NCBI RefSeq assembly: GCF_016801985.1
Contig: NZ_JAEVLS010000005.1
Span: 1-64,000, forward strand
Length of the DNA: 64,000 nucleotides
Origin: Steroidobacter gossypii
GTDB lineage: Bacteria > Pseudomonadota > Gammaproteobacteria > Steroidobacterales > Steroidobacteraceae
Direction: 5' to 3'
Positions 1-64,000 of the stretch are shown here, piece by piece. Numbering within the stretch: position 1 is the stretch's first letter; the number at the start of each line of letters is the position of its first letter. The notes beneath the pieces are model-generated. The model saw nothing but the letters and a program-made list of their open reading frames with translations. It did not search any database and had not been told where the DNA came from. Position numbers and translations under genes: made by a program.

Positions 1-322
1 CATCTGTCGGGCGCCTGGTGCGCTTGCCCTCACCGCGAGTTGCCGCCGGCTCAGTCGGCGTTAACGTCGGCGTAGCGATCTTCACCGGCAGCAGCGGCGG
101 TGGCTTGGCATGTCGCTGTTCGCTCAGCAGTCCGCTTCGGTGCAGGCGCAACCAGCCAAACAGCAGGTTCGCGTTCACGCCGTGCTTGCGGGCCACGGCA
201 GCCACTGAGCTGCCGGGCTGGAGTGCCTCCAGCACCATGGCCTGCTTCTCTTGCAGGGTGCGCATCCGGCGCCACGCACGCTCGCCGGTCGTCTCTTCGT
301 CACGCTTGGCTGTAATGTCCAT
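1..322 (-). CDS. tnpA: IS66-family transposase accessory protein TnpA, partial
   Basis: The reverse strand from the ATG at 322 reads MDITAKRDEETTGERAWRRM and stays open to the window edge, giving 107 visible residues with the C-terminus missing. The central stretch, around residues 35 to 65, has the helix-turn-helix pattern SVAAVARKHGVNANLLFGWL that is typical of the first small protein of IS66 elements. A proline-rich linker follows. TnpA, TnpB and the large TnpC transposase are normally consecutive, so tnpB and tnpC should lie to the left. The end of the element at 417 is in the expected place about 95 bases upstream of this start. The family is well supported; the function of TnpA is known only as an accessory to transposition. 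Confidence 0.8.
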   Translation of the reverse strand, partial: MDITAKRDEETTGERAWRRMRTLQEKQAMVLEALQPGSSVAAVARKHGVNANLLFGWLRLHRSGLLSEQRHAKPPPLLPVKIATPTLTPTEPAATRGEGKRTRRPTD

Positions 323-417
323 CTGAACCTCAAGCGGACACGTACACTCTTGCCGCTTCAAGCGACATGATGCGTGACCACTTGCGTCAGGCTAGAGGGT
401 GATGGGCGGACGCTTAC
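1..417 (-). mobile_element. IS66-family insertion sequence, one end, continues off the window
   Basis: Reading the minus strand from 417, the DNA begins GTAAGCGTCCGCCCATCA, the terminal pattern of IS66-family elements (GTAAGCG start). The tnpA start lies 95 bases inside. The other inverted repeat, tnpB, tnpC and the target duplication are outside the window. The element ends 120 bases beyond the stop of the NERD-helicase gene and does not interrupt it. Confidence 0.7.
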
Positions 418-537
418 TCTTCTTCCTTCGTATCGTTAGACCAGAACAAGCAAACGACAACTAAAATGAAATCTGGAGTTGCACAGCAATGGCTGATCGA
501 GTCCTCCTGATCGATCTGCAGTTTAGTCGCTACGAAT

Positions 538-2292
538 CTACGATTCGCTAACAATTGGCAACTGCTGACCGTCGATCGCAAGCACACGCTCAGCATCGGC
601 GAGTGCCGCCTCAACACTCAAGCGGATCTCTCCCGACTGACAGATCACAACAAGCCGGTGGCGAGCACGTGTCCAGGCGACGTACAGATCTGACTTCGTA
701 AAGAGCGGCGCGAAATCGCATACGCCGTAGATCACAACGATATCCGTCTCGAGTCCCTTGAACGCTCGCGCAGTGGTAACGAGAATGCCCGCTCCGCGAC
801 GCCACTCAATTGGATCGTCAATTAACGGTACACCTTCAACCTCCGTGTGACGAGCGAGTGAACTCTTTGCCTGAGCCGCGGGACCAATCAGTGCGATCTG
901 ATGCGGTTCGACGCCCTGCTGCATCAGCTGCCTTACCTCGGCAAGGACCAATCCAGCGTCAGCCGATTGCGATGGTGGACGACGAACAGCAGGAGAATCT
1001 CCTGTAGGTGAGCCAGGGAGGAGGCGCACTTCCACATTCGCGAGCGAGGCGCCACTTCGCGCTATTGCCTTTGTGTTACGGCAATTTGTGCTGAGCTTGA
1101 AGCGCGCCGGAAATTGCACAGGAGGAAGCCTGGATACGGCTCGAAGGCTCTGCTTCAAGTCCAGGAAGGCATAAAGCCTTCCGGGTTGTGCCATTCGACA
1201 CAGCGACTCGATTGAGACCCACCAATCGGGAGCAAAGTCCTGCGCCTCGTCAACAATCACCGCGTCAAACGCCTCCGGTTGTCCACGAGCCTTTAGCACT
1301 TCTACAGCCTGCTCCATGATCAGGGGAACCTCGTTATCCCAGAAGTCCTGCTCTCGTTCATTCGGAACATCGAAGTCCACGCGTGCCCTCTGAGCAAGTA
1401 GGCGGGCGCGTGCATGGAACGTAGAAACATGAAGCAGAGAATTTGCGCCCTGAGCGCGACGATCGTGCTTCGCCTGCTCCTGAAGCCAGGCGCTCAGGTG
1501 GCGGTTGTAGCAAAGCAGCAATACTCGCTCCCCTCGCTCAACGAGTGACAAAGCGAATTCAAGTGCGAGCAAGGTCTTACCTGAGCCGGCGGTTCCCTCG
1601 ACAAGCACGCGCTCATTTTCAAGGAGTCCAAGCAGAGTTTCTCGCTGGTCGAGCGTGATCTGAACGATGCGTTGGTGCTCGGCACGGATCTCCGCGGCGG
1701 CGCAACGCATTAGGCGCAACCTCGGCATTAGAGCCTCGATCAGCTCCGAAAACTGCGAGGTAGTCAGATGTGTTGCCCTATGGGCCCATGCAGTAAAGGC
1801 CTCCTCGATTTTGGTAACCATCGACGGAATTTGAAGCGCATCAATCAGAATTCTCGGGCTGGCATTTGTCGGAAGCATCCCTTTGTAGGTTATGTGCGGA
1901 AAGACAACCACATCACCGTGAGCAAAAAGTCCGCGATGTATTCGCTTTCGAGTGCGCTCCTCAATCGCGTCCAGAAGCGCGTAACGACTGCGCTTCGCCT
2001 GTTCAAAGGGATCGCGTAGCTCCTTTCCTGCTCGGAACCAACTGCGGCCCTTTAGCTCAGGACTCCCGCCTTTGACTTCTAAGATAAGAAGGCCTCGCTC
2101 GGGATGAAGGATGACGAAGTCAGCTTCACCTTCGCGCAACGGCTCAGTCGCAATGTCGCGTTTGGGTCGCAGCCACGGGAAGGAGTGGAGTACGACAAAT
2201 CCTGCTGGCAAGCCTCGCAGTGCGTCATACACGATCCTTTCCGAGTCGTGCGCAATATCTTCCGATCTGACATCCGGAATGAACCGGGCCAT
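538..2292 (-). CDS. NERD-domain UvrD/Rep-like helicase, last gene of the Druantia operon
   Basis: This 584-residue protein has a NERD nuclease-related domain in about the first 90 residues, with the pattern EADFVILHPERGLLILEVKGG (E, D and ExK). A superfamily 1 helicase core follows: Walker A EGTAGSGKT, Walker B VIVDEAQDFAPDWW, and C-terminal motif VI YVAWTRARHRL. NERD proteins fused to UvrD-type helicases are known; the nuclease fold is inferred from the family. The ATG at 2292 overlaps the druE stop by one base (TGATG), which implies translational coupling, so this start is preferred over an upstream in-frame start at 2316. The C-terminus looks complete. It is not one of the five core Druantia genes and is probably an accessory nuclease-helicase of this operon. 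Confidence 0.85.
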   Translation of the reverse strand: MARFIPDVRSEDIAHDSERIVYDALRGLPAGFVVLHSFPWLRPKRDIATEPLREGEADFVILHPERGLLILEVKGGSPELKGRSWFRAGKELRDPFEQAKRSRYALLDAIEERTRKRIHRGLFAHGDVVVFPHITYKGMLPTNASPRILIDALQIPSMVTKIEEAFTAWAHRATHLTTSQFSELIEALMPRLRLMRCAAAEIRAEHQRIVQITLDQRETLLGLLENERVLVEGTAGSGKTLLALEFALSLVERGERVLLLCYNRHLSAWLQEQAKHDRRAQGANSLLHVSTFHARARLLAQRARVDFDVPNEREQDFWDNEVPLIMEQAVEVLKARGQPEAFDAVIVDEAQDFAPDWWVSIESLCRMAQPGRLYAFLDLKQSLRAVSRLPPVQFPARFKLSTNCRNTKAIARSGASLANVEVRLLPGSPTGDSPAVRRPPSQSADAGLVLAEVRQLMQQGVEPHQIALIGPAAQAKSSLARHTEVEGVPLIDDPIEWRRGAGILVTTARAFKGLETDIVVIYGVCDFAPLFTKSDLYVAWTRARHRLVVICQSGEIRLSVEAALADAERVLAIDGQQLPIVSES

Positions 2293-5200
2293 CAGGGCGC
2301 CTCGACCGCATGGCACACAATAGTGGCCGCGAGCGTCAACTCTGCCTGATCAAGCCGCTCTGGCCTGAACTTCTTGTCGACCGCGCTCCCGTAAGAAATC
2401 TGCAACCGTTTCCCGCTGTCTTCGGTAGACAACTCCTTAATGTGCGCTATCGTCCATTCCGCCCCCGTCGCGTTAAATTTTCCGCGCGAACGAAGAACGA
2501 TTACCCATGCGTCGGGCCGTAGATCGGAACTTGAAACTGGACGAACAACGATCCAGCTACCGGCCGCGTATCCCACCTTGTCCAACCCTGGGCTGGGAAC
2601 ACGAACTGCGAAGGCACTACCATCCAGGGAGACGTTCGAGATCAGACGAACCGTACCGTTAGTTGTAGAGGCAGCAGCCCGTCGCAAATCCTTCACCGGC
2701 AAGCTTACGGGGTGACCGTCGATCGGCTGATCGGCCGCCGCATGTCGAGCGGTGCGCGGTGCGCTCGTAAGTCCCGTTGCTATTTGGTAAGCGGACGGAA
2801 GATCTTGTTCAACAAGGTAGTCCGGTAAAAGCATCCTAGGTGCATTCGGTGACGACTTGGTCGGATGATCGATCTCCGCCTGTTCGCATGCAAGGAAAGC
2901 AGGATAGATGCCTACGGTCACCGCCCGTGCTCCACCAGTACAGCGTAGAGCTCCGCTCGCGTCCGTTTCAGTAACCCAGCCTTCGAGTTCGAGAAAGCGT
3001 GCAAGCGGCCGCAACGCGCGAGCTTGGTCATCCGCCGAAGCGAAAGTAGGGGATACACCTGTTCGAAAAAAACGCAGCAACTGCAGTGCCAACCGTCTAT
3101 CGAGTCGTCCGTGTAGAAATCTATTGCCATAGTGACGAAGGCACTTTGTGCAGGAACGCACGCACTTACCTGGGCACTCACGCAATAGTTCTTCAGTCTT
3201 ATCAAGCACACTCTGCAGTTGCTTTCCCGCATCGGCGGCGTAACCCGCTCCACCTGACGCAGTATCGAACAAGTACACCTCGGCGACGCCTTGCTCTCCG
3301 TCCGAAAGCGGAGGAAGGAGTCGATATCCGGCAGATAACTCACCGGGATCAATATCGAGATGCAAGCTCGCTCCAAGCGATAACGCCTCAGCGAATGTCG
3401 CAAGGGCATCGTGCAGCCAAGGCCGATCCGGAATGAAATCGAGCGGCTTGCGAAACACACCTCGGAGCAGCATCAGGTCGGTTCGAAAGTCGTGTACCAG
3501 AAACAGTCCACGTCTCACGTCGCCATTGCACTTGCTTGCGGCTTTGTCACGCTCCAGGATGTGTCGCGGCACGAGAAACGGGCGATCATGCGTGCTGTCA
3601 GGCTCATCGCCATCAATCCACGCAGCTCCGCAGCTCTCGCAGACACTGAAGCCGGCCGCATCCTTTCCCTTGTTCGCGACCACGAGAAGGACGTCTTCGC
3701 CGTAGGCGTGACTGAGGTTTACGCCCGCACCCTGCCTCCAGTCGAACTCATCGCGGCCGGCTATTTCAGGAAGCTGAGCCGAAGAGGCAAAGGTGATGTC
3801 TTGTTCGCGATCACCCTCTCGAAGTGCAGTTCCTTTCTCCGGCGAGAACCCTGGCGGATCAAGATACTCGCGCACGAACAGCGGCGTCTTGCAGACTTGG
3901 CAAGGCGACCCTTCAATTGTCCTGTTAACCGCATTTCCAAGCTCGATCGAAACAAAAGAGCAACGCGGACAACCGACATAGCGGCTCAGTTGCTTTTCGA
4001 ACAGTGCAGTCGCTGGACTGGCTGAAGGGGGCCCATCGATGAAGATTCCGCCGACACGATAAGTCTCCTTCTTTACAACTAGCAGACGCCCTGGAGCGTA
4101 CTCGCTGAGTGCCTGCCCTTTTGCTAGTTGCGGTCGCTCGGCGACGCTTACGCGCCACGGCGATCTGCTCTTATCCCATTGCTGAATCGTGAACGCGCAC
4201 AAGTCTGTTGGGAATGCATAGGAAGGCAAGAGGCTCCGATCGAAGAACAGATCGAGAAGCCCACCGTCCTCATCGTCGCGCGACGCATCATTCGCGTCGT
4301 CCGGCGCAGGCGACTGGGTCCGCCCGTCCCGAATCGCACTCAAATCACGGAGCAGTGAATCTGCGACCTCACGGACAAACTTTCGCCTTTTGTCGGCATC
4401 ATCGTCTCCAAAGATGGCCGGTGGCAACCAACTTGCCACCTCTTCAACTATGCGGCTTCTTGGCGTGAGTACTGCGGTTCTCATCCAGAGATCAAAATCG
4501 GGAAACGAGAACTCGCTCGCACCTTCGAAGAATTCACTGGCCGAGCCAAATGCGCTCATGATGCCAGGTCGACTCGCGGCAATTTTTTCCTGCTCCTCTT
4601 TACTGAGCGCGTCGAGCCGAGAATGGAAGAACGTTTGGAGTAGGTGCGAGTTGACGTGCCGAATCGCGAGTCGAGGATTGTCGGTCTTCAGTCTTGGCTC
4701 ACGCGGCGCACCGCTAATTATCGCCTGCGGGTGCGCAAAGTAGTGTGCGTCATGCGCACCGCCTTGAGCAAACGTTAGAACAGACGACACTGAAGTTCCT
4801 CGCCGTCCCGCACGCCCGGCGCGCTGCTGGTAATTCTCACGCTGGGGAGGGACCGTTCGAAGCCCAACTGCTGAAAGAGAGCCGATATCGATGCCCACTT
4901 CCATTGTGGTCGTACAACTGAGGACGTCCACCGGAGGCTTCTCCGGCCCCAGCGGCACATCTTGGAAACGCAGCTCGAATTCCTCGGTTGTGGCGTACAC
5001 GACGCCTGCATCGCGCTGAGAAAGTTGCGCGGTATGCTCTTCCGCGGTGATGTGGACCGGGCGATCTCCACGCAAAACCGCGCGAAGAGGCTCGCGAAAA
5101 AAGCCCTTTCTGGCGCGCATATACTCGTGCTCTGGCGGCCTCGCCTCTAACCGTTTGAGCCCGCAAACCCCACATGCCTCGAACACTGGCTTCAATTGCA

Positions 5201-8200
5201 AATGGCCGCACACGACGCATTGGAGCCACGTTTCTTCAAGGGCTAAGCGCATTATCACGCCATCGGTCACGACCAAACGCCCGGAATCATCTCCAGCAAT
5301 GGACTCGCGAGTGAATACGTCGAAGAGTTCCTCTCGAAACCGGGCGACATCAGGTAACGACAGCCCTAGGCGCGTGCGGATAGGCTCAAAGAAACGCTTG
5401 TGTCCATCCGCTGGCCGAATAGGATTGAACCAGTGAAACTCATCTAAGCGTCCGTCCTTGCTAAGAGCTGGATCGAAAGCGTAGGCACCGATCATTTCTC
5501 CCAACCAGGCATTCGCCACTTCATCAATGACAGCTGGCGTTGAGATTCCTGCCATCCGCTTATGCAACAATCGAAGCTTTGGCGGCGCCGCTTCGACAAC
5601 CGCAGCACAGGCTGCAACTAGCGAGTAGTAAGGATCTCCGATCTGCCGCAGCAAGGCCGTTCGAAATCGCGTGGGCGGTGTCGGGCGCCAATGATTCGCA
5701 AGAGCTACATCAAGATCGTCATAGTCCTTGCGAAACCGTGATATCTCTTCTAGTAGTGCCTTTTGGTCGGCTCCATCGAAGAAATGAAGATGATAGCGCG
5801 CACAAACGGCAACAAACGCGCCGTATAGCGTCTCGTCGAGAGTTGCCATCTGTGGACTCGGGAGAGTCGACAGAGCATTGCAAGCAAGAGTCAATGCTTC
5901 TCGGAATGAATCGCGCTCCACTTCGCGCGGTAGATCGCGCGCAAGCCGTGCCGCCTTCTGCCGACCATCACTAAACAGCAACGTCTTACGGCCCTCGTTT
6001 GGATGCTTCTCGCTGGCGGCCTTCGTAGCATACTGGGAGACAAACTGCTCACGGACGAGATTTGCGAATGGCTGCTCACCTTTGGTCGCAAGATCCATAA
6101 TCTTCAGTGATGAGCCGCCAGACTGCGTCCGGCGAGTACAGGCTGGGCATGAAGCGAACGTACTCGTGTTGGGAATCTTTTCGGCCGGCGTCGATGCCTG
6201 ATAGCACAGCCGCGTCCCGCGTGTGTCCTGGGTCGTAGTTGGGAGCACGCGTCCCGTCTGCACATCGATCACCATCGGAGCTACTGCGTCATTTTGCTCA
6301 GGATGGGGCTCCTCAAGATACAAATGCAGTTCGTGTAGAGGAGCACCAAAGTCTAGTAGCTTTCCGCCTCGTTCGTGCCACAAGAAGTCGGGGTGGGCGC
6401 TGGTGCCGAAAGCACGTAAGTAAGCCGCTCCGCAGTCTCTATGAGTCAAAAGTTCAAATACGCGCCCTCCACACTCGCACTGGGTCAGCGGTTCTGTATA
6501 TAAACGACCCAATAAGGCTTCTTCCGTTGGAATGCGGCGCACTGTGCAATCTGGATTTATGCATGCATACAGCGGCGGCAATCCGCGAAACAGCAAGTGA
6601 ACGCGAGTTGGCAAGAGCGGCTGCTCCTCCCGACCTCGTTCTGTTCGGCGGGAAAATGTTCCGAGCGCCAAAAGCCCGTCCGTGGCACGCTCCGCGTGTT
6701 CCGGGCTTTCTGGGAACAGCGTTCGCGCGAGTGCTGCGAACTCAGTTGCATTCCCAGATGCTTCCTCGAGAAGCAATTCGAGCGGTCCGAATCCCGTGAG
6801 GCTGCCGCATATATGTTGCCGCGTTGCGAGGCCATTCTTTCCATCGAATGCAGGCGGCTCCTTCCAACCTAGGCGAACAGCAACGTCCCTCAAGTTGGCA
6901 GTGGCTTCTCCAGGGACGAATCCAGCTGCCGCAAGGATTGCCGGGCTGACCACTGCCAAGGCTTTCGCCTCCGTAAAAGTACCCGGACGAGCACCGGACC
7001 TTGCCTCTCGGGTGCCTCTTACGATGGCAAAACTTTTCGCGGCAGCCCTCCCCGTCAGTTCATTCGCAAAGTCTCGGCCCGCCTTTTCCGCTGCCGCACC
7101 AGAGCCCAAACTCGCGCTTGTGAGGATACAGCGAAGCCTTTCGCGCCCTATGCCCAGCCGCGACAGAAGACGCCGAATGAGAAGGCCGACTTCAGCACCG
7201 CCTACGCCACGGTACATATGAGCCTCGTCGAGGATCAACACGAATTGGTTGTCCGGATCGGCACTCAACCAGGCCCTCGTTTGCTCGAACAGCGGGCGCT
7301 CAATAGGTCGTAGCAACATGTACTCGAGCATCGAGTAGTTCGTGATGAGGATGTCAGGCGCCTGCACTTGCATCTCATGACGCGTCAACAGCTCGCGATC
7401 TTGAGGCTGAGTTCGAAAGCGGCGATCCCAGTGGTGTCGCGTCTGTTCCTGCCCAGCGCGCTTTCCGCTCTTCACCAGCACCTTCTCTTCGAGTTCACGT
7501 GCGTAGAAGCGGACCACGTCCTTCGCAGGCCATCTGCCACGGGACTTCAACTCCGCAACTAGCACCTGGTCCTCTGCGTCTGTTGATGTTTGAAGTTGCT
7601 CGTAGTACCCGAGCAGAGTGTCAAGATGACGCTGGTCTTTTGTGCCGGCACGCACACCGGGATAAGGGGTGCGACTGGTGTACATCCCAAAACGCGGACG
7701 CCTTCCCCAGCGCGTCTCCATCAGGTTCGCGAGTCGTTCATCACCGACCAGTCGCCGAAGACGGGCAGTCTGGTCACTGACTAGCGCATTCATTGGATAA
7801 AGGAGCAGTGCGCGAACGCCGTGGCGCTTAAAGGAATCAGGGCGCTCAATGCCCTCCAGTGCGAGCGCACCAAGAATCGAGTAGAGAAACGTTTCAGTCT
7901 TTCCGGAGCCTGTGCCCGTGGCGACAACCAAGTCGTCACCGTCAGATCCTTTCGAAAAGAACTGCTCGATTGCATCGGCTTGATGTCGATATGGTGGATA
8001 GACGCCGATGCTCGGCTTCCAACTCGCCAACTCTTGGAGTAGTTCGACAACCGGCGCGGGAGCGTTCAGACCCGAGAAACTATCAAGGACGGAATACGAT
8101 GGGGTGACCTCAACGTACGGCCTTTGAGAGATGCCGCCGGGCTCTTCCAACAGCATTCGCCGCTCCTCGATCAGAGCGGAGTTGCGAATGTGATATTGAG

Positions 8201-8276
8201 CCTCAAGATACCGCCGCAGCCGCAGGTGAATTCTTTTGGCTACTTCATTGACGCCAAGTTCAACCTGAATGTCCAT
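2292..8276 (-). CDS. druE: DruE: giant DEAH helicase with DUF1998-type C-terminus (Druantia)
   Basis: At 1994 residues this is the largest gene in the window. Helicase motifs are clear: a Q-like motif PPYRHQADAIEQ near residue 95, Walker A ATGTGSGKT at 119 to 127, DEAH at 350 to 353, motif III-like TSASLGSG near 390, and far downstream motif V TTTMEVGIDIG and motif VI QRAGRAGRRG. Several Cys pairs (CVVCGHLQ, CGVCG) lie before motif V. The C-terminal third has a zinc-type cluster CPGKCVRSCTKCL and an FDTASGGAGY stretch as in DUF1998 proteins. DruE is the defining protein of Druantia, and the large helicase-DUF1998 layout and size fit it. It starts three bases after druD and overlaps the next gene by one base. 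The DISARM proteins DrmA and DrmB share these domains but are separate and smaller. Confidence 0.9.
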   Translation of the reverse strand: MDIQVELGVNEVAKRIHLRLRRYLEAQYHIRNSALIEERRMLLEEPGGISQRPYVEVTPSYSVLDSFSGLNAPAPVVELLQELASWKPSIGVYPPYRHQADAIEQFFSKGSDGDDLVVATGTGSGKTETFLYSILGALALEGIERPDSFKRHGVRALLLYPMNALVSDQTARLRRLVGDERLANLMETRWGRRPRFGMYTSRTPYPGVRAGTKDQRHLDTLLGYYEQLQTSTDAEDQVLVAELKSRGRWPAKDVVRFYARELEEKVLVKSGKRAGQEQTRHHWDRRFRTQPQDRELLTRHEMQVQAPDILITNYSMLEYMLLRPIERPLFEQTRAWLSADPDNQFVLILDEAHMYRGVGGAEVGLLIRRLLSRLGIGRERLRCILTSASLGSGAAAEKAGRDFANELTGRAAAKSFAIVRGTREARSGARPGTFTEAKALAVVSPAILAAAGFVPGEATANLRDVAVRLGWKEPPAFDGKNGLATRQHICGSLTGFGPLELLLEEASGNATEFAALARTLFPESPEHAERATDGLLALGTFSRRTERGREEQPLLPTRVHLLFRGLPPLYACINPDCTVRRIPTEEALLGRLYTEPLTQCECGGRVFELLTHRDCGAAYLRAFGTSAHPDFLWHERGGKLLDFGAPLHELHLYLEEPHPEQNDAVAPMVIDVQTGRVLPTTTQDTRGTRLCYQASTPAEKIPNTSTFASCPACTRRTQSGGSSLKIMDLATKGEQPFANLVREQFVSQYATKAASEKHPNEGRKTLLFSDGRQKAARLARDLPREVERDSFREALTLACNALSTLPSPQMATLDETLYGAFVAVCARYHLHFFDGADQKALLEEISRFRKDYDDLDVALANHWRPTPPTRFRTALLRQIGDPYYSLVAACAAVVEAAPPKLRLLHKRMAGISTPAVIDEVANAWLGEMIGAYAFDPALSKDGRLDEFHWFNPIRPADGHKRFFEPIRTRLGLSLPDVARFREELFDVFTRESIAGDDSGRLVVTDGVIMRLALEETWLQCVVCGHLQLKPVFEACGVCGLKRLEARPPEHEYMRARKGFFREPLRAVLRGDRPVHITAEEHTAQLSQRDAGVVYATTEEFELRFQDVPLGPEKPPVDVLSCTTTMEVGIDIGSLSAVGLRTVPPQRENYQQRAGRAGRRGTSVSSVLTFAQGGAHDAHYFAHPQAIISGAPREPRLKTDNPRLAIRHVNSHLLQTFFHSRLDALSKEEQEKIAASRPGIMSAFGSASEFFEGASEFSFPDFDLWMRTAVLTPRSRIVEEVASWLPPAIFGDDDADKRRKFVREVADSLLRDLSAIRDGRTQSPAPDDANDASRDDEDGGLLDLFFDRSLLPSYAFPTDLCAFTIQQWDKSRSPWRVSVAERPQLAKGQALSEYAPGRLLVVKKETYRVGGIFIDGPPSASPATALFEKQLSRYVGCPRCSFVSIELGNAVNRTIEGSPCQVCKTPLFVREYLDPPGFSPEKGTALREGDREQDITFASSAQLPEIAGRDEFDWRQGAGVNLSHAYGEDVLLVVANKGKDAAGFSVCESCGAAWIDGDEPDSTHDRPFLVPRHILERDKAASKCNGDVRRGLFLVHDFRTDLMLLRGVFRKPLDFIPDRPWLHDALATFAEALSLGASLHLDIDPGELSAGYRLLPPLSDGEQGVAEVYLFDTASGGAGYAADAGKQLQSVLDKTEELLRECPGKCVRSCTKCLRHYGNRFLHGRLDRRLALQLLRFFRTGVSPTFASADDQARALRPLARFLELEGWVTETDASGALRCTGGARAVTVGIYPAFLACEQAEIDHPTKSSPNAPRMLLPDYLVEQDLPSAYQIATGLTSAPRTARHAAADQPIDGHPVSLPVKDLRRAAASTTNGTVRLISNVSLDGSAFAVRVPSPGLDKVGYAAGSWIVVRPVSSSDLRPDAWVIVLRSRGKFNATGAEWTIAHIKELSTEDSGKRLQISYGSAVDKKFRPERLDQAELTLAATIVCHAVEAP

Positions 8277-8279
8277 GGT

Positions 8280-9317
8280 CTAGTTCTTCTCCGCTGTCGA
8301 GATAATCCTAATTCCTAGGTCTTGCACCATCCTTGTTGCGAGATCCTGATTGCGGGTGATAGTCCATACGCGCTCGTAAGGTCGTTCGTCTGGAATGCTT
8401 AGCGTCCCAATTGCAGCGAGTACCCGACGTTCTGCGCGCGGTAACTCACTAGTAAAGTGCCACTCTGCGCGAGAGCCGATTCTGCAGGTGCGCGCGCGAA
8501 CTTGGTTGTGCGACGAATGATCGAGTGCATACATGAGGCGTCGGACGTCGAGACCTTGGAGGTCACACACTTTTGCTATTCGTCCCCCAGAAGTTTCGAT
8601 CATCCGAAACTCTCTTGCACCATAGATCCGAACGCGCCGGGCAAGCAGCCTGTGTTCATTACGCGGCATTGCATTCGACCAGCGTTTGAATTGAGGAGTG
8701 CCGGCACTCGACGCAGTTGGAACGTAGAACTCAAATGCATCAGTACTCGTGGGCATGAACGACTGCCACTCAAGCGAAGCGATAAGCTCTGCGGCCCACG
8801 CCTCGAGCGTAGATTGAGGTAATCGAGCCCATGAGAATAGGTCTTCTACCGGCAGCAACCCGTTGAGCTGGCTTGGCAGTCCCGAGAAGTGACGATGCGG
8901 TCCGTGATACTCGATGGGATTTTGGAGAGGAGGGAGCGCACTGGTCGGAACGCCGCCAACAAGCAAATAGCCGGCGCCTTCAGGAAGTTTAACAAACCGT
9001 GCTGTAGCGGACGCCCAGTAGCCTCCGGCTAACTCGACAAGGTCACCCGCAACTTCAAGTGTTGAGAGAGCCTCTCTTAGTTCCGCACGAAGAGCCTCAC
9101 TGGTACCTCGTGGTTGTTTCGACAGCAGGCGCCACGCCGGAAGTGCAACACTCAGTATTCTGCCGATGTGAACCGCTTCGGGTGGCTTTGCCAGACTCCA
9201 AATTGTTGCCCGGATTAGCTCGAAGCATGCTTCGAACGGAGGGCATTCCTGATCTAGGCGCAACTCACGCCGGACTGCCTGAGCACCCTGCCGCGGGTCG
9301 TATATTTCCAAGCCCAC
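8280..9317 (-). CDS. druD: DruD-like protein of Druantia type I
   Basis: A 345-residue protein with no domain I can name. It begins with GTG at 9317, sharing one base with the druC stop (TAGTG), and ends three bases before druE. It is assigned by position: in Druantia type I the gene directly before druE is druD, and the length fits a mid-sized protein. The sequence is a mixed alpha/beta soluble protein without signal peptide or membrane segment. The C-terminal third is rich in Arg and His (for example RRLMYALDHSSHNQVRARTC), which would suit nucleic-acid contact, but that is only a guess. Direct sequence evidence for the name is weak; synteny is strong. Confidence 0.7.
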   Translation of the reverse strand: MGLEIYDPRQGAQAVRRELRLDQECPPFEACFELIRATIWSLAKPPEAVHIGRILSVALPAWRLLSKQPRGTSEALRAELREALSTLEVAGDLVELAGGYWASATARFVKLPEGAGYLLVGGVPTSALPPLQNPIEYHGPHRHFSGLPSQLNGLLPVEDLFSWARLPQSTLEAWAAELIASLEWQSFMPTSTDAFEFYVPTASSAGTPQFKRWSNAMPRNEHRLLARRVRIYGAREFRMIETSGGRIAKVCDLQGLDVRRLMYALDHSSHNQVRARTCRIGSRAEWHFTSELPRAERRVLAAIGTLSIPDERPYERVWTITRNQDLATRMVQDLGIRIISTAEKN

Positions 9318-11425
9318 TAGCAGATAGTCCTTCGCAGACGTCGAATAGCAGCTACCGCGGGCTCATTCAGCGTTCCTGCGCCATCGAGTGCGCGCGCCTG
9401 GTCATCAGGGCTGAGTGCCGTAACTACATAGGGGAGAACTAAACCCTGAATGAGATCCTCCATTACCCTTTCGGCAGGGAAGAACCGGGAAAGCGCTGAT
9501 CCGTAGCGTGTAAGCGCAGGCTTCAGATCTTGGCAATCTGGCCATGTGTTGAGAATTTCCTCGATTTCCGCCGTCGGCACATCGCCGAATGTCAAAAGTT
9601 CGCTAGACAGACCCACATCGCCGGCAGCCGATTCCCCCTGAAAGGGGATCGTCGGATCTGGATAAATAGCAACCGCATGGCTCCATACCTGCGGTGAGAC
9701 AGGTACTGTTGTTGCGCCAGCAATGAAGGTCGCTGCTACGCGAATCCCTGGCGTCCTTGAGATACGCATAGGCGCAATCTCGTCCAACTGCAGCATGGGT
9801 ATGACGGACGCTTCGAGCGGAGACCGATTCGCCCCTTCTAATAAAAGTATCGACAGGCCGTCGACCTCTCGATCCGCCCCGGCGATGGCGAAAATTCCGT
9901 TGCCGGAAGCTACGTCAATGTCACGTAGCTGAATGACACTAGGAGATACATGAATCACCGCGATGCGCCCACCGCAGACCGCCTTCGCATACGTACTCAT
10001 CAGCGAGAGCGCAGAGGAACCAAGGGCAACAGGCATTAGGCGAGCAACCACGGCGGCATGCAGTGGCAACATTACAGCTGGGTCAATTCCCGATGCCCGC
10101 GCGGCAGTCGTCAACGCGCGCTGAAGCGAAACCTTGTCTCTCAGCGCCTCACCTCGCCCGCCAGCCGAATGAACGAGAAATGCTCGATCTCGCTCAACAC
10201 CGCTCACGCCGCTCAGATCCTGTGTGCGGGCCACTGCCTTGGCTTGCTCAGCGCTCAGCGCACTAAGCTCAGCCCTGATTTGCTTCGCCCGATTCTCTGC
10301 TGCGTCTGCATCGAGCGCCGCCGCTTCCGCCCTGCCCCGAAGCTCATCAAGTTCTTCTTGGCGGTGTGTCAGTTGTCGTACTGCGCCTTCAGTCTCCGCC
10401 AATGCTTCGTCACGGCGACCTTCAAGAGTCTCAAGCTCCTTTCTCACTGCCTCAAGTTGACGAAGCGCCGCTTCCAATTCGCATGATGTACACGCGCGAG
10501 CGTCAACCATTTTCTGCAAAGCAACTCTCTCTCCCTCAAGTTGCCCTTCGATCTCAGCACGAATGCTGCGCTCGACCTGCGCGCGCATCGTGACATTCAA
10601 CTCCTCGATCCCAGATCTGATCGCCGGATGTTCATAAAGCACGCCGACGAGTTCCGGAGCAAGACCGGCGACCGCTTCTGTGTCCACGCAAAGAGCCAGC
10701 GCGCGTTCGAGGCGATACTTATCGAGTTGCGCCTCTACCCCGATCCCTTGCGCAGCAAGCGCTCTCGCAGCAGCTTCAATCTGCTTCTTTGTCTGCGCGC
10801 CTTCATGACCACCTTGCTTGGCCAAACGGACCGCCGTCTCCAATCCGCGCCGCAGAACAGTCTCGTCCTCGTCCCAGTCCACGTAGCCAGACGGGGTACT
10901 CTCGTCCATACAAACTAGTCGCTCGACTCCATTGATATGGAGGCTGTGCGGGCGACCATGCGTGAACGTCGACACTCGCGCGAGATTGGACCCAGTAAGA
11001 CTAAGCATGCCCATGGGGGACCGAATCATCTCAACAGGTCCCACGAGCACATCTGGTTGGCACCAGACTAACGCACGCAAAGTTCCGACAGGGCCAGTCA
11101 CGTGCACGCCAGCGACGAGCGCAGCCCGGACCTCGACAGGGCCGCCAAGCAGTCGCAGGTCAATGACCTCCATCGCTGGCTTCACATCGATAACCCTAAA
11201 CTCATCTCGTTGGCCCGGATTCGGCTCCGGTCGAAAGCTGATGAGTGCGCCTTGGTTTGCCGCGTGTGAGTTATGCCAGAACACTTGGCCTTGCGATGGA
11301 AACTCCTTAGCCGCGTTGATAGGCCGCCATTCAGGGACTTGGATTTCGACAATTGGCACGACGCCCGCGACGGGATCACCAATCTTGTCTCGCGCCGCCC
11401 ATTGAACTACTCCAATGATTCTCAT
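9317..11425 (-). CDS. druC: DruC-like coiled-coil protein of Druantia type I
   Basis: A 702-residue protein. Roughly residues 280 to 410 form a long heptad-rich coiled coil (ERVALQKMVDARACTSCELE, then repeated LEAVRKELETLEGRR-like heptads) that contains a CTSC pair. The N-terminal 280 residues and the C-terminal 290 residues appear globular; I see no P-loop and no nuclease motif. The start overlaps the druB stop by four bases (ATGA type) and the stop is fused to the druD start, so the genes are translated together. The name rests on gene order and size in the Druantia type I operon. The coiled coil suggests a structural or oligomerising subunit. Confidence 0.7.
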   Translation of the reverse strand: MRIIGVVQWAARDKIGDPVAGVVPIVEIQVPEWRPINAAKEFPSQGQVFWHNSHAANQGALISFRPEPNPGQRDEFRVIDVKPAMEVIDLRLLGGPVEVRAALVAGVHVTGPVGTLRALVWCQPDVLVGPVEMIRSPMGMLSLTGSNLARVSTFTHGRPHSLHINGVERLVCMDESTPSGYVDWDEDETVLRRGLETAVRLAKQGGHEGAQTKKQIEAAARALAAQGIGVEAQLDKYRLERALALCVDTEAVAGLAPELVGVLYEHPAIRSGIEELNVTMRAQVERSIRAEIEGQLEGERVALQKMVDARACTSCELEAALRQLEAVRKELETLEGRRDEALAETEGAVRQLTHRQEELDELRGRAEAAALDADAAENRAKQIRAELSALSAEQAKAVARTQDLSGVSGVERDRAFLVHSAGGRGEALRDKVSLQRALTTAARASGIDPAVMLPLHAAVVARLMPVALGSSALSLMSTYAKAVCGGRIAVIHVSPSVIQLRDIDVASGNGIFAIAGADREVDGLSILLLEGANRSPLEASVIPMLQLDEIAPMRISRTPGIRVAATFIAGATTVPVSPQVWSHAVAIYPDPTIPFQGESAAGDVGLSSELLTFGDVPTAEIEEILNTWPDCQDLKPALTRYGSALSRFFPAERVMEDLIQGLVLPYVVTALSPDDQARALDGAGTLNEPAVAAIRRLRRTIC

Positions 11426-13056
11426 TGTGGCCCGCCATTTGGCTGCCGGCGCCGCCTCAACGCAATTCTAGATTGCACTAATCCGGCGGCACTTACTGGC
11501 TGACAGACCAGCGCGGAAATCAGTCGAGGACGGCCCGACACTGTGTGTACCGCACCTGTAGACACGTCGTTGGTCACATTCAGAACGTGCTCACGCCAAG
11601 CCAATCGATCGTTAGCTTTATGTCGATCACTTACAGACGCTCGCGCTAGCGTGAACTCGACACGCCCGAAGTTTTCTGCGTCTATTTCAATGCGCGATGC
11701 AGACTGGAGACTACGTTGCAAGATTGCAGCAACTTCTCGACCTGACAGGCTGCGTTGGCTTCGCAGTCGGCCTCGCTCCCACAGCACTACGCGCGCCCGG
11801 GCGTTTTCGTGACCAAGGTCTACCTCAACCTCGGGAGGCGCTTTCGAATCAACACGTATGACGTGCGTTGAAGCCCGCCAAGCGTCAAAGCACAGTTTGC
11901 CGAGGCGAACGCGCAGTCGCGGTGTGCGAGCAAGCAACTCTGCAACCGTTGCGTCTCGTGGGCGCGGCGCGAACATCACGCCGATACTTGCGCTTCTTTC
12001 GTCTGCCAGAGAGAGACGGGTCTGCCCCGTAGTGTGCGACGTGATAGCAATGTGGGATAAATCTCCCTCACCACTTCTGACGCTTGCGCCTTGAGAATTT
12101 GAACCGAAGGCAAAGGTGGCGAGCGTCTCCGCATCATTGCTCGGCGCTTCGACCTCGAATACCGCGGAGTCGCCAAGCCAGAAGATGGGCTCACCTCGAT
12201 CACTGTAGGCACGCGGCGGATTGGCAAGTCTCAACCTCCACGGTCGAGAGACAAAATGATGGCCGATCCGAGCCAACCAATTGGACAGGGCGTGATCATA
12301 GTTGTCGGGAAGAGCTATTTCCCAGATCGTCCACGTTAGGCCTCCGCTCGCAATCCGTGCGTGCTCTAGCCTCCCAGTCCGGTCGGGTGGAGCACACCGC
12401 TCCTCGGCGAGCACAAGTATGGTCTCGCCAGCATGGACAGCGGAGTCTGCGACAAGCCTTGTCCACTCTCCCCTACGGAGCCGAAACAAGACGCCGGTAG
12501 CTTGAAGTGGGGGGCACCGAAGATTCCATCGTTCGCTCTTAACGGCGCGTGGCCAGATCCCGATCGGACGCGCTCGGTACTCTTGCAAGCTAGGCGGCAC
12601 GAAGACACGACCGACGCCAACTCCCGGACGTAGATCGAGACCGCTTAGGCGCGAAACAACACCAGCCCCCGTAACGATCTCCACGATTGCGGTCCGGAGA
12701 GCAACGAGGGACTCATCGCCGATGTCGTCTCGCGGAATTTCAGGAACTCTCAGAGCTAAGGCCCAATCTCCATCAAGGTGGTCGAGAATCAGCCCCAACT
12801 CGGCGGGATCATCCTCTACTTGTGTCTCAGCTGCTTTTTCTATGTGCGAGCCGTGACTAGCACCGCCATGACCTGGCACGAAAAGTTCGCACTCTTCAGT
12901 TCCATCGATGCCACGCCAATGTGCGAAGTATTCAAGGTTTGGTCCGCGGCGAAGTTCGACGGGATGTCCACAAGTCGGGCATGTGTAGTCCGCCCAGCGG
13001 ACCGCCTCCGCGGCGTGGACGAGCTTCCCCAGCTTCTTGTTGAAACCGTACTCCAC
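11422..13056 (-). CDS. druB: DruB-like protein with CoiA-type N-terminal zinc finger
   Basis: A 544-residue protein starting with GTG at 13056. The first 50 residues hold TCPTCGHPVELRRG followed by LEYFAHWRG. This Cys-x2-Cys plus Phe-Ala-His pattern is what opens CoiA-family competence proteins. The rest is beta-rich and unrecognised. It sits where druB belongs, between druA and druC, and overlaps druC by four bases. A 258-base gap separates it from the druA stop, the only sizeable gap in the operon, so a second promoter may serve druB onward. The zinc-finger reading is from the visible motif; the DruB name is from synteny. Confidence 0.7.
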   Translation of the reverse strand: MEYGFNKKLGKLVHAAEAVRWADYTCPTCGHPVELRRGPNLEYFAHWRGIDGTEECELFVPGHGGASHGSHIEKAAETQVEDDPAELGLILDHLDGDWALALRVPEIPRDDIGDESLVALRTAIVEIVTGAGVVSRLSGLDLRPGVGVGRVFVPPSLQEYRARPIGIWPRAVKSERWNLRCPPLQATGVLFRLRRGEWTRLVADSAVHAGETILVLAEERCAPPDRTGRLEHARIASGGLTWTIWEIALPDNYDHALSNWLARIGHHFVSRPWRLRLANPPRAYSDRGEPIFWLGDSAVFEVEAPSNDAETLATFAFGSNSQGASVRSGEGDLSHIAITSHTTGQTRLSLADERSASIGVMFAPRPRDATVAELLARTPRLRVRLGKLCFDAWRASTHVIRVDSKAPPEVEVDLGHENARARVVLWERGRLRSQRSLSGREVAAILQRSLQSASRIEIDAENFGRVEFTLARASVSDRHKANDRLAWREHVLNVTNDVSTGAVHTVSGRPRLISALVCQPVSAAGLVQSRIALRRRRQPNGGPQ

Positions 13057-13314
13057 GGCTCTTTATTGTCCTTCGCCATTAGGCGAGCAAGCCGATGCCC
13101 ACTCAACGGTCGATCCAGAAGTTAGAAGGCCAGTCCGCCAAGAGGCTGGCAACCAAAACCGCTCCATTGCTGTCAGAACGCTTTATATTACACAACGCAC
13201 AAATTACACACACCACACCATCAGTCTGGGTAGGGCTGGGTCACACTTCAGAGGCACACAAGTCCTTGGTATTCGCGAACTGATACCTATGTCACGCGAA
13301 GTGCCGTCGAACGC
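13057..13314 (-). promoter_or_regulatory. Intergenic gap inside the Druantia operon, possible internal promoter
   Basis: On the minus strand the 258 bases between druA and druB contain an unusual GT-rich run (about 13190 to 13230) leading into TAATATAAAG near 13180 to 13189. TAATAT or TATAAA could be a -10 box, but no good -35 box sits at the right distance. No ORF of note is present. This is a weak promoter suggestion based mainly on the gap interrupting an otherwise overlapping operon. Confidence 0.3.
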
Positions 13315-15387
13315 TCAGGGCCCGTCAATAAAGAAGTCCTCTTGGCCATTTGAATTCGGCGCAATGACACGAGCGCCATGTGCGATTGGATGGACGAGGG
13401 AATGGCGAGCAACCTGACCGAGGACGTCATCTGAGCGGATCCTGTTGCGCAGCCATCTCTCACGCCACCACTCACTGATCTTTGCCGTTGACGCGCGGCT
13501 ATCGTCTAGAGACATCAAGTAGCGCGGCTTGGAGGCGAGTCCTAACAAAGTCTCGCAAAGATTCCGCACGAGACTGACGCCGTATATGACGCGGGGACGG
13601 TGGTGCCTGAGGAGTAACGAACTAGGCAAGTTGAGCATGTCGAGAGCTTGCCGTACTTTACGAAGCTTCGGACTGCCCCCTTCACCGAAGATGCTATTTA
13701 CACGCTGAGCATCAGCCTGCTGAACCACGTCAACGAGCGCCTGAACAGTCTCATCGGAATAATGAGAGGTACCATACGCCTCAGATCGGCCGAGTTCCTT
13801 GTAGCAGATAACTTCGCCCGGAAGGCCATCGATACGCTCGCAAGGAATTTTGATGCGGTTGTATTGGCTCGAACCGATGCCATACAACGAAGTAGTCCCA
13901 AGAAAGACCAGATTCGCGGGCCGAACAACCGCGCGACCAGCCATTGACGACGCAATCTCACTTTCGGCGCTAGAGTATCTGCGACGGTACTCAACCACCA
14001 CTTCGGGACTCGCAGCCAGCATCGCAACCAACTTCCCTCCGAGCACAGCGTTATATGGCTGCACCGCTCCGCAAACAGCGATATCTGCAACTGCAATCCC
14101 CACTCGATCGCCTTTCGCCTTTTTAAGCACTCGGCGGATCGCATCGCTGCCTTGAGCAGTCTTTGCCAGTCCGGACAACTTATCGCGCGTGGGTCGAGTA
14201 TCGAAAGCCTGCTGAAAAGTCTTGCGCACCCGAAGGTATGTCGCCAGTGCCAATGCCCGTTTGCTTCGAAACAGGTGCGTCCGGGCACGAGTAACCCAGT
14301 AGCCATCGTCAACGATATCGGATCGTTTGCGCCTGTAATCTCTTGAACGCGCGTATCGGTGATGACGACGTCGTTGTGTTGAAGCCTCCTCGATCAGCCG
14401 TTCTATGACTTCCTCAGTAGGGTTTCTCAGGCTTCGAGCCGAGATCACGTTATCCTCTAATAGATCCGCGACATATATCTCATTAATCGCGTCATCAACC
14501 ACGCCGACGAGCCAACGAGCGATTTCAAGCGTGGGGGCAGATCTGATTCTCTCTAGGAACACATCAGGATGCCATCCGATCCACGCGTCGCGCTCGCGTA
14601 TCTGCATTACTGGGCTGTTAAGCGCGCCGATCCCAATAATTGGATGGTTCATCGCTGCACGATCACGCACAAGAAATAGCATTGTGCGCCCTGGAACATT
14701 CGTATACTGATTTGTCCACGTGTGCCTGAAGTACCGCCAGATATCCATGAGACGCAGACCGGTAAACGAGCAGGTAGCTTCTCTTGTATCGACAAACTGA
14801 AGGTATGGATCGATTGCTTCAGCCAAGCATTGCATCCATCCATTCGTCAGATGCGCCCGAGCCTTGTTCAGCTTTTCCGCGAGGTCTCGGCCATCACGCA
14901 TCAGTGAGAAGATTGATACAAACGCGCCGTTGTGTGAACGCGTTCGTTCCATCGATCGAATAAACTTCTGGACTGAGGGTCGAACGAGTTGAGCATCACG
15001 CTTCACCAACTCTTGTTTTCGAATTCGCGCTTTCTCAGCATCTCGATCACTTGTAACAGGCGATGGCGGGCGCACGGCAACGAGATCGCCACGAACCCGA
15101 AGACCCCAACCCTGAATTACGAGATCTGTAAGGACCAAGCCGGACGCGAGCAATGCCTGATTGTCAATTCGCCGCGCGGCCGTGGTTGCCTCGACGAATG
15201 CATCTCGAGCGTCCTCTACTGCGCTCTCGCGAGCGTCGGCGCGCACCGCTCTCGATAGCACGCGTGCATACGAAACAAATGCGTCCCTCGAGTATTTCGA
15301 CTTCAGGTCCGGTTCAATCTTTGTCCAGTCCGATTCCACAGCAATGATCACTTGTCGTTCAAGAAGGCTGCCAACGTGTCGCTCCAC
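13315..15387 (-). CDS. druA: DruA, DUF4338 protein of Druantia type I
   Basis: A 690-residue protein carrying DUF4338. Visible family segments are GRTMLFLVRDRAAMNHPIIG near residues 233 to 252, DAWIGWHP at 267 to 274, ADIAVCGAVQPYNAVLGGK at 434 to 452, and LGTTSLYGIGSSQYNRI at 496 to 512. Near the C-terminus comes VNSIFGEGGSPKLRKVRQAL. DruA with DUF4338 is the signature of Druantia type I. The first 230 residues are helical and less conserved. The GTG start at 15387 lies 40 bases inside the end of the GHKL gene, so the two are translationally linked; a shorter start is possible. The catalytic role of DUF4338 is not established, so none is assigned. Confidence 0.88.
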   Translation of the reverse strand: MERHVGSLLERQVIIAVESDWTKIEPDLKSKYSRDAFVSYARVLSRAVRADARESAVEDARDAFVEATTAARRIDNQALLASGLVLTDLVIQGWGLRVRGDLVAVRPPSPVTSDRDAEKARIRKQELVKRDAQLVRPSVQKFIRSMERTRSHNGAFVSIFSLMRDGRDLAEKLNKARAHLTNGWMQCLAEAIDPYLQFVDTREATCSFTGLRLMDIWRYFRHTWTNQYTNVPGRTMLFLVRDRAAMNHPIIGIGALNSPVMQIRERDAWIGWHPDVFLERIRSAPTLEIARWLVGVVDDAINEIYVADLLEDNVISARSLRNPTEEVIERLIEEASTQRRRHHRYARSRDYRRKRSDIVDDGYWVTRARTHLFRSKRALALATYLRVRKTFQQAFDTRPTRDKLSGLAKTAQGSDAIRRVLKKAKGDRVGIAVADIAVCGAVQPYNAVLGGKLVAMLAASPEVVVEYRRRYSSAESEIASSMAGRAVVRPANLVFLGTTSLYGIGSSQYNRIKIPCERIDGLPGEVICYKELGRSEAYGTSHYSDETVQALVDVVQQADAQRVNSIFGEGGSPKLRKVRQALDMLNLPSSLLLRHHRPRVIYGVSLVRNLCETLLGLASKPRYLMSLDDSRASTAKISEWWRERWLRNRIRSDDVLGQVARHSLVHPIAHGARVIAPNSNGQEDFFIDGP

Positions 15388-16964
15388 TCAAGTCGATGTC
15401 GTGAGAGGGCTCCACTTTTTCCTGTGGCCATAGCCTCAGCTCTTGCAGCAGCGAGAAGAAGCAATTCCAGTTTCGCCCGCAACTGTTGATCATGTGGACT
15501 GTCCACATCTGCCAACGGCTTGTAGATTTCTCGATTGAACGGATGGTCAGGGTTGAGCACCAAAACCAAACGCTCACCGTCATGTGCGTAAGTAAAAAAG
15601 CTCGTGTCTTTCACGGTCGCTTCGATGATGGTATAGCGAGAACGCCCCTCGCCTAAAGCCTGTCGCAAGGCAGGATGTTGCTTGATTAGTTCCTTCATGA
15701 GCGCCGTAGCTCTTTGCTCGGCGTTCTTCGGGAGTCTGCGAAGCAAGTGATCGCGCTCGTTGGCAATTCGTTCCGCCGCAGAAAAGCGTTCTGCTGTCTT
15801 GACCGCCAGATGCGCCTTCCTCGCTCTCGCACTCAGTGCCCGAGCAGTGGCCTCAAGGTCAGGCGTGAGAGCTTCAAGTAGGTGGGACTGTGGTCGCACC
15901 TGCTGCTTCGTGTGGGTGACGCCAAACGCCTCGTCAAGAACCGGGTCAAATTGGATTTCGCAGCGCCACCAGTCATCGTAGTTCTCGCGGTGCTTGCTCC
16001 CCATAAAGAACCAGCCGTAGTCAACCTCGCGACCTCCGCGAACTATCGAAACACCCGCGCCTTTCGACACTCCAATTCTGCGTTTGTCTTCATTGGATAA
16101 CTTGTGCCACTGGTGTACCGGCAACTCAGAGAACCTCACGCGCACCCATCCAGTCTTGCTTGCGTCTGCCGGGTCGGCACGGACCTCGTAGCGCATTTCA
16201 TCTCCAAACAACTGCGCGCCTGATATCTGAGCCTCCGAATGTACGAAGAGGGGATCGATAGGAGTAATGGCATCACCGTTGATCGTGAGACGGAGTCCAT
16301 TCCAGAGGAAATGCCGGAACCGCCGGCCGAGTTCACTTTCGAGTTTTCGAACGATGGTTGAGATCCGTCTTGCATCGAGTCGATCGCACTGAGTCCACTG
16401 AACAATCGTTCCCGAAGGACTTGCGCACGCACCCGGCAGTTTTCTAACAATGCTAGGACGAGGCACCTCCACCATCTCGCATCGGACTATCTCGTCAACA
16501 TCAAGATACGACATGTAGACCTGCGGGGGCGCTGAATTGCTTGCCCTACGAGAACCAGCAATTCCTATCTTTTGGCCTCGCGCGGATTGCCAAGTGAACA
16601 CAGTTACGCGGCGAGCCTGGCTCAACGACGCATTCGGAAGTCCCATTCCATAGCGCCCAAGTCCGCTGCGGTCACCGAACCGTGTGCTTCCACCGAACCT
16701 AAGAGCTTGGCGCAAAGTGAATGGATCCATTCCTGACCCGTTGTCGACTACTGAAACCTCGATGACCTTCGAGTCGTCCTCACCCGCTTTTGCGTTTATG
16801 GAGATGCCAATCCGGTTTGCGCCGGCCTGAATCGAGTTGTCGACAAGCTCTGAGATTGCACTCGCAGTGCCCTTGTAGCCGGAATCTCGTGTCGCCTGGA
16901 TAAACCTGTCGAGAGCGATGATTGAGCACTCATCGTTCCTGACTTTTCTAGCTGTAGTAGTCAT
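15348..16964 (-). CDS. GHKL (MORC/Hsp90-like) ATPase heading the Druantia operon
   Basis: A 538-residue protein whose first 120 residues form a GHKL ATPase: N-box ISELVDNSIQAGA (Glu39, Asn43), G1 box VDNGSGMD at 73 to 80, and G2 box GRYGMGLPNAS at 103 to 113. The next part resembles a ribosomal S5-like domain as in MutL or MORC proteins, and the C-terminal 150 residues are helical. The ATG at 16964 has GAGAAG upstream. The gene's end overlaps druA by 40 bases. It is not among the five core Druantia genes. GHKL ATPases occur repeatedly in defence loci, so an ATP-driven clamp or switch role in this operon is plausible inference. Confidence 0.85.
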   Translation of the reverse strand: MTTTARKVRNDECSIIALDRFIQATRDSGYKGTASAISELVDNSIQAGANRIGISINAKAGEDDSKVIEVSVVDNGSGMDPFTLRQALRFGGSTRFGDRSGLGRYGMGLPNASLSQARRVTVFTWQSARGQKIGIAGSRRASNSAPPQVYMSYLDVDEIVRCEMVEVPRPSIVRKLPGACASPSGTIVQWTQCDRLDARRISTIVRKLESELGRRFRHFLWNGLRLTINGDAITPIDPLFVHSEAQISGAQLFGDEMRYEVRADPADASKTGWVRVRFSELPVHQWHKLSNEDKRRIGVSKGAGVSIVRGGREVDYGWFFMGSKHRENYDDWWRCEIQFDPVLDEAFGVTHTKQQVRPQSHLLEALTPDLEATARALSARARKAHLAVKTAERFSAAERIANERDHLLRRLPKNAEQRATALMKELIKQHPALRQALGEGRSRYTIIEATVKDTSFFTYAHDGERLVLVLNPDHPFNREIYKPLADVDSPHDQQLRAKLELLLLAAARAEAMATGKSGALSRHRLEWSDTLAAFLNDK

Positions 16965-16979
16965 GCGCTTCTCGCAGCA

Positions 16980-17399
16980 CTATTCCGTCATCCCGAAGAG
17001 CTTGAGCAGGCTTAGCCCCTCCTGCTCCGTCGGCCTTACTAGCCTTAGGTTACGCATTATTGCAAAGCTTTTTGCACCGGTGCTAGCGCAAAGTTCGCAC
17101 TGCGAGAGACGCGAGATCTCGGGCTTGAGCGGCCATCCCTCACTGGCGCGTGAAGGACCCGAAAGCTCGGTATTTGGCGGGTCTTTGTCGGGAGGGTTTG
17201 AGCACTTCTGCCAGTCCCATGAGGTATTATTGCTCGCGCTTGTCGCTGCAATGTGGTCGCACCGGCGCCGGAAAGGACGCCGGGAGGCGTCGAGCTGAGA
17301 ACTTCGCTCCGTTCTTCCGAAGCACCAGATCGACGGAGCAATCCGCCCTGTCCACTGCATTCCCCATGGCCGCGTATCCGCGACGGCGGAACGCCTCAC
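16980..17399 (-). CDS. Possible small or truncated gene ahead of the GHKL ATPase
   Basis: An open frame of up to 139 codons stops 15 bases before the GHKL start, a typical operon spacing. The last 45 residues contain CELCASTG and end in LSLLKLFGMTE. Upstream the frame contains CDHIAATSAS and other Cys residues but resembles no family I know. The 5' part runs toward the decayed IS256 transposase, so this may be the surviving 3' end of a gene cut by that insertion. Codon use is not clearly that of a gene. Low confidence. Confidence 0.25.
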   Translation of the reverse strand: MRRSAVADTRPWGMQWTGRIAPSIWCFGRTERSSQLDASRRPFRRRCDHIAATSASNNTSWDWQKCSNPPDKDPPNTELSGPSRASEGWPLKPEISRLSQCELCASTGAKSFAIMRNLRLVRPTEQEGLSLLKLFGMTE

Positions 17400-17449
17400 C
17401 GATGATCGATTCGACTTGTCGCCAAGAAATTGCCGGGCACGGCGATTGG

Positions 17450-17870
17450 CCCTAGGTGCGGAGCCACTTCCTGCGCTCGCTCACACGTCGCGGTCTGCCT
17501 GGGGGTGGGGCTGGTCATCTCAGATGCCCACGAACGCCTAAAGGCGGCAGCAGCGAAGGTGCTGAAGTCGACATGGCGACGCTGCCGAGTGGACTTTCCG
17601 CGCAACGCCCTGGCGCATGCCAACAAGGGCCCGCCCCAGGTCGTGCTCGCGCTGAAAAAAAAACGGTCTTCGCGCAGGAAACGCAGGAGGCAGCGATCAC
17701 GCGGAGATCAAATGCCTCACCGATGTCGTCGGCATCTTCCCGAATGAATCCGCGATTACTCGGCTCGTCTGGGGCGCCGCCGCTGGAGCAGAACGACGAG
17801 CGATCACTGCAACGACGATCACGCAGCCTGAGTATCAAGCTGCCAGACTGTCGACCGTTGCCAACTGCGC
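17450..17870 (+). pseudogene. Decayed IS256-family (mutator) transposase
   Basis: Pieces of an IS256 transposase can be read on the plus strand in changing frames: RSHFLRSLTRRGLPG near 17457, VGLVISDAHERLKAA near 17508, WRRCRVDFPRNALAHANKG near 17575, FAQETQEAA near 17670, IKCLTDVVGIFPNESAITRL near 17706, and LLEQNDERSLQRRSRSL near 17780. Several frameshifts are needed, one next to a run of nine A at 17656, and a stretch of roughly 70 codons normally lying between the FAQET and DVVGIFPNE segments is missing. The N-terminal half is absent. It is clearly non-functional and marks an old insertion between the two defence gene sets. Confidence 0.8.
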
Positions 17871-17987
17871 ACGAGCCCAAACGAACCAGAGCTCAGGACT
17901 CGTACACCACGTTTTGGACGCGATCAAGACTTCGCCAGTTGCCCACCGTAACCGCCTCGTTTGGGGCGTAGCAGTGCCATCTGTGTG

Positions 17988-17997
17988 CCCCCCCCCC
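17988..17997. repeat. Run of ten C
   Basis: A homopolymer of ten C lies 78 bases beyond the stop of the nuclease-like gene at 18075, in non-coding DNA. It is in no reading frame that I can support. Confidence 0.9.
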
Positions 17998-18074
17998 TTT
18001 GGCCTGGCGCGAATAAAGCAGATCGGCTCTTCAACACAGCAGCTCATAGACAAACGCAGCCAGCGGCACGCGTG

Positions 18075-18827
18075 CTACTTTGCACCAGCCCTTCTGCCAG
18101 CTCTGGGAATCGATAGATCGCCACGGACATCAAATGGCGATTTTTTGTTTCGGCCCGCACGCAACCTCCCTAGACGAACATCAAATGCGGGGACAACGGT
18201 TAGGGCAAACCGTCGCTTAGCAAAGGACTTCATTACTTCCTGCGACGTCCCGGAGAATGAACCGAGCGTCAACAGAAGCGGATCAAAATGCGCCGCCGCC
18301 TTGAACCCTCTTGGACGCCTACCAACAAGAAACCGGGGTAGCAACTCATGAACAATTCCCACAAAGTGCGCTAGCAGCATGGGATAGACAACCAACTTCT
18401 TGACCTCTGCGAAAGAGATCAAATCTCTGTTCTCACAAGCCCGCCAAACCTCTTTGCCCCTTATCACTTTCGGCTTTATCGGTATCGACCCTGATGCGAC
18501 TACGCCGACATCCACACAGAAGACACCTCCACTGTGCGCACCGCGCACCGGGAGATTCATGTGAATCTCGAACTCAGCCGTCTTGCTCACCACTTCTGCG
18601 CGCGAGAACTTTGAAGGGTGCCCGCGTGTTGATGTCTTGACTGTAAGGACGTCTCCCGCTGGATGTACGAGACGTACGTTTGCTCCATTTATTCTGTAGT
18701 GTTCATACGACGCAACGAACGCCGCGAGCTCCAGAAACGCCGTCTGATGGACCGCAATGTCGCTGAGGGCCCTATCGTGCTTCTGCAGAACCCTTCCGAC
18801 ATACGATGCGACCTTACTCACGTCCAT
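18075..18827 (-). CDS. Unknown protein with a possible PD-(D/E)XK nuclease core
   Basis: A 250-residue protein of no family I can name. Between residues 85 and 165 it shows FEIHMNLP (Glu87), GVFCVDVGVV (Asp106), then ISFAEVKKL (Glu141-x-Lys143) followed by a hydrophobic helix. This is the order E, D, ExK of the restriction-endonuclease-like fold. The C-terminus is strongly basic (RRFALTVVPAFDVRLGRLRA then GRNKKSP), suiting DNA contact. Its ATG lies 14 bases inside the end of the preceding 139-residue gene, so the two are coupled. The nuclease reading is inference from a motif pattern, not a recognised homology. Confidence 0.6.
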   Translation of the reverse strand: MDVSKVASYVGRVLQKHDRALSDIAVHQTAFLELAAFVASYEHYRINGANVRLVHPAGDVLTVKTSTRGHPSKFSRAEVVSKTAEFEIHMNLPVRGAHSGGVFCVDVGVVASGSIPIKPKVIRGKEVWRACENRDLISFAEVKKLVVYPMLLAHFVGIVHELLPRFLVGRRPRGFKAAAHFDPLLLTLGSFSGTSQEVMKSFAKRRFALTVVPAFDVRLGRLRAGRNKKSPFDVRGDLSIPRAGRRAGAK

Positions 18828-19233
18828 GAGCTAGCTCTGTCAAGACGTCGGTATAGTTATCTGCCTCAAAAACCTGTCGAAGCCCGAGTTCATCGATCAC
18901 TGCATTTAGGTCTTTGTGTAACTGCCGCAGTTCTAAATATCGCTCCGACTCCTTGCTGTAGATCGCTCCGCCAACTCTAACCGCTGACGCGCCACTACCA
19001 CGCGACACGGCCAAGGAGTTATCAACCGCCCAGTAGCATGACGAAACTATACCTATAGCCTTTCTTAGCGCAGCGACGAGGAGCAACTGCTGCCTAAGTT
19101 GCGCATTCTGCTCCACGTGCGCATCATCAAAGATGGCATCCGCCGCGGCCTCTACTGCAGCCACATAGCTCAAGACCTGGTCTCGCAACGACCTTGGCAA
19201 ATGCTCCACTATGTTGTGAATGCCTTCGTTCAC
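18814..19233 (-). CDS. Unknown 139-residue protein between protease and nuclease-like genes
   Basis: A mostly helical acidic protein, unrecognised. It starts with ATG at 19233, 39 bases after the protease stop, and its last 14 bases overlap the nuclease-like gene. There is no signal peptide or membrane segment and no metal-binding motif. The two helical halves are separated by a short Gly/Ser/Ala-rich stretch (SRGSGASAVRVGGAIYSK, residues 77 to 94). By position it could be an adaptor or inhibitor between the protease and the nuclease-like protein. That role is inference only. Confidence 0.6.
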   Translation of the reverse strand: MNEGIHNIVEHLPRSLRDQVLSYVAAVEAAADAIFDDAHVEQNAQLRQQLLLVAALRKAIGIVSSCYWAVDNSLAVSRGSGASAVRVGGAIYSKESERYLELRQLHKDLNAVIDELGLRQVFEADNYTDVLTELAHGRE

Positions 19234-19272
19234 TCAGTCTCCCTTCCGAACCAGCGACTCGACGTATTGGTC

Positions 19273-20199
19273 TTATCCGAATCTCCTGCAAATGAATTCC
19301 ACAGGCTGCAGCGACAATGCAAACGTCGAACCTGAAGGAACACGCAACCCCGGATACTCTTTCGATGAAACAGTGGTCATTGGACGCTGAGCGATAACTG
19401 CGACCGCGTCACCCTGGCCATTCACAACAGGACCGCCGCTCGCACCCGAATGCATCCCGTTGTCTACGTAAATCAGGTCGCATTCGATTCGAATGTTGGT
19501 CGATGTGCTTTCGGCGATTACTCGTCGAGAGTTTCCAACGACGGCTCGCTTGATCAGAGGTCCTGTCATATCGGCGGCGTATCCTTGTGTCATCGCCGTG
19601 AGAAACTCCGCGGCTCCGGAAGCGCCTCGGTCTAACATACGTTCTACTCCGAAAGCAGTGTCCAGTTCGTCTGAATAGCCTGCACAGAACACCTCTTCTC
19701 CAAGTTGCGGTGGCGTCGTTGACGCGGGAATAAAGGACAATGGTCGCTCCGGAGGAACCCGGGGGATGAGGAGAGCAAGGTCGATCTGCACAGGAGCTTG
19801 AAAGCCGGGGACTTGGATCGTTAAGCCACAGAACCCAACCCGGTACTCAGCTGTCGCTTGGCCAACAAGCTTCACGAGTATTTTGGTGTCAGGACCTGTG
19901 TAGTCACTCTCTCGAATCGGAAACCGACCCGTGACCACATGTGCAGCCGTGATGATTTGACCATCCGCGCGAAAGCAGAAGCCTGTGCCCTGGCTAACTC
20001 GCTCCCCAGCCTCCCACACGGTGATGTAGCCGCACGCTGCAGAAAGCTTCGTATAGAGATCTTTGTACATATGTGGTGACGCTAGCTGCTTGTAGTTCTC
20101 CGACAGCTGGCTGTCGAGAGCAGGCATCTTATCAGGTGAGCGCCAGGCGCCGGTACACACCATAACGTTTGCATATTGCCCAGATGGCCATGCTCTCAT
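19273..20199 (-). CDS. Trypsin-like serine protease, cytoplasmic
   Basis: A 308-residue protein with all three catalytic residues of a chymotrypsin-fold protease: His in ITAAHVV, Asp in IDLALLIP, and Ser in GASGGPVV. A TGFCFRADGQ stretch precedes the His motif as in HtrA-like proteases. There is no PDZ domain and no convincing signal peptide, so it probably acts in the cytoplasm, unlike DegP. The frame is open to a TTG at 20232, but I prefer the ATG at 20199; an ATG at 20127 is also possible, and none has a clear ribosome site. It is the first gene of a three-gene leftward set with the 139- and 250-residue proteins. Trypsin-like domains are known parts of bacterial conflict systems. Confidence 0.8.
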   Translation of the reverse strand: MRAWPSGQYANVMVCTGAWRSPDKMPALDSQLSENYKQLASPHMYKDLYTKLSAACGYITVWEAGERVSQGTGFCFRADGQIITAAHVVTGRFPIRESDYTGPDTKILVKLVGQATAEYRVGFCGLTIQVPGFQAPVQIDLALLIPRVPPERPLSFIPASTTPPQLGEEVFCAGYSDELDTAFGVERMLDRGASGAAEFLTAMTQGYAADMTGPLIKRAVVGNSRRVIAESTSTNIRIECDLIYVDNGMHSGASGGPVVNGQGDAVAVIAQRPMTTVSSKEYPGLRVPSGSTFALSLQPVEFICRRFG

Positions 20200-20247
20200 G
20201 GGGTGGACGACAGCAAACCCGCGGCCGCGCAATCAACCCGTACTAAG

Positions 20248-20593
20248 TTTCGCCGCATTTTGGGGCGAAACCCACTGTATTGCGCTGACCCCATGGGCTA
20301 CTGCGTTCGCCTCTGCACTATCTCGTCGCCCGCCCCGCACGCGCAGGTGCCGCGAGCCCCTTTCAATCCCTCTCCGAACAGAGCTAACACACCCTCTGTT
20401 TTTATCGATTCTCGTCAATTTCTCCACCTGACATTTCCCTGCCGGTCGGGAATGATCTTTATCGAGGAATACCGTCCCGACAGTTGAGTAAAGCCACACG
20501 TAAATGGGCCGAAACTCGACACATATATGGGGATCTAATTCGCCGAATTTTCGGCGAAACTCCCCGCTGACATTTCCTCGCCGCCGAGGGATG
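20248..20593. promoter_or_regulatory. Paired palindromes between the protease and AlpA genes
   Basis: Two copies of a TTCGCC...GGCGAA inverted repeat lie in this divergent intergenic region: arms TTTCGCC/GGCGAAA at 20248 to 20270, and a perfect pair TTCGCCGAA/TTCGGCGAA at 20539 to 20558. Two copies of a second motif beginning CTGACATTTCC, each followed by its own small inverted repeat, lie at 20428 to 20457 and 20567 to 20593. The second-motif copy and palindrome near 20540 to 20593 sit just upstream of alpA. They look like operators for a shared regulator, possibly AlpA itself. No gene lies in the rest of the interval. Confidence 0.5.
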
Positions 20594-20655
20594 CTGTCTG
20601 CATGGAGCGGACCTTCATCCGCTCAACCATCGGAGTCACATCAGGAGTAACGATC

Positions 20656-21021
20656 ATGAACTCGTATCCATCCCGAACGCTTCGTTCGATACCCACCTCA
20701 CCTGCAGCTACGCGCCCGGCCCGCATGACCGGGCAAGACGAGGCGCGGGCGCTTGCTGGCCGTCCGAGCGCTTCAATCACTCCGGCACAACCGGAAGTAC
20801 AGCAGGATGCACCGCGCGCCACACCGATCCGCATGCTCCGGCTCTCGCAAGTCGCAGCGATCACCGGCTTGAGCAAAACAAAGATCTATCAGCTGCAAAT
20901 TCAAGGCGACTTTCCGATGCGAGTGCAGCTATCTCCCAGACGTGTCGCCTGGGTGGAGTCGGAGGTGCAGGCCTGGCTCGCTGCACGCATCACATCCAGC
21001 ACGCCTCTGATTGAACGCTGA
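20656..21021 (+). CDS. alpA: AlpA-family (excisionase-like) transcriptional regulator
   Basis: A 121-residue protein. The ATG at 20656 is preceded by AGGAGT at 20643, a strong ribosome site that favours it over an in-frame start at 20602. The C-terminal 55 residues are an AlpA/excisionase winged helix: RMLRLSQVAAITGLSKTKIY, then FPMRVQLSPRRVAWVESEV and a final QAWLAARI. The first 60 residues are a Pro/Ala-rich tail not usual for AlpA, which is mostly about 70 residues. In P4-like elements AlpA controls integrase expression or excision; here it is convergent with the integrase gene 150 bases away, which fits. Confidence 0.85.
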   Translation: MNSYPSRTLRSIPTSPAATRPARMTGQDEARALAGRPSASITPAQPEVQQDAPRATPIRMLRLSQVAAITGLSKTKIYQLQIQGDFPMRVQLSPRRVAWVESEVQAWLAARITSSTPLIER

Positions 21022-21169
21022 CTGTCCCTCCGTCATGACCTTTCAGTTACAGCGCTCGGCAGCGCCGCGCCGTTGCGGCACTCCGAGCGGTCTTTAACGC
21101 CCGATCCGCGTGCGCCGCTGACGCTCGGCAGAATACCGCTCTGGCCATCAGCGGAGCGAGCACGCCCTC

Positions 21170-22516
21170 CTACGCCGCTTCGGTCGGCTCCACGATCACA
21201 TACGCCTCCGTGTCTGACTCCCGCCATAGGCTCGCAGCATCAAACTCAGCACCGATAAGATCCTCCGCCCAGCGCTCGAGCACTTCGCGCATCTCCTTCA
21301 CATAGCCATATCGGTTGTAGATCGCCGTGACGCTGCCATCGGCGTGCCCCAGCACTCGCTTGATCAGATGCTCACCGCCGACACCCAACTGCTCCGCGAT
21401 CCGAGTCGCGACGGTTCGTCGCAAGTCATGCGGCGTCCACGGCACCACGCCTCGTTCGCCGGACACAGCCGTCATGGCCTGCATCATTCTGCTGTGCCCC
21501 TTCGACCAACCTGATACCGGTGCTAGACCGTCGGTGCCGCTGAAGACGTAGTCACCCTGTCGTCCAGCGTAGTTCGCCAAAGTGTGTTCGAGTATTTGGA
21601 CCGCGACCGGCACGAGCGGCACCACGTGTACGTGATCGCTTTTGTACGCCTGTGCCGGGATGACCAGCAGCGATTGCTTGAGGTCGATATAGGGCTGGCG
21701 ACATCGCGCCCACTCGCCGGGTCGGCAGCCAGTCAGCAGGATCAGTCGATAGAGCGGACCGAACGGATAGCCAAGCGTCCCGGCCGCATGCCAAACGACC
21801 TGCGCCTCCTCCAGAGACAGCACACGCTCCTTCTTCCTCTTCTTAGGAAGGTTGTCCTCCATTCCCGAGACTGGATTGTCCGCGCGCTTCAGCAGCCGCT
21901 CACGAATGCCCCAATTGATCATTTTGCGAAGTACGGCAACTACGCTCCTCGCAGCTTCGATGCCGCCGCGACGGCGCATCTTTCCTTCACGAGTTGAAGG
22001 CGCCTTAACCATGACCTCTTTCATGAGGCTGCGCACCTGGTCGCGAGTGAGCATGTCGGCTACCACCCGACCTACGCCGCCTATGATATGAGCTCGAATG
22101 GCCATCTCGTATCTGGCCCCCGCGCGCAGTTGCTTTAGGTGGACATAGTCGGTGAGAAATTTCTCAGCCAACCCTTCGACAGTGAGGCGCCCAGTCGCTA
22201 CCCGCTCGAGCGCTTCAACCGGACTCTCACCGCGCCTCGCCTGATCGATGTATGCGTTGGCCTTTGCTCGTGCGGCGTGCAAAGAGACCTGCGGGTATGA
22301 GCCGAGCGTTAGACGTCGCTTCGGGCCCATCAGCCCATGTCCTCGATCGGTGATGCCTTCCTCGCCGAATACGCGGATCATCAACGACCATGTCGCGCCA
22401 CGCGTTTTTCCAATTCGCAGCGTGAGTCCGGGCACTGCGCCGTCAGGCAACTCGACGCGACCGGTCCGTGGTTTCGCCAATACTGCGCGTATCCCTACGT
22501 CTGTGAGCTTGTTCAT
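21170..22516 (-). CDS. int: Tyrosine integrase, P4 type
   Basis: A 448-residue site-specific recombinase from the ATG at 22516 (the frame is open further upstream to 22744, but that extension is not integrase-like). The N-terminal arm-binding domain (DUF4102 type) has LPDGAVPGLTLRIGKTRG and the LGSYPQVSLHAARAKA motif. The catalytic domain has Arg in LLTGCRPGEW, Lys in AYKSDHVHVVPL, His-x-x-Arg in TPHDLRRTVATRI, His in VLGHADGSV, and Tyr in AIYNRYGY, so all active-site residues are present. Such integrases usually enter at tRNA 3' ends, but no tRNA is seen nearby. It probably moved the surrounding island. Confidence 0.92.
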   Translation of the reverse strand: MNKLTDVGIRAVLAKPRTGRVELPDGAVPGLTLRIGKTRGATWSLMIRVFGEEGITDRGHGLMGPKRRLTLGSYPQVSLHAARAKANAYIDQARRGESPVEALERVATGRLTVEGLAEKFLTDYVHLKQLRAGARYEMAIRAHIIGGVGRVVADMLTRDQVRSLMKEVMVKAPSTREGKMRRRGGIEAARSVVAVLRKMINWGIRERLLKRADNPVSGMEDNLPKKRKKERVLSLEEAQVVWHAAGTLGYPFGPLYRLILLTGCRPGEWARCRQPYIDLKQSLLVIPAQAYKSDHVHVVPLVPVAVQILEHTLANYAGRQGDYVFSGTDGLAPVSGWSKGHSRMMQAMTAVSGERGVVPWTPHDLRRTVATRIAEQLGVGGEHLIKRVLGHADGSVTAIYNRYGYVKEMREVLERWAEDLIGAEFDAASLWRESDTEAYVIVEPTEAA

Positions 22517-22532
22517 AAGCCACCTCGCTCCT

Positions 22533-22603
22533 GGGGTGTCACTCCAAATTCGTGGGTGCCAGCCCCAAAATCGCGGTTTCTCAACGTCGCTCCGGGGTGC
22601 CAC
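22533..22603. repeat. Three short direct repeats upstream of the integrase
   Basis: GGGGTGTCAC at 22533 to 22542, GGGTGCCAG at 22554 to 22562, and GGGGTGCCAC at 22594 to 22603 lie within 90 bases of the integrase start, all in the same direction. Tyrosine integrases bind short arm-type repeats near their own gene, so these could be arm sites or an operator. No core attachment site could be identified. Confidence 0.4.
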
Positions 22604-22808
22604 CACAGGGTGATACTTTGCTCGTCTCTGCCTGAGAAAGCGAGCACCTCCGTGAACTACGAAAGACGCGAAATGCCTATTTTTATAGTCTTTGCGGCAC
22701 CTCCTCAGTTTCCCATAGAAACTCCGGAACAAAATTCGGGACATCTACATCCTGATCTAAATGCCTGACGATGTTTCTATTTTCGTATCGATCTAAGGTT
22801 CAAGTCTT

Positions 22809-22940
22809 ATGAATGTGTCGCTCCACGATGACGACGGCGCTCGAAGAGAGCACTACGCGGACCTAAGTCACTTCATCCCACCGTTGCATCGGCAACGAGT
22901 GGCAATAGACCTGGTGGAGGGCTTCAATACCCGCTCATGA
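22809..22940 (+). CDS. Possible 43-residue small protein
   Basis: A short frame begins MNVSLHDDDGARREHYADL and ends FNTRS. It has no good ribosome site and no recognised family. The remaining DNA between the integrase start (22516) and the gene ending at 23102 holds only the repeats noted and nothing else I can support. Confidence 0.2.
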   Translation: MNVSLHDDDGARREHYADLSHFIPPLHRQRVAIDLVEGFNTRS

Positions 22941-23101
22941 AGAGTGAACGCGTGGTCCCGGATGCGCCGCGGATGTCCGCAAATCTCAGCCTGCGAAGCA
23001 CTCCCGTCCGAGCGGGGTCGTAAGAAAGGCCGACTTGCGCCGCCACAACAAGCACTCCCTCACAGTCGATCGCCGGGATATCTAGGCTCGGGGTCCACAG
23101 G

Positions 23102-23704
23102 TTATCGAACGCCTCGCCGCCCCGGCTTCCAATCCCGATTGAGACGATTGAGGTCGAACCCCTTCGGATCGAACACGCCGCGGATCCATCGCAGCGTGTC
23201 CGCATACTCCGGGTGCAATCGATCGCCGATGCATTCCAGGAAATGCGCATAGCCATGAGAGCCGCCGACGTCCTCCGTCGGACAGGCGTTCTCACCCCCA
23301 GTGCAAGCTGGGGTAGGTAGCTCGAACTCTGGCCAAGCGGCAGGAGTCATCTCGATGACGCAACGGTGTACCCAACTGTCACCCATGTCGTAGTGATATC
23401 CGAACTCTCCACCAACACCACCGAGTTCGCGAACTACTGTCGCGACCGAAACACGACGCTCGTCTTGATAGTTCTGCGCCCCGCCATCAAGTTCGATCTC
23501 TTGAATCCACCAATCAGGACCGATGCAGCGTTCGCCGACGCGAAACTCGTGCGCATGCGAATCCTGCCAGCCCATTACCCACTGTAGATAATCATGCAGA
23601 GATCCAAACGTCCACTGATTGGAGACAACGATCCGCCGCCACACGAGCGGTGAGATCCCCTGCAGTTCGATTCGTATTGCAACGGGTTGTGCTTTTGGAG
23701 GCAT
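23102..23704 (-). CDS. Plasmid pRiA4b ORF-3 family protein
   Basis: A 200-residue protein from the ATG at 23704 (MPPKAQPVAIRIELQGISPL). Family signatures visible are IELQGISPLVWRRIVV near the start, TFGSLHDYLQWVMGWQDSH, a HEFRVGERCIG strand, FGYHYDMGDSWVHRCVIE, and a Cys-containing CTGGENACPTEDVGGSHGY segment. These make it a standard member of the pRiA4b ORF-3-like family, which is common on plasmids and integrative elements. Its biochemical role is not settled. It stands alone, with no gene close upstream in the same direction except the Fic remnant. Confidence 0.85.
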   Translation of the reverse strand: MPPKAQPVAIRIELQGISPLVWRRIVVSNQWTFGSLHDYLQWVMGWQDSHAHEFRVGERCIGPDWWIQEIELDGGAQNYQDERRVSVATVVRELGGVGGEFGYHYDMGDSWVHRCVIEMTPAAWPEFELPTPACTGGENACPTEDVGGSHGYAHFLECIGDRLHPEYADTLRWIRGVFDPKGFDLNRLNRDWKPGRRGVR

Positions 23705-23892
23705 GACTATGAGGCGAATACTAAGATTGGTGCGCAAGTTGGTCCGGTGACCGAGGCAATCAACCGCGACGATACTAGATGTCAGGAACAATCTGTCCGC
23801 GCGTGAGCGCTAAGTGCTCCACGCATCGTCAAAGCGTCGCACATCAACGTCACGGCACTGGCCGTCCGACAAACTACATCGAAGCTCACATA

Positions 23893-25502
23893 TCATCGTC
23901 CCGGTGTCCGCTCCGGCCGATACCGCTCGATGACACTTTCATCGACCACCGCTGTCTCACCCAAAACTCGTGACGCGGCGTCAACGACGGCCTCCCACAC
24001 GCCGGCCTCTCGAAGTACCAGCATTTCCTTCGCCAGCACGTTGCTGAGCTTACCTTCGTTCTGCTCGATCGAACGCGAGACTGGATCGATCTGATGGTCG
24101 GGCATCTCCACTATTTCTTTCACCGCCGCACGCGCCTGCGCATGGCGTCTCAGGTAAATCGATTCCTCGCGCGTCTGTTCTGTGAGTGTGCGGCTGATGA
24201 TGTCTGACAGATAGATCACATGTGACCCCAAGTCCGGATAGCGCCACATTGGCTTCGCTAGATCATCGCCGCTGAAAGTGAAATTGGATGCCACTCCGTC
24301 AGGGTAGACAGTTTGCTTAGAGTCGAACACCACGTACTCCCGTACCGACTGCATCAGCGGTTTGGAAACTCGATCCAGGATTCGGTCGTAGCTGCGCCGT
24401 TCTCCGGCATCATCGGTAATAACGGCGGACACGGGCAGAATCACCGGATCGGGAATCGCGTCGTCTCGGCGTATCACATCATTGATGAGGAACCGGTGCA
24501 GCCGGCATTGCCATCAGCTAGCGGATGGATGTAGACGAAACCGAACGCCGCTACGGCGCTGCGCATCACTGGCGACTGCCCTTCCGTCCGCTGCAGGAAA
24601 ACGTGCAACCCCTCGAGCATCGCAGGAACTTCCGCCGCAGGAGGCGCTACGTAATGAACGATCTCTTGTTGTCGAATCATCTCGCCGACAAACACGGGAG
24701 ATTGCCGGATACCGAACTGAGTCAGGGTGATCTTTCCCAGGATCTCACGCTGTAATTCAGCGAGTATTGCGGAGGTGAGCGGCGGATCACCTTGACCGGT
24801 GCGTCTAGCCATCACGTCTGCGAATCGCTCGATGCGATTGGCCTGGTCGGCTTCTCCTTCGATCGCGAAACTGGCTCGGCTCTCACGGAGCGTCATCCAC
24901 GACGCTGCACGCAGCAGCAGATCCTCGCCAAACTCCGCGGTCAGTTTCTCGAATAACTCAGTTACATTGACGTTCGACGCCCGAGCGACAGCATCGGTCT
25001 TCACGACGATAGGACAGAAATGTCTCGTACCGGGGAGGTTGTCATTCACTCGCCATCGCTGAATCTTGATCACGCGGCCCGGCGAAGCGGCGACCAGTTT
25101 GGCATCATCGACCACATCGACATAGTCGCCTCCAAGCTTGGCCGGCAGGTCCAGCACATCGCCGGTCAGCCACTCATAGAGGAACGCCGCGCGGCGTGCG
25201 TATTGCCCCGTGGGCTCTGCTGCCACCCACGATCGAATGAAGGCTGGCCCCGTTTTTCCGAAAAGCCGAGCCAGAAATTCGAGATGGGGAACTTCGTGGC
25301 GCAGGTGAAATTGCAACTGGGCGGCCGGCTCCTGCGCGGGTCTCATGAGTTCTTGGTACGTTTCGAGCCGGAGTCCATCGTTGATCTCGGTCGCTCGTCG
25401 ACCACCGATCTGGCTCAATACTGGCAACTGCCCGAGGGGCAGAACGTTATAGGCTCGAGCCAGCCACGCAGCGCCGATTGAATCAGCGGGTAAGTCGTTC
25501 AC
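23893..25502 (-). pseudogene. Fic-family protein, frameshifted inside the catalytic motif
   Basis: Two overlapping frames together make one Fic protein of about 520 residues. The first (GTG at 25502, with GGGAG upstream) reaches FVYIHPLADGN and then changes frame at about 24505. The second continues LHRFLINDVIRRDDA and runs to 23893. The canonical HPxxDGNGRxxR motif is restored if one G is added after the AAT codon, so a single-base deletion has broken the active-site loop. Intact members transfer AMP or similar groups to target proteins. The break could be a real mutation or a sequencing error; as written the product stops seven residues after the frame change. Confidence 0.85.
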
Positions 25503-25569
25503 GGGGTCTCCCGAACGCTTTGCTTCGGCATAAAAACGCAGATGCGGGCTGCTAGAAAGCCGCCACCTG

Positions 25570-25629
25570 ATTATGGGCGCATAAAATCGATTATAGAACG
25601 ATCCAATTGCAGAATTTCAATTATGGGCG
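25570..25629 (-). promoter_or_regulatory. Promoter with flanking operator-like repeats upstream of the Fic gene
   Basis: On the minus strand a perfect TATAAT (25590 to 25595) lies about 90 bases before the Fic start, with TTGAAA (25615 to 25620) 19 bases further up. The ten-base repeat ATTATGGGCG occurs at 25570 to 25579 and again at 25620 to 25629, exactly 50 bases apart on either side of the -10/-35 region. The first copy is part of an inverted repeat TTATG-GGCG-CATAA. This arrangement suggests repressor control, perhaps autoregulation. Confidence 0.5.
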
Positions 25630-25702
25630 GCAACCCGAAGCGATCCCATGCGCGGAGCGTTCGCATGCAGCCAGATCGTCCGCTCCTCCGTAACTCTTCG
25701 AT

Positions 25703-26360
25703 TTATTCTGGGTTCGCGCACCGATCGAGCCGGCGCCCCGTTGTCCCGAAGGGGTCAATAGCGATGAAAGCGCACACAGGAGGCGAGGTCCTGTTCACGT
25801 TTTCATCGGGGCCGCTCCGTAAACGGAGGCCTAGCTGGCCAACAGGGAGGCTCCTCCGATGGCTACGTGTCAGGGGCATCGGGCGAGTGGGACTATCGGC
25901 ACGCCCCCGATGCCACCTTCCATTCCAATACTCGACATATCGCTCGTACGCATGAGTCGAGGCAAGGAATGGGACATGGAAAGGGCAAGCGACGCGATGA
26001 GCGGGCAAAGTCGCCACCCCTTTTCTCGTTGCCCTAGCAGCGCGGTGGCGGCCATCGATCAAGTTTCTCCGCCAATAGAATCGGCCGAATCAGATCAGCT
26101 GTCCTGATAGCTTGTTCGTCCAGATTCTCACTTCCGTAGTTCGGAATGTCCACAACCCCAATGCTCTCGATGGGAAATCGATCAACATTGGCTTCGACAA
26201 AAGGCAGAACCCGCGTGATATTGAATTCAAAGGCGCCATTCGGATAAAGCTCGTCGCCTAGCTCTGCGGAACACGGCTGAAAGCCCTTGTCGAGCTTGAG
26301 CTTCACCGCTGTCGGGTGATCGGATCGAGTGGACAGTTTGATTCGCTTCTTCATCCTCAT
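25703..26360 (-). pseudogene. ParB-N-domain-like protein, frameshifted
   Basis: The first frame (ATG at 26360) gives FEFNITRVLPFVEANVDRF, VDIPNYGSENLDEQAIR and IRPILLAEKL, then goes out of frame near 26070. The next frame resumes with LIDGRHRAARATRKGVATLP and ends in a HAYERYVEYWN segment. Joined, they make a small protein of the ParB/sulfiredoxin-like class with the LIDGRHR nucleotide-binding loop. A few bases are missing at the joint. The second frame runs on to 25703, beyond the likely original C-terminus near 25920. The ATG overlaps the stop of the upstream gene by four bases. Confidence 0.65.
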
Positions 26361-26695
26361 CGGCCTGAGCCTGCAGCCCTCGCCGCAAATTCGCCACGCA
26401 GGCGCTCGATCGCGGGACCGCCGTCCTCAGCTGGCAGAGTCGCCGCCAGTTTCTCGACCATCGTCCAAGCGCGGTCAGAAAGCTGCGACGATCCGAAATC
26501 GTCGTCCCAGCAATGCTCCGAAATCTGCTCGATACTATCCATGAATCTCGCGAGCAGTTGCAGCGCTGCTTTTGGGTCGCGCAAAAGCACGCACCGCTCC
26601 ACGGCATCTGGACAGCGGTCGGCACGCTCCACATGCCCTGCACCTTTCCGGTAGCGGTAATCTCTGTCTCGCTCACCGTCGCGCACTAAATTCAA
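26357..26695 (-). CDS. Hypothetical protein, 112 residues
   Basis: Unrecognised acidic helical protein. Its stop overlaps the ParB-like start (ATGA), so the two were co-translated. It contains RDPKAALQLLARFMDSIEQI and a DDDFGSSQLSDRAW stretch. It may be a fragment of a longer protein, because the 200 bases upstream also contain open frames that look like helical protein (ECVRVFVLAGDSKAAAELL) but end 23 bases inside it in another frame. Confidence 0.45.
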   Translation of the reverse strand: MNLVRDGERDRDYRYRKGAGHVERADRCPDAVERCVLLRDPKAALQLLARFMDSIEQISEHCWDDDFGSSQLSDRAWTMVEKLAATLPAEDGGPAIERLRGEFAARAAGSGR

Positions 26696-26907
26696 GCTCG
26701 CTGCTCAGTAGCTCGGCGGCGGCCTTGCTGTCTCCGGCCAATACGAACACGCGGACACACTCGGAGATGCCGTCAGCAGCAAAGCCAGCGACAGAATGAA
26801 GTCGAACCCTTGCAGGCCCAGCGCGATCCGCTCCTCCCAGAGTTCCGCCGCGCGCGTAACTCCAAGGACTGCTTCTGCGGAAGTTCCGCATCCAACCGAT
26901 CCCACTC

Positions 26908-27906
26908 TCAGCGAACAAGCGTTTGTTCTTTGGCGCGCGGCCCACGGGCTCGAGCCAGCAACTCTGCCGCCAACCACTGCTTCTCAGTGCGAGGCGGCGG
27001 CATCTGTTGGATGAACCTGGAAACCTGATCCGCGAGCTCATGCCTTCCTTCGGCGATCAGAAGATCGCGCACCGCCGTCCACCCTCTCACCACCTCCAAT
27101 CGGCTCCGCCGCAACCTCTCGGCGCCTGACTCATCGAGCGCGCCAGCCTTGAGCTCGCGCACCACCTCGCGCACCCGTGCGGCCATGTGCGATGACTCGC
27201 CCCGGCGCGCCGCTCGGAAGATGCCATCCAGCTTTGGCGCACGACTCTGCCCACGAATCCGTCGCTCCGTGGCATTCGCTTCAACGCCCTGGGCTCGAAG
27301 CTGGCGCGCAAACTGCTGACGCCATTGGCGCAGCGTCGCCCTGCGAATGTCGAGCCGCACCCCCCCTTCACTGACCGCCTTCACCGTCAGATGCACGTGG
27401 GGATGGGGCTCGTTGGTATGCAGCACCATCGCGTATCGATGCCGGCGCCCGAGCTGATCGCGAGCGAAATCCCGGACGGCGGCGTGCACCTTCGCCGGCG
27501 GCGTGCCGGCCGGCATGGAGAAAGTGATGTTACGGACCAGCTTGGGCGGCTTGCGTGGATAGGACACATACAGCCCAGCTCGCGGCCGATGTTTCTCCAG
27601 ATCCAGATCCCAGTCCTCGAACAGCCGCTGAGGCGCGTCGTGACCGAGCAGCCGCTCCCCATGATCTGTCTCGATTTCGAGCTCGCCTGCTCGGCTGATA
27701 TAGCTGAAATGAGTCTTCACCCCGCGGCTCGTTCTCACGCTTGCGCCGCCCGTGACTTTCACCATCACTTCCGGCGCCCGCCTGACGGTCCGGCTGATCT
27801 GCTCGATCTCAGCCGCGCTGAACGAGGAGCGCCCGCCCGGCCCTCGCCGGGCATAACCTCCGATGTCAAACAGCGGCGCGTCGCCCCTAATCCGAAATGG
27901 CTTCAT
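26908..27906 (-). CDS. Relaxase/mobilization nuclease
   Basis: A 332-residue relaxase from the ATG at 27906, which has GAGAGCAGGAA just upstream; an ATG at 27930 is also in frame. The His triad motif of mobilization relaxases is visible as LHTNEPHPHVHLTVKAV around residues 165 to 180. A short N-terminal half precedes it, and the C-terminal third is an Arg-rich helical tail. There is no fused helicase or primase, and no coupling protein or secretion genes are in the window, so the element would be mobilizable rather than self-transmissible. The start lies 20 bases inside the end of the upstream mobC-like gene. Confidence 0.85.
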   Translation of the reverse strand: MKPFRIRGDAPLFDIGGYARRGPGGRSSFSAAEIEQISRTVRRAPEVMVKVTGGASVRTSRGVKTHFSYISRAGELEIETDHGERLLGHDAPQRLFEDWDLDLEKHRPRAGLYVSYPRKPPKLVRNITFSMPAGTPPAKVHAAVRDFARDQLGRRHRYAMVLHTNEPHPHVHLTVKAVSEGGVRLDIRRATLRQWRQQFARQLRAQGVEANATERRIRGQSRAPKLDGIFRAARRGESSHMAARVREVVRELKAGALDESGAERLRRSRLEVVRGWTAVRDLLIAEGRHELADQVSRFIQQMPPPRTEKQWLAAELLARARGPRAKEQTLVR

Positions 27907-28438
27907 TTCCTGCTCTCCACGAAAGCGCATTGGCTTTCAGCAGCGCCTTGGTGTGATCGCGCAGCGCCTCGCACACGGTGATGGTCGCCAGCAGATCCGC
28001 CCGGGTGGGTCCGGTCATGCCGGCGCGTTGCTCGGCCAGGCGAATCAGCTGGTTCAGGCCTCGGGCGATCGCGCCGAGCTCGGCCACCGATTGCTTGAGC
28101 GCCATCAACTCCGCCTTGGGCAGCGGCGCGAGATTACGGAGATGGGCGCGCACCAGAACCGATATGTAGGTGGCCGCACCCATATGGCGGCAGGCCGCCC
28201 GCTCCACCAGTAATCGCTTGTCATCCGGATGTAGCAGCGCATACGTGCGCGCTCCTCCCACCCGACGCCCTGAGCGCTGCACCGCGTCCGCACGAATGTC
28301 GCCGGCGTTACGCACCGCCGAATCGATGAGCTGCTTCAACAACCCAGCCTGGGTCATGTCCTGATGTTCCGCAAGACTGCGGAATCGGGCTTTGATGCCT
28401 TGAGAGACATGCACTGAAATTCGATGTGTGGCGATCAT
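27887..28438 (-). CDS. MobC-like relaxosome accessory protein
   Basis: A 183-residue basic protein with an N-terminal ribbon-helix-helix-like start (HRISVHVSQGIKARFRSLAE) and a C-terminal MobC-type segment VAELGAIARGLNQLIRLAEQ, matching the GxNLNQIARxLN pattern of bacterial mobilization proteins. It is directly upstream of and overlapping the relaxase gene, the usual order. It would bind oriT and help the relaxase. The 185 bases upstream (28439 to 28623) are the likely place for oriT, although I found no clear inverted repeat or nick site there. Confidence 0.8.
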   Translation of the reverse strand: MIATHRISVHVSQGIKARFRSLAEHQDMTQAGLLKQLIDSAVRNAGDIRADAVQRSGRRVGGARTYALLHPDDKRLLVERAACRHMGAATYISVLVRAHLRNLAPLPKAELMALKQSVAELGAIARGLNQLIRLAEQRAGMTGPTRADLLATITVCEALRDHTKALLKANALSWRAGNEAISD

Positions 28439-28623
28439 GCTCCACAGTGTTGGTCAATGGAGGGCTCAGAAACAGCCCGAGTTACGCCGTTTTTTGCGCG
28501 ATACTCCCCCTTGACAGACATCCTTCTAGATGCGCGCGCGAGCCGTGGGACGCCGATTGGTCTTCCACCCACTGCCTGCATCTTCCACAATCCACCCCTC
28601 TCGCCGATGGTCAGCCACCGCCC

Positions 28624-29036
28624 ATGCCCACCTCTCCTTCCCATCCCTCCGACCAACTCAGCTCCCCGAGCTACCTCATCCTCGTCGAACACACAAACTT
28701 CCTCTTACGCGATGAAATGCGAGCAGTCCGCTTCGCGCTCGAATACGCGAAGGCGGATCTGCTGCTTCGGGACTGGGGTGTGCGATCGACCATCATTGTC
28801 TTCGGAAGCGCGAGGGTTCCCTCACCGGAGCGGGCGGCGGCGTGGAAAGAGGCGGCGACTGCGCCTGATGAAAAGGCAAAGCGGCGGATCGAGCGGCAGC
28901 TGCGTTGGTAGAGGCGGCGCGAGAGTTCGGGAGACTTGCGAGCGGGCCCGAAGGCGCCGAAGGAACGATGGCGAGACAATGTCATCGCGACTGGCGGTGG
29001 CCCAGGCACAATGGAAGTGGCGAGTCGCGGTGCGCA
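28624..29036 (+). pseudogene. Truncated copy of a LOG-family gene
   Basis: From the ATG at 28624 this matches the gene at 29971 at roughly 88 to 90 percent by eye for about 410 bases, then stops matching abruptly after CGCGGTGCGCAT. A missing C changes TGGTACGAG to TGGTAGAG and creates a stop at 28909 to 28911. The C-terminal half with the PGGxGTxxE nucleotide loop is absent. It sits between the mobilization genes and the SDR gene. Confidence 0.85.
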
Positions 29037-29061
29037 TATAGAATCCCCGGAACAACCAACC

Positions 29062-29856
29062 ATGATCGCTGAGGATACGCACGTGGGAATGTTCGCAGGC
29101 AAGGTGGCGCTGGTGACTGGCGCCAGCTCGGGGCTGGGTGAGGCCGCGGCACTGAAGTTCGCCCGAGAAGGCGCCAAGGTGGTCGTTGCCGCTCGGCGCG
29201 CCGAGCAGAGCGCCCGGGTCGTCGAGCGCATCGTCGAACTGGGCAGTGAAGCCTTGTTCGTGTCGACGGATGTAAGCCGTGCCGCTGATGTGGAACGCAT
29301 GGTGAAGACAGCCGTCGACAAGTTCGGCCGGCTGGATTATGCGGTGAACAATGCCGGCATCGCCGGCCCGCGCTTCACGCCCATCGCCGAAGTCACCGAG
29401 GCGCAGTGGGATCAAGTCATGGGCAGCAACCTGAAGGGCGTCTGGCTGTGCATGAAGTACGAGATTCCCGCGATGCTCGCCAATGGCGGCGGGGCGATCG
29501 TCAACATCGCATCCATCTACGGGCTCAAGCCGAGCGACATCGGCCATGGTCCCTACTGCACCAGCAAGCATGGTGTGGTCGGCCTCACCCGGTCGGCGGC
29601 CGCCGACTATGGCCAGATGTCGATTCGCATCAACGCCATCGCCCCGGGATTCACGCTATCTGAAATGGTCGATCCCACTCGGCCGGGCGCCGCGGAGAAG
29701 TACCAGGCACTGGTTGAACGCCATTCGAGCATGAAGCGACTGGGCCACGCCGAGGAAACCGCCAATGCGATCACTTGGCTTTGCTCGGATACGGCCTCGT
29801 ATGTCAATGGAGTCGTTCTGCCGGTCGATGGCGGCAGCGTGACGCGGATGTACTGA
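29062..29856 (+). CDS. Short-chain dehydrogenase/reductase
   Basis: A 264-residue classical SDR. The cofactor loop is TGASSGLG near residue 19, then NNAGIAG, catalytic Ser in NIASIYG, and YCTSKHG giving Tyr-x3-Lys. It ends VNGVVLPVDGGSV, usual for the family. Asn, Ser, Tyr and Lys are all present. I start it at the ATG at 29062; the frame is open to 28936, but that part lies in the LOG-like remnant. A start at 29089 is also possible. The substrate cannot be told from the sequence. Confidence 0.88.
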   Translation: MIAEDTHVGMFAGKVALVTGASSGLGEAAALKFAREGAKVVVAARRAEQSARVVERIVELGSEALFVSTDVSRAADVERMVKTAVDKFGRLDYAVNNAGIAGPRFTPIAEVTEAQWDQVMGSNLKGVWLCMKYEIPAMLANGGGAIVNIASIYGLKPSDIGHGPYCTSKHGVVGLTRSAAADYGQMSIRINAIAPGFTLSEMVDPTRPGAAEKYQALVERHSSMKRLGHAEETANAITWLCSDTASYVNGVVLPVDGGSVTRMY

Positions 29857-29970
29857 GGCGGGCGCGGTGTGCTCCATAGAAGCCAGCAGGTCGCCATAGC
29901 ACTCACCTTTCTGACGTTTCCCATCTCTCAGATCCATCGCTTTTGCCCATAGACAGACAGCCACCCGCCC

Positions 29971-30785
29971 ATGCCCACTCCTCCCCCCGATCTCCCCGAC
30001 CAACTCAACTCCCCCAGCTACCTCCTCCCGGTCGAAGATACAAACTTCCTGTTACACGATGAAATGCGAGCAGTCCGCTTCGCGCTCGAATACGCGAAGG
30101 CGGATCTGCTACTGCGGGACTGGGGCGTGCGATCGACCATCATTGTTTTCGGAAGCGCAAGGGTGCCCTCGCCGGAGCGGGCGGCGGCGTGGAAAGAGGC
30201 CGCGACGACGCCTGATGAAAAGGAAATCCAGCGGATCGAGCGGCAACTGCGTTGGTACGAGGCGGCGAGAGAGTTTGGGCGGATTGCGAGCGAGCGTGGA
30301 GGCGCGAAGGCGCCGAAGGAAAGATGGCGGGACAACGTCATTGCGACCGGCGGTGGCCCTGGCATCATGGAAGCGGCGAATCGCGGTGCGCATGAAGCGA
30401 ACGCGCCGTCGATCGGCTTCAACATCACGCTGCCGCACGAGCAGCTGCCGAATCGCTACACCACCCCGGAGCTCACATTTCGGTTCCACTACTTCGCAAT
30501 GCGTAAGATGCACCTCGCCATGCGAGCCAACGCGCTGGTGGTGTTCCCAGGCGGCTTCGGGACGATGGATGAGTTGTTCGAATTGCTGACCTTGCGACAG
30601 ACAGGCAAGGCGCCGGTGGTGCCCATCGTGATGTTCGATCGCAGCTACTGGCAGCGAGTATTGAATCTCGATGTGCTACTCGAGAATCGCTGATCAGTCC
30701 GGACGATCTGAAGTTGTTTGATTACGCCGATTCCGCCGAGGAGATCTGGCGCCTCTTGATCGAGCGCGGTCTGCGCGTGCCCTAG
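29971..30785 (+). pseudogene. LOG-family protein (TIGR00730 Rossmann fold), 3' frameshift
   Basis: From the ATG at 29971 the protein shows the lysine-decarboxylase-like/LOG features: IIVFGSARVP, ATGGGPGIMEAANRGAHEA, and VVFPGGFGTMDELFELLTL. At about 30690 the frame stops at ENR. One missing base would restore LISPDDLKLFDYADSAEEIW to a stop at 30783 to 30785, as expected of the family. About 31 C-terminal residues are lost as written; the nucleotide-binding and PGGxGTxxE motifs remain, so activity may survive. LOG proteins are nucleotide-5'-monophosphate phosphoribohydrolases; this long subgroup is not clearly cytokinin-related. Confidence 0.8.
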
Positions 30786-30923
30786 AGGCACCAATGAGCT
30801 TCGCATCTAGCGAGCGGGCCGCGGCGCAGCTTCGTCGGAATGCTCGATCTCCGAACTGAATTTCCCGATCGGCAGCAGCGCGCCGAACATCGGCGCGCGC
30901 CGCTCACATCCAATAAGTAGTTC

Positions 30924-32222
30924 TTACCGATCCTTGCGCACGATGGTGATGCCATTGCCGTTGTTATCGGCGATCAGGAACAACGTGTAGACGCTGCCGG
31001 CATCCAGATCCACGTCGGGCTGAGCGGCCGTTGCTACGGTGGCCGCGGTGGTGGTGTTCTGTACGTCGAGTCGCTGGTCGGCGCCGCCATCATCAACCGC
31101 GTAGCTCGAGGCCTGACCCACGGGTGTTCCTTCGGAGACCGGCGCATAGGCGAGCGAGAAGTGGTGAGGATCGCTCTGCGTGGAGAATCCATTCAACAGC
31201 CGGATCTTCATGTCGTCGGTCGCGGTCGGCTGATGGTTGTCATCAGCGATCAGCGTGACGCGCACGCCGCTCGCATCATTCCACAACAGCATGGTGTAGT
31301 CGTTGCCGGCGACCAGCGTCTGATTGGGCACCGAAACGGGCACGCCGCTCACGCCCAAGGTCACGGCCACCTCGCCCGCCTCCACGTCGACATAGTTGTC
31401 GATGACGCCGACGCCGCGATTGTTCAGCAGCCGCACGCCACCGACGGTGAGCGTCGCCGTCGCGCCGGGCAGCAAACCGACTGCGCCACGCACGCGCGCC
31501 TTGGTGTTCTTGTAAGTGATCGGGGCCCCCTGCTGTGGCAGCAGGATGGCGTCGACCAGCACGCCACCGGTCGTTTCGGTCAGGATCAACGTCGCCACCT
31601 GGTTCTCCTCGAGCGTGATGCTCGGCACATCCAGGCGCAAATCGGAGATGTTGTTGGGGCCGGTGACGCGCAGGCGATAGGTGCCACTCTCCTCGGTGAT
31701 CATTGCACCGGAGCCGGAAGGAAACATCGGCGAGTCATCCTCGAGCGGCACGTCCGGCTCCGTCAGAAAGACATCCACGCCGCCCGCCTGCGCGACATTC
31801 ACCAGCGCGATCTTGGAGCGACCGTTGTCCTCGGGCTCCTCCACATCCTCCAGGATCGCCGTGACATCAAAGCGTGGTCCGACCGGGCCGAAGGCCACAT
31901 AGGTCACATGGGAATCGTCCGCGAGCTGCACTTCGCCCGCCGTGCGCAGCGTGCTCGACAATCCGGTTCTCTTGAACTTGATGTCGTACGTGCCGGAAGC
32001 GACCGTCGCGTAATCGCCGAGCGCGCCGAACACGACATTCGAGCTCCTCAACGCATCGGTGTCGGCGTCTTCCTCGGTGACGTACAGATCGAGCGCTGGA
32101 TAGCCCGTGCTCACGTTCAACAAGCGCACGTTCGCATCGGCGCTGTCGCCGCCGCTGCTGCAGCCACTCAGTCCCACCGCGGCGGACAGCAGCAGGCCCA
32201 GCAGTCGCAATGAATATCGCAT
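30924..32222 (-). CDS. DUF4397-domain lipoprotein
   Basis: A 432-residue protein with a lipoprotein signal: MRYSLRLLGLLLSAAVGLSG followed by Cys (lipobox LSGC) and a Ser/Gly linker. The body holds repeated DUF4397-type beta domains (NVRLLNVSTGYPALDLYV near 30, KIALVNVAQAGGVDVFL near 140, KIRLLNGFSTQ near 340). It starts 27 bases after the BamA-like stop, so the two are probably co-transcribed. The likely location is the inner leaflet of the outer membrane or the cell surface. Its function is unknown; the coupling to an outer-membrane assembly protein is the main clue. Confidence 0.8.
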   Translation of the reverse strand: MRYSLRLLGLLLSAAVGLSGCSSGGDSADANVRLLNVSTGYPALDLYVTEEDADTDALRSSNVVFGALGDYATVASGTYDIKFKRTGLSSTLRTAGEVQLADDSHVTYVAFGPVGPRFDVTAILEDVEEPEDNGRSKIALVNVAQAGGVDVFLTEPDVPLEDDSPMFPSGSGAMITEESGTYRLRVTGPNNISDLRLDVPSITLEENQVATLILTETTGGVLVDAILLPQQGAPITYKNTKARVRGAVGLLPGATATLTVGGVRLLNNRGVGVIDNYVDVEAGEVAVTLGVSGVPVSVPNQTLVAGNDYTMLLWNDASGVRVTLIADDNHQPTATDDMKIRLLNGFSTQSDPHHFSLAYAPVSEGTPVGQASSYAVDDGGADQRLDVQNTTTAATVATAAQPDVDLDAGSVYTLFLIADNNGNGITIVRKDR

Positions 32223-32249
32223 GACATATCTCCAGATGAAGCTCGAGGG

Positions 32250-34712
32250 TCAGAACGCGTTGCCGATCGAAAACTGGAAGCGCTCGAGGTCGTCGCCCCA
32301 GTGTCGATAGGTCTCGCGCTGGTATCTGATCGGGATGGCGTAGCTGAAACGGAACAAGCCAAGAGGTGCGAGCCACTGCACACCGACGCCCACCGAGGCG
32401 CGCAGCTCGCGCATGTCGAAGTCGTACTCCTTCGGTTGGCCGAGCTTGTCCTCGAACTCGGTGTCGCCGAGGTAGAACGAGTTGCCGAAGTCGAAGAACA
32501 GACTGGCGCGTGCGCTCTGCGCGAATTTCTTCGGCATGGGCAGCAACATCTCCAGTTGTCCGGACAGCGCAACGTCGCCGCCGTACGGGTTTTGGAGAGA
32601 ATCCCGTGGTCCGAGCGTCGATTCGCTGAAGCCGCGCACCGTGTCCGGGCCGCCGGTGAAGAAGTGCAGATTGGGCGGCAGCGCGCTGGTGTCGCCGAGC
32701 GCGCGTGCGTACTGCAGCCGCGTGTTCAGACTGAAAGTCACATCGCGCAGCAAAGGCACGAAGCCGAAGCGGAAGTACTGCTGGTACTGATAGGAGCTGC
32801 GCAGATACTCGATGGAGTTGTCGCTGGTCGGCACCGAGGTCGACACGTTGAAACGATGCAGGGAGCCTTGCGTCGGGAACAGCACACGATTGCGACTGTC
32901 GCGCAGCCAGCCGGCGGAGAGCTCCACCACGTCATATTCGGTGCCGAGCAGGAAATCGCCGTCGATACGACGCAGGTACGAGCTACCGTTATCGGTCACC
33001 CAATCCTTCAGCTGCTCCGAGCTGCTGTCGTAAGTCGCAAGTTCCGTGTGCAACAGTGACGAGCCGAAGCTCACGTGCTGCAGCTCCGTGATCGGATACG
33101 AGAAGTCGACGCCGCTTGCGTAGGTCTGGGTCGAGAACGCCGAGAAGCTCGAGGTGAGCTGTTTCACATCCCGATAGGTGAAGCTCGCGGTTCGAGTGAC
33201 GCCATCGATCGTGATGTAAGGATCGGTGTGCGCGAAGCTGTACGCCTTTGCATATTCACCGCCATTGAACTCGGCGCTGATGCGCTGGCCGGTGCCCATG
33301 AAATTGGCGTGCGTGATGTTGCCGTTCAAGATGAATGATTGAGACTCGGAGTAGCCGATGCCGCCGCCGAACTGCCCAGGCAGTCCCGGCTCGACCGTCA
33401 CGTCGACGTCGACCAGATCCGGCGTGCCCGGCACCGGATGCGTCTCGATCTCCACGTCCTTGATGAAGGGCAGTCGCTGCAGACGGATCTTGGAGCGATC
33501 CACCGCGCGATTGGACAAGTAGGCGCCTTCCAGCTGACGCATTTCGCGCCGGAGCACGTCGTCATTCACATCGGTGGTGCCGAGGAAATTGATCCGCCGC
33601 ACATACACTCGATGACCGGCGTCGACCACCATGGCCAGCGCCACTTGTTTTTTGTCCTTATCCAGCTGGGGCACGGCGTCGACCTTGGCGAAGGCATAGC
33701 CGTCGAGCCCCAGGCGCAACTTGATCGCTTCGCTCGATTGCGAGATGAGCCGTTGCGAGTACACCTGCCCGGGCGCAATCGACAGCAACTGGCGAAGTTC
33801 GTTCTCCGACACCTGCATGTCGCCCGCGAGCTTGACTTCGGAGAGCTGATACACCTCGCCCTCCTCGACATTCACGGTAATGAAGATCTCGTCCTTCTCC
33901 GGGGCAATCGACACCTGGCTCGAGGTGATCGCGAAGTCGGCGTAGCCGCGATCCATGTAGTAGGAGCGCAGCGTCTCCAGATCGCCCGTGAGCGACTCCT
34001 TGGCGTAACGGTCGTCCTGGCGATACCACGACAGCCAGTTCGGCTCGCGCAGCTGTAACTGATCGAGCAACTCCTGTTCCTCGAAGCTGCGATTTCCCAC
34101 GATATTGATGTTCTGGATGCGCGCCCGGCCGCCCTCGTGAATGTCGATGGCCACGCGCACGCGGTTGTCCGGCATCTCCTCCGCGGTGGTATCGATCCGC
34201 ACGCCGTACTTGCCGCGTGAGAAGTATTGGTCGGTGAGATATTGCTTGACCTCATCGAGCACGGACTCATCGAAACTCTTGCCGGTGGCAAGCCCCACGC
34301 CACGCAGGGACTTCTGCAGATCCTCTGTTTTGATGTCCTTGTTGCCCTTGATGTCGAAACTTGCGATCACCGGTCGCTCCCTGACCACGACGATGAGCGC
34401 GTCGCCTTCGCGACGCAGCTCCACGTCCTGGAAGAACCCCGTGGAATAGAGCGTACGAATCGCTTCGGCGACGCGTCGTCCATCGAGCCGATCGCCGATA
34501 TTGACCGGCAGATAGTTGTAGACCGTGCCCTCGGAAATGCGCTGCAGGCCTTCCAGGCGAATCTCCTGCACCGCGAACGCCGCGGCGTCATCCGAAGCTG
34601 CACGCGCCGATGCGGCGCGCAGCACCGCCAGTCCGCAAAGAAACATCGCTCTCAGCACGCCCAAATCTTTCTGCCCACGCATCGCATACGACCGCAGCCC
34701 ACGCCACAACAC
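32250..34712 (-). CDS. BamA-like outer-membrane assembly protein
   Basis: An 820-residue protein with a signal peptide and repeated POTRA domains (first begins VQEIRLEGLQRISEGTVYNY; others at IASFDIKGNKDIKTEDL, IQNINIVGNRSFEEQELL, LSEVKLAGDMQVSENELR, VRRINFLGTTDVNDDVL), then a 16-strand barrel. The conserved lid-lock motif VRGF occurs in GPDTVRGFSESTLGP, and the C-terminal residue is Phe, as in barrel proteins. Genome-essential bamA normally sits in an rseP-bamA-skp-lpxD cluster; here it is alone with a lipoprotein, so this is probably a paralogue. A start at 34682 (MRGQKDLG) is a reasonable alternative. Confidence 0.9.
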   Translation of the reverse strand: MLWRGLRSYAMRGQKDLGVLRAMFLCGLAVLRAASARAASDDAAAFAVQEIRLEGLQRISEGTVYNYLPVNIGDRLDGRRVAEAIRTLYSTGFFQDVELRREGDALIVVVRERPVIASFDIKGNKDIKTEDLQKSLRGVGLATGKSFDESVLDEVKQYLTDQYFSRGKYGVRIDTTAEEMPDNRVRVAIDIHEGGRARIQNINIVGNRSFEEQELLDQLQLREPNWLSWYRQDDRYAKESLTGDLETLRSYYMDRGYADFAITSSQVSIAPEKDEIFITVNVEEGEVYQLSEVKLAGDMQVSENELRQLLSIAPGQVYSQRLISQSSEAIKLRLGLDGYAFAKVDAVPQLDKDKKQVALAMVVDAGHRVYVRRINFLGTTDVNDDVLRREMRQLEGAYLSNRAVDRSKIRLQRLPFIKDVEIETHPVPGTPDLVDVDVTVEPGLPGQFGGGIGYSESQSFILNGNITHANFMGTGQRISAEFNGGEYAKAYSFAHTDPYITIDGVTRTASFTYRDVKQLTSSFSAFSTQTYASGVDFSYPITELQHVSFGSSLLHTELATYDSSSEQLKDWVTDNGSSYLRRIDGDFLLGTEYDVVELSAGWLRDSRNRVLFPTQGSLHRFNVSTSVPTSDNSIEYLRSSYQYQQYFRFGFVPLLRDVTFSLNTRLQYARALGDTSALPPNLHFFTGGPDTVRGFSESTLGPRDSLQNPYGGDVALSGQLEMLLPMPKKFAQSARASLFFDFGNSFYLGDTEFEDKLGQPKEYDFDMRELRASVGVGVQWLAPLGLFRFSYAIPIRYQRETYRHWGDDLERFQFSIGNAF

Positions 34713-34913
34713 AGCGGCCGGCAGATTAGCGATGGCGGCGTCCGCGAAACCTTTCGATTGTTTGCGAACTTGTAATCAACTGTTTCAGGAGCGCCGGTCG
34801 ACTCACATTGCGCAACTGTAGAGACGACAAGCCTCGTCACTGCTTCAGCAGCCGTTCAGTCTGGAACGCAAAACTTCGCAACTCGCCAATCATTCGCCGC
34901 GGTTGTCACTTTC

Positions 34914-35627
34914 ATGCCCGAGCTTGCGCACATCGTCATCGTGGACAGCGATCTCCAGGCTCGCGGGCTGCTGTCGAGCTACTTGCAAAGCAATGGCTTC
35001 CAGGCCACCGCGGTGAGCAACGGCAAGGCGCTGGATCGGCTGCTGGAAAACGGCGGCGTGGACTTGATCGTGATCGATCCGATGCTTCCTGCGGAGAACG
35101 GCCTTGCGATCTGCAAGCGGCTACGCGCGGAGGATCGCGTGCCGGTGATCATTCTCACCGCAAAGCGCGGCGAGCTCGATCGCGTTCACGGGCTGGAATT
35201 TGCAGAGGATTACGTCGGCAAGCCATTCAGTCCGCGCGAGTTGCTGGCGCGAATCAAGAACGTGCTGAGCCGATGGGATCAGGCCGCGAAGCGCGTGCCG
35301 AACAAGCCCGTGCGTTATCGCTTCGCGCGCTGGACGCTCGATACGATCTCTCGAACGTTGATCGATCCGAGCGGCCATCGTCGGCCGCTCGCCGGCAGCG
35401 AATATCGCCTGCTCCAGGCGCTCGCATCGAGGGCCAATCGCGTATTGAGTCGTGATGAGCTGATGGAATTGACCAAAGGCCGTGAATCGGTCGCCTTCGA
35501 TCGGAGCATCGATGTGCAAATCAGCCGATTGCGCCGCATCCTGGGCGAAGATGCGCGCGCGCCCGCCATCATCAAAACCATCTACGGGGAAGGTTATGTC
35601 ATCGGCGTGCGTGTCGAAACGGAATAG
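34914..35627 (+). CDS. Orphan OmpR-family response regulator
   Basis: A 237-residue two-domain regulator. The receiver has Asp11/Asp13 in IVDSDL, phosphoacceptor Asp55 in LIVIDPMLP, Thr82 in ILTAK, and Lys103 in VGKPF, all expected positions. The C-terminal winged helix shows PLAGSEYRLLQALASRANRV and SIDVQISRLRRILGE with the GEGYVI wing end. No histidine kinase gene is next to it. The upstream 200 bases separate it from the divergent BamA-like gene, so it might regulate that gene, but nothing in the sequence proves it. Its stop is immediately followed by the stop of the opposing methyltransferase gene. Confidence 0.9.
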   Translation: MPELAHIVIVDSDLQARGLLSSYLQSNGFQATAVSNGKALDRLLENGGVDLIVIDPMLPAENGLAICKRLRAEDRVPVIILTAKRGELDRVHGLEFAEDYVGKPFSPRELLARIKNVLSRWDQAAKRVPNKPVRYRFARWTLDTISRTLIDPSGHRRPLAGSEYRLLQALASRANRVLSRDELMELTKGRESVAFDRSIDVQISRLRRILGEDARAPAIIKTIYGEGYVIGVRVETE

Positions 35628-36623
35628 TCACGATCGCGCATCGAGCGCTCTCAGGCGTGCAAACGCCTTGCATCCCAACGCGAAGTACTTCGCGTCGCGC
35701 TCGGTGCCAATCGACAAATACCCCAATCGATCGGCAGCGGCCAGGGTCGAATGGCTGCCTGCAAACGGGTCGTACACGATGCCGATGCCGAGCGGCAGCG
35801 CGGCGCGCACCACCTGCCGCAGGAAGCGCTGCGGCTTCAACGATGGATGAGGCGCGATCTGCCGCTCGACGCCGCGAGTCGGCGAGCACGTGATCACGTC
35901 CTTGAACGGCTCATCGTCTGAAATCCTGCGCAGCCCACCGGTTCCCCAGGTGCGCAGGTTATCGGCCGCCGTGCCTTTGAAAGGCTTGCGGAAGATTCCC
36001 CAGGGCTCCCAGCAAGAGCGCGCCATCATCGACACCTCGGAGAACTCCCGCTCGGCGCCCTTGGGGCGATCGCCGCCGCGCAATGTTTGTACGAGCCGGA
36101 TCAGCTCGCCACGCTTCTCGAAGCCGGCGCGCTGGAAGGCATGAAAAGTCATGGTCGAGAGCAGCGGATTGGATGCCAGAAACACGTGGCCGCCCGGCAC
36201 GAGCGCGCGATTGAGCCCATAGGCGAGCGCACCGAAGAAGTTGTACAGCGCGCTGATTTCCTCCTGCGACAGCACCGTGAATCTCGGCAAGGGCTGGCGT
36301 TTGGCGCCATCGAATGAGGGAGGAATGCGCCATACCCCACCGCGGCCGGCGCGAAGCTTCACATGATTCTTGGTCTCGTATTCGACGATGCCATAGGGCG
36401 GATCGGTGACGACCGCATGGATGGAATGCTCGGGCAACTCAGCGAGCCACTGAATCGCATCGGCCAGCACGCCGGTAGCGCGCTCGGATAGGTGTTGGCG
36501 ACGCTGCTCACCATGCTCGCGCAGGCGCAGCCACTGCTCGTTCTGACGATCCACCAGCGCGGCTCGCCAGGAGGTCGAGCCAACATGCTTCGTCTCATCG
36601 CCGGCAGTCACACGAGTTTTCAT
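35628..36623 (-). CDS. Orphan N6/N4 DNA methyltransferase
   Basis: A 331-residue methyltransferase with catalytic motif IV DPPYG at residues 74 to 78 and SAM-binding motif I VYDPFAGSHSTLAAADRLGY near 281 to 300. Motif IV comes before motif I, as in beta-class adenine or cytosine-N4 enzymes. The long middle segment would be target recognition. KPQRFLRQVVRAALP before motif I is the usual motif X region. No restriction gene is adjacent, so this is a solitary enzyme, possibly regulatory or a remnant of a restriction system. The target sequence cannot be predicted. It ends exactly where the opposing regulator ends. Confidence 0.88.
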   Translation of the reverse strand: MKTRVTAGDETKHVGSTSWRAALVDRQNEQWLRLREHGEQRRQHLSERATGVLADAIQWLAELPEHSIHAVVTDPPYGIVEYETKNHVKLRAGRGGVWRIPPSFDGAKRQPLPRFTVLSQEEISALYNFFGALAYGLNRALVPGGHVFLASNPLLSTMTFHAFQRAGFEKRGELIRLVQTLRGGDRPKGAEREFSEVSMMARSCWEPWGIFRKPFKGTAADNLRTWGTGGLRRISDDEPFKDVITCSPTRGVERQIAPHPSLKPQRFLRQVVRAALPLGIGIVYDPFAGSHSTLAAADRLGYLSIGTERDAKYFALGCKAFARLRALDARS

Positions 36624-36655
36624 GAGTCACGACTATACCGTGACCATGCGTGCGC

Positions 36656-37087
36656 TCACCAGCAGGCGTTCGTGTCCGGCGTGCGGGCGCCAGTCTGATT
36701 GAGCGTGAGTTCGCCGCACTCGGCATCGAGCGTTGCCTGCGACCCTTGAGGGGTTGCGCGCGCGACGTAGCCTCGCCCGTCCTCACTCACTGTGACCGCA
36801 AACGTGTAGTGACGATTCATGTCGTTCTCAGTCGCGCAGCCCAGGGTAGCTTCGGCATCGGCGTAGGTGAGATTGGTCGTATAGAAGCGCTCCATGAACT
36901 GCGCGTACTGCGACAGACACGCCGCCGCTGCATTCCGATGAGTGCGCGCAACGTAACGCTGATAGGACGGGTATGCGACCGCCGCGATGATGCCGACGAT
37001 GGCCACCGCAATCATCAGTTCGATCAGTGTCACACCGGCGGTCCGGCGCGGCCCGCGCATGGGGGTCTTGAGTCTCATAGCTTGCAT
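36656..37087 (-). CDS. pilE: Type IV minor pilin PilE
   Basis: A 143-residue prepilin with a basic leader, Gly at 18 before the cleavage site, and the mature start VTLIELMIAVAIVGIIAAVA with Glu5. Paired Cys residues at CLSQY, GCATE, DAECGEL and the terminal NACW suit the disulfide region. Last gene of the minor-pilin operon, just four bases beyond pilY1. It would be incorporated in the pilus tip or prime assembly with the other minor pilins. Confidence 0.88.
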   Translation of the reverse strand: MQAMRLKTPMRGPRRTAGVTLIELMIAVAIVGIIAAVAYPSYQRYVARTHRNAAAACLSQYAQFMERFYTTNLTYADAEATLGCATENDMNRHYTFAVTVSEDGRGYVARATPQGSQATLDAECGELTLNQTGARTPDTNACW

Positions 37088-37091
37088 CTCG

Positions 37092-40000
37092 TCAGTTCAC
37101 GATCTCACGCCAGCTCATCCGGCCGGCGCCCGCGGCCGGCCTGCGAATCTTGATGCTGTTGAGATCGCTGGTATCCATGTTCGCGTGCAGGGTGTCGCCG
37201 GTGATGGTGGGATCGTGCAGACTGTCGCCGAAGCCCACCCCGGAAGCCGGCACATCCTCGCCGTTCAATGACATCAGATCCTCGTCCGAGAAACGGCCAT
37301 CGCGACTCACGTCGAAGAACGAGTTGCCCAGTCGCGCGCCGGTAAACGGATTGATGGCCATGATGAAGCCGGCGCCCGAGGGGTGACACACGTCGGTCAC
37401 TTCCGGAATGCGCGTGGTCGCCATCAGCGCCGCGCCCTGGAAACGATTCGGCACGACGATGCGCTCGCCACGCGGCGCACGTTCCGGCGACAGCAGATCC
37501 ATATACCAACCTCGACGCCCGACGAGATCGCCGACGGCGCCGTCCTCGATCACACGCACCTCGAGCGAGCGTTGTTCGGTCTCGAGCAGGATGCGTCTTT
37601 GCACCAGATCGCCGCGTCGGGCCACGCCCGCGCCGGCGTCTTTCACGCCGTACCAGGTTTGCACTTGCCGGTCGTTGAGATCGGCGCTGCTCAGATAACG
37701 TCCTGTGCCGAAGAACACCCACACCGAGCCGGTGTCTGGATCCCGGCCAGCCAGAGGCGCCGCGGTGATGGGCTGCTCGGCGCCGCTCGGATCGCTTGCT
37801 TCAAACAGCCTCGTGACGCTCGGCGTTGCGCCGAGTTCGCTGAACTTCCAGAGATTGCCGTGCAGATCGCCCGCATAGGCGGTATCGGCGAAACCATCGT
37901 CGTTCGAATCGCGCGCGAGCACAGCAGACAACGCGTTGCTGCCTGCGACGCCCGTGTTCACGGTGGTGACCGTACCGGTGCGCACGCCGATCATCACCAG
38001 TTGCGCCGCCCCGGCAGTTGTTTCCAGGCCGTTGCCGATCAGCACGCGCCAATCGCCGTCGGCCACCTGCGCGATCACGGGTCGACCGATGTTCTTGCCC
38101 AGCGCGGCGAGATCGGCGCCGGTCTTCTCCCAAAGAAACTCCACGCGCGTCGGATCGGTCACATCGAGCGCGAATACGCCGGGGCCGCCACGTCCCATGC
38201 TGCCGACGAGCACGGTCTTCCACGCACGATCGGTGGTGTCGTAGACATCGGCGACGGCCAGCTCGCCGTCGACGAAATAACGATGCTGATACGCCGGATC
38301 GCTGTAGGAGCGCAGGTTGTTGGCGATCGCGGCCGCCGGCACAAATGCATACATCTCCGTGCCGTTCGCCGCGTTGAATCCATGGAGCATGCCGTCGTTG
38401 GCGCCGACGTAGACCACCGCGGTTCGATTGGCTTGTCGGGTGACGAATTGCGCGTAGCTGGAGGCGCCCGTGAATGTCGCCCCCTCATACAACCTGGGGT
38501 TCGGCGCACCGACGAATAACGGTGTGGAGTTGACGATGTCACCGAGCACGCCGGTGCGGGTTCGCAACGTTCCATTGGCCTGCGACTGCTCCTTGCTGCG
38601 ATTGCCGCGCAGGTAGTCCACTATGTCCTGCGAGCCCAACGCTGTCTGCTGGCTGGAGCCCAGGTTGCCATATTCGAAGGCACGATATCGGGCGTTGCCG
38701 TTGCCGCCTTGAGGATTGTGAAAATAGATCGGTCGCGTCGCCCAGTCTCTGGCCGCCAGCAACACGCCGGCGCGCCAGGCGGGGCTGCTGGACAAGGATC
38801 CATCGCTTCGCACGTTGAAGGCCCGCAACTCGCCTCGCCAGGTGCCGCTGAAGAACTGCGCCTGAAACGTTCGCGTGCTGGTGTCGACGCGGGTCGAGCT
38901 CGCCGCGAGCGAGCTTCCGGAGCCCACTGTCTCAGCGGCGATCCGTGCGAAGGCGCGATTCAGGCTGTCCACCATCCGGTCCGCTTCGCTCGCCACATAG
39001 AAATTCTCCGGGCGAGGATCGCCATTGGACAATGTTTCGCCGCTGCTCCAGGTGGAGGCATCCAAGGGCGTGGTGTTGGTGTACGGATTGTAGTTCTCGG
39101 GCACGGTGAACCCGCCGTACTTGGCAGCCAGCCAATACTGATTTCTGGCCCGCGGCTCGAGCACCTGGTTCTCTCGCACGTCCACCCAGTACGTCGACAC
39201 CGTCTGCATGTCGTCCAGATCCTCGCGCAGATCCTTGGTGTGCGAGTCGTAGGCCAGGCCGGCGATGTAGGCCGAGTTCTCGCGACCGGTGAAGGGCGTC
39301 GGAATCGAGATGCCCTCGAGCTGCGCGACTTTCTGGGTTGCGGTTACGACGTTGACGGTGCTGTCGGAAGACACCGCGCCCGGCCGCGTCGGCTCATCGG
39401 TGGCCACGCTGTTGCCGGGCAGGTTCTTGTCACGATGCGAGTTCACATCGCCGATGCCGAGCAGCGCATTGCTCTGACAGCTGTACTGCATCGGATCGTC
39501 CCAATCGGTGATGACCGGAAAGCCGTCAGCGTAGTTGTAGCGCTCCGTCGTAGTACCGCTCAGAGCGGTGTACGCGGCGACATTGCCCTGCCGCTTCAGG
39601 TAACGAATGGCCGTGTAATACAGCTCGCTCACCGGATCGTGGCTCTTGTGATTGCCCGTGGTCATCTGACCGAACTTGTTGATGTAGTTGATCACGCCGC
39701 TGTCGTTGATGGCCTGGCCGACATTGGCGGCGGTGGCGGCGGCGTCCGCCGGGTCCGGATTCCTCACCAGCACGCCGTTGGCGGGATCCCACTCGCGGTT
39801 CGCGTTGTTCACGAGCAGATTGCTGTCCGGATCCAGTTTGTTCGGGCCGACGAACTTCTGTCGGGCCCGTAGCACGCCGCCATCGCGCAGCATGCTGCTG
39901 TCGTTGAGATACCCGAACACGCTGTAACGCATGCGATCGGAATATTTCTGGATCAAGCCTTCCGGCTTCCAGCCGCCGCCCTGCGTGTATTGCACGCAGT

Positions 40001-40775
40001 TCGACTCGACGCCGATCGCGGCGTCGCAGACCTTCACTCGGATGCTGACTTCGTACACCACCGCTTCGCTGGGCGAGGTATGCACGGAAGGGTCATACGC
40101 CACGATGCCGCTGCCATTGAGATCGCCGGTGCGAGTGAAGCGCATTCGGTTGCCGAGCTGGGCGATGCGCACCGTCAGATCGTTCCAACTCGCCGGCGTC
40201 GCGCCGCGCACCAGTGAGGAACTGTTGCCGCTCGCCGGAACGCGCCGATTCGGATACACGCTCGTGCCGCCATTGCCGTCGAACCGGGCCTTCTCCAACC
40301 AAGTGACTGTGCTCGTGTCGCGCACTCGATAGCCGCCGGTCAGCGCCTTGCGAAACGGATCGATCGTCTGGGTTGCGGCCCAATTGAGGAAGTTGCCGCT
40401 CCACAGCCCGGCCGCGTGGCTGCAGGTCCGAGTGGCCGTCGTGCTGACGGGCGCAAAGTGACGATCCGTCTCGGTGACGCTGTACGAATATCGATAGCAT
40501 TTGCCGGGATCGAAATAACCCACATACACGCGCGCCACATCGTATGCGCCCAGGTTCGCCATGCTATCGAGCGTCGGCCACTCGACCGAGGGCACCAGCA
40601 ACAAGTTGCCCGGCACATTGCCCGCCACAGCAAGCGGCGACTGCGACACCCTCGTGTTCGCGTCCTGTCCGCTCGCCGCGCCGGCCAGAATCGTCAGCAA
40701 GGCGCCGATGCAAGCGTAACCCAGCCCGGCGAGCTTACGGCGCCGACTCCGCGGCGTTGGATTGCTCATCGACAT
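37092..40775 (-). CDS. pilY1: PilY1 type IV pilus tip adhesin
   Basis: A 1227-residue protein. The ATG at 40775 has GAGGA five bases upstream; an open frame reaching 40949 is inside pilX and is ignored. A signal peptide ends near GAASGQDA. The C-terminal half is the PilY1 beta-propeller with AVVYVGANDGMLHGFNAANG and a calcium-binding loop DSNDDGFADTAYAGDLHGN, matching DxNxDGxxD. Near the C-terminus GAGFIMAINPFTGARLGNSF is typical. The N-terminal third has no clear von Willebrand A MIDAS motif. It is a secreted tip adhesin and retraction regulator, coupled with the minor pilins on either side. Confidence 0.92.
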   Translation of the reverse strand: MSMSNPTPRSRRRKLAGLGYACIGALLTILAGAASGQDANTRVSQSPLAVAGNVPGNLLLVPSVEWPTLDSMANLGAYDVARVYVGYFDPGKCYRYSYSVTETDRHFAPVSTTATRTCSHAAGLWSGNFLNWAATQTIDPFRKALTGGYRVRDTSTVTWLEKARFDGNGGTSVYPNRRVPASGNSSSLVRGATPASWNDLTVRIAQLGNRMRFTRTGDLNGSGIVAYDPSVHTSPSEAVVYEVSIRVKVCDAAIGVESNCVQYTQGGGWKPEGLIQKYSDRMRYSVFGYLNDSSMLRDGGVLRARQKFVGPNKLDPDSNLLVNNANREWDPANGVLVRNPDPADAAATAANVGQAINDSGVINYINKFGQMTTGNHKSHDPVSELYYTAIRYLKRQGNVAAYTALSGTTTERYNYADGFPVITDWDDPMQYSCQSNALLGIGDVNSHRDKNLPGNSVATDEPTRPGAVSSDSTVNVVTATQKVAQLEGISIPTPFTGRENSAYIAGLAYDSHTKDLREDLDDMQTVSTYWVDVRENQVLEPRARNQYWLAAKYGGFTVPENYNPYTNTTPLDASTWSSGETLSNGDPRPENFYVASEADRMVDSLNRAFARIAAETVGSGSSLAASSTRVDTSTRTFQAQFFSGTWRGELRAFNVRSDGSLSSSPAWRAGVLLAARDWATRPIYFHNPQGGNGNARYRAFEYGNLGSSQQTALGSQDIVDYLRGNRSKEQSQANGTLRTRTGVLGDIVNSTPLFVGAPNPRLYEGATFTGASSYAQFVTRQANRTAVVYVGANDGMLHGFNAANGTEMYAFVPAAAIANNLRSYSDPAYQHRYFVDGELAVADVYDTTDRAWKTVLVGSMGRGGPGVFALDVTDPTRVEFLWEKTGADLAALGKNIGRPVIAQVADGDWRVLIGNGLETTAGAAQLVMIGVRTGTVTTVNTGVAGSNALSAVLARDSNDDGFADTAYAGDLHGNLWKFSELGATPSVTRLFEASDPSGAEQPITAAPLAGRDPDTGSVWVFFGTGRYLSSADLNDRQVQTWYGVKDAGAGVARRGDLVQRRILLETEQRSLEVRVIEDGAVGDLVGRRGWYMDLLSPERAPRGERIVVPNRFQGAALMATTRIPEVTDVCHPSGAGFIMAINPFTGARLGNSFFDVSRDGRFSDEDLMSLNGEDVPASGVGFGDSLHDPTITGDTLHANMDTSDLNSIKIRRPAAGAGRMSWREIVN

Positions 40776-40800
40776 CACGTCCTCGACTGTTGCGCCAGAA

Positions 40801-41361
40801 TCAGATGGCACGTTTGACGGTGGTCTGCAGCACGACAATGGATCGATCGACCGCGTCGGCAGGCGCGCTGCTGCGTGCGGTGACGCGATAGAAGGCGACG
40901 TTCCCTTCGGAGTCCAGATTGCCGTAGGAGCCATAGCCGGCATTCGCATTCAGACCCAGGTCGCCGTCGGCGCTGCCCGTGCCGATGAACTGTATGAAAT
41001 ATTCCGGGGTGCCCGGCGTTCTCTCGTCATTCACGTCGTGCTCGGCGTCGACGGCGATCCAGTTGGCATTGGTGCCGGAGAATGTGTTCTGTGGCAGCAC
41101 CGGGCATGGCACGGCGGCGCCGGTGGAACAATCCACGCCGCCCAGATCGGTGATGAGTCCACTCGAGGTGATGGCCTCCTCGGCCGCGCGCAGTGCCGAC
41201 TCGGCGCGCTGAAAGGCAAGCGAGCGGTCGTACATGTTGGCGCTCATGCGCTCCTGCAGGGTTGTGCCGCGCACGCCAGCCAAGCCAATGAGCGTCGCCA
41301 TCACCAGCAGAATGAGCGAGACGACCAGCGCGACGCCACGTTGACCACGACGGGCCTTCAT
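40801..41361 (-). CDS. pilX: Type IV minor pilin assembly protein PilX
   Basis: A 186-residue PilX. The N-terminus QRGVALVVSLILLVMATLIG is the unusual PilX prepilin-like start, followed by RGTTLQERMSANMYDRSLAF and FQRAESALRAAEEAI, both strongly family-like. The C-terminal beta domain ends AVDRSIVVLQTTVKRAI. It overlaps pilW by four bases. Confidence 0.9.
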   Translation of the reverse strand: MKARRGQRGVALVVSLILLVMATLIGLAGVRGTTLQERMSANMYDRSLAFQRAESALRAAEEAITSSGLITDLGGVDCSTGAAVPCPVLPQNTFSGTNANWIAVDAEHDVNDERTPGTPEYFIQFIGTGSADGDLGLNANAGYGSYGNLDSEGNVAFYRVTARSSAPADAVDRSIVVLQTTVKRAI

Positions 41362-42341
41362 GGCACGCGATTCCTCAGGGTGACGATGTGGCTGAACTCA
41401 CGCTCCAATCGACCGGCATCGACCGTCGGATCCGTCGTGACGCGTCGGTCCGCACTCTGCAGTGTGAGTGTGAACATCACCGCATTCACGTCGGTCCAGC
41501 TGTCGACGTCGATCGCATCGAAGAACTCCTCGCCGCCCGCTGCGCGATAGCGGATCTGCATATCCGTCACGCCGGTCACGATTTCTTCAGCCCCGGCGGC
41601 GCCGAGTCTGCGTCGATACAGCGAGCGTCCGCCTTCGGCCGGCCGGCCGTTGTCACCGATGTACCAGGACACGGCGGACAGGCGTGCGAGCTGCGAGTTG
41701 AGCCCGTATTCATACGGGGCGCCGTGCGGGCCGCAGACCGTGGGATAGCCGAGCTCCTGCGCGCAGTTGCCCGGGCTGACAGCGAAACCGGTGTTATGCA
41801 CCACCGCGACGTTGTTGCTGTTGTAGTTGCTGACCTGGAAGATGGCTGCGTGATCGAAGTCGCACACCATCAGGATGTCGCCCTGGGCGATCTCGGTGGT
41901 CGGGGCGGTGATGTGAAACATCGCCGAGTGGGGCACATGCTGGGCGACTGCATGCCCGGTGCCCTCGATCCCTTGCAGCTGGATCGAATCGGTGCCCTGC
42001 ACGCGATTGTTCGGCAGGGCGCCGCCAAAGCCGGCCGCGCCATCGGCTTGCGTTCCGTCGAACCCGCGCAGACCGAACCAGGTTTGCCACCATACGCCCT
42101 CATCGTTGAGCACATTGGCGACTCGACCGTCGTTGTTACAACCTGTGACGCCCGCCTGCCGCACATCGCGCGCCAAAAGTTCGAACGCTGTGCGCGCACT
42201 CTCCTGAACCTGCGACAGACCTTCGTTGGTGCGGTAACTCTGACGATTGGCGAGGATCACGCCCATTGCGCCGCCGATGACCACCAGGCCCAGCAGCATG
42301 GAGATCATCAACTCGATCAGGGTGAAGCCGCGCGATCTCAC
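41358..42341 (-). CDS. pilW: Type IV minor pilin PilW
   Basis: A 327-residue prepilin with start RSRGFTLIELMISMLLGLVV, then NRQSYRTNEGLSQVQESART and FELLARDVRQAGVTGC, all characteristic of PilW. It overlaps both neighbours by four bases, so pilV, pilW and pilX are translated together. Confidence 0.92.
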   Translation of the reverse strand: MRSRGFTLIELMISMLLGLVVIGGAMGVILANRQSYRTNEGLSQVQESARTAFELLARDVRQAGVTGCNNDGRVANVLNDEGVWWQTWFGLRGFDGTQADGAAGFGGALPNNRVQGTDSIQLQGIEGTGHAVAQHVPHSAMFHITAPTTEIAQGDILMVCDFDHAAIFQVSNYNSNNVAVVHNTGFAVSPGNCAQELGYPTVCGPHGAPYEYGLNSQLARLSAVSWYIGDNGRPAEGGRSLYRRRLGAAGAEEIVTGVTDMQIRYRAAGGEEFFDAIDVDSWTDVNAVMFTLTLQSADRRVTTDPTVDAGRLEREFSHIVTLRNRVP

Positions 42342-42814
42342 AGCCGCACCTGGGTGGTGATTTCCAGCTGAGTATCGGTCGACCCTTCGAGGGCGGCCGC
42401 GGCGCGCTCATCGTTCCAACGCACGGTGATCGTGCACAGCTCTTCGTCGCACAACACATCGCCGGTCGCGCCCGGGCCGAGTGCGTCGATGAGGCTCTCG
42501 CGCCAGTTCGCCAGAGACTCCAGCGCAAAGGTGCTTCCTTCGCTCTCGCTTTCCGTCGCATCGGTGTTGAAGTTGCCCGCGATCGCATTCGAGCGATCGG
42601 CGCGCATGGCGTCCACGATGGAGTGCGTCTGGACCACGGCGAGGCTGCGCTCCATGGAGCTTTGATTGTTTCTCAGGCTCCATAACTGCAAGCCGGCGAG
42701 GCCCAGCATGCCGAACGACAGCACCAGCACCGAGATCAGCACTTCGATGAGACCGACGCCGCGCTGTGCGCGACGCCCGTGAGCGGATCGATCCTTCATG
42801 CTCATGCCCCGCAA
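42338..42814 (-). CDS. pilV: Type IV minor pilin PilV
   Basis: A 158-residue prepilin: RGVGLIEVLISVLVLSFGML is the PilV signature, followed by LAGLQLWSLRNNQSSMERS and VDAMRADRSNAIAGNFN. The body has a CDEELCTITVRW disulfide-like segment. It overlaps fimT by 13 bases and pilW by four. Confidence 0.9.
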   Translation of the reverse strand: MRGMSMKDRSAHGRRAQRGVGLIEVLISVLVLSFGMLGLAGLQLWSLRNNQSSMERSLAVVQTHSIVDAMRADRSNAIAGNFNTDATESESEGSTFALESLANWRESLIDALGPGATGDVLCDEELCTITVRWNDERAAAALEGSTDTQLEITTQVRL

Positions 42815-43353
42815 CTTCCTGTGTACGACTCCGTGGACAATCGACTACCCGCGCCGAGCACGACGCGTCGGCCGGCGCGATCGCGCGGCGCACAGATACT
42901 GATGCGTTGATTGGTGATGATCGCCGTTCCCGTGCGAGCCAACCCGTCGGCGCCGAACGTCACACGATCGCCCGTCAAGGTGGACTGCACCGAGATGCCG
43001 CCTTCGAAGGTATTCACGACGCCGCGGCGAACCACGGTGCCATCGCCCTGCGTGACGATCCAATTGCGCCAGCTGGCAGCCGTGGCGGCGCAGTTGGTCG
43101 CGGTCGATGAACTGGCGCGACAAAAGGAAATACGGGTGTTGCGCTTGATCGCCTCGGAGCGCGCGAAGTTCATCGCCGCCACCATTTCATTCGCCTGCGC
43201 GGTCAGTCGATTCGTGACCATCAGCTGATTGAACGAGGGCACCGCGACCGCCAGCAGAATTCCGGCGATAGCGATCGTGACCATGAGCTCCACCAGGGTG
43301 AAGCCCAATATCGATCGGGCGGCGCGGCGCTGGAAGGAACGAGTCCCGGGCAT
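42802..43353 (-). CDS. fimT: FimT/GspH-type minor pilin
   Basis: A 183-residue protein from the ATG at 43353. The prepilin site is ILGFTLVELMVTIAIAGILL; NQLMVTNRLTAQANEMVAAM and FARSEAIKRNTRISFC are classic GspH/FimT features. It is the first gene of the fimT-pilV-pilW-pilX-pilY1-pilE operon. A longer open frame to 43530 is rejected because the prepilin leader is short. Confidence 0.88.
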   Translation of the reverse strand: MPGTRSFQRRAARSILGFTLVELMVTIAIAGILLAVAVPSFNQLMVTNRLTAQANEMVAAMNFARSEAIKRNTRISFCRASSSTATNCAATAASWRNWIVTQGDGTVVRRGVVNTFEGGISVQSTLTGDRVTFGADGLARTGTAIITNQRISICAPRDRAGRRVVLGAGSRLSTESYTGSCGA

Positions 43354-43562
43354 GGGTGTCGGCCGGTGTCGGCATTTACCTGAGCGATGACGTTGATGCA
43401 GCAACAATACGGAAAGAATAGGCGCTTGGTATCTGCAATTCGCGAATTGCATCTCAAGTGCTTCGATCGCAGCGGTCGCCGCGATGAGTGTTTTCCTCGT
43501 AGGGGTTCCCGCAATCGCCGCAGGCAGCAAGCGACTGAGGCGTCGCTCGGGAGAGGACTCAG

Positions 43563-43700
43563 GTGGCGGGCGGCGCGCTTACCGACGCCTTCCGCGGCCA
43601 GCGCCGCGCGGTCCCTGCCGCGGTGCTGGCCGAGGAGATGAACGTGTCACTGCGGACCATCTATCGCCGCGGTGGCGCTCTACGCCTGTCCGGAGCGGAC
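43563..43700 (+). pseudogene. Remnant of a YafY/WYL-type regulator HTH
   Basis: In the plus strand a stretch reads LTDAFRGQRRAVPAAVLAEE followed by MNVSLRTIYR, then leaves the expected pattern. The second part matches the HTH of YafY-type regulators (LAExLxVSxRTIYRD). There is no intact gene; the rest of the 540 bases between fimT and the diguanylate cyclase shows nothing I can support. Confidence 0.45.
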
Positions 43701-43893
43701 CGAGCCCACGCGCCTGCCCGTGCAACCGACCGTGCGTGAGGCTCTCCGGAGCGAGCCGAAGCCAGGGGATCCCTGAAGCATCGCGCCACCCCTCCCCTTA
43801 ATATTCGTTTTTTGCGAACCAGTTCACGCGCGCGACCCGCTGCTGCCAGCGACCGCTGCCGACATAGGGCTGAACCTGCCCGAGTAACGTGTT

Positions 43894-45267
43894 GTGACGA
43901 CTGCCACCGATCCCGATCACTGGCGCAAAAAATACTTCGACAGCCTGGACAAGCTGGAAAGCGAGAAGCTGCAGTTCCGCGCCATCGAAACGGCGCTCAA
44001 GCGGCTGGTGGGTCGCCTGTGCACGGCCGCGATCGGGCTGGCGCCGCAGCTGGATCAGCAGATCAGGAACCTGCAGGCCCTCATTCGGCGCGAAGCTACC
44101 GCCGAAGAACTGGAGAGGCTCACTCCCGCGCTCACCGAAGCCATCGGCGCACTCGACCCGCCGATCGGCGCCGCGCCCGGGGCCGCTCATGAGCCGATCG
44201 ACACCGCGCATGAAGCAACTGTCGAAGACTCGCGCCTTCGTCCGATACTCATTACCTTGCTGGCGGAGCTACGACGCGACGGCGAACTGGCGCAGCAGGT
44301 GGACACGCTCGAGTCGAAGCTCGCGGGCCCTCTGAGCAGCGCGCAGTTGCCTGACGTGCTGGCGTTGCTGACGGAGCTGGTCGGGCAACGCATCCAGCGC
44401 ATCGAAGGCGCCAAGCAGGAAATCGAAAGCCTGCTCAGTCACATGGTCGGCAAGCTGGATGAGATCGGAAAGTTCGTCGCCGAACAGCACCACAGCCAGA
44501 GTCAGTCGCAGGCGAACAGCGACACCTTGAACACGCAGCTGGTCGGTGAGATCAAGGCCATGGGCGAGACCGTGGAGTCGAGCGGCGACCTGCAGCAGAT
44601 TCGTCAGCAGGTGCGTCGGCGACTGGACACCATCGATCGGCATCTGCAGGAGTTCCGGCAGCGCGAAGCCACGTTTGTCGCGGCCAACCGCGCGCGCAGC
44701 GAACAGATGCGCTCGCGCATCTTCGAACTGGAAGCCGAGGCCAAGCGACTACACACTCAGCTGCAGGACGAGCGACGCCTTTCCACCATCGACGCGCTCA
44801 CCCGTATTCCCAACCGCCTCGCGTACGAGAAGCGCATCGAAGAAGAGCTGCATCGTTGGCGCCGCTTCAAACAACCCACCTGTCTTGCGGTGTGGGACGT
44901 GGATCATTTCAAGCGCATCAACGATACCTATGGTCATCGCGCCGGCGACCGCGTGCTGCAAGTGGTGGCCGAATGTTTCGCCGGTCGGATCCGCAATACC
45001 GATTTCGTCGCGCGCTATGGCGGTGAGGAATTCGTGATGATCCTGCCCGGCACCCAGCTTGCCGACGCCACGCAACTCAGCGAGAAGATGCGCCTTGCCA
45101 TCGCGGAGATCGGCTTTCACTTTCGCGGCTCGCCCGTGTCGATCACGGTGTCGAGCGGCGTGACCGCGCTGTTGCCGGAAGACTCCGCCGAGGTAGCTTT
45201 CGATCGCGCCGATCAGGCGCTTTATCGGGCCAAGCAATCGGGGCGCAATCGCTGCGTGACCGCGTGA
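43894..45267 (+). CDS. GGDEF diguanylate cyclase with coiled-coil N-terminus
   Basis: A 457-residue protein starting GTG at 43894. The C-terminal 170 residues are a GGDEF domain: DALTRIPNRLAYEKRI, VWDVDHFKRINDTYGH, and the active loop ARYGGEEFVMILPG. Five residues before GGEEF is RNTD, an intact inhibitory RxxD site. The first 280 residues are helical, ending in a coiled coil (RARSEQMRSRIFELEAEAKR) and have no membrane segment, so the enzyme is soluble. It should make cyclic di-GMP with product inhibition. The nearby pilus genes are a plausible but unproven target. Confidence 0.92.
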   Translation: MTTATDPDHWRKKYFDSLDKLESEKLQFRAIETALKRLVGRLCTAAIGLAPQLDQQIRNLQALIRREATAEELERLTPALTEAIGALDPPIGAAPGAAHEPIDTAHEATVEDSRLRPILITLLAELRRDGELAQQVDTLESKLAGPLSSAQLPDVLALLTELVGQRIQRIEGAKQEIESLLSHMVGKLDEIGKFVAEQHHSQSQSQANSDTLNTQLVGEIKAMGETVESSGDLQQIRQQVRRRLDTIDRHLQEFRQREATFVAANRARSEQMRSRIFELEAEAKRLHTQLQDERRLSTIDALTRIPNRLAYEKRIEEELHRWRRFKQPTCLAVWDVDHFKRINDTYGHRAGDRVLQVVAECFAGRIRNTDFVARYGGEEFVMILPGTQLADATQLSEKMRLAIAEIGFHFRGSPVSITVSSGVTALLPEDSAEVAFDRADQALYRAKQSGRNRCVTA

Positions 45268-45272
45268 GGCGA

Positions 45273-45295
45273 GCGGCGCCGTGGGCCGGCGCCGC
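45273..45295. terminator. Bidirectional hairpin between convergent genes
   Basis: GCGGCGCC and GGCGCCGC form an eight-base stem with a seven-base loop, between the cyclase stop and the opposing lipoprotein stop. There is no T run on either side. Confidence 0.45.
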
Positions 45296-45306
45296 CTCCA
45301 CCCGGA

Positions 45307-46860
45307 TCAGGGAACGATCGCGAAATCGTCCACCTCACCGCCGGCGACCAACGCGCCATTCATCTGGACAGCGACGCCCGGAGAATCGATCTCCACCCGA
45401 TACAGCTCGGCGGCCGCACTTTCCTGATCCGCCGTGTAGATCATGCGATCGCCCGCGTGGGTGTACTCGAACCACATGACGCCAGAGGAGGCCATGGGCG
45501 CACTCAACCGGGTGGCCACGCCCGCGCTGGCGAAATCCACTTCATATAACTCGTAAACGCTGATCGATTCCTGATTGGCGTTGTACGCAATCCGGGCTCC
45601 ATCCGGACGCATGTCGAAGCCCACCACGCCGCCGCCCGAGACCAGCGGCGCATTCAGCTTGGTTGAAACACCGGGCATCGAGAGCTCCACGCGATACAGT
45701 TCGGGCTGACCGACCGTCTCCTGCTCGGCGATGTAGACGATGAAGTCGCTCTGCGGGCCGAACTCATACAGGGTCGTGACACGGCCATTGGCAACCAGCG
45801 GTGGATTGATCCTGCTCGACACGCCCGGTGCGTCGAGCGCAGCGGTGTACAGCTCGACGACACCATCGGTCGTTTGATCGGCGCAGTAGGCAACGCGCAT
45901 CGAATCCGGCGCGAACTGGAAGCGACACACGTCGCCGCCGCTCACCATGGCGCCGTTGAGCTTCTGGCTGGAGCCCAGATCGGTCAGCGGGACGGTGTAC
46001 AGCTCCAGCACGTCATTTGCATCCTGATCCGCGACGTAACCGATATGTTGACCGTCCGGGCTGAAAGTGAACTCATCGTACACATCACGATCCGCTCCGA
46101 GCGCCGGGTTCACTCGTTGCGCGACGCCGGGCGAGGCGATATCGACGATGAAAAGCTCGAACGCATCCGCCGTGTTTTGATCGGCGCGGTAGAGCACGCG
46201 AGCCCCATCCGGGCTGAACTCGTAGTTGTCACGAACCCATCCGCCGGGGGCCAGCGGCGCGTTGAGCTTGGTCGCCACGCCAGGATTTGCAATATCGACA
46301 ATGAACAACTCGAACACGTCGTCCGCCACGTCGGCGCGATACGCGACTTTGGCGCCGTCCGGGCTGATGGCGAAGTCGAGCACGTCGCGGTTCGCCTGCA
46401 GTGGAGCACTCAGCCGGGTCGCCGCGCCGGGGTTGGCGAGATCGACCACATACAGCTCGTATCGTCCGGAGATGGCCGCATCCGCGATGTAAATCGCTTG
46501 CTGGCCATTCGGCGAGGCCGCCCAGCGATCCACGCTGCCGCCGGCCACCAGCGGACCATTCAACCTGATCGAGCCGCTCGGATGAGCGGCGTCGGTCAGA
46601 TACAGCTCCCAGATGTCGTCGGTGTCCTGGTCGGCGATATAGATGACGGGATTCGGCGAGGACGAGCCGGGACCGGTATCGCCACCGCCGCCCTGGCTGG
46701 GGCCCGGGTTGCCGCCGCCCGTGCCTGTATCGCCCGAGCCGCCGCCCGATGGAACGTTCTGCGGACCTGATCCGCCACCACCGCCTCCGCAAGCCGTGAG
46801 CAACAGCGCGGCCACCGTCGTGGCCAATAAACGTCCCTTGAGATTTGTATCGAAAGTCAC
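45307..46860 (-). CDS. Beta-propeller (TolB/PD40-like) lipoprotein
   Basis: A 517-residue protein with GTG start at 46860 and GGAG eight bases before it. Lipobox LLLTAC is followed by a Gly-rich linker, then about ten repeats of a PD40-type unit (for example IAISPDGAKVAYRADVADDV-like strands with ELFIVDIANPG at the end of each). The repeats make a seven- or eight-bladed propeller at the outer membrane. It is divergent from the ECF sigma gene, with 127 bases between them, and could be its target. Function beyond protein binding is unknown. Confidence 0.85.
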   Translation of the reverse strand: MTFDTNLKGRLLATTVAALLLTACGGGGGGSGPQNVPSGGGSGDTGTGGGNPGPSQGGGGDTGPGSSSPNPVIYIADQDTDDIWELYLTDAAHPSGSIRLNGPLVAGGSVDRWAASPNGQQAIYIADAAISGRYELYVVDLANPGAATRLSAPLQANRDVLDFAISPDGAKVAYRADVADDVFELFIVDIANPGVATKLNAPLAPGGWVRDNYEFSPDGARVLYRADQNTADAFELFIVDIASPGVAQRVNPALGADRDVYDEFTFSPDGQHIGYVADQDANDVLELYTVPLTDLGSSQKLNGAMVSGGDVCRFQFAPDSMRVAYCADQTTDGVVELYTAALDAPGVSSRINPPLVANGRVTTLYEFGPQSDFIVYIAEQETVGQPELYRVELSMPGVSTKLNAPLVSGGGVVGFDMRPDGARIAYNANQESISVYELYEVDFASAGVATRLSAPMASSGVMWFEYTHAGDRMIYTADQESAAAELYRVEIDSPGVAVQMNGALVAGGEVDDFAIVP

Positions 46861-46987
46861 AGTCGTATCTCCACTGATATGAGTCGTACTAAGATGTCGC
46901 CGGAGCCGATGGCTCGCTCCTGCTCCTGCTGACCCATGCGCAGTGGTCCGCCGGACTGGCTCACGGGAAACAAAAAAAGTACGCGAC

Positions 46988-47548
46988 ATGGCCGGCAGTG
47001 ATGTGACACGCCTGCTCGATGCGGCAGGTGGCGGCGAACAGGGCGCCCTGGAACGACTGTATTCAGCGGTCTACGACGAATTGCGCCTGCTTGCCGAATC
47101 CAGCATGCGCAAGGAGCGCCCTGGCCATACGCTGCAGCCCACCGCTCTGGTCAACGAGGTGTACTTGAGGCTCGATCCCGGCTCGGGCGACTGGCAAAAC
47201 CGGCGGCATTTCTTTGGCGCGGCGGCCCAGGCGATGCGCCGGATCCTCGTCGATCATGCGCGACGCAAGCGAGCCGAGAAGCGCGGCGCCGGCCATGAGC
47301 GCGTCACCCTGTCGGATCTGGACATCAGCGCGCCGGAGCAGGATATGGATGTGCTCGCGGTCAACGAGGCGCTCGATCGACTCGCCACCGAAGATGCGCG
47401 CCTGGCCGAAGTCGTGTCCCTGCGCTTCTTCGCCAACATGAGCATCGAGGACACGGCACGCGCCATGGATCTCTCCCCCGCGACCGTCAAGCGCGATTGG
47501 ACCTTTGCTCGCGCCTGGCTGTGCGAGCACATACAACAACATCGCTGA
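46988..47548 (+). CDS. ECF sigma factor of the kinase-linked type
   Basis: A 186-residue ECF sigma factor from the ATG at 46988. Sigma-2 contains HTLQPTALVNEVYLRL and HFFGAAAQAMRRILVDHARR, features of the TIGR02999 subfamily. The usual acidic DAED stretch in sigma-2 is replaced by QPTALVN, with Thr52 a candidate phosphorylation site. Sigma-4 shows AEVVSLRFFANMSIEDTARA and LSPATVKRDWTFARAWL. In related ECF43 proteins this loss of acidity goes with activation by a Ser/Thr kinase, and the next gene, 30 bases on, is such a kinase. No anti-sigma gene is adjacent. Confidence 0.9.
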   Translation: MAGSDVTRLLDAAGGGEQGALERLYSAVYDELRLLAESSMRKERPGHTLQPTALVNEVYLRLDPGSGDWQNRRHFFGAAAQAMRRILVDHARRKRAEKRGAGHERVTLSDLDISAPEQDMDVLAVNEALDRLATEDARLAEVVSLRFFANMSIEDTARAMDLSPATVKRDWTFARAWLCEHIQQHR

Positions 47549-47578
47549 CGCCGATAGTCGTACCAGCAGGTTCAACGC

Positions 47579-50254
47579 ATGAGTTTTCAATCCGAACGTG
47601 CGCTGTTCGAAGCCTGTGTCGAGCTGCCGAGCAGCGAGCGGACGTCGTGGCTGGACGCGCATTGCCCGGATCCACTGACACGCGATCGAATCACCCGTTT
47701 GCTCGCCGCGCATGATGCGGCCGAGCGCAACAACGCACTCGAACGTCGCCTGCCTCCGCTGCCCGTCCTGAGTGAACGGCGCATCGGTTCGTATCGATTG
47801 CTCGAACGCGTCGGTGAAGGCGCCATGGGCGAGGTTTATCTCGCCGAGCAAACCGCGCCGGTCGTGCGCCGCGTGGCGCTCAAAGTCATCAAACCCGGGA
47901 TGGACTCGCGCGATGTCATCGCCCGCTTCGAGCTCGAGCGGCAGACGCTGGCGCTGATGAGTCACCCGAGCATCGCTCACATCATCGAGGCTGGCGCGAC
48001 CGAGTCGGGCCAGCCATACTTCGCGATGGAGTACGTGCCAGGCATTCCGCTCAATCGGTACTGCGATCAGCATCGGCTCGACATCGACGCGCGACTGCGG
48101 CTGTTTCTGCAGATCTGCGACGCCGTCCAGCATGCGCATCAGAAAGGCGTCATCCATCGAGACCTCAAGCCGAGCAATCTGCTGGTGAGCGAGCTGGATG
48201 GCCGACCGGTTCCCAAGATCATCGACTTCGGCATCGCCAAGGCCGTTGCGCCCGGCGCTCAGCCAAGCCGCGCACACACGCGCATCGGTCATCTCATCGG
48301 CACCCCCGAATATATGAGTCCCGAGCAGGCGCAGCTCTCGCCCCTCGATGTCGATACACGCTCGGATGTGTACTCGCTCGGTGTGGTGCTGCACGAGCTG
48401 TTGACCGGCGAGCTGCCGTTCAAAACGGCCAACCATGACTCGACACCGGCGCAGCTGGTTCACGAGCTGCTGACGTTCGATCCCCAGGCGCCGAGCACGC
48501 GAGTGAAGGCGAGCGCAGCCGCCCACGACGACGCGGCCGAACATCGGCAACTCACGAGGCGCCAGCTGTCACAGCGATTGCGCGGGGATCTGGACTGGAT
48601 CGTGCTCAAGGCGCTGCAGAAGGATCGAAACAATCGCTATGGCTCGCCGGCAGAGCTGGCCGCGGACGTGCGTCGGCATCTGGCGGATGAGGCTGTCTTG
48701 GCTGGCCCACCTTCGGTGACATATCGGATGCGCAAGTTCGCCGCGCGCCATGCGCTGGCGCTCGCGCTGGTGTCGGGCGCATTCATGGCTGTGCTGGCGT
48801 TCGGAGGCCTGATGGCGTACCAAGCCAAGGAACTCGCGCATCAACGTGACGAGGCGCGCTATCAGGCGCAGCGCGCGGAGGCGTCCAACGAGTTCATGAG
48901 TCTGATGCTGGAGGCGGTCGGCCCTGAAGGCCGCCCGCTCACGCCCATCGAGCTCGTCGATACAGGCGTCGAGCTGCTCGACAAACAATATGGCGATGAT
49001 CCGCGTTTCGCTGCGCGCATGTTGTTACAGATGGCTCGCCGCTACATGGATCTGCACAACACCAGCAAGCAGCTCGCTGTCATCCATCGGGCCGAAGTCA
49101 TCGCCCGCGATCTGCAGGACCACGAGCTGATCGCCTCCGTTCAGTGCGCGGCGGTGGAAACCGAGCTCAACGCCAACAACTACGGCGAGGCCGAGCGGCG
49201 CATGCAATTGGCTCGGAACGCCTTGCAGCGGCTGGGGCACGCACCTGTTTCGACGCGCGTCGATTGCCTGCGCGCCGAAGCCGATATCGCCAACATGAAT
49301 CGTGATCGCGAGCAGGCCCTTGCCCATTTGAAGCAGGCGCAGGATCTGCTGGAGCGCTCGGATGAAACTCGCGGCTTGCAGTACAACGCCGTGCTCACCG
49401 ACATCGGCGGCATCTACTACAACACCGCCCGGTACAAGGAGTCGCTGCAGATCAATCAGCTCACTCGCGAGGCCCTGGATCGCAATGGCCGAGGCGGCAC
49501 CCTGGCCAAGGCGATCCTGATGATGAACCAGTCGTCCCTGCTGTATCGCATGGGCGAGATCGAGAACGCCCGCGAGGTTGCGGAGCAAGCCCTCAAGCGC
49601 ATTCGATCGCTGCGCGGCGGGCAGCCCATTCCGATTGCGTTCGGTGTTTCTTATGGCACCACTTTGCAGCGACTGGGCGAGTGGCAGCAGGCGGTGGCCG
49701 TGCTACAAGAAGCGAGCGAGCAGGCCGGACTGCTCGAGAGCGATCTCTTGAAGGCCAATGCACAACACCAGCTCGCGCGCGCACTGCTGACAGCGGGGCA
49801 GCTCGATGCCGTGGAAGAGAAGCTTGCCGACGCGGAGCAGATCTGGACGGTGAACGAGACGGCCAATCGGGATCGTCTCGGCGAACTGCTTCGCACGCGC
49901 GCGGAACTCGCCATTGCGCGCGGTCAACCCGAGCTCGCCCGTCAGGCGATCGATGCAGCCCTGAGTAAGATGAGTTACGCGCGCGGCGCGGAGCTATCGC
50001 CCGGCGCGAGTGCCGCACTCACGTCCGCCAGCATTATCTATTTACAACTCGGCGACGCCGCCCGTTCCTTGTCCCTCGCGAGGGAAGCCTTGGCCCTGGC
50101 CGAACGCGTCGCTCGCGACCCTACCCGCAGCGCCGACATCGCGGACGCTCTCCTGGCTCTCGGCCGCGCCCAACAAGCTCAAGGCGACGCGAGCGCCACC
50201 GCCACGCTCGCCCGCGGCGAAGAAATCTTGCGCAAAGCGCTGGGCCGCTCCTGA
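47579..50254 (+). CDS. Membrane Ser/Thr protein kinase with TPR-type sensor
   Basis: An 891-residue protein. Kinase motifs: Gly loop VGEGAMGEVY at 78 to 87, Lys102 in VALKVIKPG, HRDLKPSN at 193 to 200, DFG at 216 to 218, and GTPEYMSPEQ. A membrane segment (ALALALVSGAFMAVLAFGGL) follows near residue 395 to 415, then about 450 residues of TPR-like helical repeats, presumably outside the cytoplasm. This is the common Pkn-TPR layout. It begins 30 bases after the sigma factor and is its likely activating kinase by analogy with ECF43 pairs. Confidence 0.92.
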   Translation: MSFQSERALFEACVELPSSERTSWLDAHCPDPLTRDRITRLLAAHDAAERNNALERRLPPLPVLSERRIGSYRLLERVGEGAMGEVYLAEQTAPVVRRVALKVIKPGMDSRDVIARFELERQTLALMSHPSIAHIIEAGATESGQPYFAMEYVPGIPLNRYCDQHRLDIDARLRLFLQICDAVQHAHQKGVIHRDLKPSNLLVSELDGRPVPKIIDFGIAKAVAPGAQPSRAHTRIGHLIGTPEYMSPEQAQLSPLDVDTRSDVYSLGVVLHELLTGELPFKTANHDSTPAQLVHELLTFDPQAPSTRVKASAAAHDDAAEHRQLTRRQLSQRLRGDLDWIVLKALQKDRNNRYGSPAELAADVRRHLADEAVLAGPPSVTYRMRKFAARHALALALVSGAFMAVLAFGGLMAYQAKELAHQRDEARYQAQRAEASNEFMSLMLEAVGPEGRPLTPIELVDTGVELLDKQYGDDPRFAARMLLQMARRYMDLHNTSKQLAVIHRAEVIARDLQDHELIASVQCAAVETELNANNYGEAERRMQLARNALQRLGHAPVSTRVDCLRAEADIANMNRDREQALAHLKQAQDLLERSDETRGLQYNAVLTDIGGIYYNTARYKESLQINQLTREALDRNGRGGTLAKAILMMNQSSLLYRMGEIENAREVAEQALKRIRSLRGGQPIPIAFGVSYGTTLQRLGEWQQAVAVLQEASEQAGLLESDLLKANAQHQLARALLTAGQLDAVEEKLADAEQIWTVNETANRDRLGELLRTRAELAIARGQPELARQAIDAALSKMSYARGAELSPGASAALTSASIIYLQLGDAARSLSLAREALALAERVARDPTRSADIADALLALGRAQQAQGDASATATLARGEEILRKALGRS

Positions 50255-50314
50255 GCGGTCCCGCTGTTTCAAATACCGTTATAAGAAAAGCCGTGGCGGC
50301 GTTAGAATGCCGCC

Positions 50315-50782
50315 ATGAGCACCTCCCCCGAGATCTTCCAGTTCGAGAAGGATTTTGCCGGCGCGCTGTACTGCATTCCCATGGTCGTGCGTCGCAAGCT
50401 AGACCTGAGCGGCGTGAAGGTGTCGCTGAAGCAGTGGAATCGTTTCGAGCTGGAAGAGCGCGAGCGAATGGTCTCGCAGCGCTGCGAAACCCCTGAAGAG
50501 ATCGATGCGTACGCGCTCTACGTCACCGGCGTGATTCAAAACCGGACCCACGAACCTGCGCAACTGATCCAGCGGGACGCCGGCGCGGAATGGAACGATG
50601 TCGCAAGCGTGCCGCAGCGGGTAATCGATTATTCGATCGAACGTGACGTGACTCCACCCACCGCCGCCCAGTGGGCCGCGTTGACGCCGCTGCAACGTTT
50701 CTCGATTTTCAAACTCACCCGCCCCGGCCACAGCAACGAGAACTTCGTGCCGGCCATGCGGGAGTTCGGCCTGATTTCCTGA
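50315..50782 (+). CDS. Nitrate reductase associated protein
   Basis: A 155-residue protein of the nitrate-reductase-associated family (FEKDFAGALYCIPMVVRRKL near the start, LKQWNRFELEERERMV, ending LPL-type LTPLQRFSIFKLTRPGHSN). The family is found beside assimilatory nitrate reductase genes, but none is in this window. Instead it is convergent with the formate dehydrogenase operon, with the two stops inside a palindrome. Role unknown. Confidence 0.85.
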   Translation: MSTSPEIFQFEKDFAGALYCIPMVVRRKLDLSGVKVSLKQWNRFELEERERMVSQRCETPEEIDAYALYVTGVIQNRTHEPAQLIQRDAGAEWNDVASVPQRVIDYSIERDVTPPTAAQWAALTPLQRFSIFKLTRPGHSNENFVPAMREFGLIS

Positions 50783-50799
50783 ACGCAGCTGCGTCAGGC
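50779..50799. terminator. Palindrome enclosing two opposed stop codons
   Basis: CCTGA-CGCAGCTGCG-TCAGG with one extra A forms a near-perfect ten-base inverted repeat. It contains the stop of the nitrate-reductase-associated gene (50780 to 50782) and of fdsD (50794 to 50796). It could be a bidirectional terminator; no T tract follows. Confidence 0.4.
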
Positions 50800-51027
50800 C
50801 TTCGCGGCTGTCTCCTCCGCCAGCCGCTGGATCGCGGCTCGCACCGGCCCTTCGAGCTCCACGCCGCCGGTCTCTTTGAAATATTCCACGATGCGCGCCC
50901 GCATGCGTGGATCCCAGAAACGATGGATGTGCTGGCGGATGCTTTCCGCCGCCACGCTCGGGTCCGGCTCGCTCGCGAAAAACGAGCCGATGTCGTTGGC
51001 CATGCGAACTAAGTAGTCGGTGTGCAT
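50794..51027 (-). CDS. fdsD: Formate dehydrogenase delta subunit FdsD
   Basis: A 77-residue protein with YLVRMANDIGSFFASEPD and IRQHIHRFWDPRMRARIVEY, characteristic of FdsD. In NAD-linked molybdenum formate dehydrogenases it is a small subunit or assembly helper. It overlaps fdhD by 19 bases and ends the operon. Confidence 0.92.
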   Translation of the reverse strand: MHTDYLVRMANDIGSFFASEPDPSVAAESIRQHIHRFWDPRMRARIVEYFKETGGVELEGPVRAAIQRLAEETAAKA

Positions 51028-51839
51028 AGGAGCCGCGAAGGATGAGCGTAAACCACGTGCTGGCGCTCGCGCGCGAAGCCGATCAAGGTGAGTCCTGTCG
51101 CCTCGGCCAGCCGAACGGCAAATGCCGTCGGCGCGGACACCGCCGCAAGCAACGTGCCGCCGACCGTGACGGCCTTCTGCACCATTTCATAGCTGGCGCG
51201 ACTCGTCACTACGAAGTAACCGGACGTGAAATCGCCGCCGGCCCTCGTGACCGCGCCGATGACTTTATCCAGCGCGTTGTGCCGCCCAACGTCCTCGCGC
51301 ACCAGTTGAATCCCCGCATCTGGCAGCACCCACGCCGCCGCGTGAACGCTCCCCGTGCGCAGATTGATCTGCTGTTGCTCCCGGATCGCCAGCAACGCCG
51401 CATGCAACGATTTTGTATCGACCCGGACGCCGCCGCTCACGGGCTTGGGCTGTCGAATGGCGTCTTCCACCGTCTGCGCGCCACACAAGCCGCAACCGGT
51501 GCGACCTGTTAGATTGCGTTGCCGACGCAGCAACTCGGAGAACTTCGCCGCCGCGATGCCGATGCGCACTTCCAAGGCGCCATCCTCGCGCGCGCCCGCC
51601 TCCACGGACTGAATCTCGCTCGGCGAATCCACGATCATTTCGCTCAGCGTGAAGCCGACCGCCAGATCCTCCAGGTTCGCCGGCGTGGCCAGCATGACCA
51701 CGTGCGGGACGCCCTGATAGGTCAGCGCCACCGGCACTTCTTCAGCGACGTCGTCTGCAACCTGCTCGATCTCTCCATCACGCCAGCGCTGCACTGTGAC
51801 TTCACAGTGGGTCGCCGGCGTCGGACTGCGCTCAAGCAT
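51009..51839 (-). CDS. fdhD: Formate dehydrogenase accessory sulfurtransferase FdhD
   Basis: A 276-residue protein with the catalytic Cys pair in GRTGCGLCGAQTVEDA. Other family segments are LEDLAVGFTLSEMIVD, GREDVGRHNALDKVIGAV-type VREDVGRHNALDKVIG, and FVVTSRASYEMVQKAV. FdhD passes sulfur to the molybdenum cofactor before it enters the alpha subunit. It overlaps fdsA by eight bases. Confidence 0.93.
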   Translation of the reverse strand: MLERSPTPATHCEVTVQRWRDGEIEQVADDVAEEVPVALTYQGVPHVVMLATPANLEDLAVGFTLSEMIVDSPSEIQSVEAGAREDGALEVRIGIAAAKFSELLRRQRNLTGRTGCGLCGAQTVEDAIRQPKPVSGGVRVDTKSLHAALLAIREQQQINLRTGSVHAAAWVLPDAGIQLVREDVGRHNALDKVIGAVTRAGGDFTSGYFVVTSRASYEMVQKAVTVGGTLLAAVSAPTAFAVRLAEATGLTLIGFARERQHVVYAHPSRLLCTPTT

Positions 51840-54708
51840 GCACGTCAGAGCCCCGCCGGATGCGCGTGTTGCGCTCGGTCAACTCGCGATAGCGCTTCTG
51901 CCACTCCGAGGGCTGATTGACCTTCACCACCTGAACCGCGGTCACTTTGTACTCCGGACAGTTGGTCGCCCAATCCGAGTTGTCAGTGGTGACCACGTTG
52001 GCGCCGGACTCCGGGAAATGGAAGGTCGTATAGACGACGCCCGGCTGTACGCGCTCGGTCACCTGCGCACGCAATACAGTCTCTCCGGCGCGGCTCGCAA
52101 TGCCGACCCAGTCGCCATCGAGGATGCCGCGAACGTCGGCATCGTGCGGGTGGATCTCGAGGCGATCCTCGTCATGCCACACGACGTTGTGAGTACGACG
52201 CGTCTGCGCGCCCACGTTGTACTGCGTGAGGATGCGGCCCGTCGTGAGCAGCAGCGGGAAGCGGCTCGTCGTCTTCTCGCGCGTCGGCACGTACTCCGTG
52301 ACAAAGAACTTGCCCTTGCCGCGCACGAACTCACCGATATGCATGGTCGGCGTGCCTTCGGGCGCATGCTGATTGCAGGGCCACTGAATGCTGCCAAGCT
52401 CATCGAGCTTCTCGTAAGTGACGCCGGCGAAGGTCGGCGTGAGCGCCGCGATCTCATCCATGATCTGCGAGGGATGCGTGTAGTTCATGGGATAGCCCAG
52501 AGCATTCGCAAAGCGCACCGTGGCTTCCCAATCTTCCAAGCCGCCCAGCGGCTGCATCACCTTGCGCACCCGCCCGATGCGACGCTCGGCGTTGGTGAAC
52601 GTGCCGTTCTTTTCCAGGAACGAGGAGCCCGGGAAGAACACATGCGCGAACTTCGCCGTCTCGTTCAGGAACAGATCCTGGATCACGATGCATTCCATCG
52701 CGCTCAAGGCGGCGGTGACGTGCTGCGTGTTCGGATCGGACTGCGCGATGTCCTCGCCCTGAATGTAGAGCGCGCGGAAGCTGCCATCGAGCGCGGCTTC
52801 GAACATGTTCGGAATGCGCAGGCCGGGCTCGGACTGCAAAGGCACATTCCACGCCGATTCGAACAGCGCACGCACGGCATCGTCGGAGACGTGCCGATAG
52901 CCGCTGAACTCGTGCGGGAACGAGCCCATATCGCACGAGCCCTGCACGTTGTTCTGTCCGCGCAGCGGATTCACGCCGACGCCGATGCGACCCAGATTGC
53001 CCGTCGCCATGGCGAGATTGGCAATCGCCATCACCATGGTCGTGCCCTGGCTATGCTCGGTCACGCCGAGGCCGTAGTAGATCGCGCCATTCGGCGCGGA
53101 GGCATACATCCGGGCGGCGCCGCGCACCGCCATGGCCGGCACGCCGGTCACCGCTTCCATCGCTTCGGGGGAATTCTTCGGATCGCTGACGAACGCCTTC
53201 CATTTATTCCAGGAGTCCTGCTCGCAGCGCCCGGTGACGTACTCGCCGCGCGCGTAGCCTTCGGTGACCACGACGTGTGCGATGGAGTTCATCAACGCGA
53301 CGTTGGTGCCGGGCCTCAATTGCAGGTGATAGTCGGCCTGAATGTGCGGCGTGCGGACCAGCGAGATCTGCCGCGGATCCACGATGATCAACTTCGCGCC
53401 CTGACGCAGCCGACGCTTCATCTGCGAGGCGAACACCGGATGGCCCTCGGTGGGGTTCGCGCCGATCAGCATGATTACATCGGCGTGCATCACCGAGTCG
53501 AACTCCTGCGTGCCCGCCGACTCGCCCAACGTGTGCTTCAAGCCATAACCGGTCGGGGAATGGCAGACGCGTGCGCAGGTGTCGACGTTGTTGTTGCCGA
53601 ATGCCGCGCGCACCAGCTTCTGCACCAGGAATGTTTCCTCGTTGGTGCAACGGGACGAGGTGATGCCGCCGACCGCATCGCGCCCGTACTGCGCCTGGAT
53701 GCGCTTGAACTCGGACGCCGCATAATTGACGGCTTCATCCCAGCTGACTTCACGCCACGGATCGGTGATCTTGGCGCGGATCATCGGCTTGGTGATGCGA
53801 TCCTTGTGAGTCGCATAGCCGTAGGCGAAGCGGCCTTTGACGCAGGCATGGCCATGATTGGCGTGACCTTCACGGTCGGGCACCATGCGAATCACCTGCT
53901 CGCCCTTGACCTCCGCCTTGAAGGTGCAGCCGACGCCGCAGTAGGCGCAGGTCGTGATGACGGTGCGATCCGGCTTGCCCAGGGCGAGCACCGATTTTTC
54001 AGTCAGCGCTGTGGTCGGACACGCCTCGACACAGGCGCCGCAGGAGACGCACTCGGACTCGAGGAACGGCTCGGACTGGCTCGCCGACACTTTGGAGCCA
54101 AAGCCGCGCCCTTCGATGGTGAGCGCGAACGTTCCCTGAATCTCATCGCACGCCCGCACGCAGCGCGAGCAGACGATGCAGGCGTCCTGATTGAAAACGA
54201 AATACGGATTGCTGTCGTCCTTGACCGAGTGCTGATGATTGCAGCCCGCGGGCACACCATCGACGCGCGGCAACGAATAGCGCGATTCGGTGACGCCGGC
54301 GGCGGCGGCCATCTCGTGCAGCTCACAGCGATTGTTCGAAGCGGCGCATTCGGCTTCGGAAGGGTGATCCGACAGATACAGCTCCAGCACGTTGTGACGC
54401 AGCTGCCCGAGCTTGTCGCTCTGGGTGCGGATCTTCATGCCGTCAGCCACCGTGGTGGTGCACGAGGCGGGATAGCCTTTGCGGCCTTCGATCTCCACCA
54501 GGCACAGCCGGCAGGAGCCGAACGCCTTCAACGAACTGGTGGCGCACAGCTTCGGAATCTGATTTCCGAGCATGGAGGCCGCACGCATGATGGACGTGCC
54601 CTCGGGCACCGTGACCGAGAATCCGTCGATCTCGACGGTGACTGGCCTGGCCGCCTCGCTCTCCGGAGCGGCGGGCGTGCCTGGATCGATGTAATCGAGC
54701 GCGTGCAT
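51832..54708 (-). CDS. fdsA: NAD-dependent formate dehydrogenase alpha subunit FdsA
   Basis: A 958-residue molybdenum enzyme. N-terminal [2Fe-2S] ligands lie in LCATSSLKAFGSCRLCLVEI, with a His-type cluster region after it (CAASNNRCELHEMA). Two 4Fe-4S motifs CIVCSRCVRACDEIQG and CVSCGACVEACPTTAL follow, then CAYCGVGCTFKAEV and the Mo-bis-MGD domain. The catalytic Cys and partner are in RVCHSPTGYGLKHTLG. It oxidises formate to carbon dioxide and hands electrons to the FdsB/FdsG module. Length and order match soluble Fds enzymes. It is separated by 15 bases from fdsB. Confidence 0.95.
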   Translation of the reverse strand: MHALDYIDPGTPAAPESEAARPVTVEIDGFSVTVPEGTSIMRAASMLGNQIPKLCATSSLKAFGSCRLCLVEIEGRKGYPASCTTTVADGMKIRTQSDKLGQLRHNVLELYLSDHPSEAECAASNNRCELHEMAAAAGVTESRYSLPRVDGVPAGCNHQHSVKDDSNPYFVFNQDACIVCSRCVRACDEIQGTFALTIEGRGFGSKVSASQSEPFLESECVSCGACVEACPTTALTEKSVLALGKPDRTVITTCAYCGVGCTFKAEVKGEQVIRMVPDREGHANHGHACVKGRFAYGYATHKDRITKPMIRAKITDPWREVSWDEAVNYAASEFKRIQAQYGRDAVGGITSSRCTNEETFLVQKLVRAAFGNNNVDTCARVCHSPTGYGLKHTLGESAGTQEFDSVMHADVIMLIGANPTEGHPVFASQMKRRLRQGAKLIIVDPRQISLVRTPHIQADYHLQLRPGTNVALMNSIAHVVVTEGYARGEYVTGRCEQDSWNKWKAFVSDPKNSPEAMEAVTGVPAMAVRGAARMYASAPNGAIYYGLGVTEHSQGTTMVMAIANLAMATGNLGRIGVGVNPLRGQNNVQGSCDMGSFPHEFSGYRHVSDDAVRALFESAWNVPLQSEPGLRIPNMFEAALDGSFRALYIQGEDIAQSDPNTQHVTAALSAMECIVIQDLFLNETAKFAHVFFPGSSFLEKNGTFTNAERRIGRVRKVMQPLGGLEDWEATVRFANALGYPMNYTHPSQIMDEIAALTPTFAGVTYEKLDELGSIQWPCNQHAPEGTPTMHIGEFVRGKGKFFVTEYVPTREKTTSRFPLLLTTGRILTQYNVGAQTRRTHNVVWHDEDRLEIHPHDADVRGILDGDWVGIASRAGETVLRAQVTERVQPGVVYTTFHFPESGANVVTTDNSDWATNCPEYKVTAVQVVKVNQPSEWQKRYRELTERNTRIRRGSDVHA

Positions 54709-54723
54709 GGCTTGGAACCTCGG

Positions 54724-56265
54724 CTACTGCACCGACTTGCGAAAATCTTCAGGAAAATATTTGAGTGCGCTCTGCACGGGGAACGGTGTCATCCCGCCCA
54801 GGCCGCACAGCGATCCGTGCAACAGGGTGTCGCACAACTCCTCGACGAGCTGCAGGTTGCGCTCGCGATCGATGTTGGCGATCACCCGATCCATCAACTC
54901 CACACCACGCGTCGAGCCGATCCGGCATGGCGTGCATTTGCCGCAGGATTCCTTGGCGCAGAACTCCATCGCGTAGCGCGCCATGCCGGCCATGTCCACG
55001 GTATCGTCGAACGCCACCACGCCACCATGCCCCAGTAACGCGCCGATGTTGGATAAGGCTTCGTAGTCGATTGCCGTATCGAACTGCGAGGCCGGAATGT
55101 AGGCGCCCAAGGGCCCACCCACCTGGACGGCGCGAATCGGCCGGCCGGAGGCCGAGCCTCCGCCGTAGTCGTAGATGAGCTCACGCAAAGTGAGCCCGAA
55201 TGCTCTTTCGATCAGCCCACCGCGTTTAATGTTCCCCGCCAGCTGCAGGGGAATCGTGCCGCGCGAGCGGCCGGTGCCGAAGTTCTTGTAGAACTCCGCG
55301 CCCCTGGCGAGGATCACCGGCACCGACGCCAGCGAAATCACGTTGTTGACGACGGTCGGCTGGCCGAACAAGCCCTTGATGGCCGGCAACGGCGGCCGGA
55401 CACGGACCTCGCCGCGCCGGCCTTCCAGGCTCTCCAGCATGGAAGTTTCCTCGCCGCAGATGTAGGCGCCGGCGCCGAGCCGCACTTCCAGCTCGAACTG
55501 CCGGCCGCTGCCCAGGATATTGGGACCCAGATAACCTGCGGCGCGGGCCGCGGCGATCGCCTCGTTCAAGGCGCGATGTGCGTGCGGATACTCCACTCGC
55601 AAATAGATATATCCCTGGGTTGCGCCCACCGCGATGCCGGCGATGGTCATGCCCTCGATCAGCATCAGCGGATCGCCTTCCATCAACATGCGATCGGCGA
55701 ACGTGCCGGAGTCGCCTTCATCGGCGTTGCACGTCACATACTTCTGCTGGGGCGGCTGATCGAGCACCGTCTTCCATTTGATGCCGGTCGGAAAGGCAGC
55801 CCCGCCGCGACCTCGCAGCCCCGAGTCTGTCACCGCCTGCACGATAGCGGCCGGCGGCATCGCCAGCGCGCGAGTGAGGCCTTCGTAACCGCCGTGCGCG
55901 ACGTAGTCCTCGACCGAGACTGGATCGGTGACGCCCACGCGAGCAAATGTCAGGCGTTGCTGACTGCGCAGCTCCTTGATCTCTTCAGTGAGCCCCTGGT
56001 GCAAGCGATGGCCGCGGCCTTCGAAGAACCGGCTTTCGAACAGGCTCGTGACATCGGCGGCGGTCACCGGGCCGTAGGCATGTCGACCGCCTTCGGTCTC
56101 GACTTCGACCAGCGGCTCGAGCCAGAACAAGCCTCGCGAGCCGTTACGGATCAGTTGAATGTCGAGGCCGCGCCGCTGCGCCTCGTCTTGAATCGCGGTC
56201 GCCACCGGGCCTGCGCCGAGCGAGAGCGCCGTGGCGTCTCGGGGTACATAGACTTTGATACTCAT
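54724..56265 (-). CDS. fdsB: Formate dehydrogenase beta subunit FdsB (NuoF-like)
   Basis: A 513-residue NuoF-type diaphorase. The N-terminal 120 residues are thioredoxin-like; then come GLRGRGGAAFPTGIKWKTVL (NADH/FMN site), YVTCNADEGDSGTFADRML, GAYICGEETSMLESLEGRRG, and the 4Fe-4S ligands ESCGKCTPCRIGSTRG. It carries FMN and reduces NAD with electrons from FdsA. Confidence 0.95.
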   Translation of the reverse strand: MSIKVYVPRDATALSLGAGPVATAIQDEAQRRGLDIQLIRNGSRGLFWLEPLVEVETEGGRHAYGPVTAADVTSLFESRFFEGRGHRLHQGLTEEIKELRSQQRLTFARVGVTDPVSVEDYVAHGGYEGLTRALAMPPAAIVQAVTDSGLRGRGGAAFPTGIKWKTVLDQPPQQKYVTCNADEGDSGTFADRMLMEGDPLMLIEGMTIAGIAVGATQGYIYLRVEYPHAHRALNEAIAAARAAGYLGPNILGSGRQFELEVRLGAGAYICGEETSMLESLEGRRGEVRVRPPLPAIKGLFGQPTVVNNVISLASVPVILARGAEFYKNFGTGRSRGTIPLQLAGNIKRGGLIERAFGLTLRELIYDYGGGSASGRPIRAVQVGGPLGAYIPASQFDTAIDYEALSNIGALLGHGGVVAFDDTVDMAGMARYAMEFCAKESCGKCTPCRIGSTRGVELMDRVIANIDRERNLQLVEELCDTLLHGSLCGLGGMTPFPVQSALKYFPEDFRKSVQ

Positions 56266-56277
56266 GTCACCTCATGG

Positions 56278-56781
56278 TCATGAAAGAGGCGCGATCAGAT
56301 CGTCGAAGGATTCGGGCGTGACGCGGCCATAGAGTCGACCGTCGATCATCATGGCCGGGCTGCAGGCGCAGTTGCCAAGGCAATACACCGGCTCGAGCGT
56401 GTAGCGACCGTCGGCCGTCGTCTCGTGCAGCCCGATGCCCAGCTTGCGTTGAGCGTGCTGGGTCAGCTGCTCGCAATGCATGGCGCGGCACGCTTCGGCC
56501 TGGCACAGCTGAATGACGTGTCGGCCGGCCGGCGACTGGCGGAAGTGATGATAGAAAGTGACCACGCCGTGGACTTCGGCGCGTGACACATTCAACGCCT
56601 CGGCGATGACGGGCACGGCGGCCGCGGGCACGTAGCCGAGCCGATCCTGAACCTCGTGCAACACCTGAAGCAACGGACCGGGACGCCCCGCATGGGCTGC
56701 GAGCGACGCTTCGATCTGCTCGCGTGCGTGATCGTTCAAACCGTCGTCATGGGGATCTCGCAAAGCCCGATCTGCATTCAT
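56278..56781 (-). CDS. fdsG: Formate dehydrogenase gamma subunit FdsG (NuoE-like)
   Basis: A 167-residue thioredoxin-fold [2Fe-2S] protein: LCQAEACRAMHCEQL supplies one Cys pair and YCLGNCACSPAMMI the other. It is the first gene of the operon fdsG-fdsB-fdsA-fdhD-fdsD. The 290 bases upstream (56782 to 57071) hold no gene and presumably the operon promoter; I cannot pick out a definite box. Confidence 0.94.
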   Translation of the reverse strand: MNADRALRDPHDDGLNDHAREQIEASLAAHAGRPGPLLQVLHEVQDRLGYVPAAAVPVIAEALNVSRAEVHGVVTFYHHFRQSPAGRHVIQLCQAEACRAMHCEQLTQHAQRKLGIGLHETTADGRYTLEPVYCLGNCACSPAMMIDGRLYGRVTPESFDDLIAPLS

Positions 56782-57071
56782 ACGCCCGCCCCTCTCGGCC
56801 GGTCCTCGCGCGAGGACTCGAAAATCATAGGGGATTGTGACACCGATGTGCGGAATGGACCACGCCGGGCGCGCCTACATGGTTATTCCGTCAGCAATCG
56901 CCGCGCTCGGCCTGCCTGCCGTGTGCGGATGAGTCAGATACTGTCGATCACGGGCCAGGGCGGCCCCGCGTGGTACACAGGTGTGACACTTATTATGTGT
57001 ATCCCCCGTGTACCCGCGAGAGTCGTTTGCGCAAAACGCTGGCGCTCGGCGCGCAGCTTCGACGTTGGCGT

Positions 57072-57356
57072 TTAGCTGTCCAGCTGGTCGCGGACGGTGT
57101 CGCGCCGGACCAGTTTGTTGAAGCGATTCTCGTCCTGGTACAGAAACGCCAGTTCGTTGGCGTCGAAGCTCTCGAAAAACTCGTCCCAGGAGATTTTTTC
57201 CAGCGACTCCTGACCCGAGAAGCCGGTGAAATCGATACGCAGGATGCCGGGATCTTTCTTACTGCCGGTGCTCTTCACATGCGCCGGGCAACCGCCGTGC
57301 TGCTCCACCCAGCGACGAATGGTGTCGTGATCCACTGTGGCCTTAGCTGCTGACAT
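57072..57356 (-). CDS. Conserved hypothetical protein, 94 residues
   Basis: Contains DHDTIRRWVEQHGGCPAHVK, DPGILRIDFTGFSGQESLEK and ISWDEFFESFDANELAFLYQ. I recognise this as a widespread small conserved protein, sometimes mislabelled as a glucan branching enzyme. Its function is not known. It stands alone, divergent from the methyltransferase gene. Confidence 0.75.
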   Translation of the reverse strand: MSAAKATVDHDTIRRWVEQHGGCPAHVKSTGSKKDPGILRIDFTGFSGQESLEKISWDEFFESFDANELAFLYQDENRFNKLVRRDTVRDQLDS

Positions 57357-57477
57357 GATGACGCTCCTCGATGAGACTCACGTGTGGCTCTAACGCATCG
57401 TGAGCGAGCGGGATCCACAGATCCGCCTTGAGGCGCGTTGTTCCAGGCGTTGTAGTGAAACTCGGTATCATGTCGGC

Positions 57478-58305
57478 ATGACAGGACCGCTGCTGACATT
57501 GAAAGTGCACGAGCAACTCGCACGCGCGTTGCGCTCGGGCGTCACCGAGCTCGAATGCTCGCTGGATCTGGACCGCACCACTACGACGGTGAGCGTCGCT
57601 CAGCAAGGCTGGACATGGAACGGCCAGCGCTTTCCGTTCTTGGAGAAGTGCAAGGAGCGCACGATCTACTATTGGAGCGGCAGCGAGTTCGCGGTCGCCT
57701 CCCGTTACACCTCGGCGCTGATCAAGCTGGTGCCCACCGACTGGGGGCCGCCCACCTTCGAGATCGACGGCATCAAAATGCTACCGAGCGAGAAGGTGTC
57801 ACCGTATCGGGATGCCGAAGCCAAGGTGGCGTTGATCGAGCCGCGCGGCAAAGTCGTGCTCGATACTTGCGGCGGGCTGGGCTACTTCGCTGCGTGGTGC
57901 CTGGCAGGCGGAGCAGCGCAAATTCATTCCTTCGAGAAAAACCCCGATGTCATATGGTTGCGCAGCTTGAACCCATGGTCGCCGCCCGTCGGCGGCGCGC
58001 TCACGCTCACTGAAGGGGATATCACATCGAAGGTGGTCGAGATGCCCGACGCATCGGTCGACGCCATCCTGCATGATCCGCCGCGATTCGGCATCGCGGG
58101 CGAGCTGTACTCGCAAACGTTCTACGATCAGCTCGCGCGCGTGCTCAAGCGCGGCGGGCGAATGTTTCATTACACCGGCACGCCCAACAAGCTCACCACG
58201 GGTCGCGATGTGCCCACGGAAGTCGCCGAGCGTTTGAAACGCAGCGGACTCAGAACCCGGCTGCATGGCGACGGCGTGCTCGCGAGCAAAGCGAGCGGGC
58301 GCTGA
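57478..58305 (+). CDS. SAM-dependent methyltransferase-like protein
   Basis: A 275-residue protein from the ATG at 57478. The SAM-binding loop is VLDTCGGLGYFAAWCL, followed by IHSFEKNPDVIWLRSLNPWS and a DAILHDPPRFGIAGEL segment in the motif IV region; FYDQLARVLKRGGRMFHYTG is motif-like. The N-terminal 100 residues are a beta-rich domain. The layout recalls spermidine synthase-like or RNA methyltransferases of archaeal type; the substrate is unclear. Confidence 0.8.
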   Translation: MTGPLLTLKVHEQLARALRSGVTELECSLDLDRTTTTVSVAQQGWTWNGQRFPFLEKCKERTIYYWSGSEFAVASRYTSALIKLVPTDWGPPTFEIDGIKMLPSEKVSPYRDAEAKVALIEPRGKVVLDTCGGLGYFAAWCLAGGAAQIHSFEKNPDVIWLRSLNPWSPPVGGALTLTEGDITSKVVEMPDASVDAILHDPPRFGIAGELYSQTFYDQLARVLKRGGRMFHYTGTPNKLTTGRDVPTEVAERLKRSGLRTRLHGDGVLASKASGR

Positions 58306-58312
58306 AGCAAAC

Positions 58313-58340
58313 CGGGCGCTCGCTCGAAAACGAGCGCCCG
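58313..58340. terminator. Bidirectional hairpin terminator
   Basis: CGGGCGCTCG and CGAGCGCCCG form a ten-base stem around CTCGAAAA, between the convergent methyltransferase and Gfo/Idh/MocA genes. A short T-containing stretch follows on the plus side. Confidence 0.65.
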
Positions 58341-58379
58341 CTTGTCATTGAATGCCCTGTTGGATCGCTCGTTGGACGA

Positions 58380-59834
58380 CTAGGGCATCTTCACTCGCAT
58401 CGGCATGGGCAGCGACGCCGTCCGGCTCGGCATCGGCGCGCGCTCCGGGGGCGTGAGCCCGGTGACCAGCTCATCGATGCGCACCGACTGGCCGGTCTTG
58501 AAACACTGATTGGCCGCGACGCCGATCAGAATCGAATACGCCCCGCCCCGCTCATCCGAGGCACGCTTGTATTTATCCGCCGGCGCGTCACCGAAGATTT
58601 CGGTGAGCATCACATCGTCACCGCCGCCGTGTCCGCCCGTCCCGGTCCATGGCTCGATCTCGCGCGGCGCGCCCCGCAAAGGAATGATTCGCGTGCTCAC
58701 GCCGTCATCCTTGATCTTGCCTTGCGTCTCATCGGCGCCCGCGACGCCGGCCTGCTCGACCACCGTGTGTTCGATGCGGCCCTTGGTGCCGTTGAACGCG
58801 ATGTGATAGCCCTCCCAGGAATTGAAGGCGTTCAGCGAGTAGCTGAGCGTGGTGCCGGTATCGTAGCGGACCACCACGTTCATGGTGTCCTCGATATCGA
58901 TCTCCGGTCGCCACACGCATTGATCGCGGAAATAGCCGTCATGCTGCTCGTTGTCCAGGTACAGCGCTTTCAGGCCCGGATCGCCGGCCAGATCGAAATA
59001 GAAATTGCAGGCGCTCTTCTCCGGGCAGGTCCGGCAACGTTGGTGATGACTCTTCAAGCCCATGCGCCTGGCCATGGTGGGCGTGTAGAACTGCCGCTCG
59101 CCCACGGCCACCACAGATTGTGGCTGCGCCCCCAACCACCAGTTCACGAGATCGAAATGATGCGTGGCTTTGTGGATCATCAGCCCGCCGGAGGTCGCCT
59201 TGTGACTGTGCCAGCGGCGGAAGTAGTCGGCGCCGTGCACGGTGTTCAGCAACCAGTTGAAATCCACCGACAGCACTTCGCCGATGTCGTTGTTCATCAG
59301 CATGTCTTTGATCTGGGTGCGCGGCGGCGAATACCGGTAATTGAATGTCACACGCACGTGCCGGTCGTTGCGCTTGCACGCATCCAGGATGCGCTGAGCT
59401 TTTTCGGCCGTGGTGGTCATCGGCTTTTCGGTGATGACATTGCAGCCGGCATCCAGCGCACGAACGATGTAGTCGTCATGCGTCGCGTCCGGCGTCGTGA
59501 CGATGACCGTGTCCGGCTTGGTCTCCCTGATCATGCGATCGAACTCGGCCGCCTGGTAGCCTTTGGGCTTGCTCGCGCCGGTCGCCGAGACGGTCTTCAC
59601 CGCCAGCGCCAATCGGCCGGCATTGTTATCGCTCACTGCAACCAGCTCGTTCGCTTCGCGAAACTTCCCGGTGATTGCGGAAGTGAACATCCGTGCGCGC
59701 GAGCCCAACCCGACCACCGCAAATCGTTTCCTCGGCGTAGCGGCATAGGCGGTGGTGGCGAGGCCCAGTGCCGCCACCCCAGCCGACTTGATCAGCGTGC
59801 GTCGATCGAGGCCGGCAGGATCTTTGTCGTTCAT
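58380..59834 (-). CDS. Gfo/Idh/MocA-family oxidoreductase, exported
   Basis: A 484-residue protein with a twin-arginine-like leader (LDRRTLIKSAGVAALGLATT). The NAD(P) loop is FAVVGLGSRARMF, and the family motif EKP occurs in NVITEKPMTTTAEKA. A Cys-rich insert CRTCPEKSACNFYF lies near residue 275, and HKATHHFDLVNWWLG is the usual C-domain histidine region. Substrate is probably a sugar or sugar derivative. It is divergent from the TonB receptor gene across 361 bases that hold no other gene; this suggests joint control of a carbohydrate locus. Confidence 0.88.
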   Translation of the reverse strand: MNDKDPAGLDRRTLIKSAGVAALGLATTAYAATPRKRFAVVGLGSRARMFTSAITGKFREANELVAVSDNNAGRLALAVKTVSATGASKPKGYQAAEFDRMIRETKPDTVIVTTPDATHDDYIVRALDAGCNVITEKPMTTTAEKAQRILDACKRNDRHVRVTFNYRYSPPRTQIKDMLMNNDIGEVLSVDFNWLLNTVHGADYFRRWHSHKATSGGLMIHKATHHFDLVNWWLGAQPQSVVAVGERQFYTPTMARRMGLKSHHQRCRTCPEKSACNFYFDLAGDPGLKALYLDNEQHDGYFRDQCVWRPEIDIEDTMNVVVRYDTGTTLSYSLNAFNSWEGYHIAFNGTKGRIEHTVVEQAGVAGADETQGKIKDDGVSTRIIPLRGAPREIEPWTGTGGHGGGDDVMLTEIFGDAPADKYKRASDERGGAYSILIGVAANQCFKTGQSVRIDELVTGLTPPERAPMPSRTASLPMPMRVKMP

Positions 59835-60195
59835 GCATAAACCCCCTGGAAAATAAGCGTTTTGGCGCGCCCCACGCCGCGGGCCCGTGGAGCGTGGCGA
59901 GGAGCTCGGCAGAGATATTTGTCTGCTTTATTCCAGCGCCGCTGTCAAACGTCGTGAGCCACAGGTGCGAGCCAGACCCGTGGGTCGACCTCTAGCTAAC
60001 TTCGATCAACTATGATAATTCTCGCTCATTGCCGGTCACGACGGCAACAAATGGTAGCGATATCAGCTGGCGGAGGGGCGCGATACCGGCGGCTTGGCGG
60101 CCGACCACCATCAAAATGATTCAAAACCGCTCACGCACGGCGCAGCAACCGTAAGCGCGGGCGCTCAAAAAATTGTCGTCATAGGGGGCTATGAA

Positions 60196-63100
60196 ATGGT
60201 CAGGAGATGCAAACATCGCCGGCGCGTGGCTGCGCTCGGCTGCGGTGTGGTATTCGCGGGTTCCACCTTCGGCGTGCAGGCGCTGGCTCAAGAAACCGAA
60301 GTGGAAGAAGTGCTGGTGACCGGATCGCGTATTGCGCGCGAAGGGCTCGACACCTCCACACCGGTCAACGTCATCAGCACCGAAGAAATAAAACTCTCGG
60401 GCGCGCCCAACGTCGAAAAGATCTTGAGCGATGCGCCTCAGTTCGTCGCCTCCACCAACGGTGGCGCTTCAGCGAACACCGTGCCGGGCGGCACCGCCGA
60501 TGTGAACCTGCGCGGCTTCGGTCCATCCCGCAATCTCGTGCTGGTGAACGGCCGGCGCTTTGCCATCTACGGTCCCGAGCAGGTCACCGACCTCAACACG
60601 ATTCCCACGGCGCTGATCGAGCGCACCGAAGTGGTCACCGGCGGCTCCTCCGCCGTGTACGGCTCGGATGCGATCACGGGCGTCGTCAACTTCATCATGC
60701 GCGATGACTTCGAAGGCGTCGAAGCGACCGCGCAAACCAGTTACGACAGCCCGACGACCACCCCCACTTACAACATCGATCTCACCATCGGCGGCAACTT
60801 CGCCGAAGGCCGCGGCAACGCTGTTGTCTCGGTGAACTATTTGAATCGCGGCGCCATCACTCGCGGCGAGCGCGGTGAGTGGGCGTTCGACTCGCTCTCC
60901 GACGGTTGTGTGACGCCGGAATCCTTCAGTCGCGAGCGCGCCGGCGTGCCAGTGAGCGTTCCGAGCGGCTCGAACTGTCGCGCAGCCGGCGGCGTGCCCG
61001 GCCTGATTGCAGGCGGCAGCGGCGACATTCCCAACGGGCGCTTCACCCTCTCCATGCCATCGACGCCGAACGCAGATCTGAATGCCGCGCTGGCTGCGGC
61101 GGGTCTTGGCGGCATGACCACGCGCGGCTTCACTTTCGACGACGCTGGCACGATGGCGCGCCCCGCTCGCACACCCCAGGATGATTTCAATCTCGGGCCG
61201 GACAATTATCTGCAGGTGCCCCAGGAACGCTGGATGGTGAACGCGTTCAGTCATTACGACTTCACCGAGAAGGCGACCGGCTATCTGGAATTTCATTTCA
61301 GCAACAACCGCGTCGATCAGCAGCTCGCGCCGACCAACATCAGCGGACCGTTTCTGTTCGATGTGAACAATCCCTACCTCGCACCGCCGAATCAGGATCC
61401 CAACGTGCTGTCGCCGATGCAGGAGGTGCTGCGGCAGCTGGACATGCTCGAAACGGGCCCGACGACGGTGACCACGGGCACCAGCTCTCGCATCAACAAT
61501 CCGAACGACGGCTTCGCGGTGTTGAACGTCGGTCGACGGCTGGTCGAAGTGGGCCTGCGCGAGAACATTTCCGATCGCAACGTCTGGCGCATGGCGTTGG
61601 GCATGCGAGGCGATCTGGGCGACGTTTCGGATGCGTGGCTGCGCAATCTTGCCTACGATGTTTACTACACGTTCGCGCGCACCGAGGAGACGAGTCGGCA
61701 ATCGGGCAATGTTTCCCGTAGCCGCTTCGCATCGGCATTGCTGTCGAGCGGCGGCGCGGATCCGCTGTTGAATATCTTCGGCCAGAACATCTCGCCCGAG
61801 GCCGTCGACGCCATCGCCATCGGCGCGACCAACGTCACCGAGGCGGAGTTGCAAGTGGCGGCCGCGACCTTATCGGGTCAGCTGTTCGATCTGCCGGCCG
61901 GTCCCCTGGCGTTTTCATTCGGCGCCGAGTGGCGCTATGCCGCCTCGGAGTTCGTGCCGGATGAGTTCCTGCGCTCGGGCGATGTGGTCGGCTTCAATCC
62001 CGGCCTGCCCACCGCAGGCGATGTCACCGCCAGGGAGATCTTTGGCGAGTTGCGCATCCCGTTGCTGGGCGGCCTGCCGTTCGTCGACACGTTGGCCGCC
62101 AACGCGGCGTTCCGTCGCTCCGACTACGATCTGAAAGGAGTCGGCGAGGTGTGGACGTATCTCTATGGCCTCGACTGGCGCTTGAACGAAAATGTCGCGT
62201 TGCGCGGTCAATTCCAGCGCGCCATCCGTGCGCCGAACGTCGCCGATCTGTACGGTGGCCTGCGTCAGAGCGTCGAGCCCGCCACCGATCCCTGCTCTGA
62301 CCGGCAACCCCTCGCCGGGCAGACCGAAACCGTGCGCGCGCTGTGTATCGCAAGTGGCGTGCCGGAGGGCGCCGTGTTCTCGGGCGGCGTGCAGTCGAAC
62401 AATATCATCCCGGCATTGTTCGGCGGCAATCCCAACGTCGGCGAAGAAGAGTCGGACACCCGCACCTTCGGCGTCGTGCTGACCCCGCAGGCGTTGCCGA
62501 AACTGGCCGTGACGCTCGACTATTTCAACATCACGCTCGACGGCGCGATCGCGCAGCTGGGCGGCGGGCTGAACAACACCTTGAACCTTTGTTACAACGT
62601 CATCCAGGACATCGACAGCGAGTTCTGCCAGGCCATCAATCGCAATCCGGTGAGCGGCGAGATCAGCATCCCGTTCTATGCCGAGATCCGCCAGGCCAAC
62701 ACCGGCGGGCTGGAAACATCGGGCTTCGATCTGCAGGCGCGCTACGGCTTCGATTTCGGCTGGGGCCTGTTCGGCAACGGCAGCTCGCTCAACATCAACA
62801 CGGCCTGGACTCGCACCGATGAGTTCACGTTGACACCGGTACAGGCGCTGCCGAGCGTGAAGAATCGCTGCGTGGGCTCTTACGGGACCACTTGCGGCGA
62901 GCCCATCCCGGAGTACAAAGGGGTCACGCGCTTCACCTGGACCAGCGGTCCATTGAGCCTGAGCCTGCGGCATCGGTATATCGACGATGTGACCGTCGAT
63001 CGTTATCTGCTGCCGAAGCGCGCGGGCGCGACGCCGCCGGCGTACGGCGATCTGGTGAACCCGAAGCTGGACGCGATGAACTATCTGGACATGTCGTTCT

Positions 63101-63267
63101 CGTTCGACCTCGGTCGAGCGGTGGAGATCTTCGGCGGCATGAACAATCTGCTCGACGACGATCCGCCGCTGGTCGGCAGTGCGCAGATCCGCGCCAACAC
63201 CTGGCCTGCGACCTACGACTACAATGGCCGCACGATGTTCATCGGATTGACGGTCCGCACGTTGTGA
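60196..63267 (+). CDS. TonB-dependent outer-membrane receptor
   Basis: A 1023-residue receptor from the ATG at 60196, which has GGGGG seven bases upstream; an open extension to 60094 is rejected. A signal peptide ends near VQALAQE. The plug begins EEVLVTGSRIAREGLDTSTP and includes VNLRGFGPSRNLVLVNGRR and GGSSAVYGSDAITGVVNF, typical of the large family used for oligosaccharide uptake. The barrel ends GRTMFIGLTVRTL, without a terminal Phe. The next gene is a GH43 glycosidase, supporting a glycan role. Confidence 0.92.
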   Translation: MVRRCKHRRRVAALGCGVVFAGSTFGVQALAQETEVEEVLVTGSRIAREGLDTSTPVNVISTEEIKLSGAPNVEKILSDAPQFVASTNGGASANTVPGGTADVNLRGFGPSRNLVLVNGRRFAIYGPEQVTDLNTIPTALIERTEVVTGGSSAVYGSDAITGVVNFIMRDDFEGVEATAQTSYDSPTTTPTYNIDLTIGGNFAEGRGNAVVSVNYLNRGAITRGERGEWAFDSLSDGCVTPESFSRERAGVPVSVPSGSNCRAAGGVPGLIAGGSGDIPNGRFTLSMPSTPNADLNAALAAAGLGGMTTRGFTFDDAGTMARPARTPQDDFNLGPDNYLQVPQERWMVNAFSHYDFTEKATGYLEFHFSNNRVDQQLAPTNISGPFLFDVNNPYLAPPNQDPNVLSPMQEVLRQLDMLETGPTTVTTGTSSRINNPNDGFAVLNVGRRLVEVGLRENISDRNVWRMALGMRGDLGDVSDAWLRNLAYDVYYTFARTEETSRQSGNVSRSRFASALLSSGGADPLLNIFGQNISPEAVDAIAIGATNVTEAELQVAAATLSGQLFDLPAGPLAFSFGAEWRYAASEFVPDEFLRSGDVVGFNPGLPTAGDVTAREIFGELRIPLLGGLPFVDTLAANAAFRRSDYDLKGVGEVWTYLYGLDWRLNENVALRGQFQRAIRAPNVADLYGGLRQSVEPATDPCSDRQPLAGQTETVRALCIASGVPEGAVFSGGVQSNNIIPALFGGNPNVGEEESDTRTFGVVLTPQALPKLAVTLDYFNITLDGAIAQLGGGLNNTLNLCYNVIQDIDSEFCQAINRNPVSGEISIPFYAEIRQANTGGLETSGFDLQARYGFDFGWGLFGNGSSLNINTAWTRTDEFTLTPVQALPSVKNRCVGSYGTTCGEPIPEYKGVTRFTWTSGPLSLSLRHRYIDDVTVDRYLLPKRAGATPPAYGDLVNPKLDAMNYLDMSFSFDLGRAVEIFGGMNNLLDDDPPLVGSAQIRANTWPATYDYNGRTMFIGLTVRTL

Positions 63268-63274
63268 TTGAAAG

Positions 63275-63315
63275 GTGGCGGCGTGATGGTCACCCCCATG
63301 CTGTCACGCCGCCAC
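63275..63315 (+). terminator. Hairpin between receptor and GH43 genes
   Basis: GTGGCGGCGTGA and TCACGCCGCCAC make a perfect twelve-base stem with a 17-base loop, immediately after the receptor stop and 11 bases before the next start. With no T tract it may lessen read-through or stabilise the upstream mRNA. Confidence 0.5.
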
Positions 63316-63326
63316 AGGGATCGAAC

Positions 63327-64000
63327 ATGAAACCGATTGCGTTTGCTCTGGCCGGCGCGCTGGCGCTGGCTGCCTCTTTTGTAACCACCCCCGCCGGCGC
63401 CGCCGATCCGCCGCGCATCTATCGCAATCCGGTGCTGCATTCGGACTATTCCGATCCGGATGTGATTCGCGTCGGGGACAGCTACTACATGGTGGCCTCG
63501 ACGTTTCATTTCTCGCCGGGCCTGCCGGTGTTGAAATCCAAGGACCTGGTGCACTGGCAGCTGATCGGCCACGTGCTGTCGCGGCTCGACTTTCATCCCA
63601 GCTATGACTTGCCCGGCCCGGTGGAGTTCGACGACACCACCGAGCGCATCCCGTTCAACACCAGGATGGGCCATCGCTACGCCGCCGGCGTGTGGGCGCC
63701 TGCAATCCGCTTTCATGACGGGCGCTTCTATGTGTACTTCGCAACGCCCACCGAAGGCGTGTTCATGGCGAGTGCGGCTCGCGCCGAAGGCCCGTGGAGC
63801 GCGCCGGTCAAAGTCATCGACGAGCCGAACCTGGAAGATCCCTGCCCGCTCTGGGACGACGATGGCAACGCTTATCTGATTCATTCGCGCGTCGGCGCCG
63901 GGCCATTGATCCTGCGCAAGATGACCGCCGATGGCACCAAGGTGCTCGACGCCGGCACAGTGATCGTCGAAGACAAAGAGCGCCTGCCCATCCTCGAAGG
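63327..64000 (+). CDS. GH43-family glycosidase, 5' part
   Basis: The first 224 residues of a secreted glycosidase: signal peptide MKPIAFALAGALALAASFVT, then YRNPVLHSDYSDPDVIRVGD with the catalytic base Asp, and EDPCPLWDDDGNAYLIHSRV with the second Asp of the five-bladed propeller. VWAPAIRFHDGRFYVYF is typical of GH43. Substrates are probably xylan or arabinan side chains. The gene runs off the right edge, and the catalytic acid Glu is not visible. Confidence 0.9.
   Translation, partial: MKPIAFALAGALALAASFVTTPAGAADPPRIYRNPVLHSDYSDPDVIRVGDSYYMVASTFHFSPGLPVLKSKDLVHWQLIGHVLSRLDFHPSYDLPGPVEFDDTTERIPFNTRMGHRYAAGVWAPAIRFHDGRFYVYFATPTEGVFMASAARAEGPWSAPVKVIDEPNLEDPCPLWDDDGNAYLIHSRVGAGPLILRKMTADGTKVLDAGTVIVEDKERLPILE

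What the first reader, a model, noticed from the sequence alone, without database searches (positions are those of the whole stretch)
538..16964. Druantia type I system with two extra coupled genes
The five core genes druA to druE are in canonical order and overlap or nearly touch, apart from one gap. A GHKL ATPase gene overlaps druA at the 5' end and a NERD-UvrD helicase gene overlaps druE at the 3' end. The two extra genes add an ATP-driven clamp-like protein and a nuclease-helicase. They may define a variant of Druantia whose parts have not been tested together.
Basis: partly seen in the sequence, partly recalled or inferred. Interest (0 to 1): 0.8.

Follow-up and report, generated by a model that had tools for sequence, protein, structure and literature searches.

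The report
Modular Druantia defence system with nuclease
This is a seven-gene bacterial defence operon of the Druantia type I kind in which one "extra" gene turns out to be a near-constant partner of the long DruA protein, and the other is one of several alternative DNA-cutting enzymes found right after the DruE helicase.

Summary
The seven genes are real. Profiles place DruA, DruB, DruD and DruE; DruC rests on position and coiled coil only. The two flanking genes are not chance neighbours. GHKL abuts or overlaps the 5' end of druA in 79 of the 80 returned loci most like the window's (78 by the script's rule), and its pairwise identities track DruA (r 0.96) more than DruE tracks DruA (0.72). 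The two E. coli Druantia I loci I opened have a 404-aa DruA and neither extra gene. NERD-UvrD directly follows DruE in 12 systems (window, 9 of 80 genome loci, 2 plasmids); in other loci a Cas4/RecB-like gene (34) or DUF4365 gene (7) sits there, never two kinds. Of 70 DruEs, 13 share a C-terminal extension, 12 of them with NERD; none of 57 without it has NERD.

DruA/GHKL and DruE trees disagree: the window joins a GHKL-DruA cassette to an E. coli-like B-C-D-E cassette. GHKL-DruA also occurs beside SspFGH/DndFGH-like genes. Verdict: a modular type I variant; no report of it in the papers searched. Mechanism (inferred): GHKL-DruA senses or licenses, DruE translocates, NERD-UvrD cuts.

The parts
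15348..16964 (-). GHKL ATPase (538 aa), MORC/MutL/Topo VI-B-like; near-constant partner of long DruA
   Evidence: HATPase_c_3 E 3.9e-21, partial MzaB match; E39, D42, N43, D74, G76, G78, G103, G106, G108, G185 invariant in 54 sequences; AF2 pLDDT 89.7, best PDB matches MORC2/3, Hsp90, Topo VI-B, MutL
13315..15387 (-). DruA, long form (690 aa from GTG 15387, or 678 aa from GTG 15351), DUF4338
   Evidence: PADLOC DruA1 E 1.4e-199; PF14236; AF2 pLDDT 90.3 with no PDB fold match at E <= 0.001; a paper calls DUF4338 a GNAT domain (passage)
13057..13314 (-). 258-bp gap between druA and druB, where L014, L015, L024 have a 349-415 aa gene of unknown family
   Evidence: no hit for the L014 gene in Pfam, PADLOC or NCBIfam
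11422..13056 (-). DruB (544 aa), CoiA_N-like N-terminus (below Pfam's cut-off)
   Evidence: PADLOC DruB1 E 5.6e-17; hhalign to E. coli DruB probability 97.3% over 236 columns
9317..11425 (-). putative DruC (702 aa), coiled coil; by position only
   Evidence: no DruC profile hit, weak coiled-coil-type hits; hhalign to E. coli DruC 4%
8280..9317 (-). DruD (345 aa)
   Evidence: PADLOC DruD1 E 5.5e-15
2292..8276 (-). DruE (1994 aa), YprA-family helicase with MZB domain
   Evidence: PADLOC DruE1 E 0, 1849 bits; DEAD, Helicase_C, MZB
2295..2948 (-). C-terminal extension of DruE (residues about 1777-1994) beyond the 1776-position DruE1 model
   Evidence: present in 13 of 70 DruEs, 12 of them followed by NERD; none of the other 57 has NERD
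538..2292 (-). NERD nuclease - SF1 helicase (584 aa from ATG 2292; 592 aa if GTG 2316)
   Evidence: PADLOC RTasNERD-Hel 6e-48, C3a187 NERD+UvrD 1.2e-30; NERD PF08378 1.3e-8; D66, E80, K82, G244-T248, D356, E357, Q359 invariant in 13 homologues, 12 of them DruE-linked
2290..2294 (-). TGATG stop-start overlap of DruE and NERD

Best explanation
A modular variant of Druantia type I built from three exchangeable parts. (1) A GHKL-DruA cassette: a MORC/MutL-like ATPase that probably closes on DNA as an ATP-gated dimer, together with the DUF4338 protein DruA; I infer that it senses or licenses target DNA. (2) A DruB-C-D-E cassette in which DruE, a YprA-family helicase, loads on and moves along the flagged DNA. 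(3) A nuclease in the slot after DruE, here NERD-UvrD, that cuts and unwinds the DNA and is probably held by DruE's C-terminal extension. Shown here: composition, order, recurrence of the pairings, exchange of parts, conserved nucleotide-site and nuclease residues. Inferred: every biochemical step and the sensing role.
For: GHKL next to DruA in 79 of 80 loci. Pairwise identities: DruA-GHKL r 0.964 (2016 pairs, 64 systems), DruA-DruE 0.72 and GHKL-DruE 0.68 (1953 pairs, 63 systems each). Exchange: window v. L010-L012 GHKL 74-75%, DruA 65-67%, DruE 33-34%; window v. L014, L015, L024 73%, 66-67%, 75-76%; DruA and GHKL trees group the window with L010-L012, L014, L015 and L024 (100*), the DruE tree with L014, L015, L024, then L078, then E. 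coli and P. putida (96*). Nuclease slot: 34 Cas4/RecB-like, 9 NERD, 7 DUF4365 of 63 loci with DruE, never two kinds. DruE extension: NERD in 12 of 13 with it, 0 of 57 without. PMC12458937 (passage) predicts that type I DruE's own Vsr nuclease domain is inactive, which fits a nuclease in trans. Fold likeness of GHKL to MORC, Topo VI-B and MutL.
Against: No functional test exists. 13 of 63 DruE loci show no recognised nuclease there (several at contig ends, but L053, L055, L058, L062 and L063 have no recognised nuclease between DruE and DruA), and the two E. coli loci opened have neither GHKL nor nuclease, so neither is needed in every type I system. The 80 loci are the best of 218 by likeness to the window's DruA, which favours GHKL; long DruA without GHKL exists (L005, L006, L009, L089, L093-L095, L124, L125). 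L088's genome has a DruE with the extension but no NERD at E <= 1e-10. The extension is only 17-24% identical between the two NERD groups. Some of the 57 DruEs without extension are cut at contig ends. Identity correlations are not corrected for shared descent. GHKL TM-scores are only 0.35-0.47 on the query in the rows shown.
Confidence: 0.6

Rival explanations
1. GHKL and NERD are separate single-purpose defence genes that only travel with Druantia in islands; the Druantia part works alone as in E. coli.
For: E. coli Druantia I lacks both; GHKL relatives occur on 54 plasmid records, most of them not among the 11 records with a DruA match, and NERD-helicase relatives on 54; PADLOC lists NERD-helicases with other systems.
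Against: 79 of 80 adjacency and r 0.964 for GHKL-DruA; NERD immediately after DruE in 12 systems, with stop-start overlap in the window; NERD tied to a DruE extension.
Confidence: 0.2
2. GHKL-DruA is the whole core of an independent system and DruE modules are one of several accessories.
For: GHKL-DruA without DruE in the genome at E <= 1e-40 in 13 of 40 searched genomes or records (14 had no DruE; one of these, L089's, lacks the adjacent GHKL); L023 has GHKL-DruA facing SspH/G/F-like genes; two GHKL genes in 10 of 80 loci.
Against: 63 of 80 loci have DruE in the locus or on a stretch of the same genome taken as its continuation; many DruE-less ones are MAGs or short contigs; E. coli DruB-E has a DruA without GHKL.
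Confidence: 0.15
3. A decayed or chimeric locus that is no longer functional in this genome.
For: The locus sits at a contig end in a low-GC island, and the gene found after DruA in its nearest relatives is missing.
Against: All seven frames are open, with conserved nucleotide-site and nuclease residues and tight couplings; the missing gene is absent from most loci (in 7 of 93 gene maps; a later HMM search added L013, a fragment in L017, and L114).
Confidence: 0.05

Closest known systems
Druantia type I (druABCDE) of E. coli
   Same: DruA, DruB, DruD, DruE homologues in the same order; DruE 41% identical and, with P. putida, the nearest group after Myxococcota and L078 in the DruE tree
   Different: E. 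coli DruA is 404 aa, 30% identical; no GHKL and no NERD in the two loci opened; DruE lacks the C-terminal extension
Other long-DruA loci with GHKL and a Cas4/RecB-like or DUF4365 nuclease
   Same: GHKL-DruA cassette and DruE followed by a nuclease gene. PADLOC already holds a nuclease family named DruK, which the Cas4/RecB-like protein of L025 matches weakly (1.1e-9)
   Different: Different nuclease; DruB and DruC not recognisable, a ~1000-aa protein instead
MZA system (MzaB GHKL protein)
   Same: GHKL domain: NCBIfam MzaB 76.6 bits, far below its cut-off of 850
   Different: None of the other six proteins matches an Mza model
NERD-helicases of other systems (RT-associated, PADLOC C3a187)
   Same: Architecture and sequence of the NERD-helicase, E 6e-48 and 1.2e-30. 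NERD is also listed for Mokosh type I and Nhi-like systems (PMC10952713, passage)
   Different: No reverse transcriptase among the 17 proteins of window 538-24477 scanned by Pfam; here the gene follows DruE
SspFGH / DndFGH restriction modules
   Same: Long DruA occurs beside, or in L006 in one frame with, SspF-like proteins in other genomes
   Different: None of the window's seven proteins matches Ssp or Dnd models
TALON (YprA-like helicase with NERD nuclease)
   Same: A YprA-family helicase with a NERD nuclease (PMC12458937, section 5)
   Different: No TPR-cold-shock or TBP protein among the 17 proteins scanned; here DruE is of the type I model

Membership tests
Druantia type I | DruA with DUF4338 | tested here: met
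   PADLOC DruA1 E 1.4e-199; PF14236 3.7e-30
Druantia type I | DruB | tested here: met
   PADLOC 5.6e-17 over the N-terminal 105 residues; hhalign 97.3%
Druantia type I | DruC | tested here: inconclusive
   no profile hit; hhalign 4%; position and coiled coil only
Druantia type I | DruD | tested here: met
   PADLOC 5.5e-15
Druantia type I | DruE of the type I clade | tested here: met
   DruE1 E 0, 1849 bits against 655 for the next model
Druantia type I | gene order A-B-C-D-E on one strand | tested here: met
   same order as E. coli L096, L097
Druantia type I | protection against phage | not testable with these tools
   no experiment
E. coli-like subgroup of Druantia type I | short DruA (about 400 aa) without GHKL | tested here: not met
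   690 aa with GHKL
MZA | MzaB with the other Mza genes | tested here: not met
   only a partial MzaB match
RT-associated NERD-helicase system | reverse transcriptase partner | tested here: not met
   no RT domain in 17 scanned proteins
TALON | NERD with TPR-CSD and TBP genes | tested here: not met
   no such domain in 17 scanned proteins
SspFGH/DndFGH | F, G and H proteins | tested here: not met
   no Ssp/Dnd match among the seven

The most novel reading that the evidence does not exclude
GHKL-DruA is a portable recognition (or DNA-marking) module shared by two families of restriction machinery: it drives DruBCDE plus a swappable nuclease in Druantia type I, and SspFGH/DndFGH-like translocase-nucleases elsewhere. 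DruA, a GNAT-fold protein if PMC10853773 is right, would act on DNA or on a DNA-bound partner loaded by the MORC-like GHKL clamp, so that Druantia type I would be a mark- or structure-dependent restriction system with separable recognition and cutting cassettes.
Probability: 0.15. Interest if true: 0.88.

Novelty: new variant of a known kind. Interest (0 to 1): 0.62.

Why it matters
The papers I saw explain Druantia type III, not type I. The long-DruA branch gives DruA an ATPase partner of a well-studied fold and suggests that cutting is left to an interchangeable nuclease after DruE. That turns 'what do DruA to DruE do' into direct tests: GHKL with DruA, DruE's tail with NERD, nuclease swaps. 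It also warns that a type I locus may be cloned incomplete: no PADLOC Dru model matched the GHKL or NERD protein.

Tried and rejected
Considered and dropped: the window as an MZA, RT-associated or TALON locus (partner genes not found). The idea that the ~1000-aa protein after DruA in most loci is a DruB-DruC fusion: hhalign gave 86% with DruB over 155 columns and 0.1% with DruC, so left open. Fold of DruA: no PDB match at E <= 0.001; the few ~70-residue matches to MYST acetyltransferases (E 2.5 and worse) are not evidence alone. A remnant of the missing gene in the DruA-DruB gap: best tblastn E 0.06. Promoters and terminators: no more than in shuffles (3 v. 6.1; 18 v. 17.0). tRNA and Rfam (gathering) scans of the window: nothing. 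One search, meant as a further sample, returned the same six genomes as besides L010's own, so it is not counted; it suggests that the window's organism is in the phylum of L010's genome (Halotalea, Pseudomonadota). A paper search for DruK gave 387 papers, the 10 listed unrelated.

Rows dropped before counts: sequences too short for an alignment (DruA under 240, GHKL under 300, DruE under 1300 aa) and the duplicate L097; in trees, near-identical rows (32 DruE, 55 DruA and 48 GHKL rows kept). The 80 loci are the best of 218; 138 were not returned. Trees are quick LG+G4 trees with SH-aLRT support only. In one search the adjacency rule gave 78 of 80; L047 was added by eye because its DruA frame is open far into the GHKL gene; L089 has none; L054's GHKL is cut by the contig end and L084's is of the divergent second kind. 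For L011, L015, L020, L022, L064 and L088 the DruE counted lies on another contig of the same genome; L088's has its own second DruA, so it may be a separate locus. Of 11 plasmid records with DruA I opened 6. The 12 NERD systems include L020, seen in pieces on contig ends.
Full report
The observation. Seven open frames lie on the - strand at the stated places. PADLOC and Pfam models place DruA (1.4e-199; PF14236 3.7e-30), DruB (5.6e-17), DruD (5.5e-15) and DruE (E 0), the GHKL protein (HATPase_c_3 3.9e-21) and the NERD-helicase (RTasNERD-Hel 6e-48; NERD 1.3e-8). DruC has no profile support; position and coiled coil are all there is. DruE's TGA and NERD's likely ATG share a base (TGATG), and DruA overlaps the GHKL gene by 40 bases or, from a later GTG, by 4. 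The operon lies in a stretch of lower GC (0.54-0.60 over the first 26 kb, 0.61-0.64 after) with a tyrosine recombinase gene at 21170-22744.

GHKL belongs with this DruA. A scan of the species-genome collection with a DruA alignment gave 218 relatives, of which the best 80 were returned. In 79 of 80 a GHKL gene abuts or overlaps the 5' end of druA (78 by the script's distance rule, L047 added by inspection; the exception is L089). Because the 80 were ranked by likeness to the window's DruA, I also sampled genomes with PADLOC's DruA1 model: of 398 genomes of the window's phylum 7 matched, window included, and of 396 of the phylum of L026's genome 6 matched, L026's included. DruA of 655-710 aa had GHKL in 5 of 5 of these, but only one of the five, L123, was new (the others are the window and the genomes of L026, L031 and L044); very long DruA (frames of 1077 and 1297 aa) had it in 0 of 2, short DruA in 1 of 6. 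With five short-DruA loci from E. coli (two), P. putida, Nitrosococcus and Meiothermus and L002, short DruA has GHKL in 1 of 12; one of the 12, L132, shows under 210 bases upstream. Of 11 plasmid records with a DruA match I opened 6: GHKL adjoins DruA in L004, L007 and L008, not in L005, L006 and L009. Viral contigs L093-L095 lack it too. So GHKL marks one branch of DruA, not all. The DruA tree (55 rows) needs 3 changes of the no-GHKL label against 10.3 in shuffles.

The two travel together. Pairwise identities correlate at 0.964 for DruA-GHKL (2016 pairs of 64 systems), 0.72 for DruA-DruE and 0.68 for GHKL-DruE (1953 pairs of 63 systems) (not corrected for shared descent). GHKL's putative nucleotide-site residues are invariant in 54 sequences; reading them as N box, G1, G2 and G3 is from memory. 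Its predicted fold (pLDDT 89.7) is nearest to MORC2/MORC3, Hsp90, topoisomerase VI-B and MutL: Foldseek E 1.7e-12, 1.9e-12, 1.4e-10 and 1.1e-9 for the best of each, TM 0.35-0.47 on the query in the rows shown. Sequence profiles agree (MORC2 1.8e-12, MutL 9.5e-9). That such proteins are ATP-gated dimers on DNA is recalled; hence the clamp inference.

DruA. AlphaFold2 gives a confident model (pLDDT 90.3) but no PDB match at E <= 0.001. PMC10853773 (passages seen) calls DUF4338 a GNAT acetyltransferase domain, there fused to DndF. I have no independent proof of that fold.

Parts are exchanged. The window's GHKL and DruA are 74-75% and 65-67% identical to L010-L012 (Halotalea, Allochromatium, Desulfobulbus), whose DruE is only 33-34% identical; L014, L015 and L024 (Myxococcus, Polyangiaceae, Corallococcus) show 73%, 66-67% and 75-76%. 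In the GHKL and DruA trees the window, L010-L012, L014, L015 and L024 are one group (100*; L013 too in the DruA tree); in the DruE tree the window goes with L014, L015, L024 (100*), then L078 (100*), then E. coli and P. putida (96*), away from L010-L012. L003 and L018 are close in GHKL and DruA but have different downstream genes and DruEs of different groups. In many Actinomycetota loci, and in L016-L020, the GHKL-DruA and DruE genes face each other tail to tail. The window is thus best read as a hybrid of a widespread GHKL-DruA cassette and an E. coli-like B-C-D-E cassette.

The nuclease slot. Of the 80 loci, 63 show DruE in the locus or on a stretch of the same genome taken as its continuation (for L011, L015, L020, L022, L064 and L088 another contig). 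Its 3' neighbour is a PD-(D/E)XK gene of the Cas4/RecB kind in 34 (L025's: PF12705 1.5e-19, PADLOC DruK 1.1e-9), NERD in 9, DUF4365 (PADLOC PDC-M02A) in 7, and none or unseen in 13; no locus has two kinds. With plasmids L004 and L008 and the window, NERD directly follows DruE in 12 systems. A whole-genome search with NERD in the 79 genomes behind the 80 loci matched 19 at E <= 1e-10 (15 of 40 and 4 of 39); those beyond the 9 are weaker and not shown to be linked. NERD goes with a DruE C-terminal extension: of 70 DruEs over 900 aa, 12 of 13 with it, 0 of 57 without it (some cut at contig ends). The extension of the window matches those of L016, L019 and L018 at 1.4e-6 to 5e-4, and the two NERD groups lie apart in the DruE tree, where the label needs 4 changes. 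NERD is 42-46% identical between the window and L016-L021, more than DruE (31-32%; no value for L020), as if NERD moved on its own or with the extension.

Other partners. L023 has GHKL-DruA facing genes that match DndH (6.3e-31), SspG (6.6e-16) and, weakly, SspF (2.7e-6), and no DruE in its genome at E <= 1e-40; L030, L082 and, weakly (84 bits), a second contig of L088's genome also carry SspH-like genes. In L006 DruA and an SspF-like part (9e-8) are one frame. Fourteen of 40 genomes or records searched had no DruE at that cut-off. Ten of 80 loci have two GHKL genes.

Mechanism. PMC12458937 (outline, abstract, section 5 and passages) predicts that type I DruE has an inactive Vsr domain. PMC13192584 (passages) reports that type III DruE engages ssDNA-containing intermediates and cuts DNA, and argues that subtype-specific partners set how DruE is activated. 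PMC13316683 (passages) concerns type III only in what I saw. Put together: GHKL-DruA senses or licenses, DruE moves, and the slot nuclease cuts. Only the genomic pairings are shown here; the rest is inference.

What is in print. Searches for Druantia (47 papers, 40 listed), Druantia/GHKL/NERD, dru gene names, MzaB/GHKL, DUF4338, GHKL with defense island, NERD with UvrD and MutL, and DruK gave no listing or passage that reports GHKL or NERD with type I Druantia. Of the papers that hold both Druantia and NERD, PMC12458937 has no GHKL and its NERD passage concerns TALON, and PMC10952713 lists NERD for Mokosh type I and Nhi-like systems (passages). PMC8565338 (passages) defines type IV by DruL. 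PMC7251935 (passages) lists type I as druA to druE. Supplementary files and subscription papers, including the original Druantia paper (recalled, not read), were not seen, so this is not proof of novelty.

Noticed in passing
L006:10680-14285, L093:9863-13435, L094:9668-13273: DruA frames of about 1200 aa; in L006 the C-terminal part matches SspF, linking DUF4338 to SspFGH/DndFGH-like systems.
   Followed up: partly
L023:571-12081: GHKL-DruA tail to tail with SspH-G-F-like genes and no DruE found in the genome at E <= 1e-40.
   Followed up: partly
L036, L066, L071-L074, L077, L080, L081, L085: Two GHKL genes in the DruA locus; the second kind is longer (about 610-710 aa) and more divergent.
   Followed up: no
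L014:8282-9421, L015:11854-13098, L024:8739-9785, also L020, L030, L054, L082 (by HMM also L013, L114): Unknown gene of about 350-425 aa directly after DruA; no Pfam, PADLOC or NCBIfam hit for L014's.
   Followed up: partly
L134:3-2178: A short DruA (399 aa) with a GHKL gene upstream, the only such case seen among 12 short-DruA loci.
   Followed up: no
L002: A genome of the window's own genus carries a different layout, DruE - short DruA (401 aa) - DruB, without GHKL between.
   Followed up: no
window 23893-25502: PADLOC candidate PDC-S24 (with a SoFic match) is split over two frames that overlap by 4 bases.
   Followed up: no
window 19273-20232: Trypsin-like protease gene (319 aa) with a match to RT-Protease_XI (1.6e-10), upstream of the operon.
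   Followed up: no
window 21170-22744 and 1-26000: Tyrosine recombinase gene and GC 0.54-0.60 against 0.61-0.64 beyond: likely a mobile island.
   Followed up: partly
L073:11713-13140: A protein matching PADLOC Aga_TIR-PNTD1-PNTD2 (E 1e-124) directly after a GHKL-GHKL-DruA cassette.
   Followed up: no
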